This document shows, in pieces, positions 1-64,000 of a stretch of 64,000 nucleotides of DNA. Below the pieces are notes generated by a model. That model saw only the letters and a program-made list of their open reading frames with translations, searched no databases and was not told the origin of the DNA. Source of the DNA: Sanderia malayensis (taxonomy: Eukaryota > Cnidaria > Scyphozoa > Semaeostomeae > Pelagiidae); assembly GCA_013076295.1 (NCBI GenBank), contig RQOL01000562.1, forward strand, positions 10,001 to 74,000. The letters are read 5' to 3'. Within the stretch, counting starts at the first letter, position 1; the number at the start of each line of letters is the position of its first letter. The position numbers and the translations under genes were made by a program.

Positions 1-2052
1 TTGTGAACAATTATTTCAAGGTATTTCCTTTATTCAATTGTTTTTGGCTTTAAATAGCACGAGTTTGTTTTGTTACCTCACGTTTTCTTTCGGCTCGAGG
101 GCCTAACCAAAACAGGAAGACAATTTTGATTTTCTCGGGTCGTTCTGGGCCGATTTTCTCCATTTAAACTTTCGATAACTGTTTATTTACACGAGAACTA
201 AAGTTAATGGCTTTGTTTTTTTTGTTTTGTTGATTTTCCTCTGTTTTTGGACAGTTTTAGCCGAGATTGGGTTTTGCTGGAAACACGAAATTTTCACGCA
301 ACACGCGTGTGTTTTGCATTTGCGAAAATTAAATTTTAACCTGCCCAAACTTTGTTTTTTTCACCCAAATACTTTCGATTAATGTTCGCCAAGCTATTAG
401 CTTCATTTTGATATTTTCGTGGGTTGTAGGACAAAAATTGGCCACGTTAATTCAATTTGAAAGTTGGTGAATCGTGTTTAAATGCTATTTTTTTCACGGG
501 TTTGATTTCACGGCTATTTTTGATGAAGAAAATCATGTCTTGGACTTCAAAATGTACAACTAAAATTGCGAAAAGCTTTTCATATGCACCCAAATACTTT
601 CGATATTTATTTGCCAAGGTATTTGCTTCATGCTGTGTATTTGAGTTCAAATGGACAAATTTTGACCAAGTTAGGGGAATTTTTGTGTTTTTAAAGTTGG
701 CTGATGAATAAATTTTTTCACGGCTTTGTTGTTGGGCTCCACTAAATACTCCCTTAAATTTCAAAACAACACTGTTAAGAAAAGTGAATATTTTTATCGG
801 ATTCGCTGTTTCCTTAGCTACAGTTTGATATATTTTTTATTACAGATTGAGTTTAAATTTTCCAGGATTGATTAAATTTTTGAAGGCAACTTTTTTCTTC
901 AAACTTCACACTGAAGCTATCAACTTTCGGAAGCGGCTTTCAGGGGGGCAGCGTGGGCGCCGGGCGGTCGCGTGGCAGGGGGAAGATTCGACCTCCCACC
1001 TTTACTTTCTTTAGAAATGTGGCGTCGTGTGTATTGTAGGGTATGCATTGTAGGGTATGTATTGTAGGGTATGTATTGAGGGTATGTATTGTAAGGTATG
1101 TATTGTAGGGTATGTATTGTAGGGTATGTATTGTAGGTATGTATTGTAAGGTATGTATTATAGGGTATGTATTGTAGGGTATGTATTGTAGGGTATGTAT
1201 TGTAGGGTATATGTATGTAGTATTGTAGGGTATGTATTGTATGGTATGTATTGTAGGGTATGTATTGTAAGGTATGTATTGTAGGGTATGTATTGTAGGG
1301 TATGTATTGTAGGGTTTGTATGGTAGAGTATGTACTGTAGGGTATATATTGTAGGGTATGTAGTGTAGGGTATGTATTGTAGGGTATGTAGTAGTATGTG
1401 TGTATGTAGGGTATGTATTGTAAGGTATGTATTGTAAGGTATGTATTGTAGGGTATGTATTGTAGGGTTTGTATTGTAGGGTATGTTATGTAGGGTATGT
1501 ATTGTAGGGTATGTATTGTAGGGTATGTATTGTAGGGTATGTATTGTAGGGTATGTATTGTAAGGTATGTATTGTAGGGTATGGGGTATGTATTGTAAGG
1601 TATGTATTGTAGGGTATGTATTGTAAGGTATGTATTGTAGGGTATGTATTGTAGGGTATTGTGTAGGTATGTACTGTAGGGTTTGTATTGTAGGGTATGT
1701 TTGTAGGGTATGTATTGTAGGGTATGTATTTTAGGGTATGTATTGTAGGGTATGTATGTATGTATCGGCATGAGCGGCAGCGAATGCAGCGCGCGATTAA
1801 GCTTTGTCTACTTGACGGGCTCCGGGGAGGGAGCGAAGCGACCGAACCCGGCTCATGTATGTATGTGTATGTATGTATGTTATGTATGTATGTATGTATG
1901 TAGGTATGTATGTTGTATGTATGTATGTATGTATGTATGTATGTATGTATGGGCATGAGCGGAGCGAATGCAGCGCGCGAAGCGCGCCAACACATTAAAC
2001 TTTTGTTGCTTCGGGGGCTCCGGGAAGCGAGCGTAGCGAGTGCCCCGGCTAG
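1..2052 (+). mobile_element. Helitron-like element 0 (type A), 3' part, cut by window edge
   Basis: This copy enters the window in mid-body; its first bases correspond to about 28577 in element 10, which it closely resembles. The A body runs to about 1029, then the 14-bp minisatellite. A first terminal module (about 1768-1853) has lost one arm of its GC hairpin: GCGCGCGA joins directly to TTAAGC. An (ATGT)n tract (about 1854-1950) and a complete terminal module ending GCCCCGGCTAG at 2052 follow. The next element starts at 2053 with no intervening base. No protein function is seen. Confidence 0.7.
1031..1767 (+). repeat. 14-bp minisatellite of element 0
   Basis: Tandem GGGTATGTATTGTA with many one-base variants and several 12-13-bp units. 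The irregular units suggest either a decaying tract or local base errors. Confidence 0.9.
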
Positions 2053-3487
2053 TCTATATACTAATCTACGTCGACACGTGACCCGCCGACTCTAAACAAT
2101 GGTCTATTGTTTCTTGAACAATCGACGTTCGACCAATGGGATCAAAGGAATTTCGTTGTGATCAAAAAGGCTTTTTTCCTGGGGGTCAATAAGGGTGCAA
2201 ATTGGTATCAAAATGATCGCTGCATTGCGCTGATCACAGTAAAGCTTTCCGCTAAGTTCTACTCCAAACGGTTCGGGAGTTATGGCCCATTTTGTGTTCC
2301 GACTTTCTAGAAAGTTCCGAGGACGGAGTTAATGAGATGCAAAACGAGCAAGGAGAAGCACGTGTTTTTTTAGTTGAACGGGCGGCAAGTTGCTCGGATT
2401 TAAACGTGAATACGTGCCGGAAATCAATTGTAAAGACGTGTCAATTGTTGTCAAGACCTGTGGAGACAATTGGTGAACAATTATTTCAAGGTATTTCCTT
2501 TATTCAATTGTTTTTGGCTTTAAATAGCACGAGTTTTGTTTGTTTAGCCTCACGTTTCTTTCGGCTCGAGGGCCTAACCAAAACACGAAGACAATTTTGA
2601 TTTTCTCGGGTCGTTCTGGGCCGATTTTCTCCATTTAAACTTTCGATAACTGTTATTTACACAAGAACTAAAGTTATATGGCTTTGTTTTTTTTGTTTTG
2701 TTGATTTTCCTCTGTTTTTGGACAGTTTTCGCCGAGATTTGGTTTTGCTGGAAAACACGAAATTTTCACGCAACACGCGTGTGCATTCGCGAAAATTAAA
2801 TTTTAACCTGCCAAAACTTTGTTTTTTTCACCCAAATACTTTCGATAAATGCTCGCCAAGCTATTAGCTTCATGTTGATATTTTCGTGGGGTGTGTAGGA
2901 CAAAAATTGGCCACGTTAATTTAATTTGAAACTTGGTGAATCGTGTTTGAAATGCTATTTTTTGCAAGGGTTTGATTTCACGGCTATTTAAATCATGTCT
3001 TGGACTTCAAAAATTTACAACTAAAATTGCGAAAAGCTTTTCATATGCACCCAAGTACTTTCGATATTTATTTGCCAAGGTATTAGCTTCATGCTGGTGT
3101 AATTTGAGTTCAAATGGACAAATTTTGACCAAGTTAGGGGAATTTTTGTGTTCTTAAAGTTGGCTGATGAACAAATTTTTTCACGGCTTTTGTGTTGGGC
3201 TGCACTAAATACTCTCTTAAAATTCAAAACAACACTGTTAAGAAATGTGAATATATTTATCGGATTCGCTGTTTCCTTAGCTACAGTTTTGATATATTTT
3301 TTATTACAGATTGAGTTTAAATTTTCCAAGATTGATTTAATTTTTGAAGGCAACTTTTTTTTTCAAACTTCACACTGAAGCTAGCAACTATCGAAGCGGC
3401 TTTCAGGGGGGCAGCGTGGGCGCGGGGCCTTGGCAGGGGGGAAGATTTGACCTCCCACCTTTCCGTTCTTTAGAAATGTTGCGTCGA

Positions 3488-4160
3488 AGTATGTATTGTA
3501 GGGTATGTATTGTAGGGTATGTTTTGTAGGGTATGTATTGTAGGGTTTGTATTGTAGGGTATGTATTGTATGGTATGTATTGTAGGGTATGTATGTAGGG
3601 TATGTATTGTAGGGTATGTATTGTAAGGTATGTAGTGTAGGGTATGTATTGTAGGTATGTATTGTAGGGTATGTATTGTAGGGTATGTATTGTAGGGTAT
3701 GTATTGTAGGGTATGTTATGTAGGGTATGTATTGTATGTTATAGGGTATGTATTGTAGGGTATGTATTGTAGGGTATGTATTGTAAGGTTAAGGTATGTA
3801 TCGTAGGGTATGTATTGTAGGGTATGTATTGTAGGGTATGTATTGTAAGGTATGTATTGTAAGGTATGTATTGTAAGGTATGTATTGTAGGGTATGTATT
3901 GTATGGTATGTATTGTAGGGTATGTATTGTAAGGTATGTATTGTAAGGTATGTATCGTAGGGTATGTATTGTAGGGTATGTATTGTAGGGTATGTATTGT
4001 AGGGTATGTATTGTAGGGTATGTTATGTAGGGTATGTATTGTAGGGTATGTTTTGTAGGGTATGTATTGTAGGGTATGTATTGTAGGGTATGTTATGTAG
4101 GGTATGTATTTTAGGGTATGTATTGTAGGGTATTATTGTAGGGTATGTATTGTAGGGTAT
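3488..4160 (+). repeat. 14-bp minisatellite of element 1
   Basis: GGGTATGTATTGTA tandem repeat with AGGTATGTATTGTA and GGGTATGTTATGTA variants. It passes directly into (ATGT)n at its right end. Confidence 0.9.
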
Positions 4161-4347
4161 GTATGTATGTATGTATGTATGTATGTATGGGCATGAGCGG
4201 CAGCGAATGCAGCGCGCGAAGCGCGTCAACCAGATTAAGCTTTGTTTACTTGACGGGCTCCGGGGAGCGCGCGAAGCGCGTCAACCAGATTAAGCTTTGT
4301 TTACTTGACGGGCTCCGGGGAGGGAGCGAAGCGACCGAACCCGGCTC

Positions 4348-4490
4348 ATGTATGTATGTATGTATGTATGTATGTATGTATGTATGTATGTATGTATGTA
4401 TGTATGTATGTATGTATGTATGTATGTATGTATGTATGTATGTAGGTATGTATGTATGTATGTATGTATGTATGTATGTATGTATGTATG
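4348..4490 (+). repeat. (ATGT)n microsatellite
   Basis: About 36 tetranucleotide copies with a single GTAGGTA interruption, lying between two terminal modules of element 1. Open frames over it (MYVC or HTYI repeats) are artefacts. Confidence 0.95.
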
Positions 4491-4593
4491 GGCATGAGCG
4501 GGAGCGAATGCAGCGCGCGAAGCGCGCCAACCACATTAAACTTTTGTTGCTTCGGGGCTCCGGGAAGCGAGCGAAGCGAGTGCCCCCGGCTAG

Positions 4594-7366
4594 TCTATAT
4601 ATACTAATCTACGTCGACACGTGACCCGCCGACTGTGAACAATCGCCATTGTCTTTTGAACAATCGACGTTCGAACAAACAATGGGATCAAAGGAATTTC
4701 GTTGTGATCAAAAAGGCTTTTTTCCTGGTCAATAAGGGTGCAAAATGGTACCAAAATGATCGCTGCATTCCGCTGATCACAGTAAAAGCTTTCCGCTAAT
4801 TTCTACTCCAAACGGTTCGGGAGTTATGGCCCATTTTGTGTCCGTCTTTCTAGAAAGTTCCGAGGAGGCAGTTAATGAGATGCAAAACGAGCAGGGAGAA
4901 GCACGTGTTTTTTTGGTTGAACGGGCGGCAAGTTGCCCGGGTTTAAACATGAATAGGTGCCGGAAATCAATTGTAAAGACGTGTCAATTGTTGTCAAGAC
5001 CTGTGGAGACAATTGGTGAACAATAATTTCAAGGTATTTCCTTTATTCAATTGTTTTTGGCTGAAAATAGCACGAGTTTTGTTTTGTTTAACCTCACGTT
5101 TTTCTTTCGGCTCGAGGGCCTAACCAAAGTTTTGATTTTCTCGGGTCCTTCTGGGCCGATTTTGTCCATTTAAGCTTTCGATAACTGTTTATTTAGACAA
5201 GAACTAAAGTTATATGGCTTTGTTTTTTTTGTTTTGTTGATTTTCCTTTGTTTATGGACAGTTTTAGCCGAGATTTGGTTTTGCTGGAAAACACGAAATT
5301 TTCAAGCAACACGCGTGTGTTTTGCATTGGCGAAAATTAATTTTTTACCTGCCAAAATTTTGTTTTTTTCACCCAAATACTTTCGATAAATGTTCGCCAA
5401 GCTATTAGCTTCATTTTGATATTTTCGTGGGTTCTGTAGGACAAAAATTGGACACGCTAATTGAATTTGAAAGTTGGTGAATCGTGTTTGAAATGCTATT
5501 TTTTGCACGGGTTTGATTTCAGGGCAATTTTTGATCAACAAAATCATGTCTTGGACTTCAAAATGTACAACTAAAATTGCGAAAAGCTTTTCAAATGCAC
5601 CCAATTACTTTCGATACTTATTCGCCAAGGTATCAGCTTCGTGCTGGTGTAATTTGAGTTAAAATGGACAAATTTTGACCAAGTTAGGGGAGTTTTTGTG
5701 TTTTTAAAGTTGGCTGATGAATAAATTTTTCCACGGCTTTTGTGTTAGGCTGCACTAAATACTCTCTTAAAATTCAAAACAAAACTGTTAAGAAATGTGA
5801 ATATATTTATCGGATTCGCTGCTTCCTTAGCTACAGTTTGATATACTTTTTATTACAGATTGAGTTTAAATTTTCCAAGATTGATTAAAATTTTGAAGGC
5901 AACTTTTTTTTTCAAACTTCACACTGAAGCTATCAACCTTCGGCTTTCAGGGGGGCGGCGTGGGCGCGGGGCGGTCGCATGGCAGGGGGGGAAGATTCGA
6001 CCTCCCACCTCTACATTCTTTATAAATGTTGCGTTGTGTGTATTGTAGGGAATGTATAGTAGGGTATGTTATGTAGGTTATGTATTGTAGGGTATGTATT
6101 GTCGGGTATGTATTGTAGGGTATGTATTGTAGGGTATGTATTGTAGGGTATGTATTTTAGGGTATGTATTGTAGGGTATGTATTGTAAGGTATGTACGGT
6201 AGGGTATGTATTGTAGGGTATGTATTGTAAGGTATGTATTGTAGGATATGTATTGTAAGGTATGTATGGTAGGGTATGTATTGTAGGGTATGTATTGTAG
6301 GGTATGTTATATAGGGTATGTATAGTAGGGTAGGTATTGTAGGGTATGTATTGTAAGGTATGTATTGCAGGGTATGTATTGTAGGGTATGTATTGTAGGG
6401 TATGTATTTTAGGGTATGTATTGTAGGGTATGTATTGTAAGGTATGTATGGTAGGGTATGTATTGTAGGGTATGTATTGTAAGGTATGTATTGTAGGGTA
6501 TGTATTGTAAGGTATGTATGGTAGGGTATGTATTGTAGGGTATGTATTGTAGGGTATGTATGTAGGGTATGTATTGTAGGGTATGTATTGTAGGGTATGT
6601 ACTGTAGGGTTTGTATTGTAGGGTATGTATTGTAGGGTATGTATTGTAGGGTATGTATTGTAGGGTATGTATTGTAGGGTATGTATTGTAGGGTATGTAT
6701 TGTAGGGTTTGTATTGTAGGGTATGTATTGTAGGGTATGTATTGTAGGGTATGTATTGTAGGGTATGTATTGTAGGGTATGTTATGGGGTATGTATTGTA
6801 GGGTATGTATTGTAGGGTATGTATTGTAGGGTATGTATCGTAGGGTATGTATTGTAGGGTATGTTATGTAGGGTATGTATTGTAGGGTATGTATGAATGT
6901 ATGTATGGGCATGAGCGGTAGCGAATGCAGCGCGCGAAGCGCGCCAACCAGATTAAGCTTTATCTACTTGACGGGCTCCGGGGAGGGAGCGAAGCGACCG
7001 AACCCGGCCCATGTATGTATGTATGTATGTATGTATGTAGGTATGTAGGTATGTATGTATGTAGGTATGTATATATGTATGTATGTATGTATGGGCATGA
7101 GCGGGAGCGAATGCAGCGCGCGAAGCGCGCCAACCAGATTAAGCTTTGTTTACTTGACGGGCTCCGGGGAGGGAGCGAAGCGACCGAACCCGGCCCATGT
7201 ATGTATGTATGTATGTATGTATGTATGTATGTAGGTATGTATGTATGTATGTATGTATGTATGGGCATGAGCGGGAGCGAATGCAGCGCGCGAAGCGCGC
7301 CAACCACATTAAGCTTTTGTTGCTTGGGGGCTCCGGGAAGCGAGCGAAGCGAGTGCCCCCGGCTAG
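4594..7366 (+). mobile_element. Helitron-like element 2 (type A)
   Basis: It starts TCTATATATACTAATCTACG immediately after the CTAG of element 1 and ends CCCCCGGCTAG at 7366. The A body (4594 to about 6038) is collinear with element 1. Three terminal modules are present, at about 6907, 7093 and 7264, separated by (ATGT)n tracts with GTAGG variants. The last module carries the terminal CTAG. Confidence 0.75.
6039..6893 (+). repeat. 14-bp minisatellite of element 2
   Basis: Tandem GGGTATGTATTGTA, about 60 units, with variants GGTATGTATGGTA and GGGTTTGTATTGTA. Confidence 0.9.
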
Positions 7367-8847
7367 TCTATATATAATAAAATGTGATCACACGTGACCC
7401 GCCGACTCTAAACAATGACATATTGTTTCTTGAACAATCACCATTGTCTTTTGAACAATCGACGTTCTACCAAACAATGGGATCAAAGGGATTTCGTTGT
7501 AATCAAAAAGGCTTTTTTCCTGGGGGTCAATAAGGGTGCAAATTGGTATCAAAATGATCGCTGCATTGTGCTGATGACAGTAAAGTATGTGGCTAATTTC
7601 TACTCCAAGCGGTTCGGGAGTTATGGCCCATTTTGTGTTCCGACTTTCTAGAAAGTTCCGAGGACCGAGTTAATGAGATGCAAAACGAGCAGGGAGAAGC
7701 ACGTGTTTTTTTAGTTGAACGGGCGGCAAGTTGCTCAGATTTAAACGTGAATACGTGCCGGAAATCAATTGTAAAGACATGTCAATTGTTCTCAGGACCT
7801 GTGGAGACAAAGTGTGGACAATTATTTCAAGGTATTTCTTTTATTTCATTGTTTTTGGCTGAAAATAGCACGAGTTTTGTTTTGTTTAACCTCACGTTTT
7901 TCTTTCGGCTCGAAGGCCTAACCAAAACAGGAAGACAATTTTGATTTTCTCGGTCGTTCTAGCCGATTTTCTCCATTTAAACTTTCGATAACTGTTTATT
8001 TACACAAGAACTAAAGTTATCTGGCTTTGTTTTTTTTTTTGATTTTCCTCTGTTTTTGGACAGTTTTAGCCGAGTTTGGATTTTGCTGGAAAACACGAAA
8101 TTTTCAAGCAACACGCGTGTGTTTTGCATTTGCAAAAATCATTTTTTAACCTGCCAAAACTTTGTTTTTTCACCAAAATACTTTCGATAAATGTTCGCCA
8201 AGCTATTAGCTTCATGTTGATATATTCGTGGGTTCTGTAGGACAAAAATTGGCCACGTTAATTTAATTTGAAACTTGGTGAATCGTGTTTGAAATGATAT
8301 TTTTTGCAGGGGTTTGATTTCACTGCCAATTTTGGTCAAGAAATCATGTCTTGGACTTCAAAAATTTACAACTAAAATTGCGAAAAGCTTTTTCATATGC
8401 ACCCAAATACTTTCGATATTTATTTGCCAAGGTATTAGCTTCATGCTGCTGTAATTTGAGTTCAAATGGACAAATTTTGACCAAGTTAGGGGAATTTTTG
8501 TGTTCTTAAAGTTGGCTGATGAATAAATTTTTTCACGGCTTTTGTGTTGGGCTGCACTAAATACTCTCTTAAAATTCAAAACAACACTGTTAAGAAATCT
8601 GAATATATTTATCGGATTCGCTGTTTCCTTAGCTACAGTTTGATATATTTTTTATTACAGATTGAGTTTAAACTTTCCAGGATTGATTAAATTTTTGAAG
8701 GCAACTTTTTTTTTCAAACTTCACACTGAAGCTATCAACTTTTGAAGCGGCTTTCAGGGGGCGGCAGCGTGGGCGCGGGGCGATCGCATGGCAGGGGGGA
8801 AGATTCGACCTCCCACCTTTACTTTCTTTAGAAATGTGGCGTCGTGT

Positions 8848-10236
8848 GTATTGTAGGGTATGTATTGTAGGGTATGTATCGTTGGGTATGTATTGTAGGT
8901 ATGTATTGTATTGTATGTATTGTAGGGTATGTATTGTAGGGTATGTATTGTAGGTATGTATTGTAAGGTATGTATCGTAGGGTATGTATCGTAGGGTATG
9001 TATCGTAGGGTATGTATTCTAAGGTATATATTGTAAGGTATGTATTGTAGGGTATGTATTGTAAGGTATGTATCGTAGGGTATGTATCGTAGGGTATGTA
9101 TTCTAAGGTATGTATTGTAAGGTATGTATTGTAAGGTATGTATTGTAAGGTATGTATTGTAGGGTATGTATTGTAGGGTATGTATTGTAAAGTATGTATT
9201 GTATAGGTATGTATTGTAAGGTATGTATCGTAGGGTATGTATTGTAGGGTATGTATTGTAAGGTATGTATTTTAGGGTATGTATTGTAGGGTATGTATTG
9301 TAGGGTATGTATTGTAGGGTATGTATTGTAAGGTATGTATTGTAGGGTATGTATTGTAGGGTATGTATTGTAAAGTATGTATTGTAAGGTATGTATGGTA
9401 TGTATCGTAGGGTATGTAGTAGGGTATGTATTGTAAGGTATGTATTTTAGGGTATGTATTGTAGGGTATGTAATGTAGGGTATGTATTGTAGGGTATGTA
9501 TTGTAGAGGTATGTATTCGTAGGGTATGTTATGTAGGGTATGTATTGTAGGGTATGTATTGTAGGGTATGTTATGTAGGGTATGTATTGTAGGGTATGTA
9601 TTGTAAGGTATGTATTGTAGGGTATGTATTGTAGGGTTTGTATTGTAGGGTTTGTATTGTAGGGTATGTATTGTAGGGTATGTATTGTAGGGTATGTATA
9701 GTGGGTATAGTAGGGTATGTATTGTAAGGTATGTATCGTAGGGTATGTATTGTAGGGTATGTATTGTAGGGTATGTATTGTAGGGTATGTATTGTAGGGT
9801 ATGTATTGTAGGGTATGTATTATAGGGTATTATGTAGGGTATGTATTGTAGGGTATGTATTGTAGGGTATGTATTGTAGGCTATGTATCGTAGGGTATGT
9901 ATTGTAGGGTATGTATTGTAGGGTATGTTATGTAGGCTATGTATCGTAAGGTATGTATTGTAGGGTATGTATTGTAGGGTATGTATTGTAGGGTATGTAT
10001 TGTAGGGTATGTATTGTAGGGTATGTATTGTAGGGTATGTATTGTAGGGTATGTATTGTAGGGTATGTATTGTAGGGTATGTTATGTAGGGTATGTATTG
10101 TAGGGTATGTATCGTAGGGTATGTATTGTAGGGTATGTATTGTAGGGTATGTATTGTAGGCTATGTATTGTAGGGTATGTTATGTAGGGTATGTATTGTA
10201 GGGTATGTATCGTAGGGTATGTATTGTAGGGTATGT
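8848..10236 (+). repeat. 14-bp minisatellite of element 3 (longest)
   Basis: About 1.39 kb, close to 100 units of GGGTATGTATTGTA. It includes ...TATCGTA units and repeated higher-order blocks of variants, for example the TATCGTAGGG/TATTCTAAGG series around 8960-9110. Confidence 0.9.
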
Positions 10237-10365
10237 ATGTATGTATGTATGTATGTATGTATGGGCATGAGCGGTAGCGAATGCAGCGCGCGAAGCGCGC
10301 CAACCAGATTAAGCTTTATTTACTTGACGGGCTCCGGGGAGGGAGCGAAGCGACCGAACCCGGCT

Positions 10366-10525
10366 CATGTATGTATGTATGTATGTATGTATGTATGTAT
10401 GTATGTATGTATGTATGTATGTATGTATGTATGTATGTATGTATGTATGTATGTATGTATGTATGTATGTATGTATGTATGTATGTATGTATGTATGTAT
10501 GTATGTATGTATGTATGTATGTATG
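10366..10525 (+). repeat. Perfect (ATGT)40 microsatellite
   Basis: 160 bp of uninterrupted ATGT between the CCCGGCTC of one terminal module and the GGGCATGAGCG of the next. It is the longest pure tract in the window, which suggests recent expansion. Confidence 0.97.
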
Positions 10526-10547
10526 GGCATGAGCGGGAGCGAATGCA

Positions 10548-10562
10548 GCGCGCGAAGCGCGC
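10548..10562. repeat. Perfect GC hairpin (example of terminal module)
   Basis: GCGCGC-GAA-GCGCGC, a 6-bp perfect stem with a 3-base loop. The same hairpin, or a base-paired variant of it, lies at the same place in nearly every terminal module of the array. Confidence 0.85.
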
Positions 10563-11427
10563 CAACCACATTAAGCTTTTGTCGCTTGGGGGGCTCCGGG
10601 GAGGGAGCGAAGCGACCGGGCCCCCGGCTAGTAATCATAAAATTGTACATCACGTGACCGGCCGACGTGAACAATGGGCTATTGTTTCTTGAACAATGGA
10701 CGTTCGAAAAACAATGGGATCAAAGGAGCGGGCTTTGCCAGTCAAAGGCTTTTTTTCTGGCGGTCAATAAGGGTGCAAATTGGTATCAAAATGATCGCTG
10801 CATTGTGCTGATGAAACTAAAGTTTTCCGCTAATTTCTAACCCCAGCGGTCGAGAGTATGGCCCATTTTGTGTTCCGACTTCTAGAAAGTTCCGAGGACC
10901 GAGTTAATAGATGCAAAACGAGCAGGGAGAAGCACGTGTTTTTTTCGTTGAAGGGGCGGCAAGTTGCTCGGGTTTAAACGTGAATACCTGCTGGAAATCA
11001 ATTGTAAAGACGTGTCAATTGTTGTCAAGACCTGTGGAGACAATTGGTGGACAATTATTTCAAGGTATTTCCTTTATTCCATTGTTTTTTGCTTTAAATA
11101 GCACGAGTTTTGTTTTGTTTCACCTCACGTTTTTCTTTCGGCTCGAGGGCCTAACGAAAACGTGAAGACAATTTTGATTTTCTTGGGTCGTTCTGGGCCG
11201 ATTTTCTCCATTTAAACTTTCGATAAGTGTTTATTTACACGAGATCTAAAGTTATCTGGCTTTGTTTTTTTTTGTGTTGTCGATTTCCCTCTGATTTTGG
11301 ACAATTTTGGCCGAGTTTGCATTTTGCTGGAAAACACGAAATTTGCATGCAACACGCGTGTGTTTCGCATTCGTGAAAATTAAATTTTAACCTGGCAAAA
11401 CTTTGTTTTTTTCGCCCAAATACTTTC

Positions 11428-11985
11428 ACCAACATTGAAAGTACCCTACAATACATACCCTACAATACATACCCTACATAACATACCCTACAATACATAC
11501 CCTAAATAACATACCCTACATAACATACCCTACGATACATACCCTACAATACATACCCTACAATTCATACAATGTGTAGACATTGATACATGGCATTACA
11601 TATTAACATTAACATACTTACTATAGATACTATACATAAATATATACATCAATACATACCCAATATACTATATATAAATATTATACATAATATACATACC
11701 TTACATACATAGCCTACATACATACATACATACATACATACATACCCTACATACATACCCTACATACATACATACATACATACATACATACATACATACA
11801 TGAGCCGGGGAGGGAGCGAAGCGACCGAGCATTGTAAGTGGGGTGGAAAGGGGCATGAGCATCAGCGAATGCAGCGCACGTCTGCATGTTCATCTACCTG
11901 ATCAGCAGAGCGTATACTTTAAGGATAATGGAAGGGTCGAACAATTACAAAACATCAATGAAAAAATGTCATTGAATAGTGTCAT
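11428..11985 (-). repeat. Inverted minisatellite/(ATGT)n block inserted in element 4
   Basis: At 11442 the sequence becomes (TACAATACATACCC)n, the reverse complement of the array minisatellite. A degenerate AT-rich stretch (about 11570-11700) and (CATA)n to about 11800 follow. Then TGAGCCGGGG, an inverted terminal end, meets a forward GAGGGAGCGAAGCGACC. Unrecognised filler (about 11880-11985) precedes the return of the A body. It replaces roughly 17 bp of body sequence. This is the only reverse-oriented piece of the array. Confidence 0.8.
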
Positions 11986-12627
11986 AGCTATTAGCTTCAT
12001 GTTGATTTTTTCATGGGGTGTGTAGGACAAAAATTGGCCACGTTAATTTAATTTGAAAGTTGGTGGATCGTGTTTTAAATGCTATTTTCTTCACGGGTTT
12101 GATTTCAGAGCTATTTTTGATCAACAAAATCATGTCTTGGACTTCAAAAATATACAACTAAAATTGCGAAAAGCATTTCAAATGCACCCAATTACTTTCG
12201 ATACTTATTTGCCAAGGTATCAGCTTCATGTCGGTGTAATTTGAGTTAAAATGGACAAAGTTTGACCAAGTTAGGGGAATTTTTGTGTTTTTAAAGTTGG
12301 CTGATGAATAAATTTTTTCACGGCTTTTGTCTTGGGCTGCACTAAATATTCGCTTAAAATTCAAAACAACAATGTTAAGAAATGTGAATATTTTTATCGG
12401 ATTCGCTGTTTTCGTAGCTACAGTTTGATATAATTTTTATTAGAGATTGAGCTTAAATTTTCCAGGATTGATTAAATTTTTGAAGGCAACTTTTTTTTCA
12501 AACTTCACACTGAAGCTATCAACCTTCAGCTTTCAGGGGGGCGGCAGGTTGGGCGCTGGGCGGTCGTTTGCCAGGGGGGAAGATCCGACCTCCCACCTTT
12601 ACTTTCTTTAGAAATGTTGCGTCGTAG

Positions 12628-13668
12628 TATGTATTGTAGGGTATGTATTGTAGGGTATTTATTGTAGGGTATTTATTGTAGGGTATTTATTGTAGGGTAT
12701 GTATTGTAGGGTATTTATTGTAGGGTTTGTATTGTAGGGTTTGTATTGTAGGTTATGTATTGTAGGGTATGTATTGTAGGGTATGTATTGTAGGGTATGT
12801 ATTGTAGGGTATTTATTGTAAGGTATGTATTGTAGGGTATGTATTGTAAGGTATGTATAGGGTATGTAATGTAGGGTATGTATTGCAGGGTATGTATTGT
12901 AAGGCATGTATTGTAGGGTATGTATTGTAAGGTATGTATTGTAGGGTATGTTTGTAGGGTATGTATTGTAGGGTATGTATTGTAGGGTATGTATTGTAGG
13001 GTCTGTATTGTAAGGTATGTATTATAGGGTATGTAATGTCGGGTATGTATTGTGGGGTATGTATTGTAAGGTATGTATTGTAGGGTATGTATTGTAGGGT
13101 GTGTATTGTAGGGTATGTATTGTAGGGTATATATTGTAGGGTATTTATTATAGGGTATGTATTGTAGGGTATTTATTGTAGGGTATTTATTCTAGAGTAT
13201 GTATTGTAGGGTATTTATTGTAGGGTGTGTAATATGGGATATGTATTGTAGGGTATGTATTGTAGGGTATGTATTGTATGTAATGTAAGATATGTATTGT
13301 AGGGTATGTATTGTAGGGTATTTATTGTGGGGTATGTATTGTAAGGTATGTATTGTAGGGTATGTATTGTAGGGTATGTATTGTAGGGTATGTATTGTAG
13401 GGTATATATTGTAGGGTATGTATTGTAAGGTATGTATTGTAGGGTATTTATTATAGGGTATGTATTGTAGGGTATTTATTGCAGGGTATTTATTCTAGAG
13501 TATGTATTGTAGGGTATTTATTGTAGGGTGTGTATTGTGGGATATGTATTGTAGGGTATGTATTGTAGGGTATGTATTGTAGGTATGTTTGTAGGGTATG
13601 TATTGTAGGGTATGTATTGTAGGGTATATGCAGGGATGTATTGTAAGGTATGTATTGTAAGGTATGTA
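12628..13668 (+). repeat. 14-bp minisatellite of element 4
   Basis: GGGTATGTATTGTA units rich in the GGGTATTTATTGTA variant. A partly duplicated block recurs around 13120-13250 and 13430-13550, showing local duplication of several units at once. Confidence 0.9.
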
Positions 13669-13816
13669 TGTATGATTGTATGTATGTAGGTATGTAGGTA
13701 TGTATGTATGGGCATGAGCGGGAGCAAATGCAGCGCGCGAAACGCGCCAAACACATTAAGCTTTTGTTGCTTGGGGGGCTCCGGGGAGGGAGCGTAGCGA
13801 CCGGGCCCCCGGCTAG

Positions 13817-15171
13817 TCTATATATAATAAAATTGTACATCACGTGACCGGCCGACTATGAACAATTGGCTATTGTTTCTTGAACAATGGACGTTCGAAA
13901 AAACAATGGGATCAAAGGAGCGGGCGTTGCCAGTCAAAGGCTTTTTTTCTGGCGGTCAATAAGGGTGCAAATTGGTATGGAAATGATCGCTGCATTGTGC
14001 TGATGAAACTAAAGCTTTCCGCTAATTTCTAACCCCAGCGGTTCGAGAGTTATGGCCCATTTTGTGTTCCGACCTTCTAGAAAGTTCCGAGGACGGAGTT
14101 AATGAGATGCAAAACGAGCAGGGAGAAGCACGTGTTTTTTTAGTTGAACGGGCGGCAAGTTGCTCGGGTTTAAGCGTGAATACGTGCCGGAAATCAATTG
14201 TAAAGACGTGTCAATTGTTGTCAAGACATGTGGAGACAATTGGTGAACAATCATTTCAAGGTATTTCTTTTATTTAATTGTCTTTGGCTGAAAATAGCAC
14301 GAGTTTTGTTTTGTTTCACCTCACGTTTTTCTTTCGGCTCGAGGGCCTAACCAAAACACGAAGACAATTTTGATTTTCTCGGGTCGTTCTGGGCCGATTT
14401 TCTTCATTTAAACTTTCGATAACTGTTTATTTACACAAGAACTAAAGTTATATGGCTTTGTTTTTTTTGTTTTGTCGATTTTCCTCTGATTTTGGACACT
14501 TTTGGCCGAGTTTGGGTTTTGCTGCAAAACACGAAATTTTCATGCAACACGCGTGTGTTTTGCATTTGCGAAAACTATTTTTAACCTGCCAAAACTTTGT
14601 TTTTTTCACACAAATACTTTCGATAAATGTTCGCCAGCTATTAGCTTCATGTTGATATTTTCGTGGGTTCTGTAGGACAAAATTGGCCACGTTAATTTAA
14701 TTTGAAAGTTTTCGTGTTTTAAAGTACGTTGATGAATTCATTTTTTCACTTTCAGAAGAAACGGCTTTTAGGGGGCGGTAGGGTGGGCGCTGGTGGTCGC
14801 TGGCCAGGGGGAAGTATGGTAGGGTATGTATTGTAGGGTATGCATTGTAGGGTATGTATGGTAGGGTATGTATTGTAGGGTATGTATTGTAGGGTATGTA
14901 TTGTAGGGTATGTATGTAGGGTATGTATTGTAGGGTATGTATTGTAGGGTATGTATGTAGGGTAGTGTTGTAGGGTATGTATTGTAGGGTATGTATTGTA
15001 GGGTTTGTATTGTAGGTATGTATTGTAGGGTATGTATTGTAGGGTAGTATGTAGGGTATGTATTGTAGGGTATGTATTTTAGGGTATGTAGTCTAGGGAG
15101 TATTGTACGTAGGGTATGTATTGTAGGGTATGTATTGGTAGGTATGTATCGTAGGGTATATGTATGTATGA
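13817..15171 (+). mobile_element. Helitron-like element 5 (type A), internally deleted, 3' end in gap
   Basis: It starts TCTATATATAATAAAATTG, followed by CACGTGACCGGCC. The A body is collinear with other copies to about 14709 (AATTTGAAAGTT), then jumps to the AAACGGCTTTTAGGGGGCGG box, losing several hundred bases of the usual body. The minisatellite (about 14816-15161) runs into the N gap, so no 3' end is visible. Confidence 0.65.
14816..15161 (+). repeat. 14-bp minisatellite of element 5 (ends at gap)
   Basis: GGGTATGTATTGTA repeats with an unusual number of shortened units just before the gap, consistent with a difficult assembly end. Confidence 0.85.
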
Positions 15172-15271
15172 NNNNNNNNNNNNNNNNNNNNNNNNNNNNN
15201 NNNNNNNNNNNNNNNNNNNNNNNNNNNNNNNNNNNNNNNNNNNNNNNNNNNNNNNNNNNNNNNNNNNNNNN
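15172..15271. other. Assembly gap (100 N)
   Basis: Exactly 100 N, a customary placeholder for a gap of unknown size. Minisatellite lies to the left and Pif1 helicase coding sequence in mid-domain to the right, so the missing DNA must hold at least the helicase N-terminal part if the join is real. Confidence 0.99.
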
Positions 15272-15272
15272 T

Positions 15273-16277
15273 GGACATAAAGTTCAGTGCATGGCGTGGT
15301 CAGGAATTGCTGCAACACTGCTAATCAATGGTAGAACTTCACATTCTACCTTTCAAATTCCTATACCACTTCAAGCTGAATCAACCTGTAATGTCAAGAG
15401 ACAGAGCAGGAGAGCACAGGTATTGCGCGAAACTACTCTCTTCATATGGGATGAAGCTTCCATGATTCCCGCACTTGCATTACAAGCAGTCGACCGACTG
15501 CTTAGAGACATTACACATATTGACAGACCATTTGGTGGCAAGTTTATGCTACTTGGTGGTGACTTCAGACAAGTTCTACCAGTCGTCACGAAAGCAGGAA
15601 GGGAAAGGATTGTAGCAGAGACTCTAAAATCACACCAGATCATTGATCTATGGACAAAGTTTCAGCAGCATCGTTTACACACCAACATGAGAGCCGTTCA
15701 AGATGATTCATACCGTGAATTCTCAGAATGGCTTCTCAGACTTGGCAACAAGCAAGAAGCACACGATGCACTGGACAACGTAATTCTGCCACAACAGATA
15801 TGCACTTCATCTAAAGAAGACATGCTGAACTTCATTTTTCCCAGGCCCAACACACCAGATTCACACCTAATGATGGATCCTGTAACAATGTCTGAACGCT
15901 GTTGTCTGACTCCAAAGAATGACTTATCACATCAAGTAAACGACTTAATTCTGGACAGACTTCAAACACCCGAAAGAACTTATTACAGCACTGACAGTGT
16001 TGTCACAGACGATCCAGATGAGGAAGAGGCCTACCCCATTGAATTTCTCAACCAACTCACTCCCAATGGAATGCCGTTGCACAGACTTAAACTCAAGGTA
16101 GGAAGAGTACAATCTTTCATCCTATTAACATTAAATTATTATGTGCAAAGGTAGTGCACCACAAAAAAAGCCCTCATTAATCACAATAATATTCATTGCA
16201 TTAGGTTGGTGCAACGATCATTCTTCTGCGGAATCTCAATCCAAAGAAAGGTCTTTGCAACGGAACAAGACTCATAG
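15273..16277 (+). CDS. Helitron Pif1-like DNA helicase, internal fragment with one intron
   Basis: The product is a superfamily 1B helicase of the Pif1/RecD-like type, which forms the C-terminal half of Helitron Rep-Hel transposases and is thought to unwind donor DNA during rolling-circle transposition. Exon 1 (15273-16097) begins at the gap with GHKVQCMAWSGIAATLL (motif Ia region). It continues through LFIWDEASM (Walker B), LLGGDFRQVLPVV (motif III), HTNMR, and EFLNQLTPNGMPLHRLKLK. A phase-0 intron (16098-16204; GTAGGA...TTAG) is followed by exon 2 (16205-16277), coding VGATIILLRNLNPKKGLCNG then TRLI, the family's motif V. The Walker A motif, Rep domain and motif VI are absent. The frame is open except at the two truncation points. 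The 3' cut coincides with the start of element 6. It may be the remnant of the autonomous partner or an unrelated Helitron. Confidence 0.88.
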
Positions 16278-17742
16278 TCTATATATACTATTCTACGATC
16301 ACACGTGACCCGCCGACTGTGAACAATGCCCATTGTCTTTTGAACAATCGACGTTCGACCGAACAATGGGATCAAAGGAATTTCGTTGTGATCAAAAAGG
16401 CTTTTTTCCTGGGGGTCAATAAGGGTGCAAATTGGTATCCAAATGATCGCCGCATTGCGCTGATCACAGTAAAGCTTTCCGCTAATTTCTACTCCAAACG
16501 GTTCGGGAGTTATGGCCCATTTTGTGTTCCGACTTTCTAGAAAGTTCCGAGGACGGAGTTAATGAGATGCAAAACGAGCAAGGAGAAGCACGTGTCTTTT
16601 TAGTTGAACGGGCGGCAACTTGCTCGGGTTTAACCACGAATACGTGCCGGAAATGAATTGTAAAGACGTGTCAATTGTTGTCAGGACCTGTGGAGACAAT
16701 TGGTGAACAATTATTTCAAGGTATTTCCTTTATTCAATTGTTTTTGGCTTTAAATAGCACGAGTTTTGTTTTGTTTCACCTCACGTTTTTCTTTCGGCTC
16801 GAGGGTCTAACCAAAAGACGAACACAATTTTGATTTTCTCGGGTCGTTCTGGGCCGATTTTCTCCATTTAAAACTTTCGACAACTGTTTATTGACACAAT
16901 AACTAAAGTTATATGGCATTGTTTTTTTTGTTTTGTTGATTTTCCTCTGTTTTTGGACAGTTTTAGCCGAGTTTGGATTTTGCTGAAAAACACGAAGTTC
17001 TCAAGCAACACGCGTGTGTTTTGCATTTGCGAAAATTAATTTTTAACCTGCCAAAACTTTGTTTTTTTTCACCCAAATACTTTCGATAAATGTTCGCCAA
17101 GCTATTAGGTTCATGTTGATATTTTCGTGGGGTGTGTAGGACAAAAATTGGCCACGTTAATTTAATTTGAAAGTTGGTGAATCGTGTTTTAAATGCAATT
17201 TTTTTCACGGGTTTGATTTCAGGGCTGTTTTTGATCAACAAAATCATGTCTTGGACATCAAAAATGTACAACTAAAATTGCGAAAAGCATTTCAAATGCA
17301 CCCAAGTACTTTCGATACTTATTCGCCAAGGTATCAGTTCCCTGTTGGTGTAATTTGAGTTAAAATGGACAAATTTTGACCAAGTTAGGGGAAATTTTGT
17401 GTTTTTAAAGTTGGCTGATGAATAAATTTTTTCACCACTTTTGTGTTGGGCTGCACTAAATACTCTCTTAAAATTCATAACGACACTGTTAAGAAATGTG
17501 AATATATTTATCGGATTCGCTGTTTCCTTAGCTACAGTTTGATATATTTTTTATTAGAGATTGAGTTTAAATTTTCCAAGATTGATTAAATTTTTGAAGA
17601 CAACTTTTTTTTTCAATCTTCACACTGAAGCTATCAACCTTCGGCTTTCAGGGGGGTGCCAGGGTGGGCGCTGGGCGGTCGATTGCCAGGGGGGAGGATC
17701 CGACCCTCCCACCTTTACTTTCTTTAGAAATGTTGCGTCGTA

Positions 17743-18291
17743 GTATTTATTGTAGGTTATTTATTGTAGGGTATGTATTGTAGGGTATGTGTTGTAAGGT
17801 ATGTATTGTAGGGTATTTATTGTAAGGTATGTATTGTAGGGTATGTAATGTAGGGTATGTATTGTAGGGTTTGTATTGTAGGGTATGTATTGTAGGGTTT
17901 GTATTGTAGGGTATGTTATGTAGGGTATGTATTGTAGGGTATGTATTGTAGGGTATGTATAGTGGGGTATGTATTGTAAGGTATGTATTGTAGGGTATGT
18001 ATTGTAGGGTATCTATTGTAGGGTATGTATTGTAGGGTATGTATTGCAGGGTATGTTATGTAGGGTATGTATTGTAGGGTATGTATTGTGGGGTATGTTT
18101 TGTAGGGTATGTGTTGTATTGTATGTATTGTAGGTTATGTATTGTAGGGTATGTATTGTAGGGTATGTATTGTAGGGTATGTATTGTAGGGTATGTATTG
18201 TAGGGTATGTATTGTGGGGTATGTATTGTAGGGTATGTGTTGTATTGTATGTATTGTAGGGTATGTATTGTAGGATATGCATTGTAGGGTA
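17743..18291 (+). repeat. 14-bp minisatellite of element 6
   Basis: GGGTATGTATTGTA repeats with the same order of variants as element 17 (51364-51910), including GGGTATGTTTTGTA and GGGTATGTGTTGTATTGTATG blocks. Confidence 0.9.
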
Positions 18292-18479
18292 TGTATGTAT
18301 GTATGTATGAATGGACATGAGCGGTAGCGAATGCAGCATGCGTAGCGCGCCAACCAGATTAAGCATTCTTTACTTAACGGGCTCCGGGGAGGGAGCGAAG
18401 CGACGGAACCCGGCTCATGTATGTATGTATGTATGTATGTATGTGTGTATGTAGGTATGTAGGTATGTATGTATGTATG

Positions 18480-18986
18480 GGAAATGCAATGCAGCGCACA
18501 AAGTGCGCCAGCCACAGGCGAGCGCAGCGAGCTAACCAATTGTAGGTGGGGTTGAAAGGGACATGAGCGGAAGCGAATGCAGCGCCTGAAGTGCACCCTA
18601 TCTGTCAATGTTTCTTGATAATAGATAGACAGGTGAGCGCAGCGAGCTAATCCATTTTAGGTGGCGTTCAAAGGGGCATGAGCGGGAGCGAATGCAGTGC
18701 ACGAAGTGTGCCAACCACAGGCGAGCGCAGCGAGTTAACCCATTGTACGTGGGGTTGAAAGAGGCATGAACGTTAGCGAATGCAGCGCACGAAGTGCGCC
18801 AACCACAGGCGAGTGCAGCGAGCTAACTCATTGTACGTGGGGTTGAAAGAGGCATGAGCGTAAGCAAATGCAGCGCACGAAGTGCCCCAACCACAGGCGA
18901 GCGCAGCGAGCTTACCCATTGTCTGTGGGGTTGAAAGGGGCATGAGCGGTAGCCAATGCATCGCACGAAGTGCGCCAACCACATTA
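18480..18986 (+). repeat. 88-bp hairpin-bearing tandem repeats
   Basis: GGCATGA motifs recur at about 18675, 18763, 18851 and 18939, exactly 88 bp apart. Each unit reads AGCGAATGCAGCGCACGAAG, then TGCGCCAACCACAGGCGAGC, AGCGAGCTAACCCATTG and a GGGGTTGAAAG spacer. Each holds the hairpin GCGCAC-GAA-GTGCGC (for example 18785-18799) and a GCGAGCGCAGCGAGC near-palindrome. The first unit is replaced in part by a CTATCTGTCAATGTTTCTTG segment with an internal inverted repeat. Confidence 0.88.
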
Positions 18987-19429
18987 AGTCTTTCTCACTT
19001 GCCCCTCTCCGGGAAACGAGCGTATGCGAGCGCCCCCCGGCTAGTCTAATATTACTATTCTGCGATGTCACGTGACGGTGGCGAAACTCTGCCTAAAACA
19101 ATAGATTCGACCCGAAACAATAGGCCGAATGCCCAAAAACAATGTGCCGAAACAGCGAATCGGTGAGCAATAAGGCTTTTTTGAATGGGGTCGCAAAAGG
19201 TTGAGACTTGCATGGAAAGGCTCCATTTCTAGAGTAGGTAAAAGTTATCTATTTTTGGAAGCATATTTTAAAAGGATTCATGATTTATTCCATTAATTGT
19301 TCCACTAATTGTGCTATCACGAAAAAACGACGGTTTACGCTGGCGAAACTTCCAAATTAGCGTCCCCAACTCCATTTTCGAAAAGAGTACACGCTCTTCA
19401 CATGATCCGTTTCGCCTTTTCTTGCAATT

Positions 19430-19490
19430 TGATTGGCTCTTTCGTGACTTCACGTGAAAAGTCACGCGTTTTTCGTTATCATGCAAATTA
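19430..19490 (+). promoter_or_regulatory. Promoter-like motif block of B/C elements (first copy)
   Basis: Seen directly: an inverted CCAAT box (ATTGG, 19432-19436), the palindromic E-box TTCACGTGAA (19449-19458) and a perfect octamer ATGCAAAT (19481-19488). The same trio at the same spacing is found in elements 12, 14, 16, 18, 19, 20 and 21. A promoter or enhancer function is inference. Confidence 0.45.
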
Positions 19491-20453
19491 GCCCTCGGGT
19501 TGAACAGCAGGTACTTTTGGAGAAGACACGTGTTTTTGTTTTGTACACAAAAAGTGAGGTGGGCGCCTTTTAAAGTGTTTTACCAGCTGAACTATCTTTG
19601 TAAAGAGCTCTTAATTGTTTGAAACACCCCTGGAGAGTTGCAGGAAACAATGGAGAACACAGGTGATAGCTTTGTTTTTTTTTAATGGAATAGTTGTAGG
19701 TTTTTTTGCAGTAGGCGACCGCCATTGTTCCTTCGGCATGCTAACAACGTTTAGGCAATGGTCAAAATTTTGAATTTTTCGGCCGTATTTGCACGATTTT
19801 CCCCATTTAAATTTTTGACAAGTGCTGTCTGATAACACAACTAAAATAAAGTGTTTTTTTTTTGTTTTTTTGTTGTTTTTTTACGAGTTCCAACAAAGTT
19901 GCTTTTCACTCGGGAAGGAACAATTTTTCACGCAACACGCGTTGTTTTTGCATTTGCGAAAATTCAATTTTAGCCTGCCACAATTAATTATTTTTTACCC
20001 AAACATTTTTGATAATTGTTCCCCAACATATTACCTTCATGTTGGTTTTTTTTTAGTTCAACTGGGTCACTATTTGCCACAGTAAATACTATTTTTACTT
20101 GCTAAAGTGTGTTCACAGGTTTTACTTTTTGCAGGGCTCCGAAATTTCATTCAAACCACTTCCACTAAATGGTCTCTAAGAATTCAGTATTATTTGGTTA
20201 AGAGATGAGACTATTTGCAACGTGTTCGCTGTTTCCTTAGCTACAGTTTGATATATTTTTTATTACAGAGTGAGTCTAAAATTTCCAGGATGGGTTAGGT
20301 TCTTGAAAGTAACTATTTTTTTCAAACTTCACACTGAAATTATCAACTTTCAGAAACGGCTTTCAGGGAGCAGCGTGGGCGCGGGGCTGTAGCTTGCTAG
20401 GAGGGAAGATTTGACCTCCCACCTTTACTTTCTTTAGAAATGTTACGTCGTAG

Positions 20454-21180
20454 TGTGTATAGTAAGGTATGTATAGTAGGGTATGTATTGTAGGGTAGGT
20501 ATTGTAGGGTATGTATTGTAGGGTATGTATTGTCGGGTATGTATTGTAGGGTATGTATTGTAGGGTATGTTATGTAGGGTATGTATTGTAGGGTATGTAT
20601 TGTGGGGTATGTATTGTAGGGTATGTATTGTAGGGTATGTATTGTAGGGTATGTGTTGTAGGGTATGTATTGTGGGGTATGTATTGTAGGGTATGTATTG
20701 TAGGGTATGTATTGTGGGGTATGTATTGTAGGGTATGTGTTGTATTGTATGTATTGTAGGGTATGTATTGTAGGATATGTATTGTAGGGTATGTATGTAG
20801 GGTAGGTATTGTAGGGTATGTATTGTAGGGTATGTATTGTAGGGTATGTATTGTAGGGTATTGTAGGGTATGTATTGTAGGGTATGTATTGTGGGGTATG
20901 TATTGTAGGGTATGTATTGTAGGGTATGTATTGTGGGGTATGTATTGTAGGGTATGTGTTGTATTGTATGTATTGTAGGGTATGTATTGTAGGATATGTA
21001 TTGTAGGGTATGTATTGTAGGATAGGTATTGTAGGGTATGTATTGTAGGGTATCTATTGTAGGGTATGTATTGTAGGGTATGTATTGTAGGGTATGTATT
21101 GTAGGGTATGTATTGTAGGGTATGTGTTGTATTGTATGTATTGTAGGGTATGTATTGTAGGATATGCATTGTAGGGTATG
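20454..21180 (+). repeat. 14-bp minisatellite of element 7
   Basis: Contains two to three copies of a longer block (GGGTATGTGTTGTATTGTATG, then a GTAGGATATG variant) spaced by about 190-200 bp, so the minisatellite has its own higher-order periodicity. Confidence 0.9.
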
Positions 21181-21555
21181 TATGTATGTATGTATGAATG
21201 GACATGAGCGGTAGCGAATGCAGCACGCGTAGCGCGGCAACCAGATTAAGCATTCTTTACTTGACAGGCTAGAGGGAGGGAGCGAAGCAACCGAACCCGG
21301 CTCATGTTTGTATGTATGTATGTATGTATGTATGTATGTATGTATGTATGTAGGTATGTATGTATGTATTTATGTATGTATGGGCATGAGCGGGAGCGAA
21401 TGTAGCGTGCGAAGCCCGCCAACCAGATTAAGCATTGTTTACTTGACGGGCTCCGGAGAGGGAGCGAAGCGATCGAACCCGGCTCATGTATGTATGTATG
21501 TATGTATGTATGTATGTATGTATGTGTGTATGTAGGTATGTATGTATGTATGTAT

Positions 21556-21987
21556 GGGAAATGCAATGCAGCGCACAAAGTGCGCCAGCCACAGGCGAGC
21601 GTAGCGACCTAACCCATTGTAGGTGGGGTTGAAAGGGGCATGAGCGTAAGCGAAAGCAGCGCACGGAGTGCGCCAACCACAGGCGAGCGCAGCGAGCTAA
21701 CCCATTGTAGGTTGGGTTCAAAGGGGCATGAGCGGAAGCGAATGCAGCGCATGAAGTGCGCCAACCACAGGCGAGTGCAGCTAGCTAACTCATTGTACGT
21801 GGGGTTGAAAGAGGCATGAGTGTAAGCGAATGCAGCGCACGAAGTGCAACATATCTGTCAATGTTTCTTGATAATAGATAGACAGGAGAGCGCAGCGAGC
21901 TAACCCATTGTACGTGGGTTTGAAAGAGGCATGAGTGTAAGCGAATGCAGCGCATGAAGCGCGCCAACCACAGGCGAGCGCAGCGGG
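21556..21987 (+). repeat. 88-bp hairpin-bearing repeats of element 7
   Basis: Same family as 18480-18986, with hairpins GCGCAC-GAA-GTGCGC and mixed variants. It ends abruptly at GCGCAGCGGGGGAGTTGG. Confidence 0.85.
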
Positions 21988-21988
21988 G

Positions 21989-22639
21989 GAGTTGGTTTTT
22001 TTTAGTTCAACTGGGTCACTATTTGCCACGGTAAATACTATTTTTACTTGCTAAAGTGTGTTCAGAGGTTTGCTTTTTGCACGGCTCCGAAATTCCATTC
22101 AAACCACTTCCACTAAAATGTCTCTAAGAATTCAGTATTATTTAGTTAAGAGATGAGACTATTTGCAACGTGTTCGCTGTTTCCTTAGCTACAGATATAT
22201 TTTTTATTACAGATTGAGTTTATAATTTCCAGGATGGGTGAAGTTTTTGAAAGTAACTATTTTTTTTCAAACTTCACACTGAAATTATCAACTTTCAGAA
22301 ACGGATTAGAGGGAGCAGCGTTGGTGCGGGGCTGTAGCTTGCTAGGGGAGAAGATTTGACGTTCCACCTTTACTTTCTTTAGAAATGCTACGTCGTAGTA
22401 TGTATAGTAAGATATGTATAGTAGGGTATTTATAGTAGGGTATGCATAGTAGGGTATGTATAGTAGGGTATGTATTGCAGGGTATGTATAGTAGGGTATG
22501 TATAGTAGGGTATGTATAGTAGGGTATGTATTGTAGGGTATGTATTGTAGGGTATGTATTGTGGGGTATGTCTTGAGGGTAAGTCTTTCTCACTTGCCCC
22601 CCTCCGGGAAACGAGCGTACATGAGCGCCCCTCGGCAAG
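21989..22639 (+). mobile_element. 5'-truncated type B element 7b
   Basis: It begins mid-body at GGTTTTTTTTAGTTCAACTG, equivalent to about 20044 in element 7, and runs to the CTTTAGAAATG box. A short minisatellite (about 22398-22578) and a terminal end CCCCTCGGCAAG at 22639 follow. The final CTAG is changed to CAAG, yet element 8 still starts at the next base. The same composite is present in elements 12, 14 and 16. Confidence 0.72.
22398..22578 (+). repeat. Short 14-bp minisatellite of 7b
   Basis: About 12 units, mostly GGGTATGTATAGTA, a variant rare elsewhere. Confidence 0.88.
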
Positions 22640-24102
22640 TCTATATATACTATTCTACGATCACACGTGACCCGCCGACCGTGAACAATGCCCATTGTCT
22701 TTTGAACAATCGACGTTCGACCAAACAATGGGATCAAAGGAAATTCGTTGTGATCAAAAAGGCTTTTTTCCTGGGGGTCAATAAGGGTGGAAATGGCTAT
22801 AGAAATGATCGCTGCATTGCGCTGATCACAGTAAAGCTTTCCGCTAAGTTCTACTCCAAACGGTTCGGGAGTTATGGCCCATTTTGTGTTCCGACTTTCT
22901 AGAACGTTCCGAGGACCGAGTTAATGAGATGCAAAACGAGCAAGGAGAAGCACGTGTTTTTTTAGTTGAACGGGCGGCAAGTTGCTAGGGTTTAAACGTA
23001 AATACCTGCCGGAAATCAATTGTAAAGACGTGTCAATTGTTGTCAAGACCTGTGGAGACAATTGGTGGACAATTATTTCAAGGTATTTCCTTTATTCAAT
23101 TGTTTTTTGGCTTTAAATAGCACGAGTTTTGTTTTGTTTCACCTCACGTTTTTCTTTCGGCTCGAGGGCCTAGCCAAAACACGAAGACAATTTTGATTTT
23201 CTCGGGTCGTTCTGGGCCGATTTTCTCCATTTAAACTTTCGATAACTGTTTATTTACACAAGAACTAAAGTTATATGGCTTTTTTTTTTTTTTTGTTGAT
23301 TTTCCTCTGTTTTTGGACAGTTTTGGCCGAGTTTGGATTTTGCTGAAAAACACGAAATTTTCAAGCAACACGCGTGTGTTTTGCATTTGCGAAAATTAAT
23401 TTTTAACCTGCCAAAACTTTGTTTTTTTCACCCAAATACTTTCGATAAATGTTCGCCAAGCTATTAGCTTCATGTTGATATTTTCGTGGGGTGTGTTGGA
23501 CAAAAATTGGCCACGTTAATTTAATTTGAAACTTGGTGAATCGTGTTTGAAATGCTATTTTTTGCAAGGGTTTGATTTCACGGCTATTTTTTATGAAGAA
23601 AATCATGTCTTGGACTTCAAAAATTTACAACTAAAATTGCGAAAAGCTTTTCATATGCACCCAAATACTTTCGATATTTATTTGCCAAGGTATTAGCTTC
23701 ATGCTGGTGTAATTTGAGTTCAAATGGACAAATTTTGACCAAGTTAGGGGAATTTTTGTGTTCTTAAAGTTGGCTGATGAATAAATTTTTTCACGGGTTT
23801 TGTGTTGGGTTGCACTAAATACTCCCTTAAAATTCAAAACAACATTGTTAAGAAATGTGAATATATTTATCGGATTGGCTGTTTCCTTAGCTACAGTTTG
23901 ATATATTTTTTATTAGTGATTGAGTTTAAATTTTCCAGGATTGATTAAATTTTTGAAGGCAACTTTTTTTTCAAACTTCACACTGAAGCTAGCAACTATC
24001 GGAAGCGGCTTTCAGGGGGGCAGCGTGGGCGCGGGGCGGTCACTTGGCAGGGGGGAAGATTCGACCTCCCACCTTTCCTTTCTTTAGAAATGTGGCGTCG
24101 TG

Positions 24103-24818
24103 TGTATTGTAGGGTATGTATGGTAGGGTATGTATTCTAGGTTATGTATTGTAGGGTATGTATTGTAGGGTATGTTATGTAGGGTATGTATTGTAGGGTA
24201 TCTATTGTAGGGTATGTATTGTAGCGTATGTATTGTAGGGTATGTAGTCTAGGGTATGTATTGTAGGGTATGTATTGTAGGGTATTTATTGTAGGGTATG
24301 TATTGTATGGTATTTATTGTAGGGTATGTATTGTAGGGTATTTATTGTAGGGTATGTATTGTATGGTATTTATTGTAGGGTATGTATTGTAGGGTATGTA
24401 TAGTAGGGTATGTTATGTAGGGTATGTATTGTAGGGTATGTATTGTAGGGTTTGTTTTTTAGGGTATGTATTGTAGGGTATGTATTGTAGGGTATGTATT
24501 GTAGGGTTTGTTATGTAGGGTATGTATTGTAGGGTATGTATTATAAGGTGTGTATTTTAGGGTATGTATTGTAAGGTATGTATCGTAGGGTATGTATTGT
24601 AGGGTATGTATTGTAAGGTATGTATTGTAGGGTATGTATTGTAGGGTATGTATTGTAGGGTATGTATTTTAGGGTATGTATTTTAGGGTATGTATTGTAG
24701 GGTATGTTTGTAGGGTATGTATTGTAGGGTATGTATTGTAGGTTATGTATTGTAGGGTATGTTTGTAGGGTATGTATTGTAGGGTATGTATTGTAGGTTA
24801 TGTATTGTAGGGTATGTA
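24103..24818 (+). repeat. 14-bp minisatellite of element 8
   Basis: GGGTATGTATTGTA with many GGTATTTATTGTA units and a duplicated block around 24290-24380. Confidence 0.9.
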
Positions 24819-24947
24819 TGTATGTATGTATGTATGTATGTATGGGCATGAGCGGCAGCGAATGCAGCGCGCGAAGCGCGCCAACCAGATTAAGCTTTGT
24901 CTATTTGACTGGCTCCGGGGAGGGAGCGAAGCGACCGAACCCGGCCC

Positions 24948-25068
24948 ATGTTTGTATGTATGTATGTATGTATGTATGTATGTATGTATGTATGTATGTA
25001 TGTATGTATGTATGTATGTATGTATGTATGTATGTATGTATGTATGTATGTATGTAGGTATGTATGTA
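24948..25068 (+). repeat. (ATGT)n microsatellite
   Basis: About 30 copies between a terminal module and the 88-bp repeats of element 8, with one TTTG and one GTAGG variant. Confidence 0.93.
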
Positions 25069-25352
25069 TGGGCATGAGCATAAGCGAATGCAGCGCACGA
25101 AGTGCGCCAACCACAGGCGAGCGTAGCGAGCTAACCCATTGTATGTAGAGTTGAAAAGGGCATGAGCGTAAGCGAATGCAGCGCACGAAGTGCGCCAACC
25201 ACAGGCTAGCGCAGCGAGCTAACCCATTGTACGTGGGGTTGAAAGGGGCATGAGCGGGAGCGAATGCAGCGCGCGAAGCGCGCCAACCACATTAAACTTT
25301 TGTTGCTTGGGGGGCTCCGGGGAGGGAGCGTAGCGACCGGGCCCCCGGCTAG

Positions 25353-28155
25353 TCTATATATACTATTCTACGATCACACGTGACCCGCCGACTGTGAACA
25401 ATGCCCATTGTCTTTTGAACAATCGACGTTCGACCAAACAATGGGATCAAAGGAATTTCCTTGTGATCAAAAAGGCTTTTTTTCTGGGGGTCAATAAGGG
25501 TGCAAATTGGTATCAAAATGATCGCTGCATTGCGCTGATCACAGTAAAGCTTTCCGCTAATTTCTACTCCAAACGGTTCGGGAGTTATGGTCCATTTTGT
25601 GTTCCGACTTTCTAAAAAGTTCCGAGGACGGAGTTAATGAGATGCAAAACGAGCAAGGAGAAGCACGTGTTTTTTTAGTTGAACGGGCGGCAAGTTGCTC
25701 GGGTTTAAACGTAAATACCTGCCGGAAATCAATTGTAAAGACGTGTCAATTGTTGTCAAGACCTGTGGAGACAATTGGTGGACAATTATTTCAAGGTATT
25801 TCCTTTATTCAATTGTTTTTGGCTTTAAATAGCACGAGTTTTGTTTTGTTTAACCTCACGTTTTTTGTGTTGAGCCGAGGGCCTAACCAAAACACGAAGA
25901 CAATTTTGATTTTCTCGGGTCGTTCTGGGCCGATTTTCTACATTTAAACTTTCGACAACTGTTTATTGACACAATAACTAAAGTTATATGGCATTGTTTT
26001 TTTTGTTTTGTTGATTTTCCTCTGTTTTTGGACAGTTTTAGCCGAGTTTGGATTTTGCTGAAAAACACGAAGTTCTCAAGCAGCACGCATGTGTTTTGCA
26101 TTTGCGAAAATTAATTTTTAACCTGCCAAAACTTTGTTTTTTTTCACCCAAATACTTTCGATAAATGTTCGCCAAGCTATTAGCTTCATGTTGATATTTT
26201 CGTGGGGTGTGTAGGACAAAAATTGGCCACGTTAATTTAATTTGAAAGTTGGTGAATCGTGTTTTAAATGCAATTTTTTTCACGGGTTTGATTTCAGGGC
26301 TATTTTTGATCAACAAAATCATGTCTTGGACATCAAAAATGTACAACTAAAATTGCGAAAAGCATTTCAAATGCACCCAAGTACTTTCGATACTTATTCG
26401 CCAAGGTATCAGTTCCCTGTTGGTGTCTTTTGAGTTAAAATGGACAAATTTTGACCAAGTTAGGGGAAATTTTGTGTTTTTAAAGTTGGCTGATGAATAA
26501 ATTTTTTCACCACTTTTGTGTTGGGCTGCACTAAATACTCTCTTAAATTTCAAAACAACACTGTTAAGAAATGTGAATATATTTATCGGATTCGCTGTTT
26601 CCTTAGCTACAGTTTGATATATTTTTTATTAGAGATTGAGTTTAAATTTTCCAAGATTGATTAAATTTTTGAAGGCAACTTTTTTTTTCAATCTTCACAC
26701 TGAAGCTATCAACCTTCGGCTTTCAGGGGGGTGCCAGGGTGGGCGCTGGGCGGTCGATGGCCAGGGGGGAGGATCCGACCTCCCACCTTTACTTTCTTTA
26801 GAAATGTTGCGTCGTAGTATTTATTGTAGGTTATTTATTGTAGGGTATGTATTGTAGGGTATGTGTTGTAAGGTATGTATTGTAGGGTATTTATTGTAAG
26901 GTATGTATTGTAGGGTATGTAAGGTAGGGTATGTATTGTAGGGTTTGTATTGTAGGGTATGTATTGTAGGGTTTGTATTGTAGGGTATGTTATTTAGGGT
27001 ATGTATTGTAGGGTATGTATTGTAGGGTATGTATAGTGGGGTATGTATTGTAAGGTATGTATTGTAGGGTGTGTATTGTAGGGTATCTATTGTAGGGTAT
27101 GCATTGTAGGGTATGTATTGCAGGGTATGTCATGTAGGGTATGTATTGTAGGGTATGTATTGTAGGGTATTTATTGTAGGGTATGTATTGTAGTTTATGT
27201 ATTGTAGGGTATGTATTGTAGGGTATGTATTGTAGGGTATGTATTGTAGGGTATGTATTGTAGGGTATGTATTGTAGGGTATGTATTGTAGGGTATGTAT
27301 TGTAGGGTATGTATTGTAGGGTATTTATTGTAGGGTATGTATTGTAGGGTATGTATAGTGGGTATGTTATGTAGGGTATGTATTGTAGGGTATGTATTGT
27401 AGGGTATGTATCGTAGGGTATGTATTGTAGGGTATGTATTGTAGGGTATGTAGTGTAAGGTATGTATTGTAGGGTATGTATTGTAGGGTATGTATAGTGG
27501 GGTATGTATTGTAAGGTATGTATTGTAGGGTATGTATTGTAGGGTATCTATTGTAGGGTATGTATTGTAGGGTATGTATTGCAGGGTATGTTATGTAGGG
27601 TATGTATTGTAGCGTATGTATTGTAGGATATTTATTGTAGGGTATGTATTGTAGGGTAGGTATTGTAGGGTATGTATTGTAGGGTATGTATTGTAGGGTA
27701 TGTATTGTAGGGTATGTATTCTAGGGTATGTATTGTAGGGTATGTATTGTAGGGTATGTATTGTGGGGTATGTATTGTAGGGTATGTGTTGTATTGTATG
27801 TATTGTAGGGTATGTATTGTAGGATATGTATTGTAGGGTATGTATTGTAGGGTATGTATTGTAGGGTATGTATTGTAGGGTATGTATTGTGGGGTATGTA
27901 TTGTAGGGTATGTATTGTATTGTATGTATTGTAGGGTATGTATTGTAGGATATGTATTGTAGGGTAGGTATTGTAGGGTATGTATTGTAGGGTATGTATG
28001 TAGTATGTATGTATGTATGTATGTATGTATGTATGTATGTATGTATGTACTGGCATGAGCGGGAGCGAATGCAGTGCGGGAAGTGCGCCAACCGGATTAA
28101 GCTTTTTTTACTTGACAGGCTGGGGCGAACGAGCGAAGCGAGTAATGACCCCTAG
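25353..28155 (+). mobile_element. Helitron-like element 9 (type A) with alternative 3' end
   Basis: It starts TCTATATATACTATTCTACG. A body, long minisatellite, (ATGT)n (about 27996-28048) and one terminal module. The 3' end is a second type: GGCTGGGGCGAACGAGCGAA, GCGAGTAATGACCCCTAG, where GGGG pairs with CCCC two bases before the AG end. The same end type occurs only in element 19. Confidence 0.75.
26818..27998 (+). repeat. 14-bp minisatellite of element 9
   Basis: About 1.2 kb of GGGTATGTATTGTA. A block at about 27020-27140 recurs at about 27480-27600 with the same variant order, showing segmental duplication inside the tract. Confidence 0.9.
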
Positions 28156-31100
28156 TCTCTATTATATAATCTACGTCGACACGTGACCCGCCGACTGTGA
28201 ACAATCGCCATTGTCTTTTGAACAATCGACGTTCGAACAAACAATGGGATCAAAGGAATTTCGTTGTGATCAAAAAGGCTTTTTTCCTGGGGGTCAATAA
28301 GGGTGCAAAATGGTACCAAAATGATCGCTGCATTCCGCTGATCACAGTAAAGCTTTCCGCTAATTTCTACTCCAAACGGTTCGGGAGTTATGGCCCATTT
28401 TGTGTCCGTCTTTCTAGAAAGTTCCGAGGAGGCAGTTAATGAGATGCAAAACGAGCAGGGAGAAGCACGTGTTTTTTTGGTTGAACGGGCGGCAACTTGC
28501 TTGGGTTTAACCACGAATACGTGCCGGAAATCAATTGTAAAGACGTGTCAATTGTTGTCAGGACCTGTGGAGACAATTGGTGAACAATTATTTCAAGGTA
28601 TTTCCTTTATTCAATTGTTTTTGGCTTTAAATAGCACGAGTTTTGTTTTGTTTCACCTCACGTTTTTCTTTCGGCTCGAGGGCCTAACCAAAACACGAAG
28701 ACAATTTTGATTTTCTCGGGTCGTTCTGGGCCGATTTTCTCCATTTAAACTTTCGATAACTGTTTATTTACACGAGAACTAAAGTTATATGGCTTTGTTT
28801 TTTTTGTTTTGTTGATTTTCCTCTGTTTTTGGACAGTTTTAGCCGAGATTGGGTTTTGCTGGAAAACACGAAATTTTCACGCAACACGCGTGTGTTTTGC
28901 ATTTGCGAAAATTAAATTTTAACCTGCCAAAACTTTGTTTTTTTCACCCAAATACTTTTGATTAATGTTCGCCAAGCTATTAGCTTCATTTTGATATTTT
29001 CGTGGGTTCTGTAGGACAAAAATTGGCCACGTTAATTCAATTTGAAAGTTGGTGAATCGTGTTTTAAATGCTATTTTTTTCACGGGTTTGATTTCACGGC
29101 TATTTTTGATGAAGAAAATCATGTCTTGGACTTCAAAAATGTACAACTAAAATTGCGAAAAGCTTTTCATATGCACCCAAATACTTTCGATATTTATTTG
29201 CCAAGGTATTTGCTTCATGCTGGTGTAATTTGAGTTCAAATGGACAAATTTTGACCAAGTTAGGGGAATTTTTGTGTTTTTAAAGTTGGCTGATGAATAA
29301 AATTTTTCACGGCTTTGTTGTTGGGCTCCACTAAATACTCCCTTAAATTTCAAAACCACACTGTTAAGAAAAGTGAATATTTTTATCGGATTCGCTGTTT
29401 CCTTAGCTACAGTTTGATATATTTTTTATTACAGATTGAGTTTAAATTTTCCAGGATTGATTAAATTTTTGAAGGCAACTTTTTTCTTCAAACTTCACAC
29501 TGAAGCTATCAACTTTCGGAAGCGGCTTTCAGGGGGGCAGCGTGGGCGCCGGGCGGTCGCGTGGCAGGGGGGAAGATTCGACCTCCCACCTTTACTTTCT
29601 TTAGAAATGTGGCGTCGTGTGTATTGTAGGGTATGCATTGTAGGGTATTTATTGTAGGGTATGTATTGTAGGGTATGTATTGTAAGGTATGTATTGTAGG
29701 GTATGTATTGTAGGGTATGTATTGTAGGGTATGTATTGTAAGGTATGTATTATAGGGTATGTATTGTAGGGTATGTATTGTAGGGTATGTATTGTAGGGT
29801 TTGTATTGTAGGGTATGTATTGTATGGTATGTATTGTAGGGTATGTATTGTAAGGTATGTATTGTAGGGTATGTATTGTAGGGTATGTATTGTAGGGTTT
29901 GTATGGTAGAGTATGTATTGTAGGGTATATATTGTAGGGTATGTAGTGTAGGGTATGTATTGTAGGGTATGTATTGTAGGGTATGTTATGTAGGGTATGT
30001 ATTGTAGGGTATGTATTGTAAGGTATGTATTGTAAGGTATGTATTGTAGGGTATGTATTGTAGGGTTTGTATTGTAGGGTATGTTATGTAGGGTATGTAT
30101 TGTAGGGTATGTATTGTAAGGTATGTATTGTAAGGTATGTATTGTAGGGTATGTATTGTAAGGTATGTATTGTAGGGTATGTATTGTAGGGTATGTATTG
30201 TAAGGTATGTATTGTAGGGTATGTATTATAGGGTATGTATTGTAGGGTATGTATTGTAGGGTATGTATTGTAGGGTATGTATTGTAGGGTTTGTATTGTA
30301 GGGTATGTATTGTATGGTATGTATTGTAGGGTATGTATTGTAAGGTATGTATTGTAGGGTATGTATTGTAGGGTATGTATTGTAGGGTTTGTATGGTAGG
30401 GTATGTATTGTAGGGTATATATTGTAGGGTATGTAGTGTAGGGTATGTATTGTAGGGTATGTATTGTAGGGTATGTTATGTAGGGTATGTATTGTAGGGT
30501 ATGTATTGTAGGGTTTGTATTATAGGGTATGTATTGTAGGGTATGTATTGTAGGATATGTATTGTAGGGTATGTATTGTAGGGTATGTATTGTAGGGTAT
30601 GTATTGTAGGGTATGTATGTAGAGTATGTATTGTAGGGTATGTATGTATGTATGTATGTATGTATGGGCATGAGCGGTAGCGAATGCAGCGCGCGAAGCG
30701 CGCCAACCAGATTAAGCTTTGTCTATTTGACGGGCTCCGGGGAGGGAGCGAAGCGACCGAACCCGGCCCATGTTTGTATGTATGTATGTATGTATGTATG
30801 TATGTATGTATGTATGTATGTATGTATGTATGTATGTATGTATGTATGTATGTATGTATGTAGGTAGGTATGTATGTATGTATGTATGTATGTATGTATG
30901 TATGGGCATGAGCATGAGCGAATGCAGCGCACGAAGTGCGCCAACCACAGGCGAGCGTAGCGAGCTAACCCATTGTATGTAGAGTTGAAAAGGGCATGAG
31001 CGTAAGCGAATGCAGCGCACGAAGTGCACCAACCACAGGCGAGCGCAGCGAGCTAACCCATTGTACGTGGGGTTGAAAGGGGCATGAGCGGGAGCGAATG

Positions 31101-31184
31101 CAGCGCGCGAAGCGCGCCAACCACATTAAACTTTTTGTACTTGACGGGCTCCGGGAAGCGAGCGTAGCGAGTGCCCCCGGCTAG
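28156..31184 (+). mobile_element. Helitron-like element 10 (type A)
   Basis: The 5' end is variant: TCTCTATTATATAATCTACG, then CACGTGACCCGCC. A body to about 29619, minisatellite, terminal module, (ATGT)n (about 30777-30904), two 88-bp repeats and a terminal module ending CCCCCGGCTAG at 31184. Closest to element 0. Confidence 0.76.
29620..30636 (+). repeat. 14-bp minisatellite of element 10
   Basis: Contains two copies of a long variant block (about 29740-29990 and 30210-30480), so roughly 470 bp was duplicated as one piece. Confidence 0.9.
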
Positions 31185-32664
31185 TCTATATATACTATTC
31201 TACGGTCACACGTGACCCGCCGACTGTGAACAATGGGCTATTGTTTGGTGAACAATCGACGTTCGAAAAAACAATGGGATCAAAGGAATTTCGTTGTGAT
31301 CAAAAAGGCTTTTTTCCTGGGGCTCAATAAGGGTGCAAATTGGTATCAAAATGATCGCTGCATTGCGCCGATCACAGTAAAGTATTGTAATATTGTAAAG
31401 TAGTGGCTAATTTCTATTCCAAACGGTTCGGGAGTTATGGCCCGTTTTGTGTTCCGACCTTCTAGAAAGTTCTGAGGACGGAGTTAATGAGATGCAAAAC
31501 GAGCAGGGAGAAGCACGTGTTTTTTTAGTTGCACGGGCGGCAAGTTGCTCGGCTTTAACCACGAATACGTGCCGGAAATCAATTGTAAAGACGTGTCAAT
31601 TGTTGTCAAGACCTGTGGAGACAATTGGTGGACAATTATTTCAAGGTATTTCCTTTATTCAATTGTTTTTGGCTTTAAATAGCACAAGTTTTGTTTTGTT
31701 TAACCTCACGTTTTTCTTTCGGCTCGAGGGCCTAACCAAAACACGAAGACAATTTTGATTTTCTCGGGTCGTTCTGGGCCGATTTTCTCCATTCAAACTT
31801 TCGATAACTGTTTATTTACACAAGAACTAAAGTTATATGGCTTTGTTTTTTTCTTTTGTTGATTTTCCTCTGTTTTTGGACAGTTTTAGCCGAGTTTGGA
31901 TTTTGCTGAAAAACACGAAATTTTGAAGCAACACGCGTGTGTTTTGCATTTGCGAAAATTAATTTTTAACCTGCCAAAACTTTGTTTTTTTCACCTACAT
32001 ACTTTCGATAAATGTTCGCCAAGCTATTAGCTTCATGTTGATATTTTCGTGGGGTGTGTAGGACAAAAATTGGCCATGTTAATTTAATTTGAAAGTTGGT
32101 GAATCGTGTTTTAAATGCTATTTTTTTCACGGGTTTGATTTCAGTGCTATTTTTGATCAACAAAATCATGTCTTGGACTTCAAAAATGTACAACTAAAAT
32201 TGCGAAAAGCATTTCAAATGCACCCAATTACTTTCGATACTTATTCGCCAAGGTATCAGCTTCATGTTGGTGTAATTTGAGTTAAAATGGACAAAGTTTG
32301 ACCAAGTTAGGGGAATTTTTGTGTTTTTAAAGTTGGCTGATGAATAAATTTTTTCAAGGCTTTTGTCCTGGGCTGCACTAAATACTCGCTTAAAATTCAA
32401 AACAACACTGTTAAGAAATGTGAATATTTTTATCGGATTTGCTGTTTTCTTAGATACAGTTTGATATAACTTTTATTAGAGATTGAGTTTAAATTTTCCA
32501 GGATTGATTAATTTTTTGAAGGCAACTTTTTTTTTCAAACTTCACACTGAAGCTATCAACCTTCGGCTTTCAGGGGGGCGGCAGGGTGGGCGCTGGGCGG
32601 TCGATTGCCAGGGGGGAAAATCCGACCTCCCACCTTTACTTTCTTTAGAAATGTTGCGTCTTAG

Positions 32665-33680
32665 TATGTATTGTAGGGTATGTATTGTAGGGTATGTATA
32701 GTAGGGTATGTTATGTAGGGTATGTATTGTAGGGTATTTATTGTAGGGTATTTATTGTAGGGTATGTATTGTAAGGTATTTGTTGTAGGGTATGTATTGT
32801 AGGGTATGTTATGTAGGGTATGTGTTGTAGGGTATGTATTGTAGGGTATTTATTGTAGGGTATGTATTGTAGGGTATTTATTGTAGGGTATGTATTGTAG
32901 GGTATTAATTGTAGGGTTTGTATTGTAGGGTTTGTATTGTAGGGTATGTATTGTAGGGTATGTATCGTAGGTTATGTATTGTAGGTTATGTATAGCAGAG
33001 TATGTATTGTAGGGTTTATATTAAAGGGTATGTATTGTAGGGTGTGTTATGTAGGGTATGTATTGTAGGGTATGTTTTGTAGGGTATGTGTTGTAGGGTA
33101 TGTGTTGTAGGGTATGTATTGTAGGGTGTGTATTGTAGGGTATGTATTGTAAGGTATTTATTATAGGGTATGTATTGTAGGGTATGTATTGTAGGGTATG
33201 TTATGTAGGGTATGTTATGTAGGGTATGTGTTGTAGGGTATGTATTTTAGGGTATGTATTGTAGGGTATGTATTGTAGGGAATGTGTTGTAGGGTATGTA
33301 TTGTAGGGTATGTATCGTAGTGTATGTTATGTAGGGTATGTATGGTAGGGTATGTTATGTAGGGTATGTGTTGTAGGGGATGTATTGTAGTGTATGTATT
33401 GTAGGGTGTGTATTGTAGGGTATGTATTGTAAGGTATTTATTGTAGGGTATGTATTGTAGGGTATGTATTGTAGGGTATGTTATGTAGGGTATGTTATGT
33501 AGGGTATGTGTTGTAGGGTATGTATTGTAGGGTATGTATTGTAGGGTATGTATTGTAGGGTTTGTATTGTAGGGTATGTATTGTAGGGTATGTATCGTAG
33601 GTTATGTATTGTAGGTTATGTATTGTAAGGTATTTATTGTAGGGTATGTCTTGTAGGGTATGTATTGTAGGGTATGTTCT
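32665..33680 (+). repeat. 14-bp minisatellite of element 11
   Basis: Same variant order as elements 13 and 15, with GGGTATTTATTGTA and GGGTATGTGTTGTA units; about 72 units. Confidence 0.9.
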
Positions 33681-33705
33681 GCATGGGCATGAGCATTAGC
33701 GAATG

Positions 33706-33722
33706 TTAAGCTTTAAGCTTAA
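33706..33722. repeat. AT palindrome replacing the GC hairpin
   Basis: TTAAGCTT-T-AAGCTTAA occupies the place of GCGCGC-GAA-GCGCGC. The flanks (AGCGAATG on the left, GCCAACCACATTAAGC on the right) are unchanged. It also occurs at 39477-39493 and 45583-45599. Confidence 0.9.
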
Positions 33723-35205
33723 TGCCAACCACATTAAGCTTTTGTTGCTTGGGGGGCTCCGGGGAGGGAGCGTAGCGACCGGGCCCCCGGCTAGTCTAAT
33801 ATTACTATTCTGTGATGTCACGTGACGGTGGTGAAACTCTGCCAAAAACAACAGATTCGACCCGAAACAATAGGTCGAATGCCGAAAAACAATGTGCCGA
33901 AATGGCAAATCGGTGAGCAATAAGGCTTTTTTGAATGTGGTCGCAAAAGGTTGAGACTTGCATGGAAAGGCTCCATTTCTAGAGTAGGCAAAAGTTATCT
34001 ATTTTTGGAAGCCTATTTTAAAAGGATTTATGATTTATTCCATTAATTGTTCCACTAATTGTGCTATCACGAAAAAACGACGGTTTACGCTGGCGAAACT
34101 TCCAAATTAGCGTCCCCAACTCCATTTTCGAAAAGAGTACACGCTCTTCACGTGATCCGTTTCACCTTTTCTTGCAATTTGATTGGCTCTTTCGTGACTT
34201 CACGTGAAAAGTCACACGTTTTTCGTTATCATGCAAATTAGCCCTTGGGTTGAACAGCAGGTACTTTTGGAGAAGACACGTGTTTTTGTTTTGTACACAA
34301 AAAGTGAGGTGGGCGCCTTTCAAAGTGTTTTACCAGGTGAACTATCTTTGTAAAGAACTCTTAATTGTTTGAAACACCCCTGGAGAGTTGCGGAAACAAT
34401 GGAGAACACAGGTGATAGCTTTGTTTTTTTTTAATGGAATAGTTGTAGGTTTTTTTGCAGTAGGCGACCGCCATTGTTCCTTCGGCATGCTAACAACGTT
34501 TAGGCCATGGTCAAAATTTTGAATTTTTCGGCCCTATTTGCACGATTTTCCCCATTTAAATTTTTGACAAGTGCTGTCTGATAACACAACTAAAATAAAG
34601 TGTTGTTTTTTTTGTTTTTTTGTTGTTTTTCTACGAGTTCCAACAAAGTTGCTTTTCACTCGGGAAGGAACAATTTTTCACAAAACAGACGTTGTTTTTG
34701 CATTTGCGAAAATTCAATTTTAGCCTGCCACAATTGATTATTTTTTACCCAAACATTTTCGGTAATTGTTCCCCAACATATTACCTTCATGTTGGTTTTT
34801 TTCTTAGTTCAACTGGGTCACTATTTGCCACGGTAAATACTATTTTTACTTGCTAAAGTGTGTTCACAGGTTTTGCTTTTTGCAGGGCTCCGAAATTTCA
34901 TTCAAACCACTTCCACTAAATGGTCTCTAAGAATTCAGTATTATTTGGTTGAGAGATGAGACAATTTGCAACGTGTTCGCTGTTTCCTTAGCTACAGTTT
35001 GATATATTTTTTATTACAGATTGAGTCTAAAATTTCCGGGATGGGTTAGGTTCTTGAAAGTAACTATTTTTGTCAAACTTCACACTGAAATTATGAACTT
35101 TCAGAAACGGCTTTCAGGGAGCAGCGTGGGCGCAGGGCTGTAGCTTGCTAGGGGGGAAGATTTGACATCCCACCTTTACTTTCTTTAGAAATGTCACGTC
35201 GTAGC

Positions 35206-35515
35206 ATGTATAGTAAGGTATGTATAGTAGGGTATATATAGTAGGGTAGGTATTGTAGGGTATGTATTGTAGGGTATGTATTGTAGGGTATGTATTGTGG
35301 GGTATGCATTGTAGGGTATGTGTTGTATTGTATGTATTGTAGGGTATGTATTGTAGGATATGTATAGTAGGGTATGTATTGTAGGGTAGGTATTGTAGGG
35401 TATGTATTGTAGGGTATGTATTGTAGGGTATGTATTGTAGGGTATGTATTGTAGGGTATGTATTGTATGGTATGTATTGTAGGGTATGTATTGTAGGGTA
35501 TGCATTGTAAGGTAT
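35206..35515 (+). repeat. 14-bp minisatellite of element 12
   Basis: Only about 22 units, against about 50 in its HOR partner element 14; most of the length difference between the two copies lies here. Confidence 0.9.
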
Positions 35516-35888
35516 GTATGTATGTATGTATGAATGGACATGAGCGGTAGCGAGTGCAGCACGCGTAGCGCGCCAACCAGATTAAGCATTCTTTACTTGA
35601 CGGGCTCCAGGGAGGGAGCAAAGCGACCGAACCCGGCTCATGTTTGTATGTATGTATGTATGTATGTATGTATGTATGTATGTAGGTATGTATGTATGTA
35701 TTTATGTATGTATGGGCATGAGCGGGAGCGAATGTAGCGTGCGAAGCCCGCCAACCAGATTAAGCATTGTTTACTTGACGGGCTCCGGAGAGGGAGCGAA
35801 GCGATCGAACCCGGCTCATGTATGTATGTATGTATGTATGTATGTATGTATGTATGTGTGTATGTAGGTATGTATGTATGTATGTATG

Positions 35889-36316
35889 GGAAATGCAATG
35901 CAGCGCACAAAGTGCGCCAGCCACAGGCGAGCGTAGCGACCTAACCCATTGTAGGTGGGGTTGAAAGGGGCATGAGCGTAAGCGAAAGCAGCGCACGGAG
36001 TGCGCCAACCACAGGCGAGCGCAGCGAGCTAACCCATTGTAGGTTGGGTTCAAAGGGGCATGAGCGGAAGCGAATGCAGCGCATGAAGTGCGCCAACCAC
36101 AGGCGAGTGCAGCTAGCTAACTCATTGTACGTGGGGTTGAAAGAGGCATGAGTGTAAGCGAATGCAGCGCACGAAGTGCAACATATCTGTCAATGTTTCT
36201 TGATAATAGATAGACAGGAGAGCGCAGCGAGCTAACCCATTGTACGTGGGTTTGAAAGAGGCATGAGTGTAAGCGAATGCAGCGCATGAAGCGCGCCAAC
36301 CACAGGCGAGCGCAGC
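35889..36316 (+). repeat. 88-bp hairpin-bearing repeats of element 12
   Basis: Virtually identical to 21556-21987 in element 7, including the CTAGCTAACTC variant and the CTATCTGTCAATG-type insert. Confidence 0.87.
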
Positions 36317-36731
36317 GGGGGAGTTGGTTTTTTTTAGTTCAACTGGGTCACTATTTGCCACGGTAAATACTATTTTTACTTGCTAAAGTGTGTTCAGAGG
36401 TTTTGCTTTTTGCACGGCTCCGAAATTCCATTCAAACCACTTCCACTAAAATGTCTCTAAGAATTCAGTATTATTTAGTTAAGAGATGAGACTATTTGCA
36501 ACGTGTTCGCTGTTTCCTTAGCTACAGATATATTTTTTATTACAGATTGAGTTTATAATTTCCAGGATGGGTGAAGTTTTTGAAAGTAACTATTTTTTTT
36601 CAAACTTCACACTGAAATTATCAACTTTCAGAAACGGATTAGAGGGAGCAGCGTTGGTGCGGGGCTGTAGCTTGCTAGGGGAGAAGATTTGACGTTCCAC
36701 CTTTACTTTCTTTAGAAATGCTACGTCGTAG

Positions 36732-36904
36732 TATGTATAGTAAGATATGTATAGTAGGGTATTTATAGTAGGGTATGCATAGTAGGGTATGTATAGTAGG
36801 GTATGTATTGCAGGGTATGTATAGTAGGGTATGTATAGTAGGGTATGTATAGTAGGGTATGTATTGTAGGGTATGTATTGTAGGGTATGTATTGTGGGGT
36901 ATGT
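36732..36904 (+). repeat. Second minisatellite of element 12
   Basis: About 12 units dominated by GGGTATGTATAGTA; same as 22398-22578. Confidence 0.88.
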
Positions 36905-36973
36905 CTTGAGGGGTAAGTCTTTCTCACTTGCCCCCCTCCGGGAAACGAGCGTACATGAGCGCCCCTCGGCAAG

Positions 36974-39565
36974 TCTATATATACTATTCTACGATCACAC
37001 GTGACCCGCCGACCGTGAACAATGCCCATTGTCTTTTGAACAATCGACGTTCGACCAAACAATGGGATCAAAGGAAATTCGTTGTGATCAAAAAGGCTTT
37101 TTTCCTGGGGGTCAATAAGGGTGGAAATGGCTATAGAAATGATCGCTGCATTGCGCTGATCACAGTAAAGCTTTCCGCTAAGTTCTACTCCAAACGGTTC
37201 GGGAGTTATGGCCCATTTTGTGTTCCGACTTTCTAGAACGTTCCGAGGACCGAGTTAATGAGATGCAAAACGAGCAAGGAGAAGCACGTGTTTTTTTAGT
37301 TGAACGGGCGGCAAGTTGCTAGGGTTTAAACGTAAATACCTGCCGGAAATCAATTGTAAAGACGTGTCAATTGTTGTCAAGACCTGTGGAGACAATTGGT
37401 GGACAATTATTTCAAGGTATTTCCTTTATTCAATTGTTTTTGGCTTTAAATAGCACGAGTTTTGTTTTGTTTCACCTCACGTTTTTCTTTCGGCTCGAGG
37501 GCCTAGCCAAAAGACGAAGACAATTTTGATTTTCTCGGGTCGTTCTGGGCCGATTTTCTCCATTTAAACTTTCGATAACTGTTTATTTACACAAGAACTA
37601 AAGTTATATGGCTTTTTTTTTTTGTTTTGTTGATTTTCCTCTGTTTTTGGACAGTTTTGGCCGAGTTTGGATTTTGCTGAAAAACACGAAATTTTCAAGC
37701 AACACGCGTGTGTTTTGCATTTGCGAAAATTAATTTTTAACCTGCCAAAACTTTGTTTTTTTCACCCAAATACTTTCGATAAATGTTCGCCAAGCTATTA
37801 GCTTCATGTTGATATTTTCGTGGGGTGTGTTGGACAAAAATTGGCCACGTTAATTTAATTTGAAACTTGGTGAATCGTGTTTGAAATGCTATTTTTTGCA
37901 AGGGTTTGATTTCACGGCTATTTTTTATGAAGAAAATCATGTCTTGGACTTCAAAAATTTACAACTAAAATTGCGAAAAGCTTTTCATATGCACCCAAAT
38001 ACTTTCGATATTTATTTGCCAAGGTATCAGCTTCATGTTGGTGTAATTTGAGTTAAAATGGACAAAGTTTGACCAAGTTAGGGGAATTTTTGTGTTTTTA
38101 AAGTTGGCTGATGAATAAATTTTTTCAAGGCTTTTGTCCTGGGCTGCACTAAATACTCGCTTAAAATTCAAAACAACACTGTTAAGAAATGTGAATATTT
38201 TTATCGGATTTGCTGTTTTCTTAGATACAGTTTGATATAACTTTTATTAGAGATTGAGTTTAAATTTTCCAGGATTGATTAATTTTTTGAAGGCAACTTT
38301 TTTTTTCAAACTTCACACTGAAGCTATCAACCTTCGGCTTTCAGGGGGGCGGCAGGGTGGGCGCTGGGCGGTCGATTGCCAGGGGGGAAAATCCGACCTC
38401 CCACCTTTACTTTCTTTAGAAATGTTGCGTCTTAGTATGTATTGTAGGGTATGTATTGTAGGGTATGTATAGTAGGGTATGTTATGTAGGGTATGTATTG
38501 TAGGGTATTTATTGTAGGGTATTTATTGTAGGGTATGTATTGTAAGGTATTTGTTGTAGGGTATGTATTGTAGGGTATGTTATGTAGGGTATGTGTTGTA
38601 GGGTATGTATTGTAGGGTATTTATTGTAGGGTATGTATTGTAGGGTATTTATTGTAGGGTATGTATTGTAGGGTATTAATTGTAGGGTTTGTATTGTAGG
38701 GTTTGTATTGTAGGGTATGTATTGTAGGGTATGTATCGTAGGTTATGTATTGTAGGTTATGTATAGCAGAGTATGTATTGTAGGGTTTATATTAAAGGGT
38801 ATGTATTGTAGGGTGTGTTATGTAGGGTATGTATTGTAGGGTATGTTTTGTAGGGTATGTGTTGTAGGGTATGTGTTGTAGGGTATGTATTGTAGGGTGT
38901 GTATTGTAGGGTATGTATTGTAAGGTATTTATTATAGGGTATGTATTGTAGGGTATGTATTGTAGGGTATGTTATGTAGGGTATGTTATGTAGGGTATGT
39001 GTTGTAGGGTATGTATTTTAGGGTATGTATTGTAGGGTATGTATTGTAGGGAATGTGTTGTAGGGTATGTATTGTAGGGTATGTATCGTAGTGTATGTTA
39101 TGTAGGGTATGTATGGTAGGGTATGTTATGTAGGGTATGTGTTGTAGGGGATGTATTGTAGTGTATGTATTGTAGGGTGTGTATTGTAGGGTATGTATTG
39201 TAAGGTATTTATTGTAGGGTATGTATTGTAGGGTATGTATTGTAGGGTATGTTATGTAGGGTATGTTATGTAGGGTATGTGTTGTAGGGTATGTATTGTA
39301 GGGTATGTATTGTAGGGTATGTATTGTAGGGTTTGTATTGTAGGGTATGTATTGTAGGGTATGTATCGTAGGTTATGTATTGTAGGTTATGTATTGTAAG
39401 GTATTTATTGTAGGGTATGTCTTGTAGGGTATGTATTGTAGGGTATGTTCTGCATGGGCATGAGCATTAGCGAATGTTAAGCTTTAAGCTTAATGCCAAC
39501 CACATTAAGCTTTTGTTGCTTGGGGGGCTCCGGGGAGGGAGCGTAGCGACCGGGCCCCCGGCTAG
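36974..39565 (+). mobile_element. Helitron-like element 13 (type A mosaic; HOR period 2)
   Basis: It starts TCTATATATACTATTCTACG. The first part follows element 8 base for base (for example GGAAATGGCTATAGAAATG and the variant GAACGTTCCGAGGACC), and the rest follows element 11. Diagnostic sites place the switch at 38018-38027. The minisatellite (about 38437-39451), AT palindrome and terminal CCCCCGGCTAG all match element 11. Confidence 0.8.
38437..39451 (+). repeat. 14-bp minisatellite of element 13
   Basis: Unit-by-unit copy of the element 11 tract, same length to within a few bases. This shows duplication too recent for length drift. Confidence 0.9.
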
Positions 39566-40977
39566 TCTAATATTACTATTCTGTGATGTCACGTGACGGT
39601 GGTGAAACTCTGCCAAAAACAACAGATTCGACCCGAAACAATAGGTCGAATGCCGAAAAACAATGTGCCGAAATGGCAAATCGGTGAGCAATAAGGCTTT
39701 TTTGAATGTGGTCGCAAAAGGTTGAGACTTGCATGGAAAGGCTCCATTTCTAGAGTAGGCAAAAGTTATCTATTTTTGGAAGCCTATTTTAAAAGGATTT
39801 ATGATTTATTCCATTAATTGTTCCACTAATTGTGCTATCACGAAAAAACGACGGTTTACGCTGGCGAAACTTCCAAATTAGCGTCCCCAACTCCATTTTC
39901 GAAAAGAGTACACGCTCTTCACGTGATCCGTTTCACCTTTTCTTGCAATTTGATTGGCTCTTTCGTGACTTCACGTGAAAAGTCACACGTTTTTCGTTAT
40001 CATGCAAATTAGCCCTTGGGTTGAACAGCAGGTACTTTTGGAGAAGACACGTGTTTTTGTTTTGTACACAAAAAGTGAGGTGGGCGCCTTTCAAAGTGTT
40101 TTACCAGGTGAACTATCTTTGTAAAGAACTCTTAATTGTTTGAAACACCCCTGGAGAGTTGCGGAAACAATGGAGAACACAGGTGATAGCTTTGTTTTTT
40201 TTTTAATGGAATAGTTGTAGGTTTTTTTGCAGTAGGCGACCGCCATTGTTCCTTCGGCATGCTAACAACGTTTAGGCCATGGTCAAAATTTTGAATTTTT
40301 CGGCCCTATTTGCACGATTTTCCCCATTTAAATTTTTGACAAGTGCTGTCTGATAACACAACTAAAATAAAGTGTTGTTTTTTTTGTTTTTTTTGTTGTT
40401 TTTCTACGAGTTCCAACAAAGTTGCTTTTCACTCGGGAAGGAACAATTTTTCACAAAACAGACGTTGTTTTTGCATTTGCGAAAATTCAATTTTAGCCTG
40501 CCACAATTGATTATTTTTTTACCCAAACATTTTCGGTAATTGTTCCCCAACATATTACCTTCATGTTGGTTTTTTTCTTAGTTCAACTGGGTCACTATTT
40601 GCCACGGTAAATACTATTTTTACTTGCTAAAGTGTGTTCACAGGTTTTGCTTTTTGCAGGGCTCCGAAATTTCATTCAAACCACTTCCACTAAATGGTCT
40701 CTAAGAATTCAGTATTATTTGGTTGAGAGATGAGACAATTTGCAACGTGTTTCGCTGTTTCCTTAGCTACAGTTTGATATATTTTTTATTACAGATTGAG
40801 TCTAAAATTTCCGGGATGGGTTAGGTTCTTGAAAGTAACTATTTTTGTCAAACTTCACACTGAAATTATGAACTTTCAGAAACGGCTTTCAGGGAGCAGC
40901 GTGGGCGCAGGGCTGTAGCTTGCTAGGGGGGAAGATTTGACATCCCACCTTTACTTTCTTTAGAAATGTCACGTCGT

Positions 40978-41695
40978 AGCATGTATAGTAAGGTATGTAT
41001 AGTAGGGTATATATAGTAGGGTAGGTATTGTAGGGTATGTATTGTAGGGTATGTATTGTAGGGTATGTATTGTGGGGTATGCATTGTAGGGTATGTGTTG
41101 TATTGTATGTATTGTAGGGTATGTATTGTAGGATATGTATAGTAGGGTATGTATTGTAGGGTAGGTATTGTAGGGTATGTATTGTAGGGTATGTATTGTA
41201 GGGTATGTATTGTAGGGTATGTATTGTAGGGTATGTATTGTATGGTATGTATTGTAGGGTATGTATTGTAGGGTATGTGTTGTATTGTATGTATTGTAGG
41301 GTATGTATTGTAGGATATGTATTGTAGGGTATGTATTGTAGGGTATGTATTGTAGGGTATGTAATGTAGGGTATGTATTGTGGGGTATGTATTGTAGGGT
41401 ATGTGTTGTAGGGTATGTATTGTAGGGTATGTATTGTAGGGTATGTATTGTAGGGTATGTAATGTAGGGTATGTATTGTGGGGTATGTATTGTAGGATAT
41501 GTATTGTAGGGTATGTATTGTAGGGTATGTATTGTAGGGTATGTATTGTAGGGTGTGTATTGTAGGGTATGTATTGTAGGGTATGTATTATAGGGTATGT
41601 AATGTAGGGTATGTATTGTGGGGTATGTATTGTAGGGTATGTGTTGTATTGTATGCATTGTAGGGTATGTATTGTAGGATATGCATTGTAAGGTA
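40978..41695 (+). repeat. 14-bp minisatellite of element 14
   Basis: It begins with the same units as element 12, then carries about 400 bp more, made of repeated GGGTATGTAATGTA/GGGGTATGTATTGTA blocks. Confidence 0.9.
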
Positions 41696-42069
41696 TGTAT
41701 GTATGTATGTATGAATGGACATGAGCGGTAGCGAGTGCAGCACGCGTAGCGCGCCAACCAGATTAAGCATTCTTTACTTGACGGGCTCCAGGGAGGGAGC
41801 AAAGCGACCGAACCCGGCTCATGTTTGTATGTATGTATGTATGTATGTATGTATGTATGTATGTAGGTATGTATGTATGTATTTATGTATGTATGGGCAT
41901 GAGCGGGAGCGAATGTAGCGTGCGAAGCCCGCCAACCAGATTAAGCATTGTTTACTTGACGGGCTCCGGAGAGGGAGCGAAGCGATCGAACCCGGCTCAT
42001 GTATGTATGTATGTATGTATGTATGTATGTATGTATGTGTGTATGTAGGTATGTATGTATGTATGTATG

Positions 42070-42497
42070 GGAAATGCAATGCAGCGCACAAAGTGCGCCA
42101 GCCACAGGCGAGCGTAGCGACCTAACCCATTGTAGGTGGGGTTGAAAGGGGCATGAGCGTAAGCGAAAGCAGCGCACAGAGTGCGCCAACCACAGGCGAG
42201 CGCAGCGAGCTAACCCATTGTAGGTTGGGTTCAAAGGGGCATGAGCGGAAGCGAATGCAGCGCATGAAGTGCGCCAACCACAGGCGAGTGCAGCTAGCTA
42301 ACTCATTGTACGTGGGGTTGAAAGAGGCATGAGTGTAAGCGAATGCAGCGCACGAAGTGCAACATATCTGTCAATGTTTCTTGATAATAGATAGACAGGA
42401 GAGCGCAGCGAGCTAACCCATTGTACGTGGGTTTGAAAGAGGCATGAGTGTAAGCGAATGCAGCGCATGAAGCGCGCCAACCACAGGCGAGCGCAGC
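42070..42497 (+). repeat. 88-bp hairpin-bearing repeats of element 14
   Basis: Near-identical to the blocks at 35889 and 21556. Confidence 0.87.
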
Positions 42498-43154
42498 GGG
42501 GGAGTTGGTTTTTTTTAGTTCAACTGGGTCACTATTTGCCACGGTAAATACTATTTTTACTTGCTAAAGTGTGTTCAGAGGTTTTGCTTTTTGCACGGCT
42601 CCGAAATTCCATTCAAACCACCTCCACTAAAATGTCTCTAAGAATTCAGTATTATTTAGTTAAGAGATGAGACTATTTGCAACGTGTTCGCTGTTTCCTT
42701 AGCTACAGATATATTTTTTATTACAGATTGAGTTTATAATTTCCAGGATGGGTGAAGTTTTTGAAAGTAACTATTTTTTTTCAAACTTCACACTGAAATT
42801 ATCAACTTTCAGAAACGGATTAGAGGGAGCAGCGTTGGTGCGGGGCTGTAGCTTGCTAGGGGAGAAGATTTGACGTTCCACCTTTACTTTCTTTAGAAAT
42901 GTTACGTCGTAGTATGTATAGTAAGATATGTATAGTAGGGTATTTATAGTAGGGTATGCATAGTAGGGTATGTATAGTAGGGTATGTATTGCAGGGTATG
43001 TATAGTAGGGTATGTATAGTAGGGTATGTATAGTAGGGTATGTATTGTAGGGTATGTATTGTAGGGTATGTATTGTGGGGTATGTCTTGAGGGGTAAGTC
43101 TTTCTCACTTGCCCCCCTCCGGGAAACGAGCGTACATGAGCGCCCCTCGGCAAG

Positions 43155-45670
43155 TCTATATATACTATTCTACGATCACACGTGACCCGCCGTCTGTGAA
43201 CAATGCCCATTGTCTTTTGAACAATCGACGTTCGACCGAACAATGGGATCAAAGGAATTTCGTTGTGATCAAAAAGGCTTTTTTCCTGGGGGTCAATAAG
43301 GGTGCAAATTGGTATCAAAATGATCGCCGCATTGCGCTGATCACAGTAAAGCTTTCCGCTAATTTCTACTCTAAACGGTTCGGGAGTTATGGCCCATTTT
43401 GTGTTCCGACTTTCTAGAAAGTTCCGAGGACGGAGTTAATGAGATGCAAAACGAGCAAGGAGAAGCACGTGTCTTTTTAGTTGAACGGGCGGCAACTTGC
43501 TCGGGTTTAAGCACGAATACGTGCCGGAAATGAATTGTAAAGACGTGTCAATTGTTGTCAGGACCTGTGGAGACAATTGGTGAACAATTATTTCAAGGTA
43601 TTTCCTTTATTCAATTGTTTTTGGCTTTAAATAGCACGAGTTTTGTTTTGTTTCACCTCACGTTTTTCTTTCGGCTCGAGGGCCTAACCAAAACACGAAG
43701 ACAATTTTGATTTTCTCGGGTCGTTCTGGGCCGATTTTCTCCATTTAAACTTTCGACAACTGTTTATTGACACAATAACTAAAGTTATATGGCATTGTTT
43801 TTTTTGTTTTGTTGATTTTCCTCTGTTTTTGGACAGTTTTAGCCGAGTTTGGATTTTGCTGAAAAACACGAAGTTCTCAAGCAGCACGCATGTGTTTTGC
43901 ATTTGCGAAAATTAATTTTTAACCTGCCAAAACTTTGTTTTTTTTCACCCAAATACTTTCGATAAATGTTCGCCAAGCTATTAGCTTCATGTTGATATTT
44001 TCGTGGGGTGTGTAGGACAAAAATTGGCCACGTTAATTTAATTTGAAAGTCTTGGACTTCAAAAATGTACAACTAAAATTGCGAAAAGCATTTCAAATGC
44101 ACCCAATTACTTTCGATACTTATTCGCCAAGGTATCAGCTTCATGTTGGTGTAATTTGAGTTAAAATGGACAAAGTTTGACCAAGTTAGGGGAATTTTTG
44201 TGTTTTTAAAGTTGGCTGATGAATAAATTTTTTCAAGGCTTTTGTCCTGGGCTGCACTAAATACTCGCTTAAAATTCAAAACAACACTGTTAAGAAATGT
44301 GAATATTTTTATCGGATTTGCTGTTTTCTTAGATACAGTTTGATATAACTTTTATTAGAGATTGAGTTTAAATTTTCCAGGATTGATTAATTTTTTGAAG
44401 GCAACTTTTTTTTTCAAACTTCACACTGAAGCTATCAACCTTCGGCTTTCAGGGGGGCGGCAGGGTGGGCGCTGGGCGGTCGATTGCCAGGGGGGAAAAT
44501 CCGACCTCCCACCTTTACTTTCTTTAGAAATGTTGCGTCTTAGTATGTATTGTAGGGTATGTATTGTAGGGTATGTATAGTAGGGTATGTTATGTAGGGT
44601 ATGTATTGTAGGTATTTATTGTAGGGTATTTATTGTAGGGTATGTATTGTAAGGTATTTGTTGTAGGGTATGTATTGTAGGGTATGTTATGTAGGGTATG
44701 TGTTGTAGGGTATGTATTGTAGGGTATTTATTGTAGGGTATGTATTGTAGGGTATTTATTGTAGGGTATGTATTGTAGGGTATTAATTGTAGGGTTTGTA
44801 TTGTAGGGTTGTATTGTAGGGTATGTATTGTAGGGTATGTATCGTAGGTTATGTATTGTAGGTTATGTATAGCAGAGTATGTATTGTAGGGTTTATATTA
44901 AAGGGTATGTATTGTAGGGTGTGTTATGTAGGGTATGTATTGTAGGGTATGTTTTGTAGGGTATGTGTTGTAGGGTATGTGTTGTAGGGTATGTATTGTA
45001 GGGTGTGTATTGTAGGGTATGTATTGTAAGGTATTTATTATAGGGTATGTATTGTAGGGTATGTATTGTAGGGTATGTTATGTAGGGTATGTTATGTAGG
45101 GTATGTGTTGTAGGGTATGTATTTTAGGGTATGTATTGTAGGGTATGTATTGTAGGGAATGTGTTGTAGGGTATGTATTGTAGGGTATGTATCGTAGTGT
45201 ATGTTATGTAGGGTATGTATGGTAGGGTATGTTATGTAGGGTATGTGTTGTAGGGGATGTATTGTAGTGTATGTATTGTAGGGTGTGTATTGTAGGGTAT
45301 GTATTGTAAGGTATTTATTGTAGGGTATGTATTGTAGGGTATGTATTGTAGGGTATGTTATGTAGGGTATGTTATGTAGGGTATGTGTTGTAGGGTATGT
45401 ATTGTAGGGTATGTATTGTAGGGTATGTATTGTAGGGTTTGTATTGTAGGGTATGTATTGTAGGGTATGTATCGTAGGTTATGTATTGTAGGTTATGTAT
45501 TGTAAGGTATTTATTGTAGGGTATGTCTTGTAGGGTATGTATTGTAGGGTATGTTCTGCATGGGCATGAGCATTAGCGAATGTTAAGCTTTAAGCTTAAT
45601 GCCAACCACATTAAGCTTTTGTTGCTTGGGGGGCTCCGGGGAGGGAGCGTAGCGACCGGGCCCCGGCTAG
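43155..45670 (+). mobile_element. Helitron-like element 15 (type A mosaic with deletion; HOR period 3)
   Basis: It starts TCTATATATACTATTCTACG. The left part follows the 6/9/17 group (for example GCACGTGTCTTTTTAG and CAGCACGCATGTG of element 9). At 44050/44051, AATTTGAAAGT joins CTTGGACTTC directly, dropping 75 bp (32097-32171 in element 11), and the rest follows element 11. Minisatellite about 44545-45557; AT palindrome at 45583-45599; ends CCCCGGCTAG at 45670. Confidence 0.8.
44545..45557 (+). repeat. 14-bp minisatellite of element 15
   Basis: Same unit order as elements 11 and 13, with one or two single-base losses. Confidence 0.9.
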
Positions 45671-47081
45671 TCTAATATTACTATTCTGTGATGTCACGTG
45701 ACGGTGGTGAAACTCTGCCAAAAACAACAGATTCGACCCGAAACAATAGGTCGAATGCCGAAAAACAATGTGCCGAAATGGCAAATCGGTGAGCAATAAG
45801 GCTTTTTTGAATGTGGTCGCAAAAGGTTGAGACTTGCATGGAAAGGCTCCATTTCTAGAGTAGGCAAAAGTTATCTATTTTTGGAAGCCTATTTTAAAAG
45901 GATTTATGATTTATTCCATTAATTGTTCCACTAATTGTGCTATCACGAAAAAACGACGGTTTACGCTGGCGAAACTTCCAAATTAGCGTCCCCAACTCCA
46001 TTTTCGAAAAGAGTACACGCTCTTCACGTGATCCGTTTCACCTTTTCTTGCAATTTGATTGGCTCTTTCGTGACTTCACGTGAAAAGTCACACGTTTTTC
46101 GTTATCATGCAAATTAGCCCTTGGGTTGAACAGCAGGTACTTTTGGAGAAGACACGTGTTTTTGTTTTGTACACAAAAAGTGAGGTGGGCGCCTTTCAAA
46201 GTGTTTTACCAGGTGAACTATCTTTGTAAAGAACTCTTAATTGTTTGAAACACCCCTGGAGAGTTGCGGAAACAATGGAGAACACAGGTGATAGCTTTGT
46301 TTTTTTTTTAATGGAATAGTTGTAGGTTTTTTTGCAGTAGGCGACCGCCATTGTTCCTTCGGCATGCTAACAACGTTTAGGCCATGGTCAAAATTTTGAA
46401 TTTTTCGGCCCTATTTGCACGATTTTCCCCATTTAAATTTTTGACAAGTGCTGTCTGATAACACAACTAAAATAAAGTGTTGTTTTTTTGTTTTTTTGTT
46501 GTTTTTCTACGAGTTCCAACAAAGTTGCTTTTCACTCGGGAAGGAACAATTTTTCACAAAACAGACGTTGTTTTTGCATTTGCGAAAATTCAATTTTAGC
46601 CTGCCACAATTGATTATTTTTTACCCAAACATTTTCGGTAATTGTTCCCCAACATATTACCTTCATGTTGGTTTTTTTCTTAGTTCAACTGGGTCACTAT
46701 TTGCCACGGTAAATACTATTTTTACTTGCTAAAGTGTGTTCACAGGTTTTGCTTTTTGCAGGGCTCCGAAATTTCATTCAAACCACTTCCACTAAATGGT
46801 CTCTAAGAATTCAGTATTATTTGGTTGAGAGATGAGACAATTTGCAACGTGTTCGCTGTTTCCTTAGCTACAGTTTGATATATTTTTTATTACAGATTGA
46901 GTCTAAAATTTCCGGGATGGGTTAGGTTCTTGAAAGTAACTATTTTTGTCAAACTTCACACTGAAATTATGAACTTTCAGAAACGGCTTTCAGGGAGCAG
47001 CGTGGGCGCAGGGCTGTAGCTTGCTAGGGGGGAAGATTTGACATCCCACCTTTACTTTCTTTAGAAATGTCACGTCGTAGC

Positions 47082-47784
47082 ATGTATAGTAAGGTATGTA
47101 TAGTAGGGTATATATAGTAGGGTAGGTATTGTAGGTATGTATTGTAGGGTATGTATGTAGGGTATGTATTGTGGGGTATGCATTGTAGGGTATGTGTATT
47201 TGTAGGGTATGTATTGTAGGTATGTATTGTAGGGTATGTATTGTAGGGTATGTATTGTAGGGTATGTATTGTAGGGTATGTATTGTAGGGTATGTATTGT
47301 AGGATGTATTGTAGGTATGTAGGGTATGTATTGTATGGTATGTATTGTAGGGTATGTATTGTAGGGTATGTGTTGTATTGTATGTATTGTAGGGTATGTA
47401 TTGTAGGATATGTATTGTAGGGTATGTATTGTAGGGTATGTATTGTAGGGTATGTAATGTAGGGTATGTATTGTGGGTATGTATTGTAGGGTATGTTGTA
47501 GGGTATGTATTGTAGGGTATGTATTGGTAGGTATGTATTGTAGGGTATGTAATGTAGGGTATGTATTGTGGGGTATGTATTGTAGGATATGTATTGTAGG
47601 GTATGTATTGTAGGGTATGTATTGTAGGGTATGTATTGTAGGGTGTGTATTGTAGGGTATGTATTGTAGGGTATGTATTATAGGGTATGTAATGTAGGGT
47701 ATGTGTGGGTATGTATTGTAGGGTATGTGTTGTATTGTATGCATTGTAGGGTATGTATTGTAGGATATGCATTGTAAGGTATGT
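47082..47784 (+). repeat. 14-bp minisatellite of element 16
   Basis: Same plan as element 14 but with many missing G or T bases (GTAGGTATG, TATGTATGTAGGG, TGTGTATTTG), unlike the surrounding DNA. Confidence 0.88.
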
Positions 47785-48159
47785 ATGTATGTATGTATGA
47801 ATGGACATGAGCGGTAGCGAGTGCAGCACGCGTAGCGCGCCAACCAGATTAAGCATTCTTTACTTGACGGGCTCCAGGGAGGGAGCAAAGCGACCGAACC
47901 CGGCTCATGTTTGTATGTATGTATGTATGTATGTATGTATGTATGTATGTATGTAGGTATGTATGTATGTATTTATGTATGTATGGGCATGAGCGGGAGC
48001 GAATGTAGCGTGCGAAGCCCGCCAACCAGATTAAGCATTGTTTACTTGACGGGCTCCGGAGAGGGAGCGAAGCGATCGAACCCGGCTCATGTATGTATGT
48101 ATGTATGTATGTATGTATGTATGTATGTGTGTATGTAGGTATGTATGTATGTATGTATG

Positions 48160-48587
48160 GGAAATGCAATGCAGCGCACAAAGTGCGCCAGCCACAGGCG
48201 AGCGTAGCGACCTAACCCATTGTAGGTGGGGTTGAAAGGGGCATGAGCGTAAGCGAAAGCAGCGCACGGAGTGCGCCAACCACAGGCGAGCGCAGCGAGC
48301 TAACCCATTGTAGGTTGGGTTCAAAGGGGCATGAGCGGAAGCGAATGCAGCGCATGAAGTGCGCCAACCACAGGCGAGTGCAGCTAGCTAACTCATTGTA
48401 CGTGGGGTTGAAAGAGGCATGAGTGTAAGCGAATGCAGCGCACGAAGTGCAACATATCTGTCAATGTTTCTTGATAATAGATAGACAGGAGAGCGCAGCG
48501 AGCTAACCCATTGTACGTGGGTTTGAAAGAGGCATGAGTGTAAGCGAATGCAGCGCATGAAGCGCGCCAACCACAGGCGAGCGCAGC
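48160..48587 (+). repeat. 88-bp hairpin-bearing repeats of element 16
   Basis: Same block as in elements 7, 12 and 14. Confidence 0.87.
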
Positions 48588-49001
48588 GGGGGAGTTGGTT
48601 TTTTTTAGTTCAACTGGGTCACTATTTGCCACGGTAAATACTATTTTTACTTGCTAAAGTGTGTTCAGAGGTTTTGCTTTTTGCACGCTCCGAAATTCCA
48701 TTCAAACCACTTCCACTAAAATGTCTCTAAGAATTCAGTATTATTTAGTTAAGAGATGAGACTATTTGCAACGTGTTCGCTGTTTCCTTAGCTACAGATA
48801 TATTTTTTATTACAGATTGAGTTTATAATTTCCAGGATGGGTGAAGTTTTTGAAAGTAACTATATTTTTTTCAAACTTCACACTGAAATTATCAACTTTC
48901 AGAAACGGATTAGAGGGAGCAGCGTTGGTGCGGGCTGTAGCTTGCTAGGGGAGAAGATTTGACGTTCCACCTTTACTTTCTTTAGAAATGTACGTCGTAG
49001 T

Positions 49002-49620
49002 ATGTATAGTAAGATATGTATAGTAGGGTATTTATAGTAGGGTATGCATAGTAGGGTATGTATAGTAGGGTATGTATTGCAGGTATGTATAGTAGGTATG
49101 TATAAGGGAGTATAGGTATGTATAGTAGTATGTATTGTAGGGTATGTATTGTAGGGTATGTATTGTGGGGTATGTCTTGAGGGTAAGTCTTTCTCTTGTA
49201 TGTATTGTAGGGTATGTATTGTAGGATATGTATTGTAGGGTATGTATTGTAGGATATGTATTGTAGGGTATGTATTGTAGGGTAGGTATTGTAGGGTATG
49301 TATTGTAGGGTAGGTATTGTAGGGTATGTATTGTAGGGTATGTATTGTGGGTATGTATTGTAGGGTATGTATTGTAGGGTATGTTATGTAGAGTATGTAT
49401 TGTAGGGTATGTATTGTAGGGTATGTATTGTAGGGTATGTATTGTAGGGTATTTATTGAAGGATATGTATTGTAGGGTATGTATTGTGGGGTATGTATTG
49501 TAGGGTATGTATTGTAGGGCATATGTTGTAGGGTATGTATTGTAGGGTATGTATTGTAGGATATGTATTGTAGGGTATGTATTATAGGGTATGTATTGTA
49601 GGGTATGTATTGTAGGGTGT
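49002..49620 (+). repeat. Second and third minisatellites of element 16
   Basis: Two tracts, 49002 to about 49180 and 49199-49620, are split by GGGTAAGTCTTTCTCTTG. The first is ragged around 49080-49130. The second is regular and runs into (ATGT)n at about 49620-49711. Confidence 0.85.
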
Positions 49621-51363
49621 GTATGTAGTATGTATGTATGTATGTATGTATGTAGTATGTATGTATGTATGTATGTATGTATGTATGTATGTATGTATCT
49701 ATGTATGTATGGGCATGAGCGGTAGCGAATGCAGCGCACGAAATGTGCCAACCACAGGCGAGCACAGCGAGTTAACCCATTGCACGTGGGGTTGAAAGAG
49801 GCATGAGCGTTAGCGAATGCAGCGCACGAAGTGCGCCAACCACATTAAGTCTTTCTCACTTGCCCCCCTCCGGGAAACGAGCGTACATGAGCGCCCCTCG
49901 GCAAGTCTATATATACTATTCTACGATCACACGTGACCCGCCGACTGTGAACAATGCCATTGTCTTTTGAACAATCGACGTTCGACCGAACAATGGGATC
50001 AAAGGAATTTCGTTGTGATCAAAAAGGCTTTTTTCCTGGGGGTCAATAAGGGTGCAAATTGGTATCAAAATGATCGCCGCATTGCGCTGATCACAGTAAA
50101 GCTTTCCGCTAATTTCTACTCCAAACGGTTCGGGAGTTATGGCCCATTTTGTGTTCCGACTTTCTAGAAAGTTCCGAGGACGGAGTTAATGAGATGCAAA
50201 ACGAGCAAGGAGAAGCACGTGTCTTTTTAGTTGAACGGGCGGCAACTTGCTCGGGTTTAACCACGAATACGTGCCGGAAATGAATTGTAAAGACGTGTCA
50301 ATTGTTGTCAGGACCTGTGGAGACAATTGGTGAACAATTATTTCAAGGTATTTCCTTTATTCAATTGTTTTTGGCTTTAAATAGCACGAGTTTTGTTTTG
50401 TTTCACCTCACGTTTTTCTTTCGGCTCGAGGGTCTAACCAAAAGACGAACACAATTTTGATTTTCTCGGGTCGTTCTGGGCCGATTTTCTCCATTTAAAC
50501 TTTCGACAACTGTTTATTGACACAATAACTAAAGTTATATGGCATTGTTTTTTTTGTTTTGTTGATTTTCCTCTGTTTTTGGACAGTTTTAGCCGAGTTT
50601 GGATTTTGCTGAAAAACACGAAGTTCAAGCAACACGCGTGTGTTTTGCATTTGCGAAAATTAATTTTTAACCTGCCAAAACTTTGTTTTTTTCACCCAAA
50701 TACTTTCGATAAATGTTCGCCAAGCTATTAGCTTCATGTTGATATTTTCGTGGGGTGTGTAGGACAAAAATTGGCCACGTTAATTTAATTTGAAAGTTGG
50801 TGAATCGTGTTTTAAATGCAATTTTTTTCACGGGTTTGATTTCAGGGCTGTTTTTGATCAACAAAATCATGTCTTGGACATCAAAAATGTACAACTAAAA
50901 TTGCGAAAAGCATTTCAAATGCACCCAAGTACTTTCGATACTTATTCGCCAAGGTATCAGTTCCCTGTTGGTGTAATTTGAGTTAAAATGGACAAATTTT
51001 GACCAAGTTAGGGGAAATTTTGTGTTTTTAAAGTTGGCTGATGAATAAATTTTTTCACCACTTTTGTGTTGGGCTGCACTAAATACTCTCTTAAAATTCA
51101 TAACGACACTGTTAAGAAATGTGAATATATTTATCGGATTCGCTGTTTCCTTAGCTACAGTTTGATATATTTTTTATTAGAGATTGAGTTTAAATTTTCC
51201 AAGATTGATTAAATTTTTGAAGACAACTTTTTTTTTCAATCTTCACACTGAAGCTATCAACCTTCGGCTTTCAGGGGGGTGCCAGGGTGGGCGCTGGGCG
51301 GTCGATTGCCAGGGGGAGGATCCGACCTCCCACCTTTACTTTCTTTAGAAATGTTGCGTCGTA

Positions 51364-51910
51364 GTATTTATTGTAGGTTATTTATTGTAGGGTATGTATT
51401 GTAGGGTATGTGTTGTAAGGTATGTATTGTAGGGTATTATTGTAAGGTATGTATTGTAGGGTATGTAATGTAGGGTATGTATTGTAGGGTTTGTATTGTA
51501 GGGTATGTATTGTAGGGTTTGTATTGTAGGGTATGTTATGTAGGGTATGTATTGTAGGGTATGTATTGTAGGGTATGCATAGTGGGGTATGTATTGTAAG
51601 GTATGTATTGTAGGGTATGTATTGTAGGGTATCTATTGTAGGGTATGTATTGTAGGGTATGTATTGCAGGGTATGTTATGTAGGGTATGTATTGTAGGGT
51701 ATGTATTGTGGGGTATGTTTTGTAGGGTATGTGTTGTATTGTATGTATTGTAGGTTATGTATTGTAGGGTATGTATTGTAGGGTATGTATTGTAGGGTAT
51801 GTATTGTAGGGTATGTATTGTAGGGTATGTATTGTGGGGTATGTATTGTAGGGTATGTGTTGTATTGTATGTATTGTAGGGTATGTATTGTAGGATATGC
51901 ATTGTAGGGT
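51364..51910 (+). repeat. 14-bp minisatellite of element 17
   Basis: Copy of the element 6 tract with one- or two-base differences. Confidence 0.9.
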
Positions 51911-52099
51911 ATGTATGTATGTATGTATGAATGGACATGAGCGGTAGCGAATGCAGCATGCGTAGCGCGCCAACCAGATTAAGCATTCTTTACTTAACGG
52001 GCTCCGGGGAGGGAGCGAAGCGACGGAACCCGGCTCATGTATGTATGTATGTATGTATGTATGTGTGTATGTAGGTATGTAGGTATGTATGTATGTATG

Positions 52100-52606
52100 G
52101 GAAATGCAATGCAGCGCACAAAGTGCGCCAGCCACAGGCGAGCGCAGCGAGCTAACCAATTGTAGGTGGGGTTGAAAGGGACATGAGCGGAAGCGAATGC
52201 AGCGCCTGAAGTGCACCCTATCTGTCAATGTTTCTTGATAATAGATAGACAGGTGAGCGCAGCGAGCTAATCCATTTTAGGTGGTGTTCAAAGGGGCATG
52301 AGCGGGAGCGAATGCAGTGCACGAAGTGTGCCAACCACAGGCGAGCGCAGCGAGTTAACCCATTGTACGTGGGGTTGAAAGAGGCATGAACGTTAGCGAA
52401 TGCAGCGCACGAAGTGCGCCAACCACAGGCGAGTGCAGCTAGCTAACTCATTGTACGTGGGGTTGAAAGAGGCATGAGCGTAAGCAAATGCAGCGCACGA
52501 AGTGCCCCAACCACAGGCGAGCGCAGCGAGCTTACCCATTGTCTGTGGGGTTGAAAGGGGCATGAGCGGTAGCCAATGCATCGCACGAAGTGCGCCAACC
52601 ACATTA
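52100..52606 (+). repeat. 88-bp hairpin-bearing repeats of element 17
   Basis: Copy of 18480-18986 with the same 88-bp spacing. Confidence 0.87.
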
Positions 52607-52664
52607 AGTCTTTCTCACTTGCCCCTCTCCGGGAAACGAGCGTATGCGAGCGCCCCCCGGCTAG

Positions 52665-55491
52665 TCTAATATTACTATTCTGCGATGTCACGTGACGGTG
52701 GCGAAACTCTGCCTAAAACAATAGATTCGACCCGAAACAATAGGCCGAATGCCCAAAAACAATGTGCCGAAACAGCGAATCGGTGAGCAATAAGGCTTTT
52801 TTGAATGGGGTCGCAAAAGGTTGAGACTTGCATGGAAAGGCTCCATTTCTAGAGTAGGTAAAAGTTATCTATTTTTGGAAGCATATTTAAAAGGATTCAT
52901 GATTTATTCCATTAATTGTTCCACTAATTGTGCTATCACGAAAAAACGACGGTTTACGCTGGCGAAACTTCCAAATTAGCGTCCCCAACTCCATTTTCGA
53001 AAAGAGTACACGCTCTTCACATGATCCGTTTCGCCTTTTCTTGCAATTTGATTGGCTCTTTCGTGACTTCACGTGAAAAGTCACGCGTTTTTCGTTATCA
53101 TGCAAATTAGCCCTCGGGTTGAACAGCAGGTACTTTTGGAGAAGACACGTGTTTTTGTTTTGTACACAAAAAGTGAGGTGGGCGCCTTTTAAAGTGTTTT
53201 ACCAGCTGAACTATCTTTGTAAAGAGCTCTTAATTGTTTGAAACACCCCTGGAGAGTTGCAGGAAACAATGGAGAACACAGGTGATAGCTTTGTTTTTTT
53301 TTAATGGAATAGTTGTAGGTTTTTTTGCAGTAGGCGACCGCCATTGTTCCTTCGGCATGCTAACAACGTTTAGGCAATGGTCAAAATTTTGAATTTTTCG
53401 GCCGTATTTGCACGATTTTCCCCATTTAAATTTTTGACAAGTGCTGTCTGATAACACAACTAAAATAAAGTGTTTTTTTTTTGTTTTTTTTGTTGTTTTT
53501 TACGAGTTCCAACAAAGTTGCTTTTCACTCGGGAAGGAACAATTTTTCACGCAACACGCGTTGTTTTTGCATTTGCGAAAATTCAATTTTAGCCTGCCAC
53601 AATTAATTATTTTTTACCCAAACATTTTTGATAATTGTTCCCCAACATATTACCTTCATGTTGGTTTTTTTTTAGTTCAACTGGGTCACTATTTGCCACA
53701 GTAAATACTATTTTTACTTGCTAAAGTGTGTTCACAGGTTTTACTTTTTGCAGGGCTCCGAAATTTCATTCAAACCACTTCCACTAAATGGTCTCTAAGA
53801 ATTCAGTATTATTTGGTTAAGAGATGAGACTATTTGCAACGTGTTCGCTGTTTCCTTAGCTACAGTTTGATATATTTTTTATTACAGATTGAGTCTAAAA
53901 TTTCCAGGATGGGTTAGGTTCTTGAAAGTAACTATTTTTTTCAAACTTCACACTGAAATTATCAACTTTCAGAAACGGCTTTCAGGGAGCAGCGTGGGCG
54001 CGGGGCTGTAGCTTGCTAGGAGGGAAGATTTGACCTCCCACCTTTACTTTCTTTAGAAATGTTACGTCGTAGTGTGTATAGTAAGGTATGTATAGTAGGG
54101 TATGTATTGTAGGGTAGGTATTGTAGGGTATGTATTGTAGGGTATGTATTGTCGGGTATGTATTGTAGGGTATGTATTGTAGGGTATGTTATGTAGGGTA
54201 TGTATTGTAGGGTATGTATTGTGGGGTATGTATTGTAGGGTATGTATTGTAGGGTATGTATTGTAGGGTATGTGTTGTAGGGTATGTATTGTGGGGTATG
54301 TATTGTAGGGTATGTATTGTAGGGTATGTATTGTGGGGTATGTATTGTAGGGTATGTATTGTAGGGTATGTGTTGTATTGTATGTATTGTAGGGTATGTA
54401 TTGTAGGATATGTATTGTAGGGTATGTATTGTAGGGTATGTATTGTAGGGTATGTAATGTAGGGTATGTATTGTGGGGTATGTATTGTAGGGTATGTGTT
54501 GTAGGGTATGTATTGTAGGGTATGTATTGTAGGGTATGTATTGTAGGGTATGTAATGTAGGGTATGTATTGTGGGGTATGTATTGTAGGATATGTATTGT
54601 AGGGTATGTATTGTAGGGTATGTATTGTAGGGTATGTATTGTAGGGTGTGTATTGTAGGGTATGTATTGTAGGGTATGTATTATAGGGTATGTAATGTAG
54701 GGTATGTATTGTGGGGTATGTTTGTAGGGTATGTGTTGTATTGTATGCATTGTAGGGTATGTATTGTAGGATATGCATTGTAAGGTATGTATGTGTGTAT
54801 GTATGAATGGACATGAGCGGTAGCGAGTGCAGCACGCGTAGCGCGCCAACCAGATTAAGCATTCTTTACTTGACGGGCTCCAGGGAGGGAGCAAAGCGAC
54901 CGAACCCGGCTCATGTTTGTATGTATGTATGTATGTATGTATGTATGTATGTATGTATGTAGGTATGTATGTATGTATGTATGTATGTATGGGCATGAGC
55001 GGGAGCGAATGTAGCGTGCGAAGCGCGCCAACCAGATTAAGCATTGTTTACTTGACGGGCTCCGGAGAGGGAGCGAAGTGACCGAACCCGGCTCATGTAT
55101 GTATGTATGTATGTATGTATGTGTGTATGTAGGTATCTATGTATGTATGTATGGGAAATGCAATGCAGCGCACAAAGTGCGTCAGCCACAGGCGAGCGTA
55201 GCGACCTAACCGAAGTGTGCCCTATCTGTCAATGTTTCTTGATAATGGATAGACAGGCGAGCGCAGCGAGCTAAGCCATTGTACGTGGGGTTGAAAGAGG
55301 CATGAGCGTAAGCGAATGCAGCGCAAGAAGTGCGCCAACCACAGGCGAGCGCGGCGAGCTTACCCATTGTACGTGGGGTTGAAAGGGGCATGAGCGGTAG
55401 CCAATGCAGCGCACGAAGTGGGCCAGCCACATTAAGTTTTTCTCATTTGCCCCCTCCGGGAAACGAGCGTACGCGAGTGCCCCCCGGCTAG
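52665..55491 (+). mobile_element. Helitron-like element 18 (type B; HOR period 4)
   Basis: It starts TCTAATATTACTATTCTGCG; octamer ATGCAAAT at 53100-53107. Its body copies element 7 (offset about 33.6 kb), while its minisatellite and modules (54070 to about 55150) resemble elements 14/16. The 88-bp block is short, and the unit ends in a proper CCCCCGGCTAG at 55491 without the truncated second body, so the composite is not obligatory. Confidence 0.78.
54070..54790 (+). repeat. 14-bp minisatellite of element 18
   Basis: The left portion matches element 7 and the right portion element 14, another mosaic. Confidence 0.88.
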
Positions 55492-57910
55492 TCTAATATT
55501 ACTATTCTGTGATGTCACGTGACGGTGGCGAAACTCTGCCAAAAACAATAAATTCGACCCGAAACAATAGGTCGAACGCCCAAAAACAATGGGCCGAAAC
55601 GGCGAATCGGTGATCAATAAGGCTTTTTTGAATGGGGTCGCAAAAGGTTGAGACTTGCATGGAAAGGCCCCATTTCTAGAGTAGGCAAAAGTTATCTATT
55701 TTTGGAAGCCTATTTTAAAAGGATTTATGATTTATTCCATTAATTGTTCCACTAATTGTGCTATCACGAAAAAACGACGGTTTACGCTGGTGAAACTTCC
55801 AAATTAGCGTCCCCAACTCCATTTTCGAAAAGAGTAGTCGCTCTTCACGTGATCCGTTTCACCTTTTCCTGCAATTTGATTGGCTCTTTCGTGACTTCAC
55901 GTGAAAAGTCACGCGTTTTTTGTTATCATGCAAATTAGCCCTCGGGTTGAACAGCAGGTACTTTTGGAAACAACGTGTGTTTTTGTTTTATACACAAAAA
56001 GTGGGGTGGGCGCGTTTCAAAGTGTTTTACCAGCTGAACTATCTTTGTAAAGAGCTCTTAATTGTTTGAAAGACCCCTGGAGAGTTGCAGGAAACAATGG
56101 AGAACACAGGTGATAGCTTTGTTTTTTTTTAATGGAATAGTTGTAGGTTTTGTTGCAGTAGGCGACCGCCATTGTTCCTTCGGCATGCTAACAAAGTTTA
56201 GGCCAATGTTCAAAATTTTGAATTTTTCCGGCCCTATTTGCACGATTTTCCCCATTTAAATTTTTGACAAGTGCTGTCCGATAACACAACTAAAATAAAG
56301 TGTTGTTTTTTTTGTTTTTTTGTTGTTTTTTTACGAGTTCCAACAAAGTTGCTTTTCACTTGGGAAGCAACAATTTTTCACGCAACACGCGTTGTTTTTG
56401 CTTTTGCGAAAATTCAATTTTAGCCTGCCACAATTGATTATTTTTTACCCAAACATTTTCGATAATTGTTTCCCAACATATTACCTTCATGTTGGTTTTT
56501 TTTTAGTTCAACTGGGTCACTATTTGCCATGGTAAATACTATTTTTACTTGCTTAAGTGTGTTCACAGGTTTTGCTTTTTGCAGGGCTCCGAAATTTCAT
56601 TCAAACCACTTCCACAAAATGGTCTCTAAGAATTCAGTATTATTTGGTTAAGAGATGAGACTATTTGCAACGTGTTCGCTGTTTCCTTAGCTACAGTTTG
56701 ATATATTTTTTATTACAGATTGAGTCTAAAATTTCCAGGATGGGTTAGGTTCTTGAAAGTAACTATTTTTTTCAAACTTCACAGTGAAATTATGAACTTT
56801 CAGAAACGGCTTTCAGGGAGCAGTGTGGGCGCGGGGCTGTAGCTTGCTAGGGGGGAAGATTTGACCTCCCACCTTTACTTTCTTTAGAAATATTACGTCG
56901 TAGTATGTATAGTAAGGTATGTATAGTAGGGTATTTATAGTAGGTTATTTATAGTAGGGTATGTATTGTAGGGTATGTATTGTAGGGTGTGTATTGTAGG
57001 GTATGTATTGTGGGGTATGTATTGTAGGGTATGTGTTGTATTGTATGTATTGTAGGGTATGTATTGTAGGGTATGTATTGTAGGGTATGTATTGTAGGGT
57101 ATGTTATGTAGGGTACGTATTGTAGGGTATGTATTGTGGGGTATGTATTGTGGGGTATGTATTGTAGGGTATGTATTGTAGGGTATGTATTGTAGGGTAT
57201 GTATTGTAGGGTATGTGTTGTATTGTATGTATTGTAGGGTATGTTTTGTAGGGTAGGTATTGTAGGGTAGGTAGTGTAGGGTATGTATTGTAGGGTATGT
57301 ATTGTAGGGTATGTATTGTAGGTTATGTATTGTAGGGTATGTATTGTAGGGTATGTATTGTGGGGTATGTATTGTAGGGTATGTATTGTAGGGTATGTAT
57401 TGTAGGGTATGTATTGTAGGCTATCTATTGTAGGGTATGTATTGTAGGTTATGTATTGTAGGGTATGTATTGTAGGATATGTATTGTAGGGTATGTATTG
57501 TTGGGTATGTATTGTAGGGTATGTATTGTAGGGTATGTATTGTAGGATATGTATTGTAGGGTATGTATTGTAGGGTATGTATTGCAGGCTATTTATTGTA
57601 GGGTATGTATTGTAGGGTATGTATTGTAGGGTATGTATTGTAGGATATGTATTGTAGGGTATGTATTGTTGGGTATGTATTGTAGGGTATGTATTGTAGG
57701 GTATGTATTGTAGGATATGTATTGTAGGGTATGTATTGTAGGGTATCTATGTAGTATCTTTGTATGTATGTATGTATGTATGTATGTATGTATGTATGTA
57801 TGTATGGGCATGAGCGGCAGTGACTGCAGCGCGCGAAGCGCGCCAGCCAGATTAAGCATTGTTTACTTGACGGGCTGGGGCGAACGAGCGAAGCGAGTGA
57901 TGACCCCTAG
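55492..57910 (+). mobile_element. Helitron-like element 19 (type B, alternative 3' end)
   Basis: It starts TCTAATATTACTATTCTGTG; octamer at 55928-55935. B body to about 56902, minisatellite (56903 to about 57745), (ATGT)n, one terminal module and the GGCTGGGGCGAACGAGCG...GACCCCTAG end at 57910, as in element 9. It has no 88-bp repeats. B follows B here, ending the A-B alternation. Confidence 0.78.
56903..57745 (+). repeat. 14-bp minisatellite of element 19
   Basis: About 60 units; a block containing GTTGGGTATG and GTAGGATATG occurs twice about 165-170 bp apart. Confidence 0.9.
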
Positions 57911-59025
57911 TCTAATATTACTATTCTGAGGAGGTCACGTGATGACGCACTTTCTTGCCAAAAACAATAGATTCAACCCGAAACAATAGGTCGAACGCCT
58001 CAAAACAATGGGCCAAGACGGCGAACCGTGTAATCACAAAGGCTTTTTTGTATGTGGATATATGGCAATGAAATTCACACTGAATGCTTAGTTTATTAAA
58101 TTAACAAGGGTAATGGATTTTGTTTTTCGATTTTCTCCCAAATTATTGAATTATTCCACTAATTATTCTGCTAATTGTGCTGTCAGGAAAAAACGACGGT
58201 TTACGCTGGCGAAAATTCCAAATTCGCGTCCTGAACTCCATTTTCGAACACACTGTTCGCTCTTCGCGTGACCCGACTTGCCTTTTGCTGTAATTTGATT
58301 GGCTCATTCGCGACTTCACGTGAACAGTCACGCATATTTCATTATCATGCAAATTTGCCCTCGGCTTCAACAGCAGGTAGTTTTGGAGAAGACGCATGTT
58401 TTTGTTTTGAACACAAAGGATAACTCGGGGCCTTTCAAAGTGTTTTACGACCTGAATTATCTTTGTAAAGACTTGCTAATTGTTTGAGAGACCTCTGGAA
58501 TATTACAGGAAACAATTGAGAACACAGGTGTTAGCTTTGTTTTGTTTTTGAGTAGGATAGTTGTAGTTTAGGTAATAAGTGACCGCCATTGTTGCTTCGG
58601 CATGCTTGCGACGCTTAGGCCTAATGTAAACAAGCCCAAAGTTTTAATAAACAAATTATGATAAGGAGTTATCAGGCGAGCGAAGCGAGCCAAACTGTTG
58701 CAAGAGGAGTAGGCAGAGGCATGAGCGAAGTGAATGCAGCGCACGAAGTGCGCCCTATCAGCTAATGTTTCTTGGTAATAGATAGAGAGGCGAGCGCAGC
58801 GAGCTAACCCATTGTACGTGGGGTTGAAAGAGGCATGAGCGAAGCGAATGCAGCGCAAGAAGTGCGCCAACCACAGAGGCGAGCGCAGCGAGCTAACTCA
58901 TTGTATGTGGGGTTGAAAGGGGCATGAGCATAGGCGAATGCAGCGCATGAAGTGCACCAACCACATTAAGTTTTTTTCACTTGCCCCCCTCCGGGAAGCG
59001 AGGGAACCCGAGCACCCCCGGCTAG
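57911..59025 (+). mobile_element. Helitron-like element 20 (type C, no minisatellite)
   Basis: It starts TCTAATATTACTATTCTGAG, followed by GTCACGTGATGACGCAC. The first ~700 bp is B-like, with ATTGG (58298-58302), TTCACGTGAA (58315-58324) and ATGCAAAT (58347-58354). It then joins GCGAGCGAAGCGAGCC and three to four 88-bp-type repeats (58672-58970). It ends CACCCCCGGCTAG at 59025. At 1115 bp it lacks the middle body, minisatellite and (ATGT)n. Confidence 0.76.
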
Positions 59026-60217
59026 TCTAATATTACTATTATGCGGAGGTCACGTGATGACGCACTTTCTTGCCAAAAACAATAGATTCGACCCGAAACA
59101 ATAGGTTGAACGCCCCAAAACAATGGGCCAAAACGGCGAACCGTGTAATCACAAAGGCTTTTTTGTATGTGGGTTTTTGACAATGAAATTCGCACTGAAT
59201 GTTTAGTTTATTAATTTAACCAGGCTAATGGATTTTGTTTTTCGATTTTCTCCCAAAGAATTGAATTATTCCATTAATTATTCTGCTAATTGTGCTATCA
59301 CGAAAAAACGAAGGTTTACGCTGGCGAAACTTCCAAATTCGCATCCCGAACTCCATTTTCGAACAGAGTGTTCGCTCTTCACGTGACCCGTTTCGCCTTT
59401 TCCTGTAATTTGATTGGCTCTTTGGCGACTTCACGTGAACAGTCACACGTTTTTCATTATCATGCAAATTTGCCCCCGGGTTGAACAGCAGGTAGTCTTG
59501 GGGAAGACGAATGTTTTTGTTTTGCACACAAAGGATAACTGGATGCCTTTCAAAGTGTTTTACGACCTGAATTATGTTTGTAAAGACTTGTTAATTGTTT
59601 GAGAGACCTCTGGCAAAATACAGGAAGCAATAGAGAACACAGGTGATAGCTTTTTTTTGCTTTTCTTTTAGTGAGATAGTTGTAGTTTTCGTAGTATGCG
59701 ACCGCCATTGTTGCTTCGGCATACTTGCGACGTTTAGGACTAATGTAAACAAGCCCAACGTTTTAATAAACAAGTTATGATAAGGGATTATCAGGCAAGC
59801 GGAGCGAGCCAAACTGTTGTATGAGGAGTAGGCAGAGGCATGAGCGGAAGCGAACGCAGCGCACGAAGTGCGCCAACAACAGGTGAGCAGAGCAGTTTAC
59901 CGATTGTAGGTGGGTTTTAAAGGGGCATGAGCGTGAGCGAATGCGGCGCACGAAGTGTGGCAACCACAGAGGTGCGCGTAGCGAGCTAACCCATTGCACC
60001 TGAGGTTGCAAGGGGCATGAGCGGGAGCGATTTCAGCCCACGAAGTGTGCCAACGACAGAGGCGAGCGTAGCGAGCTAACCCATTGCACATGAGGTTGCA
60101 AAGGGCATGAGAGGGAGCGAATGCTGCGCACGAAGTGCACCAACCACAGAGGCGAGCACAGCGAGCTTACCCATTGTAGGTGGGATTTAAAGGGGCATGA
60201 GCGTGAGCGAATGCAGG
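58672..60217 (+). repeat. 88-bp-type repeats of type C elements (two blocks)
   Basis: Blocks at 58672-58970 and 59782-60217 carry GCGCAC-GAA-GTGCGC hairpins and GCGAGCG(C/T)AGCGAGC motifs. They are separated by the 5' half of element 21 (59026-59781), which is not repeat. Confidence 0.75.
59026..60217 (+). mobile_element. Helitron-like element 21 (type C), 3' end missing; right end of array
   Basis: It starts TCTAATATTACTATTATGCG; ATTGG, TTCACGTGAA (59430-59439) and ATGCAAAT (59462-59469) are kept. 88-bp-type repeats (59782-60217) are more diverged than elsewhere (AGGTGCGCGTAGCGAG, CACCTGAGGTTGC). The last unit stops at AGCGAATGCAGG and passes into unrelated sequence, with no terminal hairpin or CTAG. 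Confidence 0.72.
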
Positions 60218-60518
60218 AGGTATAATGTAGGTGAAAATCTCGTCCTGGACCATGGCTTTTCCTCATTGGTTTTATCAATGCCGGACCATGCATGATTGCG
60301 ATTATGTTTTTAGGCAGTTTCTGCGAAGGAGCACGGTTGAAAAGTAGTTAGTGGCGGACGCAGCTGTTCATATAGATTCTTCTTTTCGCTTATTGTTCCA
60401 GTACCGTTATTATATACGGCAACATAAATTAGTAAGTTGTGGTCTAATATTAGTTGTTCAATAATTGGTAGGATAGTTAGTATAGTTGGTAGCTCATATT
60501 GGTAGATTCAGATAAATT
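60218..60518. other. Unique sequence between array and gene
   Basis: No array repeats and no open frame. It contains CCATGGCTTTTCCTCATTGG and an AT-rich stretch before the first exon at 60519. It could hold the promoter and 5' UTR of the gene that follows; no clear TATA box is seen at a useful place. Confidence 0.4.
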
Positions 60519-62565
60519 ATGGATGAGCTGGAAATTCGTATTGACTCGTCGTTGATGGGGGAAGAACAAGATTTTGGTAGTTCCATGGATAGAGAAATTC
60601 GGCATGAAAGTGACGAAGAAGGTGCTTCTGAGGTTGAAAATCATTCTACAATATTGCAACGCCCATAGAACCACTAGTATCCACTGCATCGTTCTCTCGA
60701 TCAAAGCAAATGCCAACTGGCTCAAAGTATTGTCCTAAACACCCCGAAGAACATGGAAAAAATCTGTATGTATTTTTATGGATGTTTTAAGTATTTACTT
60801 ACCTTAAGTAAAGTAATTTACCTAAAGTACGGTCATTAGGTGCTCGATTACAGTAATTAGACTCGTATCATCTTTGGAGTCTTCTTCTGGAAGATGCTCT
60901 GCTATCTAGTGTTGCCCAATTAATTAAATAAATCGATAATAAATTGAGATGGCCATTTAGTCACTTTACAAAAATACCTATAGAAAACATTTATTAGCTA
61001 TCTATCTATCTATTGGATACTGTACAAAGACCCAATAATGGGTATTATGCACAATTTGGTTAGTTGTTAGTTGTTAGCAATTGACAACTAACAACTAACC
61101 CAAGATAATAGGTGGGTGCTTATGTGTGACCAAAAGAAATTAATATCTTAGTATGATTACTTAGTATCATCAATAAAAGTAAATAAGCAAGGGTAACTGG
61201 CTTGAAAGCCTTCGGTTATTTTTTAGTATTTCAAGCAACAAAATTGTTAGACTTTATCATTAAAAGCTTTAAAAGTGGAATTACTTGAATTGAAAGGGAC
61301 ATGAAATGATTGTTTTTTCTATGTTTGCCAATTCTATGGATGTTTTCAGGTAAGGTTTGTGACAAATCAAAGAAAGAGACAGAGATATGATCGAGATAAT
61401 ATTCACCAGTTAAGAGTGAAAGTAAATTTCATTTTATTGCTTGTATTTTATATTATGATATGCCATACCAGCCTGTTGCTTTATTTGCCACTGGCTTAGT
61501 TATGTTTGCACATCATCTATCAGAGTGAATTTTGTTAATACTTCTTCTGAATCCAATTGTTTAGGTTGCTGAATGGCATGAAAAAACTAAAGCACCCATA
61601 GCTTGTTTTGTATATGCAAGTGGTCGAATAAACTTCATAAGTATGCTTATTAGAAAGTGTTATTGAATTACTGTCCTTGTGCTTGGGGTTGTGAAAGGTA
61701 AAACAAGCTATTTTTTGTAGAAAATAACTTTTATTTGTTGATGTTTTTGTAGCTTCTCCTGGATTACGTCCATTGGCCAAAAATGTTGCATTTCAACAAC
61801 TTATATCCAAGTATATTCAAAGTAGTAAAGGAGATGGTTAGAATATAGCTTTTATATTATTCAGTTGAAAATGCATTTTTATACTATCTTGAGGATTAAA
61901 TGTATCAGTCACGGGTGTAGGTAATGTAGGTCCATTTATGAAATGGAACAAACTCCAATATCCTTCTTGTCTGGTGTTCAACATTATTTTCTTTGAACTT
62001 TAAATAACATTCAACAGATATTTTATGTTGTTATATCACACATCCCAAAGGATATTCACTTACAAGATCAGAGTACTTTGAGAGAAATATGTTGCTAATA
62101 AATTGTGGCTACTGTTCTTTTAGATTTGGCAAATGATTTGATTGAAATCCCAATGGACTGGGAAAGTCAGAATGTTCCATTTAAGCGCAATCTTCTAGTA
62201 GAAATAATTACTCAAAAAGGTAACGAACTGTTTGCTTGTGTGAAAACAGTCTCCAGAGAGAATGCAGGTACTTGTTCAATATTTATTTATTCTTTTCAGG
62301 CAAGATAAAGGCATGTTGGGGAGATGATTCCAAAAAACCATTGTGGCGGCCTTGTGATGTTTCGTTTGTTTCCCCAAAGAACAACCGTAGTGTAAACCGT
62401 CCAAAACTTGCGGCATTGAATATGATTATAGAGTCATATATTGATGGTCATTGCTCAGTAGAAGACATTGTAAGTATGGAGACTGCAGCAAGTGATATTG
62501 AACACGAGGATGAGATGCCAGAGGCAATTGAAGAATCATCAGAACTGGAAGGAATTTGTGACTAA
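60519..62565 (+). CDS. Six-exon gene of unknown function, weakly NRF-1-like C-terminus
   Basis: My exon model is 60519-60765, 61355-61421, 61565-61640, 61753-61836, 62124-62219 and 62300-62565. Every junction has GT...AG, and the phases (2, 0, 1, 1, 1) all match, giving about 278 residues. Exon 1 is acidic (MDELEIRIDSSLMGEEQDFG), then RSKQMPTGSKYCPKHPEEHG. Exons 3-5 code VAEWHEKTKAPIACFVYASG, SPGLRPLAKNVAFQQLISKY and IPMDWESQNVPFKRNLL. Exon 6 has GKIKACWGDDSKKPLWRP and an acidic tail ending ELEGICD. The pattern GK-x3-WG-x2-S-x-KP-x-W-x-P-x-D recalls the nuclear respiratory factor 1/EWG family, but that is a weak resemblance. One lesion: between about 60638 and 60670 the frame shifts by one base. 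This is either a sequence error or a sign of decay. An AATAAA overlaps the stop codon. Confidence 0.6.
61058..61100. repeat. 17-bp perfect inverted repeat in intron 1
   Basis: GGTTAGTTGTTAGTTGT, a 9-base loop, then its exact reverse complement. It sits in the first intron next to a short (TATC)n. It may be a small fold-back remnant; no transposase or target duplication is seen. Confidence 0.85.
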
Positions 62566-62570
62566 ATAAA
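62565..62570 (+). promoter_or_regulatory. Possible polyadenylation signal
   Basis: AATAAA begins at the last base of the stop codon of the six-exon gene. That would leave a very short 3' UTR, so a later signal may be used instead. Confidence 0.3.
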
Positions 62571-62868
62571 CCTGTAAGCAACTGCATGCTAAGGCAGATA
62601 TAACATTTTTATGATCACTTTGATCATCATCTTTGTTTAACGCTTTTTCATGCTTGGATTGGTTTTATGGGTTTCATGTGGTGGCTTTTTGAATGCCTTC
62701 TGATCTTCTGCAATTTCAGATTGCAATCTTGACATTTTAAGGTCATCTGATTAACTGGTTCCATGTCTTACACGGTTTACCCCTCGCCTCCCTTCAGTAT
62801 GTTAGCGATTGTTTATGTATTTCTTGCCTATTTGAATTTCACTATTATAAGTTGCTTTTTTATAACAG
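62571..62868. other. Intergenic, no gene seen
   Basis: AT-rich sequence without convincing coding frame or repeat. It ends in GCTTTTTTATAACAG, which would serve as a splice acceptor for the next fragment. Confidence 0.4.
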
Positions 62869-63009
62869 GTAATTGCAGTAAATGATATGAGTATCCTGTT
62901 GCCCAACATGTCAAAAATGGAATGGTGTCTCATTGAGCGAGTTGCACAATTATTGCTGCCTTGTGTTGAAATGCACTTCAAGCTGCATTACCTCGTTTCA
63001 AATGCCTAA
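62869..63009 (+). pseudogene. Possible hAT transposase remnant
   Basis: After a splice-acceptor-like TTTTTTATAACAG, 47 codons read VIAVNDMSILLPNMSKMEWC followed by LIERVAQLLLPCVEMHFKLH and a stop. The pattern of an EW dipeptide, then LIE-x2-A-x-LL-x-P, is typical of the C-terminal part of hAT transposases (usually EW-x-LLE-x-L-x3-L-x-PF). The fragment is short and nothing else of hAT is seen nearby, so the call is tentative. An alternative is an unrelated exon of the upstream locus. Confidence 0.35.
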
Positions 63010-63245
63010 TAACGATAAAGCATATACAATTATGGTAAGGTGTGATTTTTCAAACATTTTAGCATTTGAAGGTACCCATTATTTATCTTCCATCGACAAA
63101 GATTGTTGTAGATTCACATCGACTTGCGTCTACAAACTAAAGCAGCACATGAAATGGTGCTCAAAAAGAATGTCACTGGTGCATTCTGCGTGCACTTTCT
63201 TTTTTTTTTTTTTCCAATGAGAACGCTCTGGAAGTCAGGTGTGAG
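63010..63245. other. Short interval with T15 tract
   Basis: No convincing gene. A poly-T run at about 63199-63213 lies 30 bases before the LINE frame. It could be the reversed tail of a small retroelement or simple repeat. Confidence 0.35.
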
Positions 63246-64000
63246 ATGGCGTTGTGTGCAGTGGTGTGTTTCTTTGCTCTTGTTCTCTCAACCTTTCAAG
63301 TAAGAAAGTTTGCCTTCTGCAGTTCTGATTCATTCTACATATATCTAAACAACGCTGTAGACAGCCTTGTCATTAAAGAAAGTTACATCTGTTCCTCAAT
63401 TTGGATAAACAGGCAAGATAAGCTTTTTCAGGCTAGGCCCACTCGCAACAAATCGACCTTAATGGTACAGATTTTGATCTTGTTGTGTGGCGATATTGAA
63501 ACATGCACTGGCCCTGCCATGAAATGTGGTTATCGCATGAAAGCAGTGCGAAAAAATCAAAGCAGAATAAGCTGTACTAGTTGTAAATTGCTCCACCATA
63601 TAAAGTGCATGGATAATGAGACAGAAGCTCTCTGCCGCTCGTGTTTATCAAAATCTGTCGAAGTTCATACAGGGGAAATCGTAACGGTGAATCAAGATCA
63701 GTATGAGTTACCTGAGCTTACTGACCTACTTGCAAGGAAAGGCCTTAAAATTCTGCATCAGAATATTCGGGGACTTCTAACACACAAACAAAATCTTTGT
63801 CATATCCTTGGTGATTTCAAAGGAATTCATATTCTCTCGCTTAGCGAAACACACCTGGCCGCTGACGAGGAAGCTGAAGCTCAAATTATTGGCTATGATT
63901 TTCTGGGAAAACCAAGGATTTCTGGTCAAGGAGGTGGAGTTGGGATTTATATTTCACAATCAGTGCCCTTTCAAAGGCGTTTAGATCTTGAGGATGATAA
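63246..64000 (+). CDS. CR1/L2-like LINE ORF, 5' part: zinc-knuckle region and APE endonuclease start
   Basis: An open frame from ATG at 63246 runs 251 codons to the window end. ATG is the first in this frame with a plausible context, but the frame is open further upstream. After a hydrophobic start (MALCAVVCFFALVL), it contains LLCGDIETCTGP, the family's usual LL-x-GD-(I/V)-E-x-NPGP signature with C-T for N-P. A Cys/His cluster follows (CTSCKLLHHIKC, then CRSC), like the PHD-type finger of CR1 ORFs. The apurinic-endonuclease domain begins ILHQNIRGLLTHKQNL, then ILSLSETHL (catalytic Glu) and GQGGGVGIYI. Reverse transcriptase would lie outside the window. It acts in target-primed reverse transcription. 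No stop or frameshift is seen, so it may be young. Confidence 0.85.
   Translation, partial: MALCAVVCFFALVLSTFQVRKFAFCSSDSFYIYLNNAVDSLVIKESYICSSIWINRQDKLFQARPTRNKSTLMVQILILLCGDIETCTGPAMKCGYRMKAVRKNQSRISCTSCKLLHHIKCMDNETEALCRSCLSKSVEVHTGEIVTVNQDQYELPELTDLLARKGLKILHQNIRGLLTHKQNLCHILGDFKGIHILSLSETHLAADEEAEAQIIGYDFLGKPRISGQGGGVGIYISQSVPFQRRLDLEDD

Follow-up and report, generated by a model that had tools for sequence, protein, structure and literature searches.

Tandem Helitron arrays are commonly ascribed to rolling-circle concatemers, and elements of the Helentron or Helitron2 type carry asymmetric terminal inverted repeats and occupy T^T sites. The array described here, from the scyphozoan Sanderia malayensis, resembles the bat Helibat and Helraiser elements in its terminal motifs (5'-TC, CTAG-3'), its insertion at A^T without target duplication and its RepHel protein, as given in the available sections of PMC4778049. 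According to the same sections, Helraiser favours A^T sites followed on the 3' side by AT-rich DNA, and bat copies abutting 5' end to 3' end are documented with empty-site evidence (PMC4778049). Unlike the situation described there for bats, half of the exact 5' ends in S. malayensis abut, and the rows exceed 20 copies, combine several families and contain kb-scale satellites. Plant centromeric Helitrons also form tandem arrays, of several to hundreds of repeats (Xiong et al. 2016, cited in PMC12628747); however, the accessible part of the latter source describes copies that are truncated and have numerous 5' ends but a single 3' end, whereas most copies here keep both ends and one of our loci, L083, is plant-like. 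Helitrons of Fusarium and Metarhizium are similar in their insertion at or into the 5' end, short 5' duplications and three tandem copies (excerpted text of PMC5148889), but their ends are of the Helitron2 type, and the arrays here are far longer and of mixed families. In maize, nesting has given Helitrons more than one 3' terminus, which is paralleled by extra mutated 3' ends inside the elements studied here (15 GAACCCGGCTCATG modules), although a long tandem array is not described for the maize elements in the portion of PMC3288121 that was available. As far as the available descriptions go, the DINE-1 and Helentron-derived satellites of flies and oysters are likewise rolling-circle elements that form arrays and carry satellites internally. 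Bats, plants and fungi thus already provide examples of Helitrons that abut or lie in tandem; what is unusual here is a seamless array of this length built from mixed families. Since hundreds of exact joints are present, some of them between families, the alternative explanations become separable by sequence and population data.

Layout of the array

The window (the whole stretch of 64,000 nucleotides that was analysed) contains a row of 21 non-autonomous Helitron elements from three families, arranged head to tail in a single orientation from 2053 to 60217 and abutting to the base. Core identity between the three families is 43-67%. Exact matches to the 5' motif TCTA(TATA/ATAT)TACTATTCT number 14 on the + strand and 0 on the - strand, with 1 further copy carrying one mismatch. 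When diverged 5' ends are counted, 21 element starts are found, spanning 2053 to 59026, which agrees with the count of 21 elements in one orientation over 58 kb given in an earlier note. That note had also described a 3' end followed by the next 5' end without a spare base at almost every junction, and a GC-rich 3' end does stand immediately before 20 of the 21 starts. The 3' ends at these 20 joints are GGCTAG (14), GGCAAG (4; before starts 22640, 36974, 43155 and 49906) and CCCTAG (2; before 28156 and 57911), giving CTAG at 16 joints and CAAG at 4 where the canonical rule is CTRR. The odd start out, at 16278, is preceded by CTCATAG within a broken Pif1 helicase gene. The canonical 5' TC is present at 20 of the 21 aligned starts, the exception being 10632 (TAAT).

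All elements lie on the + strand. Family A comprises e1 (2053..4593, with a diverged 5' end), e2 (4594..7366), e3 (7367..10631, a 5' end variant), e4 (10632..13816, with the variant 5' end TAATCATAAAAT and, at 11878-11966, 89 bp resembling the RepHel gene), e6 (16278..19044, with an h-type 3' end), e8 (22640..25352), e9 (25353..28155, CCCTAG end), e10 (28156..31184, a 5' end variant), e11 (31185..33794), e13 (36974..39565), e15 (43155..45670) and e17 (49906..52664). Element e5, which would span 13817..16277 if continuous, has a family A start up to a gap of 100 N at about 15172-15271, and a helicase fragment lies beyond the gap. Family B is represented by e7 (19045..22639), e12 (33795..36973), e14 (39566..43154) and e16 (45671..49905), all with GGCAAG ends, and by e18 (52665..55491) and e19 (55492..57910, CCCTAG end); the pair e17-e18 is 98.4% identical to e6-e7 over 5.3 kb. 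Family C supplies the last two copies, e20 (57911..59025) and e21 (59026..60217), the latter having a 5' motif with one mismatch. The limits 2053..60217 proposed earlier for the array need correction. No CTAG end was found near 60217 for e21, and on the left a truncated family A copy (e0) with a GGCTAG end occupies 1..2052, so that the array extends past the left edge of the window, by which e0 is cut. Positions 3-1757 of e0 match e10 from its position +424 onward at 96.2%.

Helitron ends and insertion sites

Solitary copies with the same ends, together with the RepHel proteins that this genome encodes, uphold the earlier attribution of the repeats to Helitrons, and as a sequence-based assignment the Helitron identity of the array elements is secure. 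The 17-bp 5' end occurs exactly 649 times in the host assembly (184 Mb), and CTAG stands directly before 329 of these occurrences genome-wide compared with 0 for the reversed control, which rules out chance. A full GC-rich 3' end was present at 30 of the 30 joints retrieved from among the 329. Joint counts are inflated by duplication. Six complete solitary copies, from 8 loci, have TC...CTAG lying between A and T (4 copies) or between T and T (2 copies). As had been expected of isolated copies, these six show no target duplication beyond one shared base (0-1) and no terminal inverted repeats, the scores of the 5' 30 bp against the reversed 3' 30 bp being reached by 0.25-0.94 of shuffles. In contrast to DINE-1 and Helentron elements, the copies here do not as a rule show Helentron ends or T^T sites, there being no inverted-repeat signal between the ends of the solitary copies and only 2/6 with T on both sides. 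At loci L032-L061, the base before the 5' end is A in 28 of 32 cases (T in 3, G in 1; one site counted twice), and the base after loosely matched 3' ends is T in 13 of 16 and C in 3.

A terminal hairpin at the 3' ends, also suggested earlier, is plausible as a prediction. The 3' arms beside CTAG are GC-rich and partly complementary, but the folding energy is not better than in dinucleotide shuffles (z of -0.03, -1.35, 0.62 and 1.06 for the four end types). A search of Rfam gave no match reaching the gathering score. In B and C copies, the 5' end includes TAATATTAC, the origin motif of geminivirus-like replicons; it was given no weight because family A has TATATATAC in its place and the region is AT-rich.

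Origin of the joints

Fifty sampled joints fall into 39 distinct sequence clusters on many contigs, and families A, B and C are each preceded by more than one 3'-end type among these joints. There is about an even chance, in our judgement, that the array grew mainly through copies attaching to the front ends of others, followed by exchange between repeats, and less through a single element rolling off copies of itself. This reading fits the Helraiser preference for AT-rich DNA beside its sites, since the A and B 5' ends are 70-75% AT. The order of events that we infer begins with three families of non-autonomous Helitrons, having the first 17 bp in common and a shared set of 3'-end types, which would probably have been moved by genome-encoded RepHel proteins. 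At most joints, the incoming copy would have attached at a resident's 5' terminus, with the new CTAG end meeting the resident's TC and the new TC meeting the base that precedes the resident. Different families would join each other because the terminus is common to them, and all copies would point in the same direction because each partner always takes part with the same end. Some copies would have inserted four bases within the resident 5' end (TCTA^TATATAC), where 12 right-side and 13 left-side insertion footprints were found compared with 0 in controls. In a later step, A-B pairs would have been multiplied by unequal exchange between repeats, and one or more A-B pairs may have travelled as a composite element.

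The possibility that the resident 5' terminus is a specific acceptor, which the transposase binds and nicks and to which it joins the incoming CTAG end of any family, giving cassette-like end-to-end addition in one orientation, is tentative and on balance unlikely. Stepwise joining in general has to assume a specific acceptor step, which counts against it: AT-richness alone would be insufficient, since the boundary joint occurs 329 times versus 12 for the inner site. If true, the acceptor reading would make Helitrons their own preferred landing site and would represent site-specific insertion directed at the elements themselves, by which arrays bearing satellites are built, explaining both orientation-locked arrays and one route from transposon to satellite DNA. 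Within the array the acceptor site would have to read G^T instead of A^T, which also counts against stepwise joining.

Rolling-circle concatemers, in which the transposase passes a 3' end, circles again and inserts several copies together, the families being mixed later by recombination, are possible although somewhat unlikely. The joint of such a circle, CTAG followed by TC, is exactly the one observed, and precise circles have been demonstrated for Helraiser (available text of PMC5876387). The three 5' ends of L083, spaced 255 bp apart, resemble plant arrays ascribed to rolling circles in the accessible part of PMC12628747. With the block-duplicated e13-e18 dropped, same-family neighbours reach 80.4% versus 70.6% in shuffled order (P 0.012), and 3'-end clustering gives P 0.21. 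This same-family clustering, together with neighbour pairs that are 95% alike (e1-e2, e8-e9 and e18-e19), counts against stepwise joining, as concatemers would also give both. However, neighbours are of mixed families and the sampled joints largely distinct, the 8 family A neighbour pairs average 89.1% compared with 90.9% over all 78 A pairs, shuffling of the full order gives P 0.27 and 0.62, and near-identical dimer repeats mostly break within elements. Failed termination of one rolling element, the mechanism put forward in the earlier note, is therefore unsupported for most joints, but in view of the family clustering and of L083 it may apply to some.

Descent of all joints from a single ancestral joint, or from a few, with multiplication solely by unequal crossing-over and gene conversion, is improbable. 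It agrees with the 3-5 kb blocks in the window at 96-99% identity and with the dimer array on contig C45, whose six pieces are 96.7-100% alike. Taken alone, this process accounts for growth but not for the variety of joints, with 39 clusters spread over many contigs, nor for the insertion footprints. As a later step after stepwise joining, unequal exchange is indicated by the limits of recent dimer repeats, most of which lie inside elements: among the seven longest repeat blocks, the right limit falls inside an element in 7/7 and the left limit in 4/7, and both ends of the C45 array break within B'. An assembly artefact that stacked copies from separate places is highly improbable, as the same joint recurs 329 times, also on 1.8- and 5.9-Mb contigs and with both sides diverse in sequence, despite the 100-N gap in the window, the near-identical e12-e16 blocks and the length of several array contigs (only about 25 kb).

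On contig C25, loci L032 and L036 were compared with L034 as a possible before/after pair with one and with two abutting copies; the left flank and first copy are common to them, but because of their unlike right flanks the sequence of insertions is unreadable there.

RepHel copies and the Pif1 fragment

Rep and Pif1-helicase proteins are encoded in the host genome, where 150 Helitron_like_N matches were scored out of 1077 candidates. One copy, L084, has Helitron_like_N and PIF1 within one frame, and its ends were not found within 9.5 kb. Judged by eye, a Rep follows an A-type 5' end at a distance of 5.7-6.0 kb on three contigs (C76, C102 and C121) and of 8.5 kb on C67. The window itself holds a fragment of the Pif1 helicase gene from an autonomous Helitron (15272..16277, + strand; PIF1 E 2.7e-43), which is 95.2% identical to L084 over 1007 bp; the later part of the gene is absent from the window in a blastn comparison with L084. 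A further 39 scored copies match the fragment as far as 16278-16279. At this joint an intact copy reads CTCATAGTTCGG, and the window reads CTCATAG followed directly by TCTATATA, which may represent a cryptic 3' end or an insertion at G^T. The best species-named relatives of the helicase are from a hagfish (62% identity) and a jellyfish (59%).

Layout and families of the array

The array runs in one direction through the window, where the 5' end TCTA(TATA/ATAT)TACTATTCT occurs exactly 14 times on the forward strand and never on the reverse strand, plus one copy with a single mismatch. Once diverged 5' ends are counted (90-bp probes), 21 elements of 1.1-4.2 kb (e1 to e21, in order) start between 2053 and 59026, and repeat comparison places a truncated copy at 1-2052. 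A GC-rich 3' end immediately precedes 20 of the 21 starts (GGCTAG 14, GGCAAG 4, CCCTAG 2). At 16278, e6 instead starts after CTCATAG, where a Pif1 helicase gene belonging to an autonomous Helitron is broken off (15272-16277; a run of 100 N occupies about 15172-15271). This fragment is 95.2% identical over 1007 bp to L084, a genomic copy of the RepHel (Rep plus Pif1 helicase) gene, and 39 other scored copies of the helicase gene align only up to the CTCATAG junction with e6. Within e4, 89 bp (11878-11966) are 97.8% identical to part of the L084 gene.

Sorting of the 21 copies on their first 1.1 kb gives three families: A (13 copies; e1-e6, e8-e11, e13, e15, e17), B (6 copies; e7, e12, e14, e16, e18, e19) and C (e20, e21), with between-family identities of 51-59% (A versus B), 43-45% (A versus C) and 66-67% (B versus C). 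Within A, copies e4 and e5 have diverged (74-85%). The 17 bases at the 5' end of A are identical to those of B and C except at the four variable positions. The terminus of B and C copies (e.g., at 19045), and not that of A, contains TAATATTAC, the origin motif of geminivirus-like replicons, which is probably there by chance. Inside A and B copies there are extended tracts of a 14-bp satellite, together with ATGT runs. Fifteen internal 3'-end modules that end in GAACCCGGCTCATG rather than GGCTAG (1844, 4337, 10356, 18406, 21293, 21475, 35629, 35807, 41810, 41988, 47896, 48078, 52026, 54902 and 55084) look like disabled 3' ends retained within elements. Beyond the array, a LINE-like open frame with an endonuclease-like motif appears by eye to begin in 63400-64000; a Pfam search of 63387-63998 returned no family.

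Helitron identity of the elements

Complete solitary copies of 886-1323 bp were readable at six of eight loci tried. The earlier note proposed testing whether isolated copies sit between A and T without target duplication; the flanks are A/TC...CTAG/T in four of the six copies and T/TC...CTAG/T in two, and the two flanks share 0-1 bases. Inverted repeats are absent from the six solitary copies. Folding of the 3' arms is no better than that of shuffles. A looser 3'-end scan of 30 fetched loci (L032-L061) found 16 candidate ends, followed by T in 13 and by C in three that are only putative ends. The Helitron_like_N profile gives 150 scored matches among 1077 candidates and none in 14 control genomes, and in L084 it shares one open frame with PIF1. 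Read by eye, an A-type 5' end is followed by a Rep 5.7-6.0 kb later on contigs C76, C102 and C121 and 8.5 kb later on C67, which hints that the autonomous element carries these same ends.

Proposed joining at resident 5' ends

In the host assembly (184 Mb, 918 contigs), the 17-bp 5' end has 649 matches, and CTAG directly precedes it, forming a joint between copies, in 329 cases (reversed control, 0). All 30 of these joints that were read by eye (L002-L031) have the full GC-rich 3' end. Another 245 5' ends have a preceding base other than G with G at the last pattern position; in 30 loci drawn from these (L032-L061), the base before the 5' end is A in 28 of 32, T in three and G in one, one site being entered twice through overlapping loci. 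Among the first 100 of the 649 matches listed, neighboring 5' ends less than 8 kb apart are on the same strand in 32 of 34 pairs (20 of 22 without an array on contig C45). Joint counts are non-independent because duplication copies joints. Clustering 50 joints (30 fetched and 20 from the window, excluding the Pif1 joint) at 96% across 540 or more of 600 bp gives 39 clusters; these joints include eight combinations of the four 3'-end types with families A, B and C.

A copy inserted into a resident A element at TCTA^TATATAC is expected to leave CTAG followed by TATATACTATTCT, a pattern with 12 genome matches; two further A^T positions that the pattern covers have 0. The four matches that were read all have a full 3' end upstream and A-type sequence downstream (50 bases shown), which at locus L089 continues for 1.5 kb. 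The opposite side of such insertions, TCTA preceding a full 5' end, has 13 matches. The footprints on both sides show that copies insert into the 5' ends of residents. The Helitron Helraiser favors A^T sites whose 3' side is AT-rich, with 46 of 1,751 mapped insertions at other dinucleotides (PMC4778049). The A and B 5' ends are 70-75% AT over 20 bases. The boundary joint (329) far outnumbers the inner site (12), so that AT-richness alone is an insufficient explanation.

Later growth and other arrays

Repeats within the array point to later unequal exchange: among its seven longest blocks, of 3.3-5.3 kb and 96.0-99.3% identity, limits fall inside elements on the right in seven of seven and on the left in four. 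The remaining three left limits lie at a 5' terminus or 10-11 bases before it. One of these three, in the match of e6-e7 with e17-e18 (98.4% over 5.3 kb), is at the terminus, and the flanks to its left are dissimilar (23 of 60 bases), as if the A-B pair had moved as a single element. Contig C45 carries another array (C45:1347000-1382000; L012-L017, L089, L093-L095), in which A'-B' Helitron pairs recur every 4.3 kb; it has 13 exact 5' ends and six pieces that are 96.7-100% alike. Both of its ends break within B' (+1375 and +1373), although the right limit may mark satellite divergence only, because a satellite starts nearby in B. After this array comes a CTAG/TATATACTATTCT footprint, at 1348590.

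If one element had rolled off its own copies as a rolling-circle concatemer, neighbors should be alike. Adjacent cores are 74.1% identical versus 71.8% in shuffled order (P 0.27; all 21 copies) and adjacent last 60 bp 77.0 versus 77.8% (P 0.62; e5 and e21 excluded). Because A-B block duplications bias this test, e13-e18 were removed; adjacent cores are then 80.4 versus 70.6% identical (P 0.012), so families cluster, and adjacent 3' ends 79.3 versus 76.9% (P 0.21). Inside family A, the eight neighbor pairs average 89.1% and all 78 pairs 90.9%. Some neighbors of the array (e1-e2, e8-e9, e18-e19) are 95% alike.

Published reports describe abutting Helitrons supported by empty sites in bats (PMC4778049), plant and bat Helitrons arrayed in tandem (PMC5876387), nesting that gives multiple 3' termini in maize (PMC3288121) and, in fungi, self-insertion along with short duplications of the 5' end and three copies in tandem, for which the same two explanations are left open (PMC5148889). 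Our search of open-licence literature, as far as its accessible text extends, found no account of long seamless arrays mixing Helitron families, which is weak evidence of absence.

At least two processes operate in this genome. On contig C303 (L083, 474-1240), three successive 5' ends are spaced at 255 bp with the joint ATTAATTA/TCTAATATTAC, and these repeats resemble truncated plant arrays that have been ascribed to rolling circles (PMC12628747).
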